Origin: Acidobacteriota bacterium
GTDB taxonomy: Bacteria; Acidobacteriota; Vicinamibacteria; Vicinamibacterales; UBA2999
Length of the DNA: 35,650 nucleotides
Reading direction: 5' to 3'
Assembly: GCA_021731165.1 (NCBI GenBank)
Contig: JAKFXY010000026.1
Span: forward strand, 1 to 35,650
The position numbers and the translations under genes are program-made. The notes below the pieces were generated by a model. That model did no database searches, was not told where the DNA came from, and worked only from the letters and a program-made list of their open reading frames with translations. Shown in pieces: positions 1 to 35,650 of this stretch (within the stretch, counting starts at the first letter, position 1; the number at the start of each line of letters is the position of its first letter).

Positions 1-869
<869 letters not shown>

Positions 870-900
870 TGGGTGGTGGGTCGTAGGTAGTGGGGATGGT
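870..900. repeat. G/T-rich degenerate short repeat after guaB
   Basis: This 31-bp spacer is built from variants of TGGGTGGTGGG and GTAGGTAGTGGG. On the opposite strand it reads as C/A-rich CCACTACCTACGACCCACC, which resembles the heptad repeat upstream of the aminotransferase gene at 3670-3703. No stem-loop is apparent. It may be an intergenic repeat of this genome; no function can be assigned from the sequence. Confidence 0.45.
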
Positions 901-929
901 ATTAGCGGACCGGTTCGTCGGAGGTTTGA

Positions 930-1508
930 ATGCCCGAACATGATGCATTTGCCGAGCGGGGACGCGCGCTCGAGGACGAGTACTTTCGAAGGAAGGATCG
1001 CGAGCTCGTCGAGAAAATGCGGCGGGCCGCGGCCGAGGAGCAAGCCCGCAAGGATCTTGGCCACAAGACCGGTCTTGACGACCCCGAGAGCCTCAAGGCG
1101 CTGCACGACCTCGGCTTCACCCCCGATACCGTCGGTCTGCTTCCGCTCGTTCCGGTGCTGCAAGTGGCATGGGCCGAGGGAGGCATCACGGCGGCGGAGC
1201 GCTCGATGATTCTCAGCCTCGCGAGGAGCCGTGGCGTGGAGGCGGGAAGCGCCGCCGATCGGCAGTTGGCGGAGTGGATGACCACCCGTCCCGCGGACGC
1301 CGTGTTCGCCCGCGCCGGGCGGCTCATTCGCGCGATGCTCGATTCCGGCTCGATCGACACGGCCAATCTCAGCGCCAACGATCTGGTGAAGTATTGTGAG
1401 GATATCGCCTCCGCATCGGGCGGCATCCTCGGCATCGGCCGTGTCTCCGCCGAGGAACGGGCGCTGCTCTCTGGCATTGCCGCTGACCTGCACGCACGCC
1501 GCTCCTGA
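930..1508 (+). CDS. TerB-like helical protein of unknown function
   Basis: The gene encodes a 192-residue soluble protein with no signal peptide or membrane segment. Residues 1-45 form a charged helix with the pattern RGRALEDEYFRRKDRELVEKMR. The rest is helical and resembles TerB-type four-helix domains: the segment VLQVAWAEGGITAAERSMIL (about residues 74-93) has the acidic, DG-like metal-site appearance seen in TerB and DjlA N-terminal domains. The start ATG at 930 has a strong ribosome binding site, GGAGG at 920-924, five bases upstream. It faces tsaE, with 33 bp between the two stop codons. The TerB assignment rests on pattern recognition; there is no neighbouring tellurite-resistance gene, so a role in tellurite resistance should not be inferred. 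Confidence 0.7.
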   Translation: MPEHDAFAERGRALEDEYFRRKDRELVEKMRRAAAEEQARKDLGHKTGLDDPESLKALHDLGFTPDTVGLLPLVPVLQVAWAEGGITAAERSMILSLARSRGVEAGSAADRQLAEWMTTRPADAVFARAGRLIRAMLDSGSIDTANLSANDLVKYCEDIASASGGILGIGRVSAEERALLSGIAADLHARRS

Positions 1509-1541
1509 ACGGCTCGGAGTTCTCTCGGCGCGCGGCAACGA

Positions 1542-1955
1542 CTATGCGCCGACGACGATCCGCCGCGCGTGGTCATCGACAGCATCGATGACCACGCGCA
1601 TCGCTCCGGATATGCCGTACGCCAGCCGATCGGGCCATTCAATCGCCAGTACGCCGTCTTCCACGCCCATCTCCTCGAGCCCAAGGTCGCCAGCCGCGGC
1701 CTGCTCCACTCGATAGAGGTCGGCGTGGTAGAGCGTGAGTCGTCCGCCGCGGTACTCGTGGACCAGCGTGAACGTCGGGCTGCTGACCTCGCCTGGATCG
1801 AGGCCCAGTCCCTCGGCCAGCCCGCGCACGAAGACGGTCTTGCCGGCACCGAGGTTGCCCGACAGGAGCAGGACGTCCCCGGCCTTCAGGTCTTCGGCCA
1901 GGTCACGGGCGACGGCCTGGGTTTCTTCCGCGGAGTGGGTGAGAAATGTTGGCAT
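1542..1955 (-). CDS. tsaE: tRNA threonylcarbamoyladenosine biosynthesis ATPase TsaE
   Basis: TsaE is the P-loop ATPase that works with TsaB and TsaD in the t6A modification of ANN-decoding tRNAs. The 137-residue product matches the usual family size of about 150. The Walker A motif GNLGAGKTVF lies at about residues 33-42, SSPTFTLVHEY follows, and the family motif YHADLYR is present, then GVEDGVLAIEWPDR. I place the start at ATG 1955 (MPTFLTHSAEET). The frame stays open upstream to 2045, but that extension is only a translation of the palindromic repeat at 1993-2041 (GADLKVRPYR) and is probably not coding. It lies directly downstream of nnr on the same strand; nnr-tsaE (yjeF-yjeE) is a common bacterial pair. 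Confidence 0.93.
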   Translation of the reverse strand: MPTFLTHSAEETQAVARDLAEDLKAGDVLLLSGNLGAGKTVFVRGLAEGLGLDPGEVSSPTFTLVHEYRGGRLTLYHADLYRVEQAAAGDLGLEEMGVEDGVLAIEWPDRLAYGISGAMRVVIDAVDDHARRIVVGA

Positions 1956-1992
1956 CTGATGAGGATGGATCTGTGGGCCGACCTGTGTCGTA

Positions 1993-2041
1993 GACCTGTA
2001 GGGGCGGACCTTAAGGTCCGCCCCTACAGGTCCGCCCCTAC
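1993..2041. repeat. REP-like 40-bp perfect palindrome plus third half-copy
   Basis: Positions 1993-2012 and 2013-2032 are exact reverse complements (20-bp arms, no loop), with the core GGCGGACCTTAAGGTCCGCC. A further direct copy of GGTCCGCCCCTAC follows at 2029-2041. The element sits between nnr and tsaE and supplies the nnr stop codon (TAG, reading 2040 to 2038). A related core (GGCGGACCTGAAGGTCCGCC) recurs at about 4579-4598. As RNA it would form a very stable hairpin that could separate expression of nnr and tsaE; there is no T-tract, so it is not a canonical intrinsic terminator. Confidence 0.9.
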
Positions 2042-3603
2042 GCATCCTTGACGGGATTCGTCAGGCGGCTGAGCGCATCGCCGAGATGCGCCAGGACATC
2101 CATGGCCGTCATCGCCACTTGCCCTTCGCTCGCCTCCGCGAGGTCACCCGCCGCGCCATGGAGGAAGACCGCGAGGCGGCATGCCACTTCCGCGTCGAGC
2201 AGCTGAGCCAGCCAGGCCGCGATCATCCCCGTGAGGACATCACCCGTCCCGCCCGTGGCCATCCCGGCGTTTCCCGTGGGGTTGATGAATACGCGGCCAT
2301 CCGGCGTTGCGATGATGGTGCGGTGACCCTTCAGCACGACGTACACGTGCCGGGTCGTGGCGAAGTCCGCCGCGGTGTCGATGCGGTTCGCCTGAACCTC
2401 CTCCACGCTCGATCCAACAAGGCTCGCCATCTCACCCGGGTGCGGCGTGATGATCACGTCGCGATCCTCGCGTCCCACGAGTCGCGCCGGGTCGTCGGCA
2501 ACTGCCATGAGCGCGTCCGCGTCCAGTACGAGCGGCGCCGTGGCGCGCTCGAGCAGAAGCCGCACGAACTCGGTCGCGCCGCGCGACCGACCGAGCCCCG
2601 GGCCGCAGGCGATCACATCGTGACGCAGCGCGAGAAGTCGCTCGATGGCCGCCGGCGCCACGGTGCCGCCCGTGTCTTCCTCCATGGGCTCGGTCATGAA
2701 CTCCGGACCCATCGAGGCGACGATCGGCAGGCAGGATGCGGGCGTCGCGACCGTCACGAGACCCGCACCGGACTTCAGCGCCCCCATGGCCGCGAGGTGG
2801 GCCGCGCCCGTCTTCCCACGCGAGCCAGCGACCAGCGTGACGCGCCCGAAGTCGCCCTTGTGCGAGTCGGCCGCCCGCGGCTCGACGAGGTCCCTGAGCT
2901 GCTCCGGCGTCAGGAGCTCGATCCGCCGCCCATCAACGCGTTGAATCACGTCGAGGGGAACGCCGATGTCGGCGATGACCACATCCCCCGCGTGCGCCTC
3001 ACCCGGCGGCAGCACCAACGGCAGTTTGGGAGCGCCAAGCGTCACCGTCATCGACGCATCGATGCAGTCGCCGATGAGATGCGGCGTGTCCGCCGACAGG
3101 CCGCTCGGCAGGTCCACCGACACGATGGGAATTGACGAGGCATTGACGTCGGCCACGACCGTTTCCATCATGCCGGTCAGTCCCCTCGTCACGCCGGTGC
3201 CGAAGATCGCATCGACGATGAGCGTGCACTGGGAGATCTCGGAGAAGTGCAGCTCCCACGTCTGCTCGTCGTTGATTTCCACGACCGTGACGCCGAGACG
3301 ACCCAGGATGTCCAGGTTCGTGCGAGCATCCCCGCGGACGTCGGCCACCGCGCCGATCACGAACACCACCGCGTCGATGCCGCGCTGCAAGAGCGTCCGG
3401 GCCACGACAAAGCCGTCGCCGCCGTTGTTGCCACGCCCGCACAACACCGCCACCCGCCCGTCGAGCCTGGACTCGTACGCGGCCTCCATCGCCGCGACCA
3501 CCTGGCGGCCGGCGTTCTCCATGAGCACGAGCGACGGAATGCCGATGTCCTCGACGGTGACGCGATCGGCCTCGCGCATCTGCGCGGCGTTCAGGATGCG
3601 CAT
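2038..3603 (-). CDS. nnr: Bifunctional NAD(P)H-hydrate repair enzyme (epimerase + dehydratase)
   Basis: This 521-residue protein repairs hydrated NAD(P)H. The N-terminal YjeF_N domain (about residues 1-215) epimerises the R and S forms; the C-terminal ribokinase-like domain (about 225-515) dehydrates S-NAD(P)HX using ADP or ATP. Visible motifs are ENAGRQVVAAM and CGRGNNGGDGFVVARTL in the N domain, and GSRGKTGAAHLAAMGALKSG, ITPHPGEMASLVG, LKGHRTIIATPDG and the nucleotide-binding NPTGNAGMATGGTGDVLTGM in the C domain. Length and domain order match the family's fused form. Start ATG at 3603 gives the typical MRILNAAQMREAD opening. The stop codon lies inside the REP-like element. It probably shares a transcript with tsaE and diverges from the aminotransferase gene across about 100 bp. 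Confidence 0.96.
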   Translation of the reverse strand: MRILNAAQMREADRVTVEDIGIPSLVLMENAGRQVVAAMEAAYESRLDGRVAVLCGRGNNGGDGFVVARTLLQRGIDAVVFVIGAVADVRGDARTNLDILGRLGVTVVEINDEQTWELHFSEISQCTLIVDAIFGTGVTRGLTGMMETVVADVNASSIPIVSVDLPSGLSADTPHLIGDCIDASMTVTLGAPKLPLVLPPGEAHAGDVVIADIGVPLDVIQRVDGRRIELLTPEQLRDLVEPRAADSHKGDFGRVTLVAGSRGKTGAAHLAAMGALKSGAGLVTVATPASCLPIVASMGPEFMTEPMEEDTGGTVAPAAIERLLALRHDVIACGPGLGRSRGATEFVRLLLERATAPLVLDADALMAVADDPARLVGREDRDVIITPHPGEMASLVGSSVEEVQANRIDTAADFATTRHVYVVLKGHRTIIATPDGRVFINPTGNAGMATGGTGDVLTGMIAAWLAQLLDAEVACRLAVFLHGAAGDLAEASEGQVAMTAMDVLAHLGDALSRLTNPVKDA

Positions 3604-3669
3604 GAGTCAGTGAGCGTATCCTGTGTGCTAGACTCGCGCAACCGCTCCGACACGCGCTGCCCGATCTGT

Positions 3670-3703
3670 CTACTGCCTACTGCCCTCTGCCTACCGCCTA
3701 CTT
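3670..3703. repeat. Heptad repeat CTACTGC abutting a start codon
   Basis: Five consecutive 7-bp units run without gaps: CTACTGC, CTACTGC, CCTCTGC, CTACCGC and the partial CTACTT. The last touches ATG 3704 of the aminotransferase gene. No Shine-Dalgarno-like sequence is present in the 30 bases before that ATG. The repeat occupies most of the 100-bp divergent spacer between nnr and the aminotransferase gene. Confidence 0.8.
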
Positions 3704-4573
3704 ATGTCAGCCACCATCAGCGTCAACGGACGAATCACCGGCGAGCGCGACGCGGTGATCTCGGTCTTCGATCACGGATTTCTCTACGGCGAAGGCATCT
3801 ACGAAACGATGCGCACGTACCAGTCGCGCCCGTTTCTCTACGAGCGCCACATGCGCCGGATGCGACGGTCGGCCGAGCTGATCTCGCTCGAGCTTCCCTT
3901 CTCGGATGACGAGCTGGCCGCGCGGATTCGCGAGACCACCGATGCGGCGACCCTCCCCGACGAGGCGTACATCCGCGTGCTGGTCACGCGCGGAATCGGC
4001 GAGCTCACCTACGACCCGCACGCCACGCCGACCCCCTCCGTCGTGATCATCGTCAAGCCGCACGTCGATCCGCCGCGCTCGGCCTACGAGCACGGTGTCG
4101 CCGTCGTCATCGTGGACGTCGTCCGCAACCATCCGGGCACCGTGAATCCGATGATCAAGAGCAACAACCTCTTGAACTGCGCCCTCGCCGCACAGGAGGC
4201 GATCAGGCGCGGCGGGTTCGAGGGCGTGATGCGGAACTACCTCGGTGAGTTGACTGAGTGCACCACCTCGAACCTCTTCATCGTCAAGGACGGCGTGGCG
4301 GTGACGCCGCCGCTTGCGGCGGGCCTGCTCCCTGGCATCACGCGCGAGTTCCTCTTCGAGATCGGAAGCGAGATCGGGATCGCCGTCCGCGAGCGGACGC
4401 TGAAGGACGCCGACCTGTTCGGAGCGGACGAGGCGTTTCTGACCAGTACCACCCGCGAGGCGATACCGATTGTCACGGTCAACGATCGAAGGATCGGCAG
4501 CGGGACGCCGGGACCGGTGACAGCCAAGCTGCTCGCCGCATTTCGAAGGGCCGCCGAGGAGGCGCGGGTCTAG
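3704..4573 (+). CDS. Class IV PLP aminotransferase (branched-chain / D-amino acid type)
   Basis: The 289-residue product is a fold-type IV PLP enzyme. The opening ISVNGRI...ISVFDHGFLYGEGIYETMR and the cofactor lysine in NPMIKSNNLLNCALAAQEA (about residues 147-165) are characteristic, as are GELTECTTSNLFIV (about 182-195) and GLLPGITREFL. The family covers branched-chain amino acid aminotransferase (IlvE), D-amino acid aminotransferase and aminodeoxychorismate lyase. The size and the TxTREAIPIV tail favour an IlvE or D-amino acid aminotransferase, but I cannot separate these by eye. The ATG at 3704 lacks a visible ribosome binding site because a heptad repeat runs up to it. It lies between nnr (divergent) and gcvP (convergent), so there is no operon clue to its substrate. 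Confidence 0.88.
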   Translation: MSATISVNGRITGERDAVISVFDHGFLYGEGIYETMRTYQSRPFLYERHMRRMRRSAELISLELPFSDDELAARIRETTDAATLPDEAYIRVLVTRGIGELTYDPHATPTPSVVIIVKPHVDPPRSAYEHGVAVVIVDVVRNHPGTVNPMIKSNNLLNCALAAQEAIRRGGFEGVMRNYLGELTECTTSNLFIVKDGVAVTPPLAAGLLPGITREFLFEIGSEIGIAVRERTLKDADLFGADEAFLTSTTREAIPIVTVNDRRIGSGTPGPVTAKLLAAFRRAAEEARV

Positions 4574-4668
4574 AGGTAGGCGGACCTGAAGGTCCGCCTC
4601 TACGTCGTCTCGTAGACGTACGGTTGTAGACGTACGGGTGTAGAGGCCGACCGTTCGGTCGGCCTGAA
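4571..4668. repeat. Mosaic of two palindromes and a 14-bp tandem repeat
   Basis: Three elements lie between the convergent aminotransferase and gcvP genes. The first is a hairpin with 10-bp arms (4578-4587 and 4590-4599), AGGCGGACCT/AGGTCCGCCT, the same core as the element at 1993-2041. The second is a 14-bp tandem repeat, GTAGACGTACGGTT (4612-4625) and GTAGACGTACGGGT (4626-4639), with a partial third unit. The third is a hairpin with 10-bp arms, AGGCCGACCG (4644-4653) and CGGTCGGCCT (4656-4665). The hairpins could act as transcript ends for both genes; the shared GTAGA prefix suggests one repeat family. Confidence 0.85.
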
Positions 4669-4669
4669 T

Positions 4670-7627
4670 CTAGGTGAACGACTCGATGGGCGGGCAGGAG
4701 CAGAACAGGTTGCGGTCGCCGTAGGGATTGTCGATCCTCCCGACGCTTGGCCAGAACTTGTTCGCCCGGACGAACGGCAGCGGAAAGGCCGCGTCCTCGC
4801 GTGAGTACGGATGCGTCCAGGCCGTGGCGGACACGGCTGCCGCCGTGTGCGGGGCGTTCTTGAGCGGATTGTCTGTCCGGTCGGCCTTCCCAGTCACCAC
4901 GTCCTCGATCTCTTTCCGGATCTGAATCATCGCGTCGCAGAAGCGATCCAGCTCCGCCTTGTCCTCGCTCTCCGTCGGCTCCACCATCAGCGTGCCGGCG
5001 ACAGGGAAGGACACCGTGGGTGCGTGGAAGCCGTAGTCCATCAGGCGCTTGGCGACATCCATCTCCTCGACTCCAGCCGCCTTGAAGGCGCGGAGATCGA
5101 AAATCATCTCGTGCGCCACCCGCCCGTTGGACCTGGCGTACAGGACCGGAAAGTGCGGTTCGAGCCGCGCCTTGACGTAATTCGCATTGAGGATGGCGTG
5201 ACGCGTGGCGTTGGTCATGCCCTCCGCGCCCAGCATTCGTATGTACGCGTACGAAATCAGCAGGATGCTCGCGCTCCCCCAAGGCGCCGCCGACACGGCG
5301 GGAATGGCGCGCGCGGGCAGGCCCCCTTCACCTCCAGCGGACGTGCGCCCACCCATCCTCACGATGGAGTGCCCCGGCAGATAGGGCGCGAGATGCGCCG
5401 CCACGCCGATTGGGCCCATGCCGGGACCACCGCCACCGTGCGGGATGGCGAACGTCTTGTGCAGGTTCAGATGGCAGACGTCGGCGCCGATCGAGGCCGG
5501 ACTCGTCAGACCCACCTGCGCGTTCATGTTCGCGCCGTCCATGTACACCTGCCCGCCATGCTCGTGCACGACGTCGCAGATCTCCCTGATCCCATCGTCG
5601 AACACGCCGTGCGTCGACGGGTAGGTGATCATCAGACATGACAGGCGATCTCGATGCTCGGCCGCCTTCCGCTTCAGATCGGCGATGTCCACGTTGCCGT
5701 CAGCCGCCGTGCCCACGACCACCACCCGCATGCCAGCCATCGCGCCGCTGGCGGGATTGGTGCCATGCGCGGATGACGGGATGAGCACGACATCGCGATC
5801 GGTGTCTCCGCGGCCGCGATGGTAGGCGCGAATCACCATGAGGCCGGCGAACTCTCCCTGAGCCCCGGAGTTGGGCTGGAGCGACACGGCGGCAAGGCCG
5901 GTAATCTCGCAGAGCGCCGCCTCGAGCTCGCGAAAGATCTGCAGGTATCCGGCCGCCTGTTCGACGGGGGCGAACGGGTGGAGACGCGAAAACTCCTCCC
6001 ACGTGACCGGGAGCATCTCGCTCGCCGCGTTCAGCTTCATGGTGCACGACCCCAGCGCGATCATCGATCTGTCGAGGCCGATGTCCTTCCGCTCCAGACT
6101 CCGGATGTAGCGCATCATCTGCGTCTCGGAGTGATGGATGTTGAAGACCGGGTGTGTCAGGAAGGCGCTCGTACGACGCAGCCGTGCCGGGTAGTCCGCG
6201 CCGGCGCCTGGCGCCAACGCCGGCACGGCGTCCGGCGGAATCGCCTTCCCCACTGACTCGGCGAATACCTGCCGGATGTCCCGCACATCCGACGGCGTCG
6301 TGGTCTCGTCGAGGGCAATGCCCACCGTCCGGTCGTCGATGTAGCGGAAGTTGATGCCAGCCGCCACGGCCCGGTCCCGAAGGCCCGACACGCCGGCCCG
6401 CACCTCGACGCGAAGCGTGTCGAAGTAGTGGTCGTTCGCCTGTCGGAACCCCAGTGCCCGCAGCTCCGTCTCGAGGAGACGCGTCAGGGCATGCACGCGA
6501 GAAGCAATCGTCGTGAGCCCCTCTGGTCCGTGATAGACGGCGTACATGGCCGCCATGTTGGCGAGCAGCGCCTGCGCGGTACAGATGTTCGAGGTCGCCC
6601 GCTCGCGGCGAATGTGCTGCTCGCGCGTCGCCAGGGCCATCCGGTACGCCACGTGGCCGTGCGCGTCCTGCGAGACGCCGATGATCCGCCCTGGCGCCTG
6701 GCGCACGAAGGCGTTCCGCGTCGCGAAGAACGCCGCATGCGGACCGCCGAACCCGAGCGGCACTCCGAATCGTTGCGAGTTCCCGAAGACGACATCGGCG
6801 CCCATCTCACCCGGCGGCATGAGCAGCGTCAGCGCAAGCAGATCGGTTCCGACGCCGACACGCGCGCCAGCCTCGTGCGCCCTGGCAATCGTCGGGGCAA
6901 GATCCCGCGCGGACCCTGACTCGTCTGGATACTGGAGGAGCGCGCCGAAGACGGTCTCGTCGAACGTCATCTCGCCCACGTGCCGCACCCGCAGCTCGAT
7001 GCCGAGCGGCTCCGCGCGTGACCGCAGCACGTCGAGCGTCTGCGGCAGACAGCGGTCGCTGACCAGGCACACGTCTCGCGACCCGGTTCCCGGCCTGCCC
7101 GGCCCGGACGCCGCGCCCGACACGGCACGGTGCAGCAACGTCATCGCCTCCGCGGCCGCCGTCGCCTCGTCCAGGAGCGAGGCGTTGGCCACCTCCATCC
7201 CCGTCAGATCCGTCACCATCGTCTGGAAATTGAGCAGCGACTCGAGACGGCCCTGGGCAATCTCCGCCTGGTAGGGCGTGTAGGGCGTGTACCAACCCGG
7301 GTTCTCCATCACCATCCGCAGGATCACACTCGGCGTGATCGTGTCGTAGTAGCCAAGACCCACATACGACCGGAAGATCCTGTTGCGGCGCGAGAGTACG
7401 CGGAGGCGCCGAAGATACTGATGCTCGCTTTCGGCCGGAGGGAGCTCGAGCGCGTGCTTCAGGCGAATGGATTGCGGGATCGCTTCATCGATCAGCGCCT
7501 CGAGCGATGCGGCCCCGGTAGCCTTCACCATCAGGTCCACGTCGGCCGGCGACGGGCCGATGTGTCTCCGCTCGAACCGGTCAGAGGCGTCCGCGCTGGC
7601 TGATGTCTTCAGATCGGATCGACTCAT
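4670..7627 (-). CDS. gcvP: Glycine dehydrogenase (decarboxylating), P-protein of glycine cleavage system
   Basis: P-protein decarboxylates glycine with PLP and passes the aminomethyl group to lipoyl-GcvH. At 985 residues this is the single-chain form (about 950 residues in E. coli), not the split GcvPA/GcvPB type. Family landmarks run throughout: RRHIGPS near residue 20, [63 protein letters not shown], and in the C-terminal half [44 protein letters not shown] and the PLP lysine (about residue 724) in [20 protein letters not shown]. The start overlaps the gcvH stop by 4 bp, indicating translational coupling in a gcvT-gcvH-gcvP operon. The gene ends just before the repeat mosaic at 4571-4668. 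Confidence 0.98.
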
Positions 7628-7998
7628 CCAAGCAGGCCTTCGTACTGACCGACGTCGAGAAGCGAGGCCGCCTCAGCGGGATTCGTCAGCCGGACGGTGA
7701 TCATCCAGGTTCCGTGCGGGTCCGCGTTGACCGTCTCCGGCTTCGTCTTGAGCAGCTCGTTCACCGCCGTGACTTCGCCGCTCATCGGCGCGAAGAGCTC
7801 GGACACGGCTTTCACGGACTCAATCGATCCGAAAGCCTCACCGGCCGTCACGGTCCGACCGACTTCCGGCAGCTCCACGTAGACCACGTCGCCGAGCTGC
7901 TGCTGGGCAAAGTCGGTGATGCCAATCTCAGCCGCATCGCCTGACACGCGGACCCATTCGTGGTCCTTGGTGTACTTCACATCGGACGGATACGCCAT
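7624..7998 (-). CDS. gcvH: Glycine cleavage system H-protein
   Basis: H-protein is the lipoylated shuttle of the glycine cleavage system, carrying the aminomethyl intermediate from GcvP to GcvT and electrons to the L-protein. The 124-residue product has the standard length. [10 protein letters not shown] lies near the N-terminus, [15 protein letters not shown] in the middle, and the lipoyl attachment lysine is Lys63 in [15 protein letters not shown]. The C-terminal LNPAE-type segment reads [11 protein letters not shown]. It overlaps gcvP by 4 bp and follows gcvT after a 73-bp gap. No lipoate ligase, lipoyl synthase or L-protein gene is in the window. Confidence 0.98.
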
Positions 7999-8071
7999 TC
8001 GCTCCTCGTTCGGTCTGGTTCGTGTTCATGGCCCGGTTCGCCAGGCATTTCGCTCTGACGAGGCCGGACAC

Positions 8072-9184
8072 CTATGCACGTGTCGCTCGTTTGTAAAACG
8101 GCATGGAGACGACGCGCGCGGTCGTACTGCGGCCGCGAACGTCAATTGTCAGTTCCGTGCCCGGTGGGGCCAGGTCGACAGGCACGTAGGCCATCCCGAT
8201 GGCCTTTTTCAGAAATGGCGTCTGCGTCCCGCTCGTCACCACGCCAATTTGCGTCCCACCGCGCACAACCGGATACCCGTGCCGCGCAATGCCCCGATCC
8301 ACCATCTCGAAGCCGACGAGCTTCCGGGTCACGCCCGTGGCCTTCTGCTCGGCCAGGCGCGCACGGCCGATGAAGTCGCCCTTCTTCCAGCCAACGATCC
8401 ACTCCAGATCCGCTTCGAGCGCGCTCGTGGACGCGTCGATGTCCTGCCCATGGAGCCGCATCGACGCCTCGAGACGCAGCGTGTCCCTGGCGCCCAGGCC
8501 GCAGGGGATGACATCAGCCGCGCGGCCCGACTGCAGCAGCGCCTGCCAGACGCGCACGGCCATGTTCGGCGGGACGAAGATCTCGAAGCCGTCCTCGCCT
8601 GTGTAACCCGTCCGCGAAATCAGCGCACGGGCGTTGGCGACCTCGCCATGGGTGAACCAGTAGTACTTCAGCTCGTCGAGCGGCGCGTTCACGAGCGGCC
8701 GCAAGACTTCGAGCGACGCGGGCCCCTGGATGCCGATGAGCGCGTATCGGCTGCTTGAATCGACGCAGGCGGCCTCCCCGGCAGGCTTGATGTGCTCGCT
8801 GATCCAGGCATAGTCCTTTGTCGCGTTCGACGCGTTGACGACCAGCATGAAGTGGCTGGTGCCGATGCGATAGACGAGCATGTCGTCCACGAACGTCCCA
8901 TCAGGGGTCAACAGTCCCGCATAGTGCGCCTGGCCTATCGCGAGCCGGCTGGCGTCGTTGCTGGAGATTCGCTGGACCGCCGCCAGCGCGTCCTTGCCGG
9001 CGATTTCGATTTCGCCCATATGGCTGACGTCGAAGAGGCCGGCACGCGTTCGCACCGCCATGTGCTCCGCGGTAATTCCGGAATACTCCACCGGCATGTC
9101 CCAGCCGGCGAATGGCACCATCCGGGCGTGTGACGCAAGGTGAACGGCGTGCAGCGGGGTCTTGAGGAGCGCGGAAGTGGACAA
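8072..9184 (-). CDS. gcvT: Glycine cleavage system T-protein (aminomethyltransferase)
   Basis: T-protein transfers the methylene group from aminomethyl-lipoyl GcvH to tetrahydrofolate and releases ammonia. The signature segments are present: LKTPLHAVHLASHARMVPFAGWDMPVEY at the N-terminus, TRAGLFDVSHMGEIEI, ISRTGYTGEDGFEIF, the folate-site GLGARDTLRLEA and the late GFEMVDRGIARHGYPV. The frame is open to 9259, but the extra 25 residues are not family-like. I prefer the TTG at 9184 (LSTSALLKTPLHAVH), giving 370 residues, close to the usual 365; no ATG is suitably placed, so the start is uncertain. It is the first gene of the gcvT-gcvH-gcvP set. Two hairpins lie just upstream, at 9259-9329. Confidence 0.95.
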   Translation of the reverse strand: MSTSALLKTPLHAVHLASHARMVPFAGWDMPVEYSGITAEHMAVRTRAGLFDVSHMGEIEIAGKDALAAVQRISSNDASRLAIGQAHYAGLLTPDGTFVDDMLVYRIGTSHFMLVVNASNATKDYAWISEHIKPAGEAACVDSSSRYALIGIQGPASLEVLRPLVNAPLDELKYYWFTHGEVANARALISRTGYTGEDGFEIFVPPNMAVRVWQALLQSGRAADVIPCGLGARDTLRLEASMRLHGQDIDASTSALEADLEWIVGWKKGDFIGRARLAEQKATGVTRKLVGFEMVDRGIARHGYPVVRGGTQIGVVTSGTQTPFLKKAIGMAYVPVDLAPPGTELTIDVRGRSTTARVVSMPFYKRATRA

Positions 9185-9258
9185 CCCGATGATTTTACTT
9201 CGCCCGAGGGAACTCGCGCAGCGCGTGATTTTGACGCCAACCGCGCGTACGGTCGGCA

Positions 9259-9329
9259 AGCCTGGCGCCGAAGTCTAGCATTCGGCCTGCCAGGCTCCGG
9301 GTGCCCGCGTCACCCCCCGAGGCGGGCAC
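9259..9329. promoter_or_regulatory. Two inverted repeats upstream of gcvT
   Basis: One imperfect hairpin has arms AGCCTGGC (9259-9266) and GCCAGGCT (9289-9296), with an inner CCGAA/TTCGG stem. The next has arms GTGCCCGC (9301-9308) and GCGGGCAC (9322-9329), with the SEC-C gene stop codon in its loop. There is no T-run on either side, so a classical intrinsic terminator is not shown. They may end the upstream transcript or shape the gcvT leader. I see no glycine-riboswitch aptamer consensus. Confidence 0.4.
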
Positions 9330-9525
9330 CGTGGCACTTCTTGAACTTGTTGCCGCTGCCGCACGGGCAGGGATCGTTCCGCCCGGTGCCGGCGAATCGC
9401 TCTCGGTTGTGCTCGTCGACGAAATCAATCGCGGCAAGCGAAGGTGTCCGGAAGGTCATAAACGTACGCCCGGACCAGTTCGTGATCCCGCGCGCCAGTG
9501 TCCCACAGTGCCTTTGTCGAAACAC
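9310..9525 (-). CDS. Small SEC-C motif zinc-binding protein (start uncertain, possibly a remnant)
   Basis: The C-terminal half carries a SEC-C motif, [18 protein letters not shown], with the CxCx8CH zinc ligands found at the C-terminus of SecA and on many small accessory proteins. The preceding stretch [21 protein letters not shown] looks like genuine coding sequence. The reading frame opens with a GTG at 9525 (71 residues) or an ATG at 9459 (49 residues); neither has a convincing ribosome binding site. Its 5' part overlaps, in another frame, the tail of the retropepsin-like fragment. That suggests the SEC-C piece may be the 3' end of a longer gene truncated by a deletion. It binds zinc by family expectation; its partner is unknown. 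Confidence 0.6.
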
Positions 9526-9649
9526 GCTGAGGCAGTGGGTTCGGAGGAGACTTAGGATCGAACGGAATTGAGACGCTCAGCTCTGTGATGAGCTGAGCTG
9601 CTCTGCCATTGGCCTTGATTGTGAGCGCTTGGTAGTTCGGGCCTACCAA
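9425..9649 (-). pseudogene. Truncated retropepsin-like aspartic protease fragment
   Basis: The 74-residue frame starts with TTG at 9649 (LVGPNYQALTIKANGRAAQL) and contains a retropepsin-type active-site segment, [10 protein letters not shown], with Asp50-Thr-Gly. Intact single-chain relatives continue for some 80-100 residues after the DTG, including a hydrophobic-hydrophobic-glycine flap partner. Here only about 22 residues follow before a stop, and the downstream sequence is occupied in another frame by a SEC-C gene. I therefore call it a truncated or frameshifted remnant. It begins 12 bp after the DUF5678-like gene, a pairing I recall from other bacteria but cannot verify here. Confidence 0.5.
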
Positions 9650-9661
9650 TTGAGGCCGGCC

Positions 9662-9901
9662 CTAGGCGTGGATCGTGACCGTGTACGCTTCAGGACCCGG
9701 CTCGCACGGCTGGATCATGCAGGTACCAGGCGCGAACTGCTTCTGTGCTTCAAGGTACGCCTCAAGTGTGGAGCCGTACACGCCGGCAACTTCCTCTCCG
9801 CGGATCACCAGCACCTTGGCGCGGTGTCGGGCGACGAGTTCGTCTTGATGCGCGATAAAATACTTCAGCTCAGTATCGACTTTTCCGCGCCTTCTCTGCA
9901 A
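9662..9901 (-). CDS. DUF5678-like small protein
   Basis: The product is a 79-residue soluble protein. Its core, ELKYFIAHQDELVARHRAKVLVIRGEEVAGVYGSTLEAYLEAQKQF followed by CMIQPCEPGPEAYTVTIHA, matches the pattern of the short DUF5678-type proteins of unknown function. The assigned start is a TTG at 9901 with GAGGAG very close upstream; a stronger AAGGAGGAG lies about 20 bases further 5', so the true N-terminus is uncertain. It precedes the broken retropepsin-like frame by 12 bp on the same strand, and the two probably formed a small operon. No function is known; I infer none. Confidence 0.7.
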   Translation of the reverse strand: MQRRRGKVDTELKYFIAHQDELVARHRAKVLVIRGEEVAGVYGSTLEAYLEAQKQFAPGTCMIQPCEPGPEAYTVTIHA

Positions 9902-9942
9902 TCTCCTCGAAAGGGTGGCGCTCCTCCTTACGGCGGTCCAAG

Positions 9943-11025
9943 CTAAAAGCGCAGACGCACACCTCCAGACGTCGTCAGACCGCCGGCCTTAGTCTGCGCC
10001 GACCGCGAGGCAGTGACCGGCAAATCCAGTGTCGATTCGGCGAACATGGCGGTGAAACCAATCCCTACATGACGTGTGAAGAAGAATGCCGCATCGCCTC
10101 CAACATTAAATCCCAGCTTCGACTTCTTGGCCTCGACGACCTGCGCGGATTGAAACGACGCATCGTCGTATGGATAGTCGTCGGTGTACGTGAAGGCGGT
10201 GACGATTCCCTGCTTAACGCGGAACAGCGACGGCCCCGCAAACGCCGCGACCTCAAAGCGCGATCCGACATATACCGCGGCTCGAACCTGTGCGTGCAAC
10301 GCCAATTCCTCACGTTGAAGTCCGGCGATCCGGCCGGTCACCTGGCGCAGCTGATTGAAGAAGAACGGATGCGGGACAGCGCCACTCAAAGTACTTGGCG
10401 TAGCGCGAGAGAATCGACTGACTGCGACACCAATGCCAATCCGACGCGAGATCATCCCTCCACCAGCCAACGAAAGCCCCAGACCTCGGTCCACGGTGTA
10501 GGCCGTATCGAAGCGAGCGGTCTCTGCGTTCTCGAGGTAAGTAACGCTCTCAGCGAAAGTGTTCGGTGTCATCTGGTAGGCGCCATTGACGGAAAGAAAC
10601 ACCCGAGGGAGTCCAGCCCTCATCGACACGGACGCGGTGGAACGCCGGGGCAACGACTGAGGTGCTGCCGGTGAACGCGCCGGGGTTCCTGGCCGGACGG
10701 CCGGGGCATCACCTCTCAGTGTCCTCATTGGTGGATCTGGAAGGCCACGGAGGAGCTGAACTTGGGTTCTAGCAATCAGCCCCCGGTCCCCTCGCCCACC
10801 CAGTACTTCTGGAATGATCACCTCATACCAACGGTCCGATTGCGCCGTCACATCAAGCGTCACGCCGGCCATCACCGTCGTGGCAACGACGGCCGAATCA
10901 GATCGCCAGATGACGGTGCCGTCACGTAACACTCGACCTTGCGATGGCTGCTGCGCGAAGGCGGAACTGAACAGCGCAAGCCCCCCGATCACAAGCGTGA
11001 GGACCACACCAATTCGCTTGGTCAT
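9943..11025 (-). CDS. Secreted SH3-like / outer-membrane beta-barrel-like protein
   Basis: The 360-residue product begins with a Sec signal peptide, MTKRIGVVLTLVIGGLALFSSAFAQQ, with probable cleavage after AFA near residue 24. Residues about 28-90 (VLRDGTVIWRSDSAVVATTVMAGVTLDV...WYEVIIP) have the outline of a bacterial SH3-like domain. A Pro/Arg-rich linker follows. Residues about 145-360 alternate aromatic and small residues in a beta-barrel pattern and end with the C-terminal aromatic VRLRF, typical of outer-membrane proteins recognised by the Bam complex. The start ATG (11025) overlaps the protease stop codon as TGATG, so translation is probably coupled to the M4 peptidase upstream. Substrate or partner is unknown; it may display, anchor or export the protease. 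Confidence 0.8.
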   Translation of the reverse strand: MTKRIGVVLTLVIGGLALFSSAFAQQPSQGRVLRDGTVIWRSDSAVVATTVMAGVTLDVTAQSDRWYEVIIPEVLGGRGDRGLIARTQVQLLRGLPDPPMRTLRGDAPAVRPGTPARSPAAPQSLPRRSTASVSMRAGLPRVFLSVNGAYQMTPNTFAESVTYLENAETARFDTAYTVDRGLGLSLAGGGMISRRIGIGVAVSRFSRATPSTLSGAVPHPFFFNQLRQVTGRIAGLQREELALHAQVRAAVYVGSRFEVAAFAGPSLFRVKQGIVTAFTYTDDYPYDDASFQSAQVVEAKKSKLGFNVGGDAAFFFTRHVGIGFTAMFAESTLDLPVTASRSAQTKAGGLTTSGGVRLRF

Positions 11026-12680
11026 CAGAGCACCCCCACCGCAGTCCATGCCTGGGTCACGGCTCGTTCGACTGGGCCACCTACTCCATACAGATCTTGA
11101 GCAGCACGCAGCGTGGCCGCTCGTGCTGTCGAGAATGTCGCGTTCGGCGGCATGAGCGAGGTGAAAGCCCGGTAGTAGACCTTCTCGATCTGTTCCCGGT
11201 TCACGGCGCCTACACCCTGGACAGTGATGCCGGAGGTGCGGTTTGTCCCACCTTCGATCGCGAGATAGAACGCCTGGTTCGCAATCCCTGAATTCGTGTG
11301 GACGCCACCGTTATCATCGGCACCCCGGTAGCGCTGCGAGTAGTGATCCGGATCGCCATAGAGGCCAGGGTTCGCCATAGACCGGTCCCCGTGTAGTACA
11401 CCCGGCCGTACGGCACGCGAGATGTCCTTTCCCATCACGTAGTCCGCCTGTCCAACGCCACTCCCTTGGGGGCGATAGAAGAACTCGACGCTCTTGCCCA
11501 TCATGTCGGAAAAGGCTTCATTAAGCGCGCCAGACTCGTTTCGGTAGACCAGGTTCGAGGTGGCTTCCGTCACGGCGTGGGTCAGTTCGTGCGCCGCGAT
11601 ATCCAAGGCGCCGCTGAAGTATGTATAGTTGCGGCCCGAGACAGAGAATCCGGACGGAATCCCGCTCCCAAAATTCATCACGCCCTGTCCACCCGGACCG
11701 CAAACTCCACACCAGAAGGCATTCAGGGCAAACTGGTAGAAATCAAGATTCGATAGGGACAACGCGCCCTGCTGCGACACGGCGTTCACGGCGATATTGA
11801 TCGGACCGTTCCGATTGTCCAAGCCGCTGCGACCGAATCGCTTGTAGTAGTAGTCGTAGGTCCAGCTCACGTGCGCATGCGCATCCACGACTGATACATC
11901 CGACCAGACGTTATCCGAGTCGCTGGCTAGGTCGCTCACGGCATACGGAAGAACACCATTGAACAGGAGCTTGGTGCGCGTAAGATTGCCCCGCAGGTCG
12001 AAGGTCTGGATGACCGGCGGCCGATGGCGGTCGAACGCGACATAGGTTCCCGCCGTACTCTCTACGCTCAACTTCTTCCGGTCTCCCAAGACACCAGTGC
12101 CAGTGCCAACCGCCGCCTGCGACTGGATCTCGCTGTAGCGCATCCGTTCCGCGCCGCTCTGCGCGTCGACGAAGGCACGAAACACATCTCCGTTTCCGGT
12201 CACGACGGCGGTGTAGGCAAGCTGGTAGTCACCGTCGTCGAGCCGGACGATGACGAGATCGGGCGGTACGAGGAGCATCGCGGCCGGCCCGCCAAGGCCC
12301 AGGAGTGCGGCGCGCGCATCCTCAGCGGACAGGGCGTGGTTGATCGATAGTTGCAGGTCTGGTGAGATCTCTCCAAAGATCGAGATCGGTAGTCCAGCCT
12401 CGGAGTCGCGAACGACCTCCGCGCCCCAGATGGGGACACCTTGGTGATACTGCTGAAGCCGCTCAAGCGTCCGCGACGGCAGCATGGGGTCGCGTTCCAG
12501 GCGACTACGACGCAGATTGCCGTCGCGCTCTCGCTGCATTACGTATCTATCCCACGTTCTGAGATCGTCAACCGACATCGCCTGGATAGCGACGCCGGTT
12601 GACCGTTGGGCAGTACCAAGTCCCTGGGCAATCACAAGAATGGCACCTATCGCGCACATGAGAGCGAGTCGTCGGTTCAT
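11025..12680 (-). CDS. Secreted M4 (thermolysin-family) zinc metalloprotease
   Basis: This 551-residue protein is a secreted neutral protease precursor. A signal peptide covers about residues 1-24 (MNRRLALMCAIGAILVIAQG). A propeptide follows (about 30-200), including an FTP-like segment with LQQYHQGVPIWGAEVV. The catalytic domain (about 205-551) has the zinc motif HELTH at 364-368 and the third ligand Glu388 in NEAFSD, with the catalytic His region DNGGVHTNSGIANQAFY. It also has the M4 hallmark of a dense Tyr/Asp stretch, AHVSWTYDYYYKRFGRSGLD. All catalytic residues are intact. It is translationally coupled by TGATG to the following beta-barrel-like gene. A 106-bp gap separates it from the AAA+ regulator gene upstream on the same strand, which could control it. 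Confidence 0.94.
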   Translation of the reverse strand: MNRRLALMCAIGAILVIAQGLGTAQRSTGVAIQAMSVDDLRTWDRYVMQRERDGNLRRSRLERDPMLPSRTLERLQQYHQGVPIWGAEVVRDSEAGLPISIFGEISPDLQLSINHALSAEDARAALLGLGGPAAMLLVPPDLVIVRLDDGDYQLAYTAVVTGNGDVFRAFVDAQSGAERMRYSEIQSQAAVGTGTGVLGDRKKLSVESTAGTYVAFDRHRPPVIQTFDLRGNLTRTKLLFNGVLPYAVSDLASDSDNVWSDVSVVDAHAHVSWTYDYYYKRFGRSGLDNRNGPINIAVNAVSQQGALSLSNLDFYQFALNAFWCGVCGPGGQGVMNFGSGIPSGFSVSGRNYTYFSGALDIAAHELTHAVTEATSNLVYRNESGALNEAFSDMMGKSVEFFYRPQGSGVGQADYVMGKDISRAVRPGVLHGDRSMANPGLYGDPDHYSQRYRGADDNGGVHTNSGIANQAFYLAIEGGTNRTSGITVQGVGAVNREQIEKVYYRAFTSLMPPNATFSTARAATLRAAQDLYGVGGPVERAVTQAWTAVGVL

Positions 12681-12786
12681 TTGGCATTTTCCGTATTAGG
12701 TCTTGACGGGGAGCGCAATGACCGGGCCGATCATACAACTGAGCCAGTAGCTAACAACTATATGGCTGCAGACTCTCTACCGCGCC

Positions 12787-14223
12787 CTAACTCTCCTGCT
12801 GTCCGTCTGTTGGCTCGCTGACCGACTCGACCCAGGCCGGCAAGATCGCCATTGACGGACGATGCGCTCGGCGGGTGTGCCTGAGATAGGCCTGCAAGGT
12901 GTGATAGCTGATGTCGAGGACCTGACAGGTGCGCCGCTTGTTCCTGCCGCAGCGCTCGAACACCAGCCGTGCGTACCTGCTGCCCCAGGCCCGCATCGAT
13001 TCTCCCGAGGCGAGTGAGGCACCGACGACAGGACCGTAGTCGCTGCGGAGTGGGGGTGGCAGGTCATCCAGCTCGATGCGGTCCGACTCGGTGAGCGCCA
13101 CGGCCCGTTCGATCAACCGCTCGAGCTCCCGCACGTTGCCTGGCCAGCCGTACAGCAACAGGGCGTCGATTGCCGCATCCGACAACCCGAGGTCCCGCGA
13201 CGACCGATGACCGGCAAGAAAGTGGGCCGCCAGTTCGGGAATGTCGTCGCGGCGCGACCGGAGCGACGGCACACGAATCTCGACGCCGCCAAGCCGGTAC
13301 GACAGGTCGGCGCGAAACAGTCCCCGCGTCACCATGTCCCCGAGCGGCCTGTTGGTCGCCGCCACGATGCGAGTGTTCACGCGGCGGGTGCCCGAGCCGC
13401 CCACGCGTTCCACCGCGACCTCCTGGATAACACGCAGCAGCTTCGCCTGAGCCACGAGCGACAGGTCCGACACCTCGTCGAGAAACAGCGTGCCCCCTTC
13501 CGCATGCTCGAACTTGCCCCTTCTCCCGCGGACACCGGTGGCCGTGCGGTCCTCGATGCCGAACAATTCCGCCTCGAGAAGGGTTTCCACCAGCGCGGCA
13601 CAATTGACTGCCACGAACGGGCCGGTGCGCCGGCGGCTCAGCTCATGGAGCTGCCGCGCCACGAGCTCCTTGCCAGTGCCTGACTCTCCCTCGATCAACA
13701 CCGTGAACTCCGTGAGCGCCACACGCTCGACTTGCGCGCGCAGCCGCTGCATGACCGCCGACGAACCGACAAGCGGTCCAGGACCGCTTGGCTTGTTGCG
13801 GGCCGGAGCGCTCGTGCGGGCGCGGTTCGCCTCGAGAACCAGTCCGCCGAGCTGGGCGATGGCCCCAAGTATCTCCACCTCGGCATCGCCGGGCGCCCGG
13901 CCAGGCTCGAAGGATGCCTCGAGCACGGCCTGCACCGAGGGATCCGCGCTCGGCACACCCAGGACAATCGAATCGGCGGTGCGGGTTGGCGTCACCAGCC
14001 TGGCCTGGTACCGCGCCGGAATCTCCCGCAGGCGCACGCTGCGCATCGACAGCAGCCGGCGCACCTCGTGCTCAAAGACAGCAGGCAGGTCGCGTTCCGC
14101 GGTTCTCCGGGCAAGCGCCTCGCCGAGCGCTGCCAGAAGCGGCTGAATTCCCATATCGACGACGCTGGACATCATGGCCTCCAGTTGACGTGCTGCGGGT
14201 AACTGAACCAATCCATGTGCCAC
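12787..14223 (-). CDS. Sigma-54-type AAA+ transcription regulator with degenerate GAFTGA loop
   Basis: The 478-residue protein has an N-terminal sensor-like region (about 20-140, possibly GAF-like, not a receiver domain), a central AAA+ domain (about 150-385) and a C-terminal Fis-type helix-turn-helix (about 415-450, CGRNKRRTCQVLDISYHTLQAYL). Walker A is GESGTGKE (179-186), Walker B GGTLFLDEV (243-251); FRADLSYRL and GWPGNVRELERL are also present. The sigma-54-contacting loop, normally GAFTGA, reads DRTATGV at about 225-231. Some enhancer-binding proteins with altered loops do not act through sigma-54. Several ATGs lie near the 5' end (residues 1, 17, 18, 24), so the start is uncertain. It is upstream of, and co-oriented with, the M4 protease gene. 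Confidence 0.9.
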   Translation of the reverse strand: MAHGLVQLPAARQLEAMMSSVVDMGIQPLLAALGEALARRTAERDLPAVFEHEVRRLLSMRSVRLREIPARYQARLVTPTRTADSIVLGVPSADPSVQAVLEASFEPGRAPGDAEVEILGAIAQLGGLVLEANRARTSAPARNKPSGPGPLVGSSAVMQRLRAQVERVALTEFTVLIEGESGTGKELVARQLHELSRRRTGPFVAVNCAALVETLLEAELFGIEDRTATGVRGRRGKFEHAEGGTLFLDEVSDLSLVAQAKLLRVIQEVAVERVGGSGTRRVNTRIVAATNRPLGDMVTRGLFRADLSYRLGGVEIRVPSLRSRRDDIPELAAHFLAGHRSSRDLGLSDAAIDALLLYGWPGNVRELERLIERAVALTESDRIELDDLPPPLRSDYGPVVGASLASGESMRAWGSRYARLVFERCGRNKRRTCQVLDISYHTLQAYLRHTRRAHRPSMAILPAWVESVSEPTDGQQES

Positions 14224-14449
14224 TACCCCAGCGGCTCTCGTAAGTACTCACGTCTGCAGGGGTTCAGGTCCACGGACGCGACGCAGGCACTTCACGCCGG
14301 GTAAGTCGTCCCCTCAGCCTGGCCACTTCACGCCGCGCGCAAGGGAACCGAATACCCGACGTGCGCCGCGCGGCCCTCGGCCGCCGTCGCGGTCGTCAGA
14401 AGACTTGATCAATGGCGCACGGGACACGGAGTGCAGACGAAGAGAGGCC
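14224..14449. other. Intergenic spacer with a 12-bp direct repeat
   Basis: No gene is supported in these 226 bases. The sequence CACTTCACGCCG occurs twice in the same orientation, at 14288-14299 and 14324-14335, starts 36 bp apart. That is a spacing suited to a dimeric regulator binding one face of DNA upstream of the AAA+ regulator gene. A GC-rich inverted stretch lies around 14365-14390. I see no convincing -24/-12 promoter. Confidence 0.35.
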
Positions 14450-15022
14450 TTACTTCTGATCGATCCACGTGCCGTTGGACAGTCGCCGCAGAAGGCGGGT
14501 GCGGCCGGTGACGCCCAACACCCGTACGGCGAACTGAGAGCCGTCGAACCCACGCAGGTAGATTGTCCCGGACGTCGCTGTCCCCGCAGGCGTAAAAGAC
14601 ATCAGCGTGGTGTTGCCAATCTTGACCGGGTCCGGACCGGATCCTCCGTCAGAGAGGGCAATGGCTACGTGTGGGAAGAGTTGGGACAAACGCGCCGGGG
14701 CTTCCAGCGCCACGTCGATCCCCTGCCCGATGTCTACCGCCCTTACACCGTTGCCGTTGCCGTCTGCGAAGAGGGCAACGGTGTAATCGGCCCCGGCGGC
14801 CTCGAACCGTAGCGCCACGTTCGCCGACCTGGCCACGGCCCGTCCACGGGCGAGCGCCATCTGCCCGGCCAGATACCGTGCCGCGGCCAGCGCCCTGAAC
14901 TGGTGCACCGTGACAAGTGTCTGCGGCACCGCAATCGCTGAGACGATCGCGATCAAGGCGGTGACGAAGATGAGCTCGACCAGCGAGTAGCCTCCATTGG
15001 AACGGAGCGGCCGCGGATGCAT
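14450..15022 (-). CDS. Type II secretion / type IV pilus pseudopilin (GspH/FimT-like)
   Basis: The 190-residue product starts MHPRPLRSNGGYSLVELIFVTALIAIVSAIAVP: a short basic leader, a prepilin peptidase site (G-G|YSLVE, with the +5 Glu), and an 18-residue hydrophobic helix. The rest is a small globular beta-rich domain as in GspH/FimT minor pseudopilins, with LAGQMALARGRAVARSANVALRF. The frame is open far upstream, but the upstream translation is low-complexity Arg/Gly and belongs to the comEA region in another frame; ATG 15022 is the start. No other pilin, secretin or assembly ATPase is nearby, so the machine it serves is elsewhere. ComEA-like protein is encoded just upstream on the same strand. 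Confidence 0.88.
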   Translation of the reverse strand: MHPRPLRSNGGYSLVELIFVTALIAIVSAIAVPQTLVTVHQFRALAAARYLAGQMALARGRAVARSANVALRFEAAGADYTVALFADGNGNGVRAVDIGQGIDVALEAPARLSQLFPHVAIALSDGGSGPDPVKIGNTTLMSFTPAGTATSGTIYLRGFDGSQFAVRVLGVTGRTRLLRRLSNGTWIDQK

Positions 15023-15114
15023 TCCGCACCCGCGGCCAACCCCGCCTCCCACCCGAAGGCGCACCGTCGTGCCGCCCCCTGCGACCCGCCGGCGACGCCC
15101 CGATGCGGAGCGGC

Positions 15115-15447
15115 CTACTGCGCGGCCCGTTCGCTCCGCGCCGTCGTCACGGTGATGAGCGGCTTCATCTTGAGGAAGCTCTTCTCGCCCACCCCCCGGA
15201 CGTTCATCAGGTCCTCGACCTTCTTGAATCCGCCGTTCTTCTGCCGGTACTCGACGATCCGCTCGGCTGTCCTTGTACCGATGCCTGGTAGCGACTCGAG
15301 TTGCACGATCGTCGCGGTATTGAGATTCACGGTCGCGGCCGAGGTCACCTCGGTCTTCGACGCCGTCTGGCGCTCCGGCTCCTGCGCGCCAAGCGCCCCT
15401 GCGCCGAGCACGAGCGTCAACAGCGCCACTGTCATCATGCGGGTCAT
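15115..15447 (-). CDS. ComEA-like secreted helix-hairpin-helix DNA-binding protein
   Basis: The 110-residue protein has a signal peptide (MTRMMTVALLTLVLGAGALGAQ, cleavage near residue 21) and then a tandem helix-hairpin-helix: VNLNTATIVQLESLPGIGTRTAERIVEYR (about 40-68) and FKKVEDLMNVRGVGEKSFLKMKPLITV. The two GIG/GVG turns are the DNA-backbone contacts. Such periplasmic proteins are related to ComEA, the DNA receptor of natural transformation, though short versions are widespread and not all are proven in competence. The start ATG 15447 has a very strong ribosome binding site, AGGAGGAGAGG on the minus strand. It precedes the pseudopilin gene by 92 bp, which fits a DNA-uptake or pilus theme. 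Confidence 0.9.
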   Translation of the reverse strand: MTRMMTVALLTLVLGAGALGAQEPERQTASKTEVTSAATVNLNTATIVQLESLPGIGTRTAERIVEYRQKNGGFKKVEDLMNVRGVGEKSFLKMKPLITVTTARSERAAQ

Positions 15448-15827
15448 CCTCTCCTCCTCTGGTCATGTTTGCCTGTGTGCGATACCCCGGCAGATTCTTT
15501 GGTCGGTGAGGTCGGGACTCGGTGACCGCGAACCCACCAGGGCGCACAACACCAGAGCAAGCGCGCGACCAGCGCGGCGGGGACACAACCGTTCTCGCAA
15601 CTACCTCGAGCGTCAGAACTTATCGGTGGAAGCGACTTCGGCGAACCAACGCGGCCCCCTGGATGCGACAACCCCGGGTGACGTCAGTGCGCGGCCACTG
15701 CATGGGAGGGACTGCGCGGCCGTCACCAGTCGCAACGTAACCACGGCTGCGCGCGTGTGCCCTGAAGTTACATCCTGAACGGAATGCGAGATCGAAGGCA
15801 CCCCAACCGCTCGCGCACGGCGGACGA
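15448..15827. other. 380-bp spacer without a supported gene
   Basis: Apart from the comEA ribosome binding site at its left edge, I find nothing with coding character here on either strand. Short frames on both strands translate to Arg-rich, unfamiliar sequence. It separates the accessory/surface region from the first gene of the NRPS cluster and probably holds the comEA promoter and the transcript end of the PPTase gene. A CTGCATGGGAGGGACTGCGC-like stretch near 15700 is G-rich but has no clear structure. Confidence 0.4.
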
Positions 15828-16616
15828 TCACCTGGAGCCGGTGAATTCCCCGGACGCTCGAAGCAGCCGGGCCCGGCCCCCCTCGTCGTCATCACCGTCA
15901 TGATTGCCAATGCGGAAGGCGTTGACTCGTTGCGTGACATCCCGCACGGCAACGGCCAATCGATAGTCGTTCACCATGAACAGCGCGAACTTCCATGCGC
16001 TTGCCGGCGCGCGATCCGCCAGTTCACACCGCAAAGACGTCGGGCCCTCGAACTCGAATGCGCACTCGTCGAGGCCAGCCAGCACCCCGTCTCCAGTCGC
16101 CTTGGCGTACGCCTCCTTCAGTGTCCAGAGCTCGACAAATCGCGCCCCCCGCTCGGCACCGCCGCAGCGTTCGACATCCGCCACCTCCGACGGCCTGAAG
16201 TGACGACGCGCGATGTCCAGATTGTCCACGCCGCCACTGACACGCTCGACGTCGATGCCCACGTCCACATCGTGTGCCACGACACACGCGACCAGCCCCC
16301 TGGCATGACTGAGATTGAACGACAGGCGCCGCCGGTCGTCATCGTGGTCGGCCAGAGCTGGCTTGCCGTTTCGTCCAGGGACGAACCGCCAGTCTCGAGC
16401 CTGGCGCTGCCCGTGCACCGAGAGCCGCCGCCGAAGCAGCAGATGCGCCGCCGCGAAATCGCGCCGGTCATGAGCGAACGCCAACCGGGCGTGCCGTGCC
16501 CGCTCGTCTTCCGACAGCAGGCCCAACGTGCGCTCGAGCGCGCGCTCATCGAGTTCTCGAGTCAGCCAATAGGCGATGTGCACCTCTGTATTCACGTCCG
16601 CCACGGCCGTCGTCAC
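15828..16616 (-). CDS. Sfp-type 4'-phosphopantetheinyl transferase
   Basis: The enzyme transfers 4'-phosphopantetheine from CoA to the carrier-domain serines of NRPS, here most plausibly Ser619, Ser1700 and Ser2796 of the NRPS encoded from 26575. The 262-residue length fits Sfp-type rather than AcpS-type. The three family motifs are visible: FNLSHARGLVACVV (about 100-113), the Mg-binding GIDVERV (120-126) and FVELWTLKEAYAKATGDG (160-177). GRNGKPAL precedes them, as usual. Its start overlaps the stop of the JmjC-type gene (ATGA), so the two are co-translated. The C-terminal 40 residues (FRIGNHDGDDDEGGRARLL...) are not family-like and may be a dispensable tail. Confidence 0.93.
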   Translation of the reverse strand: MTTAVADVNTEVHIAYWLTRELDERALERTLGLLSEDERARHARLAFAHDRRDFAAAHLLLRRRLSVHGQRQARDWRFVPGRNGKPALADHDDDRRRLSFNLSHARGLVACVVAHDVDVGIDVERVSGGVDNLDIARRHFRPSEVADVERCGGAERGARFVELWTLKEAYAKATGDGVLAGLDECAFEFEGPTSLRCELADRAPASAWKFALFMVNDYRLAVAVRDVTQRVNAFRIGNHDGDDDEGGRARLLRASGEFTGSR

Positions 16617-17593
16617 ATCCTCGCCGGCTGCCCAGCACCGTCAAGCAGGCTCGCTATGGCAGATTCCAATTCCCCGGTCTGAACGGCCTCGGGCTCCTCT
16701 TGAAACACACGACGCTCGGCCCTGAGCAATGCATCCAGGTCCAAATTGGCCGAGAGCGCGGCAATGCGCTCTTTGACCTGGATGACGATCGCCTCCAAGC
16801 CACCGCTCCCGCTCTCCAGCGACCACGGAACACGTCGCCGGAACTCGATGTCCTCCTCGGCGACTCGCTTGAGCGCCTTGGCGAGGAGCTCGGAAAACGT
16901 CAACGGGACGACACTGATGGTCAGATGCATCGATTCACGTTCGGTGCAGAACGCCTGATGCATCGCTCCACGCGGCAGGTAGAGCACGTCCCCCGGGGAC
17001 AACGCCATGGCCTCGGCTGGTGCGGTCGGCACGAAGCGATCCGGATCCCAATCGGTTTCCATCAGGGGCAGCTCCGTCTTGCCCGAGTACTCGTTGAAGA
17101 TCCGCCACTCCTTCCTCCCGATGCACTGGACGATGAACACATCGGTGATGTCGAAGTGCGGGGGGAAGCCGGTCTTGGTTGGCGGTGTCAGGTACAGATT
17201 GATCTGGGCTTGCGCCGTGAAATCCCGCCGCACCGCTTCCACGAAGCGATGGAGCCGCGCGTCGAACTTGTCCAGATCGCGAACGCGTATGGTGGACCCG
17301 CGTCGAAAACTGTCGGCGATCACGGCGAGGCCCGACTTGCCGCTCTTTCTCTGCAGGTCAACAAGCCTTCTCAATTGGCCATCGTCAAAGACATCGACGT
17401 TGCCCATGGGAATCCCTTCCCATTTGAACAACGACTCGAGCCTGGAGAGGCTATGGAGCGCGTCGAGCTGTTCCAGGTCGAGCGCGGCCTCGAATCGTGC
17501 CGCCTTCCTCTCCCGGACCTCGCTGTTGAACGCCTCGATAGTCATCCCGCCGATCAGGCTCCGGCTCAACAGCTGAGCATCGAAGACCGCCAT
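16613..17593 (-). CDS. JmjC/cupin-type Fe(II)/2-oxoglutarate oxygenase
   Basis: The 326-residue product belongs to the Cupin_4/JmjC fold group. The metal-binding facial triad is visible as His146-x-Asp148 in PPHFDITDVFIVQCIGRKEW and distal His212 in LSPGDVLYLPRGAMHQA. Relatives hydroxylate ribosomal protein residues or amino acids; NRPS-cluster members can act as tailoring hydroxylases. The start at ATG 17593 is decided by a near-perfect ribosome binding site, AAGGAGGT, six bases upstream; a longer frame to 17701 lacks one. It is co-translated with the PPTase gene and diverges from the mbtH-fhuDBC operon, so involvement in the NRPS pathway is likely. Substrate is unknown; beta-hydroxylation of an amino acid such as Asn is a hypothesis. 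Confidence 0.85.
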   Translation of the reverse strand: MAVFDAQLLSRSLIGGMTIEAFNSEVRERKAARFEAALDLEQLDALHSLSRLESLFKWEGIPMGNVDVFDDGQLRRLVDLQRKSGKSGLAVIADSFRRGSTIRVRDLDKFDARLHRFVEAVRRDFTAQAQINLYLTPPTKTGFPPHFDITDVFIVQCIGRKEWRIFNEYSGKTELPLMETDWDPDRFVPTAPAEAMALSPGDVLYLPRGAMHQAFCTERESMHLTISVVPLTFSELLAKALKRVAEEDIEFRRRVPWSLESGSGGLEAIVIQVKERIAALSANLDLDALLRAERRVFQEEPEAVQTGELESAIASLLDGAGQPARM

Positions 17594-17852
17594 GCGCCAC
17601 CTCCTTGCGGTTGCCCCGTCGGGCCGAACGAACACCCGGGTTGGGCTTCCATTATGAGGCCTGCGTCGAAGGCCGACAGCTTTGACGACACGCTCGGGCA
17701 CGATCCTGCCCGCCGCGTCCGCGTGCCATGCGCCACGCTACGCTCGGGCAATCCACGCGTCCTATCGATCCAGGCGATGGGCCATGTATGCTCTATAACC
17801 GTGCGGGTGACGCCGTTGCCAAGACGACGTCGCCAGACTGGAGCCTGCTGCA
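17594..17852. promoter_or_regulatory. Divergent promoter region of the NRPS accessory operons
   Basis: These 259 bp separate two divergent operons (JmjC-PPTase, and mbtH-fhuDBC) and must hold both promoters. A TATAAC at 17794-17799 could be a -10 box for mbtH but has no matching -35 hexamer. I looked for a Fur-box-like A/T-rich inverted repeat and found none. The AAGGAGGT of the JmjC gene lies at its left end and GGAG (17840-17843) before mbtH at its right end. Confidence 0.4.
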
Positions 17853-18095
17853 ATGACGAACCCGTTCGAGGATGAGAATGGTGACTACCTCGTGCTGGTC
17901 AACGAGGAGGGTCAGTACTCGTTATGGCCCGCATTTCTCGACATCCCGCTCGGCTGGAAGGCCACCGGCCCACGGGGCGATCGCAAGATCTGCCTCGCGT
18001 GGATTGACGAGAACTGGACCGACATGCGTCCGCTCAGCCTCGTCCGCCAGATGGAAGAGGATGCACGCGTTCGAAAATCTCAGCGGGACCGCTAG
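17853..18095 (+). CDS. MbtH-like NRPS accessory protein
   Basis: MbtH-like proteins bind NRPS adenylation domains and are often needed for their folding and activity. The 80-residue product is a full-length match to the family pattern: MTNPFEDENGDYLVLVNEEG at the start, QYSLWPAFLDIPLGWKAT with the conserved SLWP and PxGW tryptophans, then CLAWIDENWTDMRPLSL. The start ATG follows GGAG at 17840-17843. It is the first gene of the plus-strand operon with the siderophore-type transporter genes and lies 8.5 kb from the NRPS gene, its presumed partner. Presence of an MbtH gene in an iron-uptake operon is typical of siderophore clusters. Confidence 0.97.
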   Translation: MTNPFEDENGDYLVLVNEEGQYSLWPAFLDIPLGWKATGPRGDRKICLAWIDENWTDMRPLSLVRQMEEDARVRKSQRDR

Positions 18096-18137
18096 AAGCG
18101 TCCACGACACGCCCGCCGACGATTCTCCGTGAGTCCC

Positions 18138-19007
18138 ATGCTCGATCGTCGCCAGTTCGTCGCAGGTCTCGCCATGCTGCCGTGTCTTCCACGGCCCGCG
18201 GCGGCATCCACCGGCTTGCGCGTTGCGGCTTTGGACTGGGCGCTGGCGGAAACGATGATGGCGCTCGGACACACGCCCATCGCGATCGTCGCCGCGAGCG
18301 ACTGGAACCGATTCGTGGTCGAGCCGCGCTTGCCATCCGGCATCGCCGATCTCGGGCTGCAACCCGAGATCAACTTCGAACTGCTCGCCTCTCTCAAGCC
18401 CGACCTGATCCTCACCTCTCCATTTGTTCAGGACCTGGAGCCAGTGGTCCAACGGATTGCCGAGACCCTGCGGCTGTCGATCTTCGAGAAAGGGACCGTT
18501 CCCCTTGCGCGACCGCGTGCCTTGGCCAGAGTACTGGGCGAACGCCTCGGCCACGCCGAGGCGGCTCGAAGTCTTCTCGTCACCGCCGAGCACACGTTCG
18601 ACATGTACCGCGAGCGCATCACGGCGATCGCTCCTCCACCCGTCGTCCTCGTCAACTTCATCGACGCCAGGCATGTCCGGGTCTACGGAGGGGCTGGACT
18701 CTACCAAAACGTCCTCGATCGCATCGGTCTGGTGAACGCGTGGGCCGGCACGACCAACTATTGGGGATACTCCACCGTTGGCATCGAGACACTCGCCACC
18801 GACAGAGATCTGCGGTTGATCGCCTTCGAGCCGATTCCGGCTGACACGCGCCCGACGCTTCAGCGAAGCCCGCTGTGGTCTCGGCTGCCCTTCGTCCGGG
18901 CGGGACACGTCTCCGTCCTGCCGTCCGTCCTGATGTTCGGCGCCATGCCGTCCGCGCTGCGGTTCGCGCGGCTCCTCGTCGAGCACCTCGAACGCCTGCC
19001 ACGGTGA
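18138..19007 (+). CDS. fhuD: Iron-siderophore ABC transporter, periplasmic binding protein (FhuD-like)
   Basis: This protein should capture the ferric siderophore in the periplasm and hand it to FhuB. The N-terminus MLDRRQFVAGLAMLPCLPRPAAA carries a twin-arginine-type motif (DRRQFVAG) and hydrophobic stretch, cleaved near AAA. The mature part is a class III (TroA/FhuD-like) binding protein: LRVAALDWALAETMMALGHTPIAIVAASDW, then DLGLQPEINFELLASLKPDLIL, which is the usual family core. I chose ATG 18138 because it puts the RR motif in place; a GTG at 18129 is also possible. It follows mbtH by 42 bp, and its stop overlaps the permease start by 4 bp (GTGA). Specificity cannot be read from the sequence; a cobalamin or haem role is less likely given the context. 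Confidence 0.88.
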   Translation: MLDRRQFVAGLAMLPCLPRPAAASTGLRVAALDWALAETMMALGHTPIAIVAASDWNRFVVEPRLPSGIADLGLQPEINFELLASLKPDLILTSPFVQDLEPVVQRIAETLRLSIFEKGTVPLARPRALARVLGERLGHAEAARSLLVTAEHTFDMYRERITAIAPPPVVLVNFIDARHVRVYGGAGLYQNVLDRIGLVNAWAGTTNYWGYSTVGIETLATDRDLRLIAFEPIPADTRPTLQRSPLWSRLPFVRAGHVSVLPSVLMFGAMPSALRFARLLVEHLERLPR

Positions 19008-20998
19008 ACGTCGTCCACGCGCGTCATGGTCCGCCCGTCCTGTCCCTCGGGCTAGGCATCCTTGCGTTGGCGGCGGTGACCCTCCTGCTCGCGCGTCCCG
19101 TGTCGCACGTGCTGTCCGGTCCGGCCGCGCCCGCTGGATACGACGTCGAACGGATGATCCTGGTATACGCAACCTTGCCGCGCCTTGCGATCGCTCTCCT
19201 GTGCGGTGCCGGACTCGCCGCCTCAGGAGCCATTCTCCAGCAGGTCCTCAGGAATCCCCTCGCCTCGCCAACGACGCTCGGCATCGACGCCGGCGCACGG
19301 CTCGCCATCACGATGGCGACACTCTTCACGCCGTCGCTGCTTGGACTCGGCCGTGACATGGTGGCGCTGCTGGGCAGCGCCGCCTCGACGCTGCTCGTGT
19401 TCATACTCGTTCGGCGCCGTGGATTCTCGGCGCTCTCGATCATCCTGGCCGGCCTCGTCGTCAGCCTCTACTGTGGCGCACTGTCGGCCCTCCTCGTGCT
19501 CGTCAAGGACCGCGTGCTCGCGAGCCTGTTCATCTGGGGCAGCGGCTCACTCAGTCAGCAGAGCTGGGAGCCGAGTACGGCCCTGGCCTGGCGGCTGGGG
19601 ATCGTGGCGTTGCCGCTCCTCTTCCTCCTGCGTCCGCTGTCGCTCCTCGATCTCGGCGACGACAGCGTCCGCTCCCTCGGCCTATCCGTCACCCGGCTGC
19701 GCCTGACAGCCATCGCCATCGCCGCCGCACTCTCCGCATTCGTCACGAGTGCCGTCGGCGTCATCGGCTTCATCGGGCTCGTCGCGCCGATCATCGCGCG
19801 ACTCTCGGGCGCGCGGCGGTTCGGCGAGCGCCTCTTGTGGTCAACGATCATCGGTGCGCTGTTGCTCCTCCTGACCGACGCGACGCTGCAGATTCTCGCC
19901 GGTGTGTCTTCCGAGTTCGTGCCCACCGGCGCCGTCACGGCCGTGCTCGGATCTCCGCTCCTCCTCCTCCTCCTGCCGAGGCTGAACACCGCCGCGCCGC
20001 CGACGTCGTTCGCACCTGCGGGACGTGGGACGGCGACGACCCTGCCGCGCGTGCCTGCGCTGGCCGCGGTGGCGGTCTTTGTGCTGCTGGTCACTCTCAC
20101 CGTCCTCGTGGGCCGTAGTCCAACCGGAGCGTGGCAGATCGTCTCGATCGATCAATGGGACCAGGTGATGATCTGGCGATTGCCACGAATCGTGGCAGCC
20201 GCGGCGGCCGGCGCGCTGCTGGGCGTGGCCGGCCTCATCCTCCAGCGGTTGACCAACAACGAAATGGCGAGCCCGGAGGTACTCGGCGTAAGCGCGGGTG
20301 CGATCCTTGCGGTCGCGGTGTCCCTCTTCATGTTCGGGAGCCTCGCGCCCGTGAGCGAGAGTGTCGTGGCCGCGGTCGGCGGTGTCGTCGTCCTCGCGGC
20401 CATCCTTGCCTTCGGCAGCCGCTCCAGCTTCGCACCCGAGCGGGTGTTGCTGGCGGGCATCGCACTCAACGCGCTCATTGACGCCGTCGTCGGCATCATG
20501 TCGGCGACCGGAGACCCGCGTGCGATTCTCCTTCTTGGCTGGATGAGTGGATCGACAGGCGGCACGACAGCGGGCGATGCGGCGCAGGCGGGCATGGCGG
20601 CCGCGGTCCTCGTCGCGGTGAGCCTCCTCGCCGTCCGCTGGCTCGCCGTCCTGCCTCTCGGCGGGCCGCAGGCACGGGCACTTGGCGTCCCGCTCGCGCG
20701 CTCGCGCTTCCTGCTGCTGCTCCTGGCCGCGGTATTGACGGCGGCCGCGACACCCGTGATCGGCCCCTTGACGTTCGTCGGCCTCATGGCTCCGCACATC
20801 GTGCTCGCCATGGGAGTCAGACAGCCATTGCCTGCGCTCCTGGGCGCGGCGGCCGCCGGCGCCGGCGTGATGGCGGTGGCAGACTGGCTCGCGCGCACGG
20901 CGGCCTTCCCTCTTCAGTTGCCAACCGGCCTCGTCGCCGCGATGGTTGGAGCGCCCTTTCTGATGGTGCTCCTCAATCGCCGGAGCACATTCCCATGA
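19004..20998 (+). CDS. fhuB: Fused double permease of Fe-siderophore ABC transporter (FhuB-like)
   Basis: The 664-residue inner-membrane protein contains two FecCD-family permease halves in one chain, as in E. coli FhuB (660 residues), whereas most iron-siderophore systems use two separate subunits. The first half includes LPRLAIALLCGAGLAASGAILQQVLRNPLASPTTLGID and VGVIGFIGLVAPIIARL; the second repeats WRLPRIVAAAAAGALLGVAGLILQRLTNNEMASPEVLGVSAGA and TPVIGPLTFVGLMAPHIV. About 18-20 hydrophobic segments are evident. The GTG start at 19004 overlaps the fhuD stop (GTGA); a longer frame starts inside fhuD and is rejected. The stop overlaps the fhuC start (ATGA), so D, B and C are tightly coupled. 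Confidence 0.93.
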   Translation: MNVVHARHGPPVLSLGLGILALAAVTLLLARPVSHVLSGPAAPAGYDVERMILVYATLPRLAIALLCGAGLAASGAILQQVLRNPLASPTTLGIDAGARLAITMATLFTPSLLGLGRDMVALLGSAASTLLVFILVRRRGFSALSIILAGLVVSLYCGALSALLVLVKDRVLASLFIWGSGSLSQQSWEPSTALAWRLGIVALPLLFLLRPLSLLDLGDDSVRSLGLSVTRLRLTAIAIAAALSAFVTSAVGVIGFIGLVAPIIARLSGARRFGERLLWSTIIGALLLLLTDATLQILAGVSSEFVPTGAVTAVLGSPLLLLLLPRLNTAAPPTSFAPAGRGTATTLPRVPALAAVAVFVLLVTLTVLVGRSPTGAWQIVSIDQWDQVMIWRLPRIVAAAAAGALLGVAGLILQRLTNNEMASPEVLGVSAGAILAVAVSLFMFGSLAPVSESVVAAVGGVVVLAAILAFGSRSSFAPERVLLAGIALNALIDAVVGIMSATGDPRAILLLGWMSGSTGGTTAGDAAQAGMAAAVLVAVSLLAVRWLAVLPLGGPQARALGVPLARSRFLLLLLAAVLTAAATPVIGPLTFVGLMAPHIVLAMGVRQPLPALLGAAAAGAGVMAVADWLARTAAFPLQLPTGLVAAMVGAPFLMVLLNRRSTFP

Positions 20999-21798
20999 TT
21001 GCTGAATCAGAAGGTCACGTCATGGCGCTCGAGGGTGTCACCGTCGAGGTGTCCGGCAATATTCTGCTCGAGCCATTGACCATGGCGTTTCCTGACAGCG
21101 GGATCGTGGGGCTGGTCGGCCAGAACGGGTCCGGGAAATCCACGCTGCTGAGAGTGCTTTCGCGCCAACTGGCGCCGACGCACGGCACGATCCGGTTCGG
21201 TGGCAAGCCACTGAAGTCCTGGGGTGAGCGCGACTTCGCCCGCAAGGTTGCCTACCTGCCGCAACACACCCCGCTGGCCGCCGGCCTGAAGGTCCGTGAG
21301 CTCGTCGCACTTGGCCGCTATCCGTGGCACGGCGCGCTCGGCCTCTTCCGGAGTGTCGATCGGGAGAAGGTGGACGAGGCCCTGACGCTCACGTCAACCG
21401 ACGTCTTCGCCGACCGCCTCGTTGACACGCTCTCCGGCGGTGAGCGGCAACGCGTCTGGCTCGCCATGCTCATCGCGCAGGACGCCAGGCTGCTGCTGCT
21501 CGACGAACCGATCTCGGCCCTCGACGTCGCCCACCAACTCGAGGTCTTGGCGCTCGTGCGCCGTCTCAGCCAGGACAAGGGCATCGCCGTCGTGGTCGTC
21601 ATCCACGAGATCAACCTGGCGGCGCGCTTCTGCGACGAGATCGTCGCCCTCAAGAGCGGGCGGCTCGTCGCTCATGGCCCACCCGACGAGTTCATGACGG
21701 CCAGGCGGCTCGAAGAGATCTACGACGTCAACATGGGCGTCTTTCCACATCCCGATACTGGCGAATCCATCGCCTTCGTCCGGACGCGGGATCGCTGA
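20995..21798 (+). CDS. fhuC: Fe-siderophore ABC transporter ATPase (FhuC-like)
   Basis: This cytosolic ATPase powers import through FhuB. The 267 residues hold a complete ABC domain: Walker A GQNGSGKST (42-50), Q-loop in AYLPQHTPLAAGLKVRELVALGRYPWHG (the ALGRYPW segment is typical of FecE/FhuC/BtuD ATPases), signature LSGGERQR (about 145-152), Walker B LLLLDEPISALD and the switch histidine in VVVIHEIN. The start overlaps the fhuB stop by 4 bp. An internal ATG (residue 10) would remove a non-conserved leader but leaves the domain intact. It converges on the Rieske oxygenase gene with a 12-bp gap. No TonB-dependent outer-membrane receptor is in the window. Confidence 0.95.
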   Translation: MIAESEGHVMALEGVTVEVSGNILLEPLTMAFPDSGIVGLVGQNGSGKSTLLRVLSRQLAPTHGTIRFGGKPLKSWGERDFARKVAYLPQHTPLAAGLKVRELVALGRYPWHGALGLFRSVDREKVDEALTLTSTDVFADRLVDTLSGGERQRVWLAMLIAQDARLLLLDEPISALDVAHQLEVLALVRRLSQDKGIAVVVVIHEINLAARFCDEIVALKSGRLVAHGPPDEFMTARRLEEIYDVNMGVFPHPDTGESIAFVRTRDR

Positions 21799-21810
21799 GC
21801 AGGCCGATCG

Positions 21811-23022
21811 CTAGAGGGGAACGCCAATCGCCCTGGCGATGTGGCGGTGCAGGGACTGGAGCGCAAGCTCGTTGCGACCGTAGACAACCGTGAAGCCCGC
21901 GGGCGCACTGACGAGGTTCGCATAGCCATCGACGGCGACGCGGTAGTCTTCCCGCGTAACGTCACTCTCCGCGTCGTCCTGGGCAAACTCGCCGGCACGG
22001 TCTCCATCCGCACGAACGCCGCGCAAGGCGTAGACCTCAATGCGGCAGGACATCGTGCCTGGCGTCTGGCCTGGAAAGATTCTGAACATCCGCACGAAGG
22101 CACCACCGGGCCCGCCCGATCCGACGACAACAACGGTATTGGGGAAGAGAAAGTGGACCCCGCCATAGTCGGCTTCCGGCCATTCGCTTTCGGGCAACCC
22201 GACCAGTGCCTTGACGCGTCTGTCCGGAAAATTGATCCGCCAGTGCGGCCCGAAATCATCGAACACGGCGACATTGCCATAGTGGCTGACACCGATCGTG
22301 GAGGCATGCAATGTGGCGAAGTGGTAGCCCTCGCCGTATGTGTCGAGGGCACATTTCCAGTTGCAGTCAGCGGCGAGCGAGCTCGATCTGATCGGCGCCG
22401 CGTCAGCCAGCTCGAGCTGCGCCAGCTCGGGAGCGAATGCGCCAAGGTACGCCGGAATGTCGAGTTCGTCCGACCCCGCCGCCGCCCGCACGAAGACGAT
22501 GCCGTTCCACTCCGCCACGGGCACCTGAATGAGATTGCGCCGGCTCATATCGATGCCCTCGAAGCCCTGCCGGCCCGGCACCCCGACAAGAGAGCCATCG
22601 AGCTCGAAGGTCCAGGCGTGGAACGGGCACGTCATCCGGCCACGACGCTCGCAGGTCCCATCCGCGCCGGCGCGGACGAGCTTCGTGCCGCGATGCGTGC
22701 ACATGTTGAGGAAGGCACGAAGGACGCCGTCCCTACCCCGCACAATGACGATGGACTGTCCGAACTCCTCGAACAGCAAGCTGTCGCCCGGCCTCGGGAC
22801 AGCCCGTGACAGGCCGGCAACCAGGGGGACCTTGAGGAAGATCTCGCGTCTCTCCAGCTCCGCTCGCGCGGGATCCGTGTAGGCGGCCGGATCGTTCTCG
22901 AGGGGGCCCGACGCGAAATCGGTCGTCCCGCCTGCCGCGACATGCGCCACCATTCGGCGTTGGATGGCCCGCGCGACTCGCCGGCGCCGTTCGGCGCTAT
23001 CGGCCGGTGTGATGTCGTTCAT
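21811..23022 (-). CDS. Rieske non-haem iron oxygenase, alpha subunit type
   Basis: The 403-residue product has a Rieske [2Fe-2S] domain (about 60-180) with ligands Cys108-x-His110 and Cys132-x2-His135, and a catalytic SRPBCC-type domain (about 200-400) with mononuclear iron ligands His234 and His239 in DTYGEGYHFATLHAST. The spacing between the two Rieske ligand pairs is 21 residues, longer than the usual 15-17, and includes an extra Cys124. Such enzymes hydroxylate, dehydrogenate or cyclise using electrons from a separate reductase, none of which is encoded nearby. ATG 23022 is chosen because AAGGA lies six bases upstream; an in-frame ATG at 23043 and a frame reaching 24360 lack that support. 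It diverges from the P450 pair and is a likely tailoring enzyme of the NRPS product. Confidence 0.9.
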   Translation of the reverse strand: MNDITPADSAERRRRVARAIQRRMVAHVAAGGTTDFASGPLENDPAAYTDPARAELERREIFLKVPLVAGLSRAVPRPGDSLLFEEFGQSIVIVRGRDGVLRAFLNMCTHRGTKLVRAGADGTCERRGRMTCPFHAWTFELDGSLVGVPGRQGFEGIDMSRRNLIQVPVAEWNGIVFVRAAAGSDELDIPAYLGAFAPELAQLELADAAPIRSSSLAADCNWKCALDTYGEGYHFATLHASTIGVSHYGNVAVFDDFGPHWRINFPDRRVKALVGLPESEWPEADYGGVHFLFPNTVVVVGSGGPGGAFVRMFRIFPGQTPGTMSCRIEVYALRGVRADGDRAGEFAQDDAESDVTREDYRVAVDGYANLVSAPAGFTVVYGRNELALQSLHRHIARAIGVPL

Positions 23023-23133
23023 GAACTGTCCTTCTGCCGTCATGACGAGGGACTCATGCGGGTGGGTCCAGAAAACTATATCGTTGTTCGCGCGCCGGCC
23101 CGGATTTCGCCAGAGCGCGTGGTCGGATCCACA

Positions 23134-24381
23134 ATGTTGCGAAACTCCATGACGCGTTCCGCGGCCGTCCCGTCGCATGTTCCTCCCGAGTGCGTGGTCG
23201 ATGTCGATCTCTACCGGATGCCTGGCGCCGAACAGGACCTCCATTTTCCATGGAAGCAACTGCAGGATTCCTCGCCCCGAGGTCTCGTCTGGACGCCGCA
23301 TAACGGCGGCCACTGGATCGTCACCCGGGGACGAGACATCGCGCGCATCTACGCCGACCACGAAAACTTTTCCTCGCACATCACCATCGTGCCGCGGCAA
23401 TGGGGCGAGCGGTTCCCGCTGCGGCCCACGACGCTCGATCCTCCCGAGCATCGCCCGTTCCGGCGACGGCTCAATGCCGCCCTCTCCCCGGCGGTGGTCC
23501 GCTCCGCGCAGCCACGGATCCGGAAGCTCGCCATCGAGGCGATCGAGCGGATACGAATGCGCGGTCGATGTGAATTCGTCTCCGAGTTTGCCGAGCAGCT
23601 CCCGCTTGGCGTCTTCCTGCATCTTGCCGATCTTCCCGTGGATGGCGCGACCGGGCTTCCTGGCTATGCGGAGGATCCAATCCGGGCCGACGGCTCGACG
23701 ACGGACGTCCCGATCATGGACAGGTTTGCCGGCTATCTGCGCCCCCATGTCATCGAGCGGCAGCGGCATCCCGGCGATGACCTGATCAGTCGATTGGTCG
23801 CCGGCGCGATGGACGATCGCGAGCTCACCGAAGACGAGGCGGTGGAGATCTCCACGGCCGTGCTGACCGGCGGCCTCGACACGATCGTGTCCTCCCTTGG
23901 CCTGATGATGGCCTTCCTCGCTCGCAACCCCGCGCACCGCCGCCGCCTGATCGCCGAACCGGCGACGATCCGGCCGGCCGTTGCCGAGATGCTGCGCCGG
24001 TTTCCCATCATGACCAAGGCGCGGCTCGTGACCCGAGACCAGGACATCGAGGGTGTGACGGTAAAGGCCGGCGAGATGATCGTGTTGCCGCCGCTGCACG
24101 GCCTGGACGACCACGAGTTCGACGACCCTCTGACGGTCGACTTCGATCGGCCGCCGGCACCGAATTCGACCTTCGGCAATGGTGTGCATCGCTGTCCAGG
24201 CGCGCTTCTCTCCCAGGCGGAGCTGGAGATCACGCTCGACGAGTGGCTCGCGCGGATTCCCGAGTTCGAGATCGATCCGGTTCGACCGCCGACGATGAAG
24301 GGCGGCGTCCTTGGCGCGCTCCTCACACTCGAGCTGCGGTGGGAGCCCATGGCGGCACACTCCCCTCGCTCGACAGCGTAG
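23134..24381 (+). CDS. Cytochrome P450 (first of tandem pair)
   Basis: The protein is a soluble bacterial-type P450 of about 415 residues. It has the PPEHRPFRRRLNAALSP segment, an I-helix TGGLDTIVSS retaining the acid-threonine pair, ExxR as EMLR and the haem-ligand loop FGNGVHRCPGALL with Cys354. In the I-helix the residue after the catalytic Thr is Ile rather than the more usual Thr/Ser. The 5' end is uncertain: ATGs at 23134 and 23149 fit homology (VPPECVVDVDLYRMPG), while ATG 23056 has an AGGGA ribosome-binding-like site but adds 26 unfamiliar residues. The gene ends 9 bp before the second P450, and the two are surely co-transcribed. No ferredoxin or reductase gene is in the window. Confidence 0.92.
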   Translation: MLRNSMTRSAAVPSHVPPECVVDVDLYRMPGAEQDLHFPWKQLQDSSPRGLVWTPHNGGHWIVTRGRDIARIYADHENFSSHITIVPRQWGERFPLRPTTLDPPEHRPFRRRLNAALSPAVVRSAQPRIRKLAIEAIERIRMRGRCEFVSEFAEQLPLGVFLHLADLPVDGATGLPGYAEDPIRADGSTTDVPIMDRFAGYLRPHVIERQRHPGDDLISRLVAGAMDDRELTEDEAVEISTAVLTGGLDTIVSSLGLMMAFLARNPAHRRRLIAEPATIRPAVAEMLRRFPIMTKARLVTRDQDIEGVTVKAGEMIVLPPLHGLDDHEFDDPLTVDFDRPPAPNSTFGNGVHRCPGALLSQAELEITLDEWLARIPEFEIDPVRPPTMKGGVLGALLTLELRWEPMAAHSPRSTA

Positions 24382-24390
24382 GGAACCTGA

Positions 24391-25641
24391 GTGCCAGATT
24401 CACACCTCCAGACACGCGCGACCCGCGAAGCGGAAGACACTCCCATTGCCGCTCTGGACGTAAGCCGAGTCGATCGTTTTCAAGCCAACACCCATTGGCC
24501 ATGCTTCACCCGGCTGCGCCGGGAAGAGCCGGTGCACTTCTGCCCCGAGAGTGTGCATGGGGCGTATTGGTCCGTCACCCGCCTTGACGACATCCTCGCC
24601 GTGGAGACGAACCATCGCCAGTTCTCATCGGAACGGAACGTGATCATCGGAGACGTCCCCGCCACCTTCGACGCGACGCGTGCATTTGCGACGGCCGACC
24701 CGCCGGAGCACACGCGCGAGCGCAAGGCCGTCACGCCCGCGATGTCGCCACAGCGAGTGGCGACCCTCGAGGCACGGACCAGAGCCAATATCGGCGCGGT
24801 GCTCGACGGATTGCCACTGGACGAGACCTTCGATTGGGTGGAGCGTGTGTCGGTTGAGCTCACCACCCAGATGGTGGCGATGCTCTTCGACTTTCCCTGG
24901 GAGGAGCGGAGGCTGCTGCCCTACTGGTCAGAGGTACTGGTGACAACGCCGCAGGTCGGTGCGATCACGACGACAGCGGTGGAGCGCGACGCGATCGTCA
25001 ACGAGTATCGCTCCAGGATTCTGGAGATGTGGCGCGCGCGCGCCGGCGAGTCGCCGGGCGACGACATCATCTCGGCCCTCGCTCACAACCCGGACACCGC
25101 GGGAATGATCGAGGACCCGTCGCATCTCATCGGAACGGTCTCGCTCGTGGCAGGTGCCAATGAAGCGTCGCGGGGCGCCCTGTCCGGAAGCATCGTCGCG
25201 TTCAATCAGTTCCCTGGAGAGTGGGAGAGATTGCGGGCCGACCCTTCTCTCGCCTCGAATGCCGCTGCCGAGATTGTCCGCTGGCAGACACCAATTTCCC
25301 ACATGCGGCGGACCGCGGTGGAGGACGTCGAGTTCCGGGGCCGACTGATCCGCAGAGGCGACCGTGTGGTGATGTGGTACTGCTCAGGCAATCGCGATGA
25401 GGCCTATTTCGAGGACGGCGATGCCTTGCGGATCGCGCGTCCGAACGCGCGCCGGCATGTGGCGTTCGGCGGCGGCATCCATCGCTGCTTGGGCAGCCAT
25501 GTCGCCGAGATGCAGCTTCGCGTCCTGCTGGAAGAGATCCTCAAGCGCTTCACGCTCGTCGAATTGGCGGCCGAGCCGAGGCGCAAGGCGTCAAACTTCT
25601 CCGCCGGCTTTGACCAGGTGCTGGTGCGGATTCCGTCGTGA
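24391..25641 (+). CDS. Cytochrome P450 (second of tandem pair) with altered I-helix
   Basis: The 416-residue product is a class I-type bacterial P450. DPPEHTRERKAVTPAMSPQRV (103-123) is the usual C-helix region, E294-x-x-R297 is present, and the haem loop is FGGGIHRCLGSHVA with Cys366. The I-helix reads LVAGANEASRGAL (252-264), where relatives have GGNETTR: the conserved Thr that guides oxygen activation is Ala259, followed by Ser260. This suggests substrate-assisted or otherwise unusual oxygen chemistry. The start is GTG 24391, with AGGGA seven bases upstream and only 9 bp after the first P450. It converges with the CmcJ-like gene. Sequence outside the I-helix is divergent from the first P450, so this is not a recent tandem duplicate. 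Confidence 0.92.
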   Translation: MPDSHLQTRATREAEDTPIAALDVSRVDRFQANTHWPCFTRLRREEPVHFCPESVHGAYWSVTRLDDILAVETNHRQFSSERNVIIGDVPATFDATRAFATADPPEHTRERKAVTPAMSPQRVATLEARTRANIGAVLDGLPLDETFDWVERVSVELTTQMVAMLFDFPWEERRLLPYWSEVLVTTPQVGAITTTAVERDAIVNEYRSRILEMWRARAGESPGDDIISALAHNPDTAGMIEDPSHLIGTVSLVAGANEASRGALSGSIVAFNQFPGEWERLRADPSLASNAAAEIVRWQTPISHMRRTAVEDVEFRGRLIRRGDRVVMWYCSGNRDEAYFEDGDALRIARPNARRHVAFGGGIHRCLGSHVAEMQLRVLLEEILKRFTLVELAAEPRRKASNFSAGFDQVLVRIPS

Positions 25642-25680
25642 ACCGACGATGAGCCGGCCCTCCTTGTTGAAGTGAGCCGC

Positions 25681-26511
25681 CTATCCGTCAAAGAAGGCAA
25701 TCGCGCGTTGGTCCATGCTTTCGCGCGGCGGGGCGTCGGGCGGGCAACCCGGGTCGTCGAAGGCCGCGTGGGGCACGCTGGTCGCGCGGCCTCGATCGGA
25801 ATCAAAGCCCTTGAACACCAGCAATTCGTCGCGGGTCATGTTCGAGAAATAGCACCAGCGGTGACTCGGGTCGTAGCGGAACATGCTGTTCTCGAAACTG
25901 AACGCCTGCTCGCCCTCCGGATCGACCACGCAATCGGAGCACACCTGGTCGTGCGGTCCAACGCTGCGCGCGTCGCACACGGCGAGCGGCGTGTCCTGCG
26001 GTGGATCCGACAGGACCCGCCACAACGTATAGATGGCAAAGCGCCGGCCGAGGCGCTCCTTCGCCTCCTCACGCGGCAACATCCGCTCGACCCAGAAGCT
26101 GGACCCGGCCGGGTTGGGGCTGAAGTCGCAGTGGGCGAACCGCCCTGGAACCGTCGTTCCGTCCTTGCCGAAGCCGGGCGAGCGTTCGCTGCGGCGGATG
26201 ACACCGCCGGTAAACGCCACCACCTTCGCCGCTCCGGTCAGCCTTCTCACCAGCTCCTCGAGCTCGCGGAGATAGATGTCGCGCACCAGCGCGGGATCGA
26301 AGAAATCCCCCACCGCGCTCCGGTGCGGCACGAGGGCAAAGCCCTCGCGGTCGAGCGAAAACGAGTCCGAGGCCGACCGTACATCCTCGACCCGCACGGC
26401 GCGCGCCTCGAGAGGTAGATTGTCCAGGTCCTTCCTGCGACCGTGGTAGATCGGCTTGCCCTGGCAGGGCCCGAGGTACGTAATCGTCGTCTCCAGGATT
26501 CGCCTTGTCAT
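25681..26511 (-). CDS. CmcJ/NvfI-family Fe(II)/2-oxoglutarate oxygenase
   Basis: The 276-residue product matches the CmcJ/NvfI family by pattern. Members include the CmcJ component of cephamycin methoxylation and fungal endoperoxide- or hydroxyl-forming enzymes. The N-terminus ETTITYLGP is typical. A candidate metal triad is His127-x-Asp129 (GRFAHCDFSP) and His248 in ATSVPHAAFDDP, with Arg242 nearby for 2-oxoglutarate binding. WRVLSDPPQDTPLAVCDARSV and WCYFSNMTRDELLVFKGFDSD are also family-like. I prefer ATG 26511, next to GGAGGAG on the minus strand; two upstream ATGs at 26523 and 26535 lack a ribosome binding site. It diverges from the NRPS gene across 63 bp, so co-regulation is likely. Reaction and substrate are unknown. 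Confidence 0.82.
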   Translation of the reverse strand: MTRRILETTITYLGPCQGKPIYHGRRKDLDNLPLEARAVRVEDVRSASDSFSLDREGFALVPHRSAVGDFFDPALVRDIYLRELEELVRRLTGAAKVVAFTGGVIRRSERSPGFGKDGTTVPGRFAHCDFSPNPAGSSFWVERMLPREEAKERLGRRFAIYTLWRVLSDPPQDTPLAVCDARSVGPHDQVCSDCVVDPEGEQAFSFENSMFRYDPSHRWCYFSNMTRDELLVFKGFDSDRGRATSVPHAAFDDPGCPPDAPPRESMDQRAIAFFDG

Positions 26512-26574
26512 GCTCCTCCGCATTGTGGGAGGCATGAAATACTACCGTGACGGGCCTTTGGGCGGGGGACGGAG

Positions 26575-29500
26575 ATGGACGAGAGCGAGCCGCTCCTTGC
26601 GGCACCGGCTACGGACGAGCCGACAGGCAGAGGCGCCGACGTCCCGAGCGACGCGGTGCGCGCTCGCTCCGTGCCGCCGCACTCATCTCGGGTTCAGCCG
26701 TCACAGGAGCGCCGCCAGTTCGGGCACGACTTCGACCTCACAGCCGCACGCGTTCCCGAGACGACGCTCGTCGGCTTCTTCGAGCGACAGGTCGCGCGAA
26801 CGCCAACGAGCCTCGCGCTCGTCACTGACCACGAAGCACTGACTTACGCCGCGCTCGACGCACGCGCGAACCAACTCGCCTGGAGGCTCATTGCCGACGG
26901 TATCGGACCGGAGGATCTCGTCGCGATCTATCTGGACCCTTCGCCGGACATGCTCGTCGCGCTCCTCGCCGCTCTCAAGGCCGGCGCCGCGTACGTGCCG
27001 CTGGACACGAGGCATCCGGTCCAGCGCGTGGCCTTCATACTCGACGACACCACGCCCAGGCGGATCCTGACGAGCATCGACCTCAGCGCGCGTCTTCCGA
27101 ATGTCGCGCGCCGCCTCGAGCTCGTCCTTGACGCCCCGGACGTTGCCACGGAGCTCGCCGGCTTCACGGCATCCGCTCCGACCGACGCCGATCGCGTCAT
27201 GCCGCTGCGGCCCCAACACCTCGCATACGTCATGTGCACGTCGGGCAGCACCGGAACGCCCAAGGGTGTCGCCGTCACGAACGCCGGAGTCAGCAACGCC
27301 ATTCATGCACGTGTCGCGTTCTACGGCGAGGAGATCAAGGCGCTCGGTCTTTGGTCATCCATATCGTTCGATATCGCCGTCGCGCAGATCTTCTGGGCCT
27401 GGTCATGTGGGGCGGCGTTGGTTCTTCCCCCGGCTCGCGCGGAAGACACTCCCGACGCCCGGTTCGAGCGGGAACTGCAGCAGGGCATCACGCATCTGAT
27501 GCTGCCGGCAGCGCTCTACGCCCATCTCCTGGCGGCGCGGCACGGGCGCGACGCGCACGCACTGCGCGCGGTCGTTGTCGGAGGGAATGCGCTGCAGGCG
27601 CAGACGGTCAGACAGCATGGTGACATCTTCGGAGACGTCAGCCTGTTCAACGAATATGGCGTGACGGAGGCGTCCATCTGGAGCACGGTCTGGCGGTGCG
27701 GCGCCGGCTCTGACGGCGACACCTCGCCGATTGGCGCGCCAATCGCGAACACGCGCGTCTACGTGCTCGACGCGTCGCTGCGGCCGTGTCCCGTGGGAGT
27801 CGTGGGCGAGTTGTACATCGGCGGCGCTGGTCTCGCGCGCGGCTACTGGGCCAGGCCGGGGCTGACGGCTGAGCGATTCGTCGCCAGTCCCTTCGGGTGC
27901 GAGCCGGGTGAGCGGCTCTATCGTACGGGCGACCTGGGGGCCACTCGTGAAGATGGCGCGCTGATCTTCCATGGCCGCGTCGATCAGCAAGTCAAGATCC
28001 GCGGCTTCCGTATCGAGCCCGGCGAAATCGAGACGGCCCTGCTCCGCGAACCCGCGCTCGCCCAGGCGGCGGTCGTCGCGCGCGACGACGTCGCCGACGA
28101 TCCGCGCCTCGTGGCCTATCTCGTCCCTCACAGGGACGCGACGCATGCGTCTGCACCGCTCGGTCTCCACTCTCTGCGCCAGCGCCTCGCCGCGTCTCTG
28201 CCGGACTACATGGTGCCGGCGGCCTTCGTCGTGCTCGACGCGTTGCCGCTCACCTCCAACGGCAAGCTCGATCGCCAGGCGCTGCCCGCGCCTCAAGGTT
28301 CGGGCCTGGCTGCCGACTATGTCGCGCCGGGCACGCCCGACGAGATCGTGCTGTGTGAGCTTGTCGCGGCATTGCTCGGGATTACGCGGGCAGGCCTCGC
28401 CGATCACTTCTTTCATCTGGGCGGCCACTCGTTGCTGGCCACGCGCCTGGCCGCGCGGATCCGCGTCCGGTTCGGCCGCGAGCTGCCGATCCGCACGATC
28501 TTCGATCGACCCGTGCTCGGCGACCTTGCCAAGGCACTGGACGCGCTCCCCAAGGCTGGTCCACTGTTGGTGCCGCAGCCACGGCCCGCCGTGCTGCCGA
28601 TGTCATTCGCGCAGACACGGCTTTGGTTCCTGCACAAGCTCGAGGGCGCGAGCCCGGCGTATCACATCCCCGTGGCCGTTCGCCTGGCCGGCCCACTTGA
28701 CAGGGCGGCCCTCGCCCTGGCGATCGAGGATGTGTGCCGCCGCCATGAGAGCCTCCGCACCCTGCTGGTTGAAGGCGACATGGGACCGGAGCAGCGCATC
28801 CTCCCGCCGTCCGCGGTCTCCGAGCCACTGCCAACGGTCACAAGCAGCATCCACACCATCGAGGACGACCTCGCGGCGGCGTCAGCGCGCGGATTTGACC
28901 TCACCACTGAACCCCCGTTGCGCGCCACGCTGTTCCGACTCGGCCCTGACGATCACGCGCTCCTGCTGCTCCTTCATCACAGCGCCGCGGACGGCTGGTC
29001 GATCGCGCCGCTCCTCGACGATCTGGCCAGCGCCTATGCCGCGAGAGTGATGGGCGCCGCGCCCGCTTTCCCCGCGCTGCCGATTCAATACGCCGACTAC
29101 ACCCTCTGGCAGCGCGCGCTGCTCGGCCGCGAGGACGACGGGGCCAGTCCACTCGCCCGTCAGATCGCGTACTGGACGAGGCAGCTTGCCGGCGTGCCCG
29201 TCGAATTGCCGCTGCCCACGGACCGGTCTCGACCCCAGACCCCAAGCTTCGCCGGTGGTGTCGTCGAGATCGCGTTGCAGCCGGCGTTGCACGCGCAGCT
29301 CCAGGACATGGCTCGTGCCCACGGCGCCACACTCTTCATGCTCCTGCAGGCGGCGCTTGCAGCGCTGCTGACCAGGCTTGGCGCCGGCACGGACATCGCG
29401 ATTGGCTCCCCTATCGCCGGCCGGACCGACACCGCGCTCGATCGCCTCGTCGGCTTCTTCGTGAACACGTTGGTGCTGCGCACCGACACCAGCGGCAACC

Positions 29501-32500
29501 CGACGTTTCTCGAGTTGCTCGCACGCGCCCGCGCCACCTGCCTGGAGGCGTACTCTCATCAGGATCTCCCTTTCGAACGCGTGGTCGAGCTGCTCGACCC
29601 GCCTCGCGTGGTTGGCCGGCAGCCGTTGTTCCAGACCATGCTCGTCCTTCAGCCCACGACCCAGCCGCAACTGGCGCTGCCGGGTCTGCGGGCAGTCGCG
29701 CTCCCGCCTCGCGACCGCACCACCAAGTTCGATCTGGTGTTCACCTTCACGGAGACGCAGGACGCGGCCGGCCGGACCGCCGGACTGCTTGGTGAGCTCG
29801 AGTACAGCATCGACCTCTTCGATCGCCGTTCCGCCTCGCGCCTCGCCGAGCGGCTCACCCGTCTGCTGGAACAGGTTGCGGCTGATCCCTCCGTGCCCGT
29901 GCATCGACTCGAGATCCTGGCCCCCCTCGAGCGCCAACGACTCGTCCACGATTCTGGCGCCACCGCCCAGCGCGGCCCCGAGGCGACACTCGCCGACCGA
30001 TTCGAGCGGCAGGTCGCACAGGCGCCGAACCGCGAAGCCTTGATCGTCGAAGACGCGGCGCTGACCTACGCCGTGCTCGACGCGCGTGCCAATCAGCTCG
30101 CCTGGCGGCTCCTCGCCGAGGGCATCGGACCCGAGGACTTCGTCGCAATCTGCCTGGAGCGCTCGTTCGAGATGGTCGTCGCTATTCTGGCGACTCTCAA
30201 AACCGGCGCCGCCTATGTCCCGCTCGACCCAGACACACCTGCCGCGCGTCTCGCGTTCATGCTGGCCGACGCTCGACCCCGGCGGCTCCTGACGACAACC
30301 AGGCTCGCCGCGCGGTTTCCGGTCGCGACACCAGCCCTCCGCCTCGACGACCCGGCGGTCGTGTCGGATCTCGCCCGCCTCCCTGTCGCCGCACCGGGCG
30401 ACGCCGATCGCCCCACGGCCCTGCAACCGGCACACCCCGCGTACCTGATCTACACCTCGGGCAGCACGGGCCGTCCCAAAGGTGTCGTGATCACTCAGCG
30501 AAATGTCGTCCGGCTGTTCGACGTGACGAGGCGTTCGTTCCGCTTCGACGAGAACGACACCTGGACGATGTTTCACTCGTACGGTTTCGACTTCTCGGTG
30601 TGGGAGCTCTGGGGCGCATTGCTCCACGGTGGGCGTCTGGTCATCGTGCCCAAGGACGTCGCCAGGTCCGCCGAAGCGTTTCGAGCCCTTCTCGTCCGCC
30701 ACGCCGTAACGGTGCTCAACCAAACACCTTCGGCCTTCTACCGTTTGACACAGGCAGACGAGGAGGCGGGCGAAGCGGCGGAGAGTCTTGCGCTCCGCAC
30801 GGTCGTCTTCGGCGGTGAGGCACTCGATCTTCGCCGATTGGATCGCTGGTACACGCGTCATGCCGAGAGTCGTCCACGGCTCGTGAACATGTATGGCATT
30901 ACGGAGACCACCGTCCACGTCACCTACATGCCGCTCGACCGCGAGCTTTCGGCCTCGAGCGCCGGCAGCCCGATCGGCGTCGGGCTGTCCGACCTGCGTG
31001 TGTACGTGCTCGACGCGGGGTTGCAGCCGTGCCCGGTTGGCGTCTTCGGAGAGGTGTATGTGGCCGGCGCCGGTCTCGCGCGCGGTTACTGGGACCGGCC
31101 CGGGCTGACCGCCGAACGGTTTGTCGCCAATCCTTTTGCGAACGAGCCGGGCGAGCGGCTTTATCGCTCGGGCGATCTTGCCGCGTGGCGGCACGATGGC
31201 TCTCTAACCTTTCGTGGCCGCGCCGACCAGCAGGTCAAAATCCGCGGCTTCCGGATCGAACCCGGCGAGATCGAAACCGTCTTGCTGCGCGAGCCCGCCA
31301 TCGCCCAGACGGCAGTCGTCGCCCGCGAGGATCTGACTGGCGACCAGAGCCTCGTTGCCTACCTCGTGCCCCGGACGGATCCATCAGGAGAGGCTGGAGC
31401 CATCGATCTCCTGGCCCTGCGCGCGCGCCTCGCCGCGGTATTACCGGACTACATGGTGCCGGCGGCGTTCGTCGTCCTGGACGCGCTGCCGCTGACGCCC
31501 AACGGGAAGCTGGATCGCGCGGCGTTGCCCGCACCTGAAGGGTCCGGCCTGGCCACCGGCTATGTGGCACCGGCGACGCCAGACGAGATCGTGCTCTGCG
31601 AGCTGGTTGCCTCGCTGCTCGGCGTGGCGCGAGTCGGGCTCGCCGATCACTTCTTCCATGTCGGCGGCCACTCATTGTTGGCCACCCGCCTGGCCGCGCA
31701 GATCCGGCATCGACTCGGGCGTGAGCTGCCGATCCGCGCGATCTTCGACACGCCGGTGCTGGGGGATCTGGCGCGCGCGCTCCGCACGCTCCCGAAGGCC
31801 GGCCAGCCGCTGGGGCCGCAACCCAGGCCCGCGGTGCTGCCGCTGTCCTTCGCGCAAGCACGATTGTGGTTTCTCCACCAGCTCGAAGGCGCGAGCTCGC
31901 TGTACCAAGTCCCGGTCGCGGTCCAACTGACCGGCGCGCTCGACGTCCCGGCGCTGGCCCGAGCGCTGGACGATGTGCGGGCGCGCCACGAGAGTTTGCG
32001 CACGCTGCTCGTCGACGACGACGATGAGCCGGAGCAGCGCGTGCTGCCAGCCGACTCGCTCCCCACGCTGCTGCAGATTGTGACGAGTACTGCCGGTGCC
32101 GTGGACGACGAGCTCGAAGTGGCAGCCGCGCGCGGCTTCGATCTCGCGAAGGAAGTCCCATTTCGCGCCACGTTGTTCCAGCTTGGGCCCGACGAGTACG
32201 CGCTGCTGCTGCTCCTCCATCACAGCGCCGCGGATGGCTGGTCGATCGCGCCGCTGCTCGACGACCTCGCGACCGCCTATGCCGCGCGGGTGACGGGGAC
32301 GGCGCCGGCCTTCCCGCCGCTGCCGGTTCAGTACGCCGACTACACCCTCTGGCAGCGTGCCTTGCTCGGCCGCGAAGAGGACCCGGCCAGTCCGATCGCC
32401 ACGCAGATCGCCTACTGGACCACGCAGCTCGCCGCGCTGCCCGTGGAGCTGGCGCTGCCCACGGATCGGCCGCGGCCGCGGACGCCGAGCTATGCGGGCG

Positions 32501-35500
32501 GCGTCGTCCAGATTGCACTGCCGCCCGCGTTGCAGACGCAGCTGCGGGAACTGGCCCGCGCGCACGGCGCCACGCTCTTCATGCTGCTGCAGGCGGCGGT
32601 TGCGACGTTGCTCGCCAAGCACGGCGCGGGCACGGACATTCCCATTGGCGCCCCCATTGCCGGCCGGACCGAAGCCGCACTCGATTCGCTCGTCGGCTTC
32701 TTCGTCAATACGCTCGTGCTGCGCACCGACACCAGCGGCGACCCGACGTTTCTCGAGCTGCTCGCGCGCGCCCGCGCCACTTGTCTCGAGGCCTATGCGC
32801 GCCAGGATCTGCCGTTCGAGCGCCTGGTCGAGCTGCTCGACCCGCCGCGCGCGGTTGGCCGCCAGCCGCTCTTCCAGACCATGCTCGTCCTGCAGCCGAC
32901 GGCGCTGCCGGAACTGCGGCTCCCGGAGGTCACCGCGCGTCCGCTCGCGCCCATCCTCCGCACCACCAAGTTCGACCTGTCGTTCACCTTCGCCGAGGGG
33001 GTGGCGTCACCCGGCCAGCCTGCCGGCCTCACGGGCGCGCTCGAGTACAGCGCCGATCTCTTCGATCGCGCCTCCGCCGCGCGCCTCGCCGCACGCCTGA
33101 CGCGCCTGCTGGACCAGATTGCCGCCGACCCGTCGATGCCGCTGCATCGGCTCGACCTCCTCACCCCCGACGAGCGCCGCCAGGTCGTGCACGACTTCAA
33201 CGCCACGGCCGCGCCGCTCCCCACCGCGACGCTGATCGATCGGTTCGAGCGCCAGGTCGCACAAACGCCGGACCAGCCCGCGCTCGTCGCGGCCGATGGC
33301 GGACGGCTCACCTACGCCGCGCTGAACGCACGCGCCAACCAGCTCGCGTGGCGGCTGCTCGCCGACGGCATCGGGCCCGAAGACCGCGTCGCCATCTGTC
33401 TCGAGCGCTCGCCCGCGCTGATCGTGGCCGTCCTGGCGACACTCAAGGCCGGCGCGGCGTTTGTGCCGCTCGATCCCGACGCGCCTGTCGCCCGCCTCGC
33501 GTTCTTGCTCGCGGATGCCACGCCCGCGCGGCTCCTGACGACCAGCGGCCTCGCCGCGCGGCTCCCCGACGTCGCGTCCGGCCTCGCCATCTGCCTCGAT
33601 GCGCCGGCGGTCATGACGGATCTCGCGGGCTTCCCGGTCGTGTCCCCGACCGACGCCGATCGCGTCACGCCGCTGCGACCGCAGCATCCGGCGTACGTCC
33701 TCTACACCTCGGGCAGCACGGGGCAGCCGAAGGGCGTCGCGATCGCGCAGCAGAGCCTCGCCCACTACATCGCGCTCGTCGGCGACCGCCTCGGGCCCCA
33801 CGCGGCGCGTATGCCGCTCTTCACGTCGATGGCCTTCGACCTGACGCTGACAACGCTCTTCGCGCCGCTCTGCAGCGGGGGCCAGATCGAGATCGTCGCC
33901 ACCACCCATCCCGCCGAGGCCCTCGCCGCAGTCTTTGGACCTGGCGCGACGGCGACCGCCGTCAAGCTCACGCCCTCGCACCTGGCGCTCCTGGCGACGC
34001 AGCCTGTCACCCCCTCCGCCATCGCCATCGCCATTGTCGGCGGCGAAGCACTCACCAGTGCCCAGGTGGCGACGCTCGTCGCGCACTGCCCCGCGATTCG
34101 CATCGTCAACGAGTACGGCCCGACGGAGACCACCGTCGGGGCCACGGCTGGCGCGGTCACCACGGAGGATCTCCACATCGGGCGGCCCTATCCCAACACG
34201 CGCGTGTATGTGCTCGACGCGGCGCTGCAGCCGTGTCCGGTGGGCGTGACGGGCGAGTTGTACCTCGCGGGCGTGGGCCTGGCCCGTGGCTACTGGAACC
34301 GGCCGGCGCTGACGGCCGATCGCTTCGTCGCCCATCCGTTCGCGCTGGGGTCGGGCGAGCGTCTCTATCGCAGCGGTGACCGCGCCGCGTGGCGCGCCGA
34401 CGGCACGCTCCTCTTCCATGGCCGCGGCGACCAACAGGTCAAGATCCGCGGCTTCCGGATCGAGCCCGGCGAAATCGAAGCCGCGCTCCTCCGCGAGCCC
34501 GCCATCGCGCAAGCGGCGGTGCTCGCCCGCGTGGACCACGCCGGCGACCCGCGCCTCGTCGCGTACCTCGTGCCGCACGCGGCGGCGCGCGCCGCGGACG
34601 CCTCAGCAGAGGCAGCGGCCAGGGTGACCCGTGCCCGTCAGGCCGAGCACGCAGGGCCGGGCACGCACCCACCGGACGCGACCCCGGCGCTCGATCTCCA
34701 GGCCATCCGCACACGCCTCACCGCGCAGCTGCCGGCGTACATGGTGCCGGCGGCGTTCGTGGTCCTCGACGCGCTGCCGCTGACGCCCCACGGCAAGCTC
34801 GATCGCGCGGCGCTCCCCGCCCCCGAAGGCGCGGGCCTCGCCGCGGGCTACGTGGCGCCGACCACGCCCGAGGAGATCGTGCTTTGCGAGGTGGTGGCCG
34901 CACTCCTCGGCCTTGCACGCGTCGGCGTCGCCGACAATTTCTTCCATCTCGGCGGCCACTCACTGCTCGCCACGCGTCTGGCCGCGCAGGTCCGCGCCCG
35001 CCTCGGCCGCGAGCTGCCCCTCCGCACGATCTTCGACACGCCGGTGATCGGAGAGCTGGCGCAGGCCCTTCGAGCCTCCAACCCGCTCGTCGACGAGGCA
35101 CCACCGCTCGTCGCCGATCCCGAGGCGGCGTTCGCGCCGTTTCCCCTGACGCCTGTGCAGGAGGCCTACTGGCTCGGACGCCAGCGCCTGGTCGCCCTGA
35201 GCGACGTGGCCTGTCACGTCTATGTCGAGCTGCGCCTGCGCCAGCTCGATGTCGCCCGCCTCACGGACGCGTGGCGCGCGGTCATCGATCGGCATCCCAT
35301 GTTGCGCGCGGTCATGGCGCCCGACGGCACCCAGCGCCTCCTCGCGGAGGTGCCGCCCTTCGTCATTCCGTGGAGCGACCACCGCGACGCCGCCGACGCC
35401 GAGGCCGCCGCCGGTGCGGTCCGCGACGCGATGTCGCATCAAGTGCTGCCGTACGATCGCTGGCCGCTCTTCGACATCCGCGTCACGCGGGTCGCGGCGA

Positions 35501-35650
35501 CAGACTGGCGGCTGCACCTCAGTCTCGATGCGCTCCTCCTCGACGGCGAGAGCAACAACCGATTGCTCCAGGAAGTCTTCGACCGGTACCACGGGCGAAC
35601 CGTGCCCGAGTCAGCGCCCACCACCGCGCTGACCTTCCGCGACTACGTGC
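26575..35650 (+). CDS. Multimodular nonribosomal peptide synthetase (3' end outside window)
   Basis: A single frame without stops runs from ATG 26575 to the window edge: at least 3025 codons. GGGGGA at 26564-26569 provides the ribosome binding site. Domain order is A1-T1 / C1-A2-T2 / C2-A3-T3 / Cy. There is no N-terminal condensation domain, so module 1 starts the chain. Carrier serines are Ser619, Ser1700 and Ser2796, each in GGHSLLATRLA. C1 and C2 have intact HHSAADG (801-807 and 1882-1888). The fourth condensation-type domain begins FPLTPVQEAYWLGR and carries D2985-x4-D2990-x2-S2993, the heterocyclization signature. No epimerization or methyltransferase domain is seen. Pocket residues predict X-Thr-Asn. 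The 49-residue N-terminal leader is low in complexity. MbtH and PPTase genes upstream are the expected partners. Confidence 0.97.
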   Translation, partial: MDESEPLLAAPATDEPTGRGADVPSDAVRARSVPPHSSRVQPSQERRQFGHDFDLTAARVPETTLVGFFERQVARTPTSLALVTDHEALTYAALDARANQLAWRLIADGIGPEDLVAIYLDPSPDMLVALLAALKAGAAYVPLDTRHPVQRVAFILDDTTPRRILTSIDLSARLPNVARRLELVLDAPDVATELAGFTASAPTDADRVMPLRPQHLAYVMCTSGSTGTPKGVAVTNAGVSNAIHARVAFYGEEIKALGLWSSISFDIAVAQIFWAWSCGAALVLPPARAEDTPDARFERELQQGITHLMLPAALYAHLLAARHGRDAHALRAVVVGGNALQAQTVRQHGDIFGDVSLFNEYGVTEASIWSTVWRCGAGSDGDTSPIGAPIANTRVYVLDASLRPCPVGVVGELYIGGAGLARGYWARPGLTAERFVASPFGCEPGERLYRTGDLGATREDGALIFHGRVDQQVKIRGFRIEPGEIETALLREPALAQAAVVARDDVADDPRLVAYLVPHRDATHASAPLGLHSLRQRLAASLPDYMVPAAFVVLDALPLTSNGKLDRQALPAPQGSGLAADYVAPGTPDEIVLCELVAALLGITRAGLADHFFHLGGHSLLATRLAARIRVRFGRELPIRTIFDRPVLGDLAKALDALPKAGPLLVPQPRPAVLPMSFAQTRLWFLHKLEGASPAYHIPVAVRLAGPLDRAALALAIEDVCRRHESLRTLLVEGDMGPEQRILPPSAVSEPLPTVTSSIHTIEDDLAAASARGFDLTTEPPLRATLFRLGPDDHALLLLLHHSAADGWSIAPLLDDLASAYAARVMGAAPAFPALPIQYADYTLWQRALLGREDDGASPLARQIAYWTRQLAGVPVELPLPTDRSRPQTPSFAGGVVEIALQPALHAQLQDMARAHGATLFMLLQAALAALLTRLGAGTDIAIGSPIAGRTDTALDRLVGFFVNTLVLRTDTSGNPTFLELLARARATCLEAYSHQDLPFERVVELLDPPRVVGRQPLFQTMLVLQPTTQPQLALPGLRAVALPPRDRTTKFDLVFTFTETQDAAGRTAGLLGELEYSIDLFDRRSASRLAERLTRLLEQVAADPSVPVHRLEILAPLERQRLVHDSGATAQRGPEATLADRFERQVAQAPNREALIVEDAALTYAVLDARANQLAWRLLAEGIGPEDFVAICLERSFEMVVAILATLKTGAAYVPLDPDTPAARLAFMLADARPRRLLTTTRLAARFPVATPALRLDDPAVVSDLARLPVAAPGDADRPTALQPAHPAYLIYTSGSTGRPKGVVITQRNVVRLFDVTRRSFRFDENDTWTMFHSYGFDFSVWELWGALLHGGRLVIVPKDVARSAEAFRALLVRHAVTVLNQTPSAFYRLTQADEEAGEAAESLALRTVVFGGEALDLRRLDRWYTRHAESRPRLVNMYGITETTVHVTYMPLDRELSASSAGSPIGVGLSDLRVYVLDAGLQPCPVGVFGEVYVAGAGLARGYWDRPGLTAERFVANPFANEPGERLYRSGDLAAWRHDGSLTFRGRADQQVKIRGFRIEPGEIETVLLREPAIAQTAVVAREDLTGDQSLVAYLVPRTDPSGEAGAIDLLALRARLAAVLPDYMVPAAFVVLDALPLTPNGKLDRAALPAPEGSGLATGYVAPATPDEIVLCELVASLLGVARVGLADHFFHVGGHSLLATRLAAQIRHRLGRELPIRAIFDTPVLGDLARALRTLPKAGQPLGPQPRPAVLPLSFAQARLWFLHQLEGASSLYQVPVAVQLTGALDVPALARALDDVRARHESLRTLLVDDDDEPEQRVLPADSLPTLLQIVTSTAGAVDDELEVAAARGFDLAKEVPFRATLFQLGPDEYALLLLLHHSAADGWSIAPLLDDLATAYAARVTGTAPAFPPLPVQYADYTLWQRALLGREEDPASPIATQIAYWTTQLAALPVELALPTDRPRPRTPSYAGGVVQIALPPALQTQLRELARAHGATLFMLLQAAVATLLAKHGAGTDIPIGAPIAGRTEAALDSLVGFFVNTLVLRTDTSGDPTFLELLARARATCLEAYARQDLPFERLVELLDPPRAVGRQPLFQTMLVLQPTALPELRLPEVTARPLAPILRTTKFDLSFTFAEGVASPGQPAGLTGALEYSADLFDRASAARLAARLTRLLDQIAADPSMPLHRLDLLTPDERRQVVHDFNATAAPLPTATLIDRFERQVAQTPDQPALVAADGGRLTYAALNARANQLAWRLLADGIGPEDRVAICLERSPALIVAVLATLKAGAAFVPLDPDAPVARLAFLLADATPARLLTTSGLAARLPDVASGLAICLDAPAVMTDLAGFPVVSPTDADRVTPLRPQHPAYVLYTSGSTGQPKGVAIAQQSLAHYIALVGDRLGPHAARMPLFTSMAFDLTLTTLFAPLCSGGQIEIVATTHPAEALAAVFGPGATATAVKLTPSHLALLATQPVTPSAIAIAIVGGEALTSAQVATLVAHCPAIRIVNEYGPTETTVGATAGAVTTEDLHIGRPYPNTRVYVLDAALQPCPVGVTGELYLAGVGLARGYWNRPALTADRFVAHPFALGSGERLYRSGDRAAWRADGTLLFHGRGDQQVKIRGFRIEPGEIEAALLREPAIAQAAVLARVDHAGDPRLVAYLVPHAAARAADASAEAAARVTRARQAEHAGPGTHPPDATPALDLQAIRTRLTAQLPAYMVPAAFVVLDALPLTPHGKLDRAALPAPEGAGLAAGYVAPTTPEEIVLCEVVAALLGLARVGVADNFFHLGGHSLLATRLAAQVRARLGRELPLRTIFDTPVIGELAQALRASNPLVDEAPPLVADPEAAFAPFPLTPVQEAYWLGRQRLVALSDVACHVYVELRLRQLDVARLTDAWRAVIDRHPMLRAVMAPDGTQRLLAEVPPFVIPWSDHRDAADAEAAAGAVRDAMSHQVLPYDRWPLFDIRVTRVAATDWRLHLSLDALLLDGESNNRLLQEVFDRYHGRTVPESAPTTALTFRDYV
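26755..28540 (+). other. NRPS module 1: A1-T1 (initiation)
   Basis: A1 spans about residues 61-575 and T1 about 583-655. Core motifs: LTYAALDARANQLAWRL, the P-loop-like CTSGSTGTPKG, GELYIGGAGLARGYWARP, GERLYRTGDL, and NGKLDRQALP with the catalytic lysine. The A5 region reads NEYGVTEASIW, not the usual YGPTET. Aligned by eye to GrsA-Phe, the pocket residues are D-I-A-M-V-G-E-I-W-K. I do not recognise this as a known code and leave the substrate open. T1 Ser619 is at 28429-28431. Confidence 0.85.
28594..31770 (+). other. NRPS module 2: C1-A2-T2, predicted Thr
   Basis: C1 (about residues 674-1118) begins LPMSFAQTRLWFLHKLEG and has HHSAADGWS, typical of an L-accepting condensation domain. A2 (about 1137-1650) has IYTSGSTGRPKG, and its pocket residues, aligned by eye to GrsA-Phe, are D-F-W-N-V-G-M-V-H-K. 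This differs at one position from the well-known threonine code DFWNIGMVHK, so Thr is a confident prediction. T2 Ser1700 is at 31672-31674. Confidence 0.88.
31837..35060 (+). other. NRPS module 3: C2-A3-T3, predicted Asn
   Basis: C2 (about residues 1755-2199) is highly similar to C1 and has an intact HHSAADGWS. A3 (about 2218-2750) has LYTSGSTGQPKG and NEYGPTETTVG; pocket residues are D-L-T-K-I-G-E-V-G-K, the asparagine-type code (aspartate codes usually have His where this has Glu). An Ala/Arg-rich insert of roughly 15 net residues lies near 34579-34686, between two late A-domain motifs. T3 Ser2796 is at 34960-34962. Confidence 0.86.
35131..35650 (+). other. NRPS heterocyclization (Cy) domain, N-terminal part
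   Basis: About 173 residues are visible. The opening FPLTPVQEAYWLGR is the Cy1-type motif found in PchE, HMWP2 and related siderophore synthetases. HPMLRAV follows, and the active-site segment LSLDALLLDGES fits D-x4-D-x2-S (Asp at 35527 and 35542, Ser at 35551) where condensation domains have HHxxxDG. The following module, outside the window, should load Cys, Ser or Thr and cyclise it onto the Asn carbonyl. Confidence 0.88.

Follow-up and report, generated by a model that had tools for sequence, protein, structure and literature searches.

Among described import systems, the closest to the one presented here is FhuDBC of E. coli, which comprises a FhuD with a Tat signal, a fused FhuB and FhuC, and in which Arg84 and Tyr106 are the hydroxamate contacts of FhuD. 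The known members of the CmcJ/NvfI family of Fe(II)/2-oxoglutarate (2OG) oxygenases, another family found at this locus, use cephamycin or meroterpenoid substrates. As for biosynthesis, genome mining at present detects nonribosomal peptide (NRP) metallophores through known chelator genes, and the few clusters devoid of any known chelator are possible new structural classes. The transporter rule of Crits-Christoph et al. requires at least two of PF00593, PF01032 and PF01497 within the NRPS region; applied to 758 annotated NRPS regions, this two-of-three rule had a precision of 93%, and in seven of the eight false positives of that benchmark the transporters were not conserved in homologous clusters (PMC12971057). 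Few NRP-metallophore regions are known from Acidobacteriota (9 of 836 genomes with a match; PMC12971057).

The window, i.e. the whole stretch of DNA that was analysed, is 35,650 bp long and corresponds to one whole contig (C24) of a MAG (G000) with a completeness of 87%. The host is a soil acidobacterium. The first-pass annotation had advised extending the sequence; the window is already the entire contig, and the remainder of the NRPS, which is split across four contigs, is located on C125, C123 and C36 of the same MAG. Rfam and tRNA scans gave zero matches. The window carries the following features.

15828-16616, minus strand: Sfp/HetI-type 4'-phosphopantetheinyl transferase (PPTase), which activates NRPS carrier domains (PF01648, 65.9 bits)
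16613-17701, minus strand: JmjC_2 oxygenase, NO66/MINA-like, putative beta-hydroxylase, start uncertain (PF08007, 90.6 bits)
17853-18095, plus strand: MbtH-like protein (PF03621, 90.2 bits)
18129-19007, plus strand: FhuD-type Tat-exported ferric-siderophore binding protein (PF01497, 74.7 bits, cut-off 27.5)
19004-20998, plus strand: FhuB, fused double FecCD permease (PF01032, two stretches, 429 bits; FhuB model, 722 bits)
20995-21798, plus strand: FhuC ATPase (PF00005, 111.5 bits)
about 21811-23022, minus strand: Rieske non-haem iron oxygenase alpha subunit (PF00355 and PF00848)
23149-24381, plus strand: cytochrome P450 a, CYP101/P450cam-like (PF00067, 57.5 bits; CYP101J2, E=5e-101)
24391-25641, plus strand: cytochrome P450 b, CYP153-like (PF00067, 67.4 bits; CYP153A7, E=8e-112)
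25681-26535, minus strand: CmcJ/NvfI-family Fe(II)/2OG oxygenase (NF041278, 271 bits, cut-off 80)
26575-35650, plus strand: NRPS 5' part, A1-T-C-A2(Thr)-T-C-A3(Asn-type)-T-Cy, cut by the contig end (Pfam and motifs)
26752-28284, plus strand: A1, loading module, code DIAMVGEIWK (unassigned); the nearest listed code is His, DSALIAEVWK
30001-31527, plus strand: A2, code DFWNVGMVHK (Thr)
33232-34824, plus strand: A3, code DLTKIGEVGK (Asn-type), with a second copy of 95% identity on C125
35122-35650, plus strand: heterocyclization (Cy) domain, N-terminal part, motif DALLLDGES

Most of what had been claimed from the letters alone stands. The Sfp-type PPTase is present, overlapping the JmjC_2 gene by 4 nt, and the announced NRPS of at least three modules ending in a Cy domain is found as A-T-C-A-T-C-A-T-Cy. 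The proposed single overlapping operon of MbtH, FhuD, fused FhuB and FhuC has to be amended in one respect: all four genes form a tight operon in which FhuD/FhuB (GTGA) and FhuB/FhuC overlap by 4 nt, but MbtH and FhuD do not overlap and lie 33 nt apart. This MbtH is the sole one of the MAG, which has only one Peripla_BP_2 match besides this FhuD. The packing of several oxygenases is confirmed by the positions of five of them (JmjC_2, Rieske, P450a, P450b and CmcJ/NvfI), whose types are clearly placed by sequence comparison with solved structures. The JmjC_2 oxygenase matches NO66 (E=7e-26), MINA (E=2.5e-18) and YcfD-type proteins (E=1e-7); the CmcJ-type oxygenase matches NvfI and a 2OG dioxygenase in the PDB, and its H-x-D...H iron-binding residues are invariant in five relatives. 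No reductase or ferredoxin gene was found near the Rieske oxygenase.

The set made of MbtH, FhuDBC, Rieske, both P450s, CmcJ and the NRPS recurs in a second acidobacterial genus (G003) with 59-88% identity (MbtH 88, FhuD 76, FhuB 70, FhuC 64, Rieske 64, P450a 70, P450b 68, CmcJ 69 and NRPS 59%), and in three alphaproteobacteria, Acuticoccus mangrovi, Aurantiacibacter xanthus and Rhodobacteraceae UBA6141, with 46-66% identity (Rieske 46-48%, P450a 54% and P450b 59-62%). Therefore, the transporter and the NRPS belong together. When 193 genomes of the class were searched, only G000 and G003 turned out to have a close Rieske homologue. The PPTase gene also adjoins MbtH in the three alphaproteobacterial clusters and was not found near MbtH in G003, and the JmjC_2 oxygenase was found neither in G003 nor in the alphaproteobacterial clusters. 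The MbtH loci found elsewhere in the order (G007, G029 and G058) belong to unrelated clusters. On plasmids, the best homologues of CmcJ, Rieske and P450a are only 40-47% identical, and the two annotated plasmid regions, one matching the Rieske oxygenase and one P450a, are catabolic-type loci devoid of any NRPS.

Both PF01032 (429 bits) and PF01497 (74.7 bits) exceed their cut-offs beside the NRPS, as the transporter rule demands, and these transporters are conserved in the homologous NRPS clusters of G003 and the three alphaproteobacteria. The third family of the rule, the TonB receptor (PF00593), is absent from the G000 cluster, as had been noted from the first reading, and from the contig sequence covered in all five clusters; none is linked to the cluster contigs of Acuticoccus and UBA6141, and the G000 genome has about 16 matches. 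The locus is probably a nonribosomal peptide metallophore cluster, most likely for a siderophore. The earlier proposal of a siderophore-like peptide gains support from the cross-phylum conservation, from the transporter rule and from the Cy domains, which serve Cys-type A domains.

We infer that the metal is iron, and the regulation of the cluster likewise. The product could also be a metallophore for zinc, copper or a lanthanide, made and imported in the same way, which we regard as unlikely. FecCD/Peripla_BP_2 systems indeed serve other metallophores as well, and the transporter rule cannot tell metals apart, regulators being needed for that (PMC12971057). The Fur-box pattern has no match in the window and no Fur box upstream of the genes exceeds shuffled sequences, the regulator sites of this phylum being little known; a RirA-type scan likewise gave nothing above shuffles, and the acidobacterial pair (G000 and G003) has no shared operator. 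Imidazole and thiazole N donors would fit softer metals, and Acidobacteria with lanthanide enzymes often bear putative metallophore clusters (PMC10875860). In FhuD, the residues aligned with Arg84 and Tyr106 of the E. coli protein are Gln/His and Val/Ser in all five relatives, so that neither contact of a hydroxamate-importing FhuD proper is kept; therefore, this FhuD likely has another ligand than E. coli FhuD. Against another metal, the ferric-hydroxamate FhuD of E. coli is the closest protein of known structure to the binding protein (E=7e-45), the best matches of FhuB are FhuB models, and such clusters most commonly serve iron.

How the product would bind iron is less obvious. The first reading had seen no salicylate or 2,3-dihydroxybenzoate gene and no ornithine N-hydroxylase and had left the other ligands unexplained. 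In agreement with this, the annotated cluster ORFs include no gene for catechol (DHB), salicylate, hydroxamate, beta-OH-Asp/His, graminine, Dmaq or the pyoverdine chromophore, and hence no known chelator pathway gene of the kind that the antiSMASH chelator rule requires; elsewhere in the genome, PF13434 gives only partial, weak matches. As the cluster is devoid of any standard gene for an iron-binding building block, the iron-binding chemistry of its product is probably undescribed. The oxygenases may supply the missing metal ligands. It is tentatively proposed, with somewhat less than an even chance, that the cassette of Rieske oxygenase, CYP101-like P450, CYP153-like P450 and CmcJ acts on the A1/Thr-containing peptide to create a new chelating unit, which together with thiazole/thiazoline N donors would define a cross-phylum NRP metallophore family whose chelator class lies outside current detection rules.

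The same absence of standard chelator genes would suit a bioactive peptide that does not chelate, such as an antibiotic or a signal, for which the Fhu genes would be mere neighbours or serve import or immunity. Thiazole peptides are often antibiotics, and the M29 peptidase could be involved in self-protection or maturation. This seems improbable: the gene orders differ between the two phyla, yet the Fhu genes stay beside the same oxygenases and NRPS, and therefore a chance neighbourhood is very unlikely; moreover, the cluster showed no recognisable gene for export, immunity or resistance. Solanimycin biosynthesis, suggested by NCBIfam models, was rejected. P450b scores 404.6 bits on the model of SolI, the solanimycin P450 of Dickeya (cut-off 850), and is equally close to CYP153 alkane hydroxylases and environmental P450s, and the SolG model scores 1503 in the cluster (cut-off 2200); furthermore, PKS and MATE genes are part of the sol cluster and Fhu genes are not, which makes it a different pathway.

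Returning to the metallophore reading, the assembled NRPS parts comprise about eight modules, including two Cy/Cys modules, a Nitroreductase-like thiazoline-oxidase insert inside one Cys-type module, two epimerases, a methyltransferase and a thioesterase, after which comes an M29 aminopeptidase gene. Gene content, conservation, A-domain codes and domain order within contigs are read directly; the contig order C24, C125, C123, C36 and their linkage, as well as the residue identities, are deduced from domain logic and codes. The A1 code is DIAM[VI]GEI[WF]K in G003, Aurantiacibacter and Acuticoccus, and no report of it was found in the literature; the published Thr code DFWNIGMVHK is found in G003 and UBA6141. 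The Cys-type codes (....MSLIWK and DLFNMSLIWK) are on C125 and C123, and a Cy followed by a Cys-activating A domain, as in thiazoline siderophores, would thus be present across linked contigs. That the window and C125, C123 and C36 come from different clusters, making the eight-module product wrong, is the least probable of the alternatives: no read-level join exists, the ends of C24 and C125 share only an exact 127-bp suffix within the Cy-coding part and the stretch joining each Cy to its A domain is absent from the contigs, but these four are the sole condensation-domain contigs of the MAG, domain logic permits one linear order, and both halves are found likewise in G003, the first stopping in Cy and the second closing with TE and M29.

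In the pathway that can be proposed, PPTase and MbtH would support the NRPS, which would start with the A-T module, probably activating His, and continue with Thr and an Asn-type residue. The two Cy/Cys modules would give one thiazole, through the inserted oxidase, and one thiazoline, a second Asn-type residue being put between them; next would come a Tyr-type residue, methylated and epimerised, and then a Thr-like one, after which the thioesterase would free the peptide. The predicted residue order is X(His-like)-Thr-Asn-thiazole-Asn-thiazoline-(methylated Tyr-type)-(Thr-like). The conserved Rieske, P450 and CmcJ oxygenases would hydroxylate either the building blocks or the peptide itself. 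The secreted chelator, once loaded with Fe(III), would be taken across the outer membrane by a TonB receptor whose gene lies outside the cluster, then captured by FhuD and imported by FhuB/FhuC. Trimming of the product or release of the metal may be the task of the co-transcribed M29 aminopeptidase.

This is an unusually strong case of a cluster without known chelator, as the oxygenase, transporter and MbtH set lies beside an NRPS in five species from two phyla. A common core of the product is therefore expected, and the product can be directly tested in two named alphaproteobacterial strains, Acuticoccus mangrovi B2012 and Aurantiacibacter xanthus CCTCC AB 2015396.

Compared with E. coli FhuDBC, which it resembles in composition, the import system differs in sitting with an NRPS and in its replaced contact positions. 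The CmcJ/NvfI-type oxygenase, far over the family cut-off and with intact iron-binding residues, is unlike known members in adjoining a metallophore-type NRPS. The cluster shares with beta-hydroxy-His/Asp lipopeptide siderophores such as corrugatin an A1 near DSALIAEVWK, a His code compatible with beta-OH-His (PMC12283262), Asn-type codes and possible side-chain hydroxylases, but neither G000 nor G003 encodes a TauD-family hydroxylase, and the cluster has no lipid starter domain and does have thiazol(in)es. With pyochelin, yersiniabactin and coelibactin-type systems it has in common the Cy domains with Cys-type A domains, the thioesterase release and the FecCD-type import. Unlike them, it has no salicylate starter gene, either in the window or in the cluster parts on C125, C123 and C36, and begins with A1-T, and it encodes two P450s, a Rieske oxygenase, a CmcJ oxygenase and, embedded in the NRPS, an oxidase that gives a thiazole.

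The window comprises the entire contig C24 (35,650 bp) of a 3.0-Mb MAG in 161 contigs (87% complete). Its left half carries housekeeping genes (IMP dehydrogenase, YjeF, class IV aminotransferase, GcvP/GcvT, M4 protease, sigma-54 activator, pilin-like gene), those at 2038-9259, including glycine cleavage GcvP and GcvT, having no link to the cluster. The latter starts at 15.8 kb with a divergent PPTase-JmjC pair and an MbtH-FhuD-FhuB-FhuC operon, followed 3' by a Rieske oxygenase, two P450s, a CmcJ/NvfI-type 2OG oxygenase and an NRPS of 3,025 residues, open at the contig end. The operon was first described as overlapping; ORF coordinates bear this out for FhuD/FhuB and FhuB/FhuC, which share a four-base stop/start, but place MbtH 33 nt from FhuD. 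A condensation-domain search of the MAG confines these domains to C24 and three other contigs, C125, C123 and C36.

NRPS features of the MAG (codes obtained by alignment)
C24, adenylation domain A1: code DIAMVGEIWK
C24, A2: code DFWNVGMVHK, Thr
C24, A3, and its copy on C125 (95% identical protein): code DLTKIGEVGK, Asn-type
Window 33590-35650 and C125 (locus L010) 3637-5703: two copies of A3-T-Cy, 96% DNA identity
C125, open at both ends: A(Cys)-oxidase insert-T-C-A(Asn-type)-T-Cy
C123, open at both ends: A(Cys)-T-E-C-A
C36, open at its 5' end: A-MT-T-E-C-A-T-TE
C36 (locus L012) 5539-6789: M29 aminopeptidase gene directly after the terminal NRPS gene, 4-nt overlap

The A3-T-Cy repeat arose recently by internal duplication or gene conversion, and it interrupted the assembly. 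The last 127 bp of C24 and C125 are identical, and C123 shares an exact 127-bp overlap with C36, as a k=127 assembly stopped by a repeat would leave. As C125 begins with a Cys-type A domain and terminates in Cy, we infer the order C24-C125-C123-C36, the sole linear order taking in all pieces, with two short stretches missing, each between a Cy and its A domain.

Cys-type codes occur on C123 and on C125 (partial, read by hand), where the oxidase insert matches Nitroreductase. In the second half, one A domain has the code DASTIAAVCK, which we take to be aromatic, Tyr-type, and another (DFWNIGGIFK) clusters with Thr domains. Both epimerase domains sit ahead of DCL-type condensation motifs, a coherent arrangement. 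The assembly line would yield X-Thr-Asn-thiazole-Asn-thiazoline-(methylated D-aromatic)-(Thr-like), the Asn-type code being also compatible with beta-cyano-alanine (PMC12283262). A literature search found no code matching that of A1. Since five of its ten positions, including 239, 322 and 331, are identical to those of DSALIAEVWK, a His code that also admits beta-hydroxy-His (PMC12283262), His is a best guess for X and not an assignment.

A related cluster occurs in G003, from another genus of the same family (JABFSA010000104.1, 'Acidobacteria bacterium isolate S-RSF-IL-07'). Gene order and orientation are unchanged from MbtH through to the NRPS (59-88% identity); this NRPS shares the first-module codes and likewise contains a Cy, but lacks the first epimerase. 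The C123/C36 half has its counterpart on a second G003 contig (59% identity over 3,276 residues, same terminal TE), and the M29 gene there (61% identical; locus L048, G003:C44, 3980-5227) likewise overlaps and directly follows the terminal NRPS gene. Such a peptidase, coupled to the metallophore NRPS, may act in product processing or metal release. Among 193 genomes of the class, only these two have a close Rieske homologue.

Scanning 85,000 species genomes revealed three further loci, in Acuticoccus mangrovi, Aurantiacibacter xanthus and Rhodobacteraceae UBA6141. Each carries, in an order differing from the acidobacterial one, PPTase (33-38%), MbtH (64-66%), FhuD, FhuB, FhuC (56-59%), Rieske (46-48%), both P450s (54-62%), CmcJ (48-51%) and NRPS genes; neither JmjC nor M29 was seen at these loci. 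The Acuticoccus and Aurantiacibacter NRPSs share the A1 type (DIAMIGEIFK), that of UBA6141 has the Thr code, and Acuticoccus has a Thr-like A-T-TE. As these contigs end before any Cy would be visible, the thiazole part is evidenced for the acidobacterial pair only.

All three alphaproteobacterial clusters have a TTGAATATTCAA-like palindrome in a conserved block between P450a and Rieske (L045 14380-14560, L046 9960-10150, L047 12200-12380), possibly the operator of some regulator. Between its two NRPS genes, the Acuticoccus mangrovi cluster has a 2OG oxygenase of the PhyH family and a methyltransferase that matches only weakly (L078 13676-14926 and 15878-16669), neither of them seen in the other clusters. 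The Aurantiacibacter xanthus cluster adjoins the conjugation genes traL and traK (L046 14904-17029); it may thus belong to an integrative element or a plasmid, and such a location would account for the patchy cross-phylum spread.

Of three transporter domains specific to siderophores the cluster has two, enough for a published rule with 93% precision, whose false positives nearly all have transporters unconserved in homologous clusters (PMC12971057). Here, the transporters are kept across two phyla, making their chance neighbourhood with the NRPS very unlikely. As the first-pass annotation stated, the cluster includes no TonB receptor; the genome has many receptors elsewhere. Known chelator genes are likewise missing from the cluster. 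Neither acidobacterial MAG has a TauD, PF13434 gives only weak partial matches outside the cluster, and scans of the window and of the regions upstream of the genes found no iron box. FhuD still matches its family, with Gln/His and Val/Ser aligned to Arg84 and Tyr106 of E. coli FhuD, its hydroxamate contacts; these replacements argue against a hydroxamate ligand. A metallophore as the product is highly probable, and a siderophore for iron is probable.

The oxygenases look intact: the H-x-D...H motif of CmcJ does not vary across five relatives, and each P450 retains its haem Cys motif. They derive from families mostly encountered in catabolism, namely P450cam, CYP153 and ring-hydroxylating oxygenases. 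The JmjC protein has its nearest matches in the histidyl hydroxylases NO66/MINA, a kinship consistent with a His starter, but is not kept in relatives.

Follow-up and report, generated by a model that had tools for sequence, protein, structure and literature searches.

NO66 (RIOX1) and MINA53 (RIOX2) are described as His C-3 hydroxylases of human ribosomal proteins (PMC4556315, PMC9994133), and Arg297, Asn326, Tyr328 and Ser421 of NO66 as residues contacting Rpl8 (PMC4556315). In the assays reported for these enzymes, Asn-substituted peptides were left unconverted, and in the simulations given there Asn was too short for reaching Ser257 of MINA53 or Ser421 of NO66 (PMC9994133). JmjC chemistry has been described for peptide natural products as well: in 2020 the JmjC-like cupin_8 proteins LxaF and LxaG were proposed to account for the OH-Leu and OH-Asn of the nonribosomal laxaphycins (PMC7524897), and in 2025 BipG and PbsQ were presented as JmjC ornithine hydroxylases of biphenomycin-type RiPPs (PMC12707348, PMC12257519). 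RRE-like domains fused to PF08007 domains, and bacterial JmjC homologues in RiPP-like contexts, are also on record (PMC12710340). Could an enzyme of the ribosomal type have found employment on a nonribosomal peptide?

This article deals with a JmjC gene in an acidobacterial window, the whole stretch of 35,650 nucleotides analysed here, which also carries a nonribosomal peptide synthetase (NRPS; Table 1). A sequence-only reading of this DNA had proposed, by analogy with FIH, that the enzyme beta-hydroxylates the Asn unit of the product. The reading put forward here, to which we assign a probability of roughly 0.5, is that the gene encodes a diverged, winged-helix-less JmjC_2 protein of ribosomal-oxygenase type that was added to a metallophore-like NRPS cluster and would act as the C-beta hydroxylase of one peptide residue. 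If this is true, a ribosome-modifying type of enzyme was converted to nonribosomal-peptide tailoring, perhaps through loss of its peptide-docking domain, and one more family would have to be considered in predicting hydroxylated metallophore residues.

Table 1. Features of the window around the JmjC gene.
Feature	Position	Strand	Basis or remark
Sfp-type phosphopantetheinyl transferase (PPTase)	15828..16616	-	GTG start; ACPS PF01648 (Pfam)
JmjC_2 (PF08007) Fe(II)/2OG oxygenase gene, 326 aa	16613..17593	-	ORF, Pfam, alignment, AlphaFold2 model
Shine-Dalgarno-like AAGGAGG	17600..17606	-	6 nt before JmjC ATG
MbtH-like protein	17853..18095	+	divergent from JmjC gene
FhuD-like periplasmic binding protein	18129..19007	+	homology
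FhuB-like permease	19004..20998	+	frame open from 18875; start GTG 19004 by analogy with sister gene
FhuC-like ATPase	20995..21798	+	Pfam/homology
Rieske ring-hydroxylating-type oxygenase	21811..23022	-	start approximate, by homology
Cytochrome P450 a	23134..24381	+	start approximate
Cytochrome P450 b, SolI-like	24391..25641	+	Pfam/homology
CmcJ/NvfI-family oxidoreductase	25681..26535	-	homology
NRPS A1-T-C-A2(Thr code)-T-C-A3(Asn code)-T-Cy(partial)	26575..35650	+	extends past contig end
A3 adenylation domain, code DLTKIGEVGK	33200..34700 (approximate)	+	code extraction
Partial condensation/cyclisation domain	35143..35649	+	DxxxxD (DALLLD, at 35527) in place of HHxxxDG

The JmjC gene is real, with an uninterrupted reading frame, a good ribosome-binding site and intact iron and 2-oxoglutarate (2OG) ligands. 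Its product matches JmjC_2/Cupin_4 (PF08007) at E 6.8e-26 (90.7 bits, cut-off 22). The metal ligands H146, D148 and H212 (HxD...H), already named in the sequence-only reading, are invariant in each set of aligned rows (17/17, 55/55 and 115/115), and Lys161, at a position expected from ROX structures to bind 2OG, is Lys in 114 of the 115. The largest set consists of 105 rows plus 10 Streptomyces/Mycolicibacterium proteins, window protein and E. coli RoxA included; the 105-row set omits duplicate or overlapping loci (L005, L006, L029-L039, L100, L124, L017), as well as any protein that is shorter than 270 aa or broken by an internal stop. The NO66 ligands, which we take to be H340, D342 and H405, agree with the offset in the JmjC-NO66 alignment. 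The gene is not singled out by composition (GC 61.6%, GC3 78.6%, in a comparison that disregards P450 a). An enzyme that is inactive, or that uses 2OG for a different reaction (desaturation or demethylation, for example), is very unlikely on this evidence: the ligands, the ribosome-binding site and a confident model (pLDDT 91.1) weigh against T150, standing where 99 of the 115 rows have His, against a branch that is third longest of 105 in a FastTree tree (where placement is not firm and support weak), and against the desaturation noted for FIH (PMC9994133).

Sequence and predicted fold both point to the ribosomal-oxygenase (NO66/MINA53) type. By sequence, the nearest solved structures are NO66 (E 7e-26), MINA53 (3e-18) and YcfD (1e-7); in a structure comparison, the AlphaFold2 model matches NO66 with Z 25.6 across 311 residues and MINA53 with 24.4, followed by YcfD and YcfD-like proteins (19-20), YxbC (19.8) and JMJD5 (15.5). 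FIH was rejected as a template on these grounds, and the analogy on which the sequence-only reading was built is not supported: the protein scores 20.4 bits against FIH/Cupin_8 (PF13621), under the cut-off of 27.4. The best FIH row in Foldseek has TM 0.39 at rank 43. No FIH entry figures among the 50 VIA structure rows listed, which by itself excludes nothing.

What the protein lacks is the C-terminal winged helix that, together with the JmjC domain, marks the ROX enzymes; neither the alignment nor the model contains it. Only 68 residues follow position 258. Tails of fewer than 100 residues are found in 7 of the 115 rows (the window protein, L043_923, two proteins each in L171 and L173, and, provisionally, L097). 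The match of the model to NO66 ends at NO66 residues 532-542, and there is no space for a further domain because the PPTase start overlaps the JmjC stop. The predicted helices 233-247, 266-283, 286-298 and 308-319, which may correspond to the helical dimerisation region that follows the JmjC domain in ROX enzymes, all fall inside the NO66-aligned part. If the RRE-like domain corresponds to the winged helix, as we suppose, its absence would fit a leader-less substrate. Some relatives in RiPP clusters are also without it, so the absence is not specific to NRPS clusters.

The surroundings are those of a biosynthetic cluster. The JmjC stop and the GTG start of the PPTase gene overlap by 4 nt (GTGA, 16613-16616), so that the co-translation claimed earlier is a fair inference; the PPTase is confirmed by Pfam and is the only Sfp-type one found in the genome. 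The GTG assigned to fhuB likewise overlaps the fhuD stop (GTGA), and the FhuDBC genes suggest a product that is probably an iron-binding, metallophore-like peptide. Four more oxygenase genes are present, those of the Rieske enzyme, the two P450s and the CmcJ-family protein. For SolI of solanimycin, offered here as an analogy only, oxidation of a polyketide C-2 has been proposed (PMC10204066). Literature searches on CmcJ with nonribosomal peptides and on solanimycin turned up no paper about such a cluster.

The adenylation codes were read at the usual anchor positions, and the Cy domain by its usual motif; DFWNxGMVHK was taken to be a Thr code and DLFNxSLIWK a Cys code. The first code is DIA-VGEIW, for which we recognise no His reading. 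The third, DLTKIGEVG(K), is Asn-type, which bears out the earlier assignment of module 3; such codes are grouped with Asp/Asn-activating domains in a source that also makes beta-cyano-alanine compatible (PMC12283262).

A sister cluster, syntenic and 59-76% identical, occurs in another genus; its three A codes are the same, that for Asn among them, and it carries the other four oxygenases. Synteny comparison, tblastn and profile search revealed in it neither a JmjC counterpart nor an adjacent PPTase gene, and tblastn of the JmjC protein against the sister genome, with a limit of E 50, returned nothing under 0.56. The PF08007 profile has one match there (G003, C162), at 21.4 bits, or 22.9 with neighbours in frame, for a cut-off of 22. 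As a hidden, diverged JmjC it was rejected: judged by eye, the match is to a cupin of 208 aa that has HRHLAEE, not HxD, and lies on another contig beside a second small cupin. The enzyme is thus an optional addition, with Asn no more than a conjectural target; a tailoring enzyme specific to one lineage need not be conserved in homologous clusters, and this one is missing from the one sister cluster found. One of the two clusters has the JmjC gene, the other lacks it, and the rest of the part that was compared matches; the pair amounts to a natural knock-out comparison. The sister cluster, the four further oxygenases and the missing winged helix all go beyond the sequence-only reading.

How does the module 3 Asn, free or on its carrier domain, fare as the substrate? 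The C-beta chemistry predicted earlier agrees with that of the nearest relatives, which act at C-3, whereas Asn as its target does not hold up well. The Asn-type code speaks for it, as do the OH-Asn ascribed, as a proposal, to a JmjC-like cupin_8 in laxaphycins and the lack of any TauD-family protein in the genome. Against it, the sister cluster keeps the Asn code without a JmjC counterpart, the two P450s, the Rieske oxygenase and the CmcJ-family protein are equally good candidates, and NO66 and MINA53 failed on Asn-substituted peptides in the assays cited above, with Asn in the simulations too short for a Ser whose equivalent is retained here. Asn is a possible target, not a favoured one, and we consider this version of events improbable.

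TauD-type enzymes are the usual beta-hydroxylases considered for metallophore and NRPS residues. The JmjC protein has no match to the family (PF02668), nor has either genome, its own or the sister's, so that the usual route is not visible. Hydroxylation of a His-like or other residue, from the A1 unit or a later module, for instance as a beta-hydroxy-His metal ligand, is another way to place the enzyme in the pathway. Counted by hand on the sequence alignment, R103, N132, Y134 and S227 align with Arg297, Asn326, Tyr328 and Ser421 of NO66, a combination found in the window protein alone (1/115 rows; INYG occurs in 64 and VNYG in 21), and an iron-binding product, as the FhuDBC genes suggest, would suit such a ligand. 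However, likeness at four positions does not fix a substrate. By the same count, two further NO66 contacts are not retained (Leu299 aligns with R105, Asn376 with D181), and Tyr577 falls outside the part covered by the model. No His code was recognised; the JmjC-less sister has DIA-IGEIW in A1, and modules past the contig end are known only in part. We rate this alternative as unlikely. A bolder formulation, that a ribosomal-type oxygenase stripped of its winged (RRE-like) helix and keeping the key NO66 contacts hydroxylates the C-beta of a residue, either His-like or an amide, during assembly-line synthesis of a nonribosomal metallophore, by a route distinct from that of TauD-type enzymes, is advanced as a tentative and rather doubtful idea.

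The enzyme might instead be just a neighbour of the cluster and hydroxylate some protein of the cell, ribosomal or not, perhaps for self-protection. Its nearest characterised relatives modify ribosomal proteins, and since JmjC and PPTase genes are both missing beside the sister cluster, the pair could be a neighbouring operon outside the pathway. The distribution is, however, that of an accessory gene. Own genome included each time, relatives occur in 5 of 59 related genomes (E 1e-3), in 24 of 162 from the order (E 1e-5; outside the own genome, identity does not exceed 36%) and in 15 of 396 from the phylum (E 1e-10), and none of those in other genomes is close, so that a housekeeping gene is unlikely. 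The uL2 of the genome, the one ribosomal site tested, lacks NHxH and was rejected as an NO66-type target; where its residues were compared with those of RoxA, the latter are not retained, and the winged helix is absent. On balance this alternative seems to us doubtful.

Phage records gave no JmjC match, and a single-protein scan of genome contigs no confirmed relative. Clear RiPP genes accompany relatives in 3 of the 11 plasmid neighbourhoods read (Paraburkholderia, Pseudanabaena, Streptomyces), which were drawn from 104 matching plasmid records, and in two Nostoc loci of the four genome loci scanned with Pfam (10 neighbour proteins, from 4 of 80 named loci). Condensation domains were found in the flanks of none of these 80, 43 of which offered at least 20 kb; the structure alignment drew 54 proteins from 53 of them. 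For the tailoring reading count the sequence and fold match to NO66, the four NO66-type contact residues, the recurrence of relatives in peptide (RiPP) clusters, the overlap with the sole Sfp-type PPTase found and the absence of NHxH from uL2. Against it stand the sister cluster without JmjC and adjacent PPTase genes, the two contacts not retained, the lack of another NRPS-linked copy among the 80 loci, the long branch, and the four shared oxygenases, which could do any hydroxylation.

In the preferred reading, a JmjC_2 gene of ribosomal-oxygenase type would have joined the NRPS cluster as a lineage-specific add-on, its winged helix presumably lost. With Fe(II), O2 and 2OG, the enzyme would place a hydroxyl on C-beta (C-3) of one peptide residue, in a carrier-protein-bound precursor or in the released peptide; candidates are the module 3 Asn, the first residue (A1) or a residue from modules beyond the contig.

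The locus can finally be set against known systems. With NO66 and MINA53 the window protein shares the JmjC_2 fold and the iron and 2OG ligands, and with NO66 the four contact residues; unlike them, it is without the C-terminal winged helix, is only about 26% identical to NO66, has not kept the Leu299 and Asn376 contacts and is encoded in a bacterial NRPS cluster, in a genome whose uL2 is devoid of the NHxH site of NO66. The uL16 Arg hydroxylases, E. coli YcfD/RoxA and YcfD-like, have the same fold and are bacterial too, but the RoxA pocket reads L/L/I/G where the window has R/N/Y/S, RoxA carries Arg at the Lys161 position, and it retains its C-terminal part. B. subtilis YxbC (1vrb, 7zcc; 341-342 aa) is likewise a JmjC oxygenase and of similar length, at 18-20% identity; 1vrb is titled putative asparaginyl hydroxylase, and a literature search found no paper on YxbC as a JmjC protein. 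TauD/SyrP-type NRPS beta-hydroxylases belong to a different family, although they would yield the same kind of product. BipG and PbsQ are described as JmjC enzymes that hydroxylate a peptide natural product; their substrate is a RiPP precursor with Orn as the target. The proposed laxaphycin enzymes LxaF and LxaG are JmjC-like too and also belong to an NRPS cluster that has an Asn module, but they are cyanobacterial and of cupin_8 (PF13621), not PF08007. Together with BipG and PbsQ, they leave the earlier claim that a JmjC route would be new only partly true.

The sequence-only reading of a JmjC-type protein with HxD...H ligands is borne out by the PF08007 match and by the ligands His146, Asp148 and His212, which are invariant in three alignments (17/17, 55/55 and 115/115 rows); Lys161 is kept in 114 of 115 rows. 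The ATG is preceded, 6 nt upstream, by AAGGAGG, and the stop codon overlaps the start of the PPTase gene as GTGA, in keeping with the proposed co-translation. No second Sfp-type PPTase was found in the window's genome (assembly 86.67% complete), the other PF01648 match being a 172-aa frame taken, from its length, as a putative AcpS.

Genes of the window cluster, with identity to their counterparts in the sister cluster of genome G003
Feature	Position	Strand or orientation	Basis	Identity
JmjC_2 (PF08007) protein, 326 aa	16613-17593	minus	ORF and profile match, E 6.8e-26	
mbtH	17853-18095	divergent from JmjC gene		
fhuD	after mbtH	divergent from JmjC gene		76%
fhuB	after mbtH	divergent from JmjC gene		68%
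fhuC	after mbtH	divergent from JmjC gene		64%
Rieske oxygenase	in cluster	minus		64%
P450a	in cluster			70%
P450b	in cluster			68%
CmcJ/NvfI-family oxidoreductase	25681-26535	minus	E 1e-80	69%
NRPS	runs past contig end			59%

The three adenylation domains of the NRPS carry the codes DIA-VGEIW, DFWNVGMVH (a Thr code) and DLTKIGEVG, and are followed by a partial cyclisation-type domain with DALLLD. The Fhu genes suggest that the product may bind iron. Since the cluster also has a Rieske oxygenase, two P450s and a CmcJ-family protein, there are five oxygenase candidates for oxidation of the peptide, not one. The set of MbtH, FhuDBC, Rieske oxygenase, two P450s, CmcJ-family protein and NRPS is combined in two syntenic Acidobacteriota clusters (window 17853-35650, and L135/L136), and we know of no named product for it. 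The third code is grouped with Asp/Asn-activating codes in the available text of PMC12283262, upholding the prediction that module 3 loads Asn; beta-cyano-alanine is also compatible.

Within this group the CmcJ/NvfI-family protein is uncommon: at E 1e-5 it turned up in 2 of the order's 162 genomes (that of the window and G003), and at E 1e-20 the window's genome was the only one with it among 396 sampled from the phylum. The sister cluster lies in G003, a 94% complete genome from a different genus of the same family, where mbtH is present, gene order and strands are as in the window, and the adenylation codes match (DIA-IGEIW, DFWNIGMVH, DLTKIGEVG). No relative of the JmjC protein was found genome-wide in G003 (E 1e-3), nor any tblastn signal (best E 0.56) in the sister contig, which spans the homologous place. 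The single PF08007 profile match in G003, barely above the cut-off, is a small cupin on another contig, by eye without HxD. No PPTase gene lies beside this cluster, PF01648 genes being located elsewhere in G003. The JmjC-PPTase pair would thus have been either gained on the way to the window's genome or lost on the way to G003.

The window contig (35524-35650) shares an identical 127-nt terminus, inside the cyclisation-type domain, with contig C125 (L160) of the same genome, which holds another Asn-code module (DLTKIGEVG) preceded by a partial MSLIW-type adenylation domain. The shared end and the module order on C125 make it probable that Asn-Cys-like modules recur in the synthetase and that the assembly broke at these repeats. 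In the same genome, C123 (L161) has a DLFNMSLIW adenylation domain, then two condensation-type domains, while C36 (L162), like C44 (L163) of G003, is an NRPS piece with a thioesterase-like GWSFG motif; C123, C36 and C44 are possibly the remainder of the same assembly lines.

What kind of enzyme is this? By sequence, its closest solved proteins are the ribosomal oxygenases NO66 (E 7e-26) and MINA53, then YcfD. An AlphaFold2 model built from a 55-row alignment (pLDDT 91.1, pTM 0.88) matches NO66 with Z 25.6 across 311 residues (rmsd 5.2), followed by MINA53 (24.4), YcfD and YcfD-like proteins (19-20), YxbC (19.8) and JMJD5 (15.5). FIH, offered earlier as the analogue, is not the nearest one: its top Foldseek row has a TM of 0.39, and the protein scores under the Cupin_8 cut-off. 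Action on a cellular or ribosomal protein, in the manner of these oxygenases, is less likely than on an NRPS substrate: uL2 of the window's genome reads HPLGGGEGKTSGG, without NHxH, and the residues of RoxA, the E. coli uL16 Arg hydroxylase, are not kept at the positions compared.

In NO66, the Rpl8 peptide is touched by Arg297, Asn326, Tyr328 and Ser421, the last two of which hold the target His (available text of PMC4556315). By alignment and hand count they correspond to R103, N132, Y134 and S227, a combination found in 1 of 115 proteins, the window's own (INYG, 64; VNYG, 21); window protein included, Arg at 103 and Ser at 227 each occur in 2 of 115. Of the further contacts, the two compared, Leu299 and Asn376, are not kept (R105 and D181), and Tyr577 falls outside the aligned part. 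In the portion of PMC9994133 available, Asn216 and Asn39 peptides were not converted by NO66/MINA53, and in simulations the Asn side chain falls short of Ser421 (NO66) or Ser257 (MINA53); Asn and Gln could in principle enter the same hydrogen-bond network. The pocket leans against Asn and towards what may be a longer hydrogen-bonding side chain, although four residues do not fix a substrate. The Asn-coding module does not need the JmjC enzyme, because the sister cluster has the same code without it. With NO66/MINA53 failing on Asn peptides as well, the Asn of module 3 is unsupported as target. No TauD-family protein was found by profile search in either genome (0/2).

Beyond position 258 the window protein has 68 residues, against a median of 141 (105-row set); fewer than 100 occur in 7 of 115 rows (the window protein, L043_923, two each from L171 and L173 and, provisionally, L097). 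Because the PPTase start overlaps the JmjC stop, there is no room for more. PMC12710340 (available text) describes fusions of RRE-like to PF08007 domains in fish and algae and places bacterial homologues in RiPP-like contexts; the RRE-like domains would correspond to the C-terminal winged helix. Lack of a docking domain would fit an NRPS substrate, but weakly, since the L173 pair also lacks it beside YcaO-TfuA. L173 (8857-10688) and L171 (7784-9624) each hold a pair of short JmjC_2-like proteins (287-322 aa) without the winged helix, with pocket K-Y/F-F-T and an adjoining AAC(3)-family gene, YcaO-TfuA also being in L173; this is apparently a RiPP cluster kind with two such enzymes.

Relatives of the JmjC protein are accessory, occurring in 5 of 59 related genomes, 24 of 162 in the order and 15 of 396 in the phylum (1e-10; own genome counted each time). 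Among the best 80 named of 357 confirmed loci, best-segment identity is 25-39%; none has a condensation domain nearby and two (L109, L115) have an A-domain-like match alone, within flanks of up to 10 kb, many cut by contig ends (43/80 with at least 20 kb). The window protein is the third longest tip of 105, without firm support (FastTree). In partial agreement with the RiPP-like contexts of PMC12710340, clear RiPP genes stand in 3 of 11 plasmid neighbourhoods (Paraburkholderia, YcaO/TfuA/ThiF; Pseudanabaena, LanM and Nif11; Streptomyces, YcaO-TfuA), the remaining eight being unclear or without a peptide cluster, one with a Nif11 precursor about 4 kb off. They also occur in 2 of 4 genome loci scanned (Nostoc YcaO-TfuA and Nostoc YcaO/ThiF); no RiPP marker was found among the proteins scanned at L045 and L046. 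Four related cupins share a single YcaO-TfuA-ThiF cluster with an O-methyltransferase in Paraburkholderia (L043, 923-13062). Three Streptomyces plasmids (L169, L172, L174) carry a conserved cluster of S9 peptidase, carbamoyltransferase, DinB protein and one or two related cupins, to which L169 and L174 add an M13 peptidase.

The interest lies in a possible repurposing of the enzyme and in a natural pair of clusters with and without the JmjC gene, rather than in the unsupported Asn target. The suggested novelty of a JmjC route to hydroxy-Asn stands in part: no PF08007 enzyme in an NRPS cluster was found described in the open-licence papers searched, mostly by title and abstract, but a JmjC-like cupin_8 route to the hydroxy-Asn and hydroxy-Leu of the NRPS-made laxaphycins has already been proposed (PMC7524897, PMC8471579, available text). 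For RiPPs, JmjC Orn hydroxylases are reported in the available text of PMC12707348 and PMC12257519. With FIH the JmjC enzyme would have C-3 chemistry in common, whereas its nearest analogues are NO66 and MINA53.

Follow-up and report, generated by a model that had tools for sequence, protein, structure and literature searches.

Gene content of the window and the metallophore question

The window, meaning the whole stretch of DNA that was analysed, is the entire contig C24 (35,650 b) of a 3.0 Mb assembly in 161 contigs with 86.67% completeness and a contamination estimate of 0.75%. It carries a Fhu-like importer and several oxygenase genes and ends within a nonribosomal peptide synthetase (NRPS) ORF. 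A homologous cluster is found in G003, a genome of another genus in the same family, and identities to it are included in the following list.

15828..16616, minus strand: Sfp-type phosphopantetheinyl transferase (PF01648, PF22624)
18129..19007, plus strand: FhuD-like periplasmic binding protein, 76% identical in G003 (PF01497, 9.5e-21; NF007864 207 bits, below the cut-off of 252)
18875..20998, plus strand: FhuB-like fused FecCD permease with a probable start at about 19004, 68% identical in G003 (PF01032 twice; NF007866 722 bits, cut-off 554)
20995..21798, plus strand: FhuC-like ABC ATPase, 64% identical in G003 (profile scans)
21811..22860 (approximate end), minus strand: Rieske oxygenase, 64% identical in G003 (PF00355/PF00848)
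22942..24381, plus strand: cytochrome P450, 70% identical in G003 (profile scan)
24391..25641, plus strand: cytochrome P450, SolI-like, 68% identical in G003 (PF00067; NF041802 404.6 bits, below the cut-off of 850)
25681..26535, minus strand: CmcJ/NvfI-family oxygenase, divergent from the NRPS (NF041278 271 bits, cut-off 80)
26575..35649, plus strand: NRPS ORF, A-T-C-A-T-C-A-T-Cy..., 3025 aa, open at the contig end (ORF and profile scans)
26779..27849, plus strand: A1 adenylation core of the loading module, code DIAMVGEIW (PF00501, GrsA-anchored code)
28591..29943, plus strand: C1 condensation domain, HHSAADG (PF00668, C clade)
30001..31092, plus strand: A2 adenylation core, code DFWNVGMVH, Thr (PF00501, GrsA-anchored code)
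31834..33186, plus strand: C2 condensation domain, HHSAADG (PF00668 314 bits, C clade)
33244..34296, plus strand: A3 adenylation core, code DLTKIGEVG, Asn, donor module of Cy (PF00501, GrsA-anchored code)
35116..35649, plus strand: N-terminal lobe of the heterocyclization (Cy) domain, about 178 residues, cut by the contig end at 35650 (Cy PDB chains, Cy clade)
35140..35181, plus strand: Cy1-type opening motif FPLTPVQEAYWLGR (direct reading; kept in the G003 and C125 copies)
35527..35553, plus strand: DxxxxDxxS motif DALLLDGES, replacing HHxxxDG (direct reading)

The importer, the Rieske oxygenase and both P450s are collinear between the window and G003, at 64-76% identity. The CmcJ/NvfI-family gene also has a counterpart in G003, which was found through an overlapping plus-strand reading; the plus-strand ORF at 25672-26418 was rejected as a gene because it lies antisense to the CmcJ-like one. 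The Sfp-type enzyme could prime the T domains and finds no counterpart among the G003 cluster contigs examined. The adjoining JmjC/cupin gene (PF08007; 16613-17701, minus strand) likewise has no match there.

According to the transporter rule, two of PF00593, PF01032 and PF01497 within a cluster indicate a metallophore, with a precision of 93% for metallophore clusters (PMC12971057). PF01032 and PF01497 are both present at 18129-20998 and are both conserved in G003. Because most false positives of the rule are importers that are unconserved in homologous clusters (PMC12971057), the conservation of the Fhu-type importer answers the main cause of error, and its position next to the NRPS in another genus as well argues for a metallophore. 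The siderophore comparison drawn in an earlier note on this DNA is thus relevant, on account of a conserved importer that the note did not invoke. On the other hand, a TonB receptor (PF00593) was found on none of the cluster contigs C24, C125, C123 and C36, and no recognised chelator biosynthesis was found among the scanned cluster genes, so that a metallophore is a probable product and not a secure one. PF13434 was tried as a test for hydroxamates and discarded as unspecific, being positive in 12 of 14 controls.

The missing chelator pathway also leaves room for a credible, if not the expected, alternative in which the NRPS makes a bioactive peptide for secretion and the Fhu-like importer is a neighbour without a role. 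Thiazole peptides are frequently bioactive, and one of the P450s is similar to SolI, which comes from an antifungal cluster. Such a chance neighbour sits poorly with the conserved order of importer, Rieske oxygenase and P450s beside the NRPS in another genus, and with the nature of the false positives given above.

Module order and the contig break

Adenylation codes were read from an alignment anchored on GrsA (1AMU), with the segment checked against the PDB chain, and were assigned by the published consensus codes for Asn (DLTKLGEVGK), Thr (DFWNIGMVHK), Cys (DLYNLSLIWK or DLYNMSLIWK) and Tyr (DASTLAAVCK). The A1 code received no substrate assignment; in G003 it is conserved as DIAMIGEIW. Since the three codes give X, Thr and Asn in order, the donor peptide of the Cy domain is, as far as the codes tell, X-Thr-Asn, whose last residue, Asn, donates the acyl group. 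The Cy domain does follow an Asn module, as previously noted, but the donor had been written in reverse, as Asn-Thr-X. A match to PF20605 within the NRPS scored under its cut-off and was dismissed as meaningless.

The 5703 b contig C125 ends in the same Cy domain as C24, with 92% DNA identity, and the final 127 bases of both contigs are identical; an overlap of exactly 127 bases also exists between C123 and C36. From the sequence ends, the stop of C24 is a k=127 de Bruijn repeat break caused by a second, 92%-identical Asn-T-Cy copy. The window lacks the next module because C24 and C125 stop at one identical 127-base k-mer.

Across A-T in the two Asn modules, window positions 33853-35131 and C125 (L009) positions 3900-5178 are 100% identical over 1279 bases, and the modules flanking this stretch are about 86-96% alike. 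From this identity, the two Asn modules were recently duplicated, or underwent gene conversion, inside one NRPS.

C125 opens partway through an A domain of Cys type (--MSLIW, its first four code positions being lost) that carries an oxidase, followed by T-C-A(DLTKIGEVG, Asn)-T-Cy. The oxidase is SagB-type and embedded in the A domain at residues 259-424 of the C125 ORF (PF00881, 1.5e-7), and it scores 90.7 bits against TIGR03605 SagB, above the cut-off of 78.4. C123, read in reverse, has A(DLFNMSLIW, Cys) followed by T-E-C-A(DASTIAAVC, Tyr-like). In C36, an N-methyltransferase-like insert is followed by T-E-C-A(DFWNIGGIF)-T-TE, with MT and TE read from the sequence and not by profile. A homologous 6.4 kb contig, L030, runs uninterrupted in a single frame through T-Cy(58% identity)-A(DLFNLSLIW, Cys-type)-T-C-A(DASTIAAVC). 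Thus the next A domain, the reading of which had been proposed in the earlier note together with a search for an oxidase, is Cys-type in C125, in C123 and, contiguously, in L030, and one of the Cys-type domains, that of C125, contains an oxidase. Neither result that the earlier note named as refuting its reading, a place outside the Cy clade or a next A domain for an amino acid without a beta-nucleophile, was obtained, the second with the proviso that the joint at the end of C24 is itself unsequenced. The Cys-type domains of C125 and C123 are tied to C24 via the k-mer break and not by contiguous sequence. The oxidase module was sought in the G003 bin and is absent from it; that bin likewise breaks at the corresponding place.

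Several further observations concern these modules. The L030 contig is labelled Gammaproteobacteria despite its 58%-identical Cy module set, which could reflect horizontal transfer or a mis-binned contig. Module 6 (C123/C36; L010, L011) has an E domain, whereas none is found at the matching place in L030 and G003:C44, so that producers may differ in the stereochemistry of the module 6 residue. HHLAVDA stands in place of HHxxxDG in the G003 E domain (L028, G003:C44). The A8 code DFWNIGGIF (DFWSIGGVF in G003) has no substrate assignment.

The simplest linear route that uses each contig once is C24, C125, C123 and C36, an order that we infer along with catalysis, product structure and metal binding; domain class, A-domain codes, oxidase domain, k-mer break and gene conservation are shown directly. 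C125 could instead be a strain variant or belong to a separate cluster, with the C123 module directly after the C24 Cy domain and one Asn-Cy-Cys unit per assembly line. The 1279 identical bases and the links left open between the contigs would permit this, but C125 starts in its own Cys/oxidase module, distinct from that of C123, its Cy domain differs by 8% in DNA from that of C24, a single path takes in every contig once and the contamination estimate is low (0.75%), which makes such an arrangement improbable. The preferred reading therefore has two tandem Asn-Cy-Cys units in one assembly line.

Class and catalytic residues of the Cy domain

The terminal domain matches PF00668 with just 44.5 bits, compared to 314 bits for C2. 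The opening motif was read at 35140-35181. DALLLDGES occupies the place of HHxxxDG, with its first Asp at 35527-35529, its second at 35542-35544 and the Ser at 35551-35553, exactly where the earlier note had put it. In the alignment, the equivalent position holds HHSAADG in C1 and C2 upstream, DNLLLDGLS in 7JTJ and DALLMDGAS in BmdB. When the domain was searched against the PDB by phmmer, the best eight matches were all Cy chains, among them 7JTJ (1.9e-32), BmdB (3.6e-27), 6LTA (6.1e-26), HMWP2 7RY6 (1.9e-22), PchE (6.4e-22) and EpoB (4e-21), and the ninth was PvdL (5e-4). The full-length G003 domain, 69% identical to that of the window, scores 288 bits with 7JTJ and 212 with PchE, against 65 for PvdL as the best non-Cy chain.

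A maximum-likelihood tree was calculated for 48 C-family domains, eight of them PDB references and the others taken from this cluster, from G003 and L030 and from the genomes sampled. The window domain falls within a Cy clade of 30 rows that has 100/100 support and was recovered in all bootstrap trees, while the cluster's own C and E domains are placed away from it; the tree took in no interface (I) domain reference. On motifs, structural matches and the phylogeny that had been called for, the window ends in the N-terminal lobe of a genuine NRPS Cy domain, as was first supposed.

Cy domains catalyse both condensation and cyclodehydration. HMWP2-Cy2 has a Thr/Asp dyad (T1830/D1862) and the helper Q1864, and its DxxxxD aspartates are structural (PMC9547227). 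According to the alignment, the Thr and Asp that match T1830/D1862 are kept in the G003 (69%) and L030 (58%) homologues, and the D+2 helper Gln of EpoB and HMWP2 is replaced by Lys in both. BmdB likewise lacks the helper Gln at D+2. The C-terminal lobe of the window domain, with the dyad, and the following A domain were sought throughout the bin and not found; as both lie outside window and bin, we infer Cy activity and the acceptor residue. The window domain is an ordinary Cy domain that is probably active in ring formation.

It is scarcely credible that the domain belongs to the C family without cyclizing and is merely Cy-like (a hydroxylase-recruiting interface domain or a modified-C/modAA domain), as the missing HHxxxDG and the several free-standing oxygenases adjoining the NRPS might suggest, because all best PDB matches and the 100/100 clade, in a tree without an I-domain reference, are Cy, the domain fills the C-domain slot of its module and is not an extra domain, the downstream A domains code for Cys, one of them with an oxidase, and the full-length homologues retain the Thr/Asp dyad. 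An interface domain had also been suspected in C123 from two abutting C-family matches, which proved to be E followed by C.

Predicted product and relation to known systems

In the proposed reaction, the carrier protein upstream would present X-Thr-Asn as a peptidyl thioester to the Cy domain, which would condense it with the cysteinyl thioester of the next module and cyclodehydrate the product to an Asn-linked thiazoline. The A-embedded SagB-type FMN oxidase would then yield a thiazole in one of the two tandem Asn-Cy-Cys units, behind the Cy domain of either C24 or C125, and epimerisation would follow the second unit. The predicted product is X1-Thr-Asn-Cys(thiazole)-Asn-Cys(thiazoline, epimerised)-NMe-Tyr-like(D)-X8-TE, in line with the earlier suggestion of a ring at an internal peptide position. 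Judged from the sequence evidence as a whole, Cy class and formation of an Asn-Cys thiazol(in)e are together likely, a grade that does not extend to the metallophore reading.

How unusual such a donor is was surveyed with about 25 Cy domains sampled outside the window/G003/L030 family, a few of whose codes were poorly aligned. Around ten of them sit after an A-T module, with donor codes that are Cys or unassigned. An Asn donor occurs twice in the window genome as well as in G003, and in none of the other sampled Cy domains. Asn is thus uncommon as a Cy donor. Bleomycin biosynthesis offers one example of an amino-acid or peptidyl donor to Cy. Others are the Ala donor in bacillamide (PMC8795117), the thiazolinyl donor of HMWP2-Cy2 (PMC9547227) and the peptidyl-PABA donor predicted for lapcin (PMC8837603), so that the earlier view of aminoacyl or peptidyl donors as unusual in themselves was overstated. 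Cy domains as such are rare in these bacteria: at E<=1e-25 they occur in 3 of 162 Vicinamibacterales genomes, two of which carry this cluster, and at 1e-40 in 8 of 396 genomes sampled across the phylum, the window genome counted.

Cy2 of HMWP2/Irp2 from yersiniabactin biosynthesis (7JTJ) is the closest solved structure (288 bits, G003 full domain), shares DxxxxDxxS and is, with weak support (91/85), the nearest characterised neighbour in the tree. It differs in its donor, an aryl-thiazolinyl unit instead of an Asn-terminated peptide, and in its helper Gln, which is Lys in the G003 and L030 homologues. The donor of EpoB is a small acyl starter, unlike the peptidyl donor here, and the epothilone line is an NRPS-PKS hybrid. 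EpoB nevertheless shares an oxidase embedded in a Cys A domain (PMC8795117), and its structure 5T7Z scores 263 bits with the full G003 Cy domain. BmdB Cy2 with BmdC has the same A-T-Cy-A(Cys)-T order, an amino-acid donor and a thiazole made by an FMN oxidase (PMC8795117), but bacillamide has an Ala donor, one ring and an oxidase acting in trans. The soil-metagenome lapcin (lap) NRPS also places Cy after several modules, giving internal thiazoles, and also uses Asn (PMC8837603); it differs by its PABA donor residue and PABA specificity, by having Asn after the thiazoles and by a separate oxidase. The thiazol(in)e-forming reaction is most likely the known one, in an assembly line that is new and uncharacterised.

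Tentatively, the product could belong to an Acidobacteria-type metallophore family with two Asn-thiazol(in)e units, from the tandem Asn-Cy-Cys modules, as metal ligands, P450/Rieske/CmcJ-like tailoring, Fhu-type uptake and no catalogued chelating group. The predicted product, with Asn-thiazole-Asn-thiazoline, is distinctive, and two genera within a single family of uncultured soil-type bacteria share it. Should the link to the importer hold, chelator-based metallophore detection would overlook this cluster, since NRPS-derived thiazol(id)ine chelators cannot be covered by the chelator rule (PMC12971057). The cluster would also show that a Cy donor site can accept Asn, whose side chain is a polar carboxamide.
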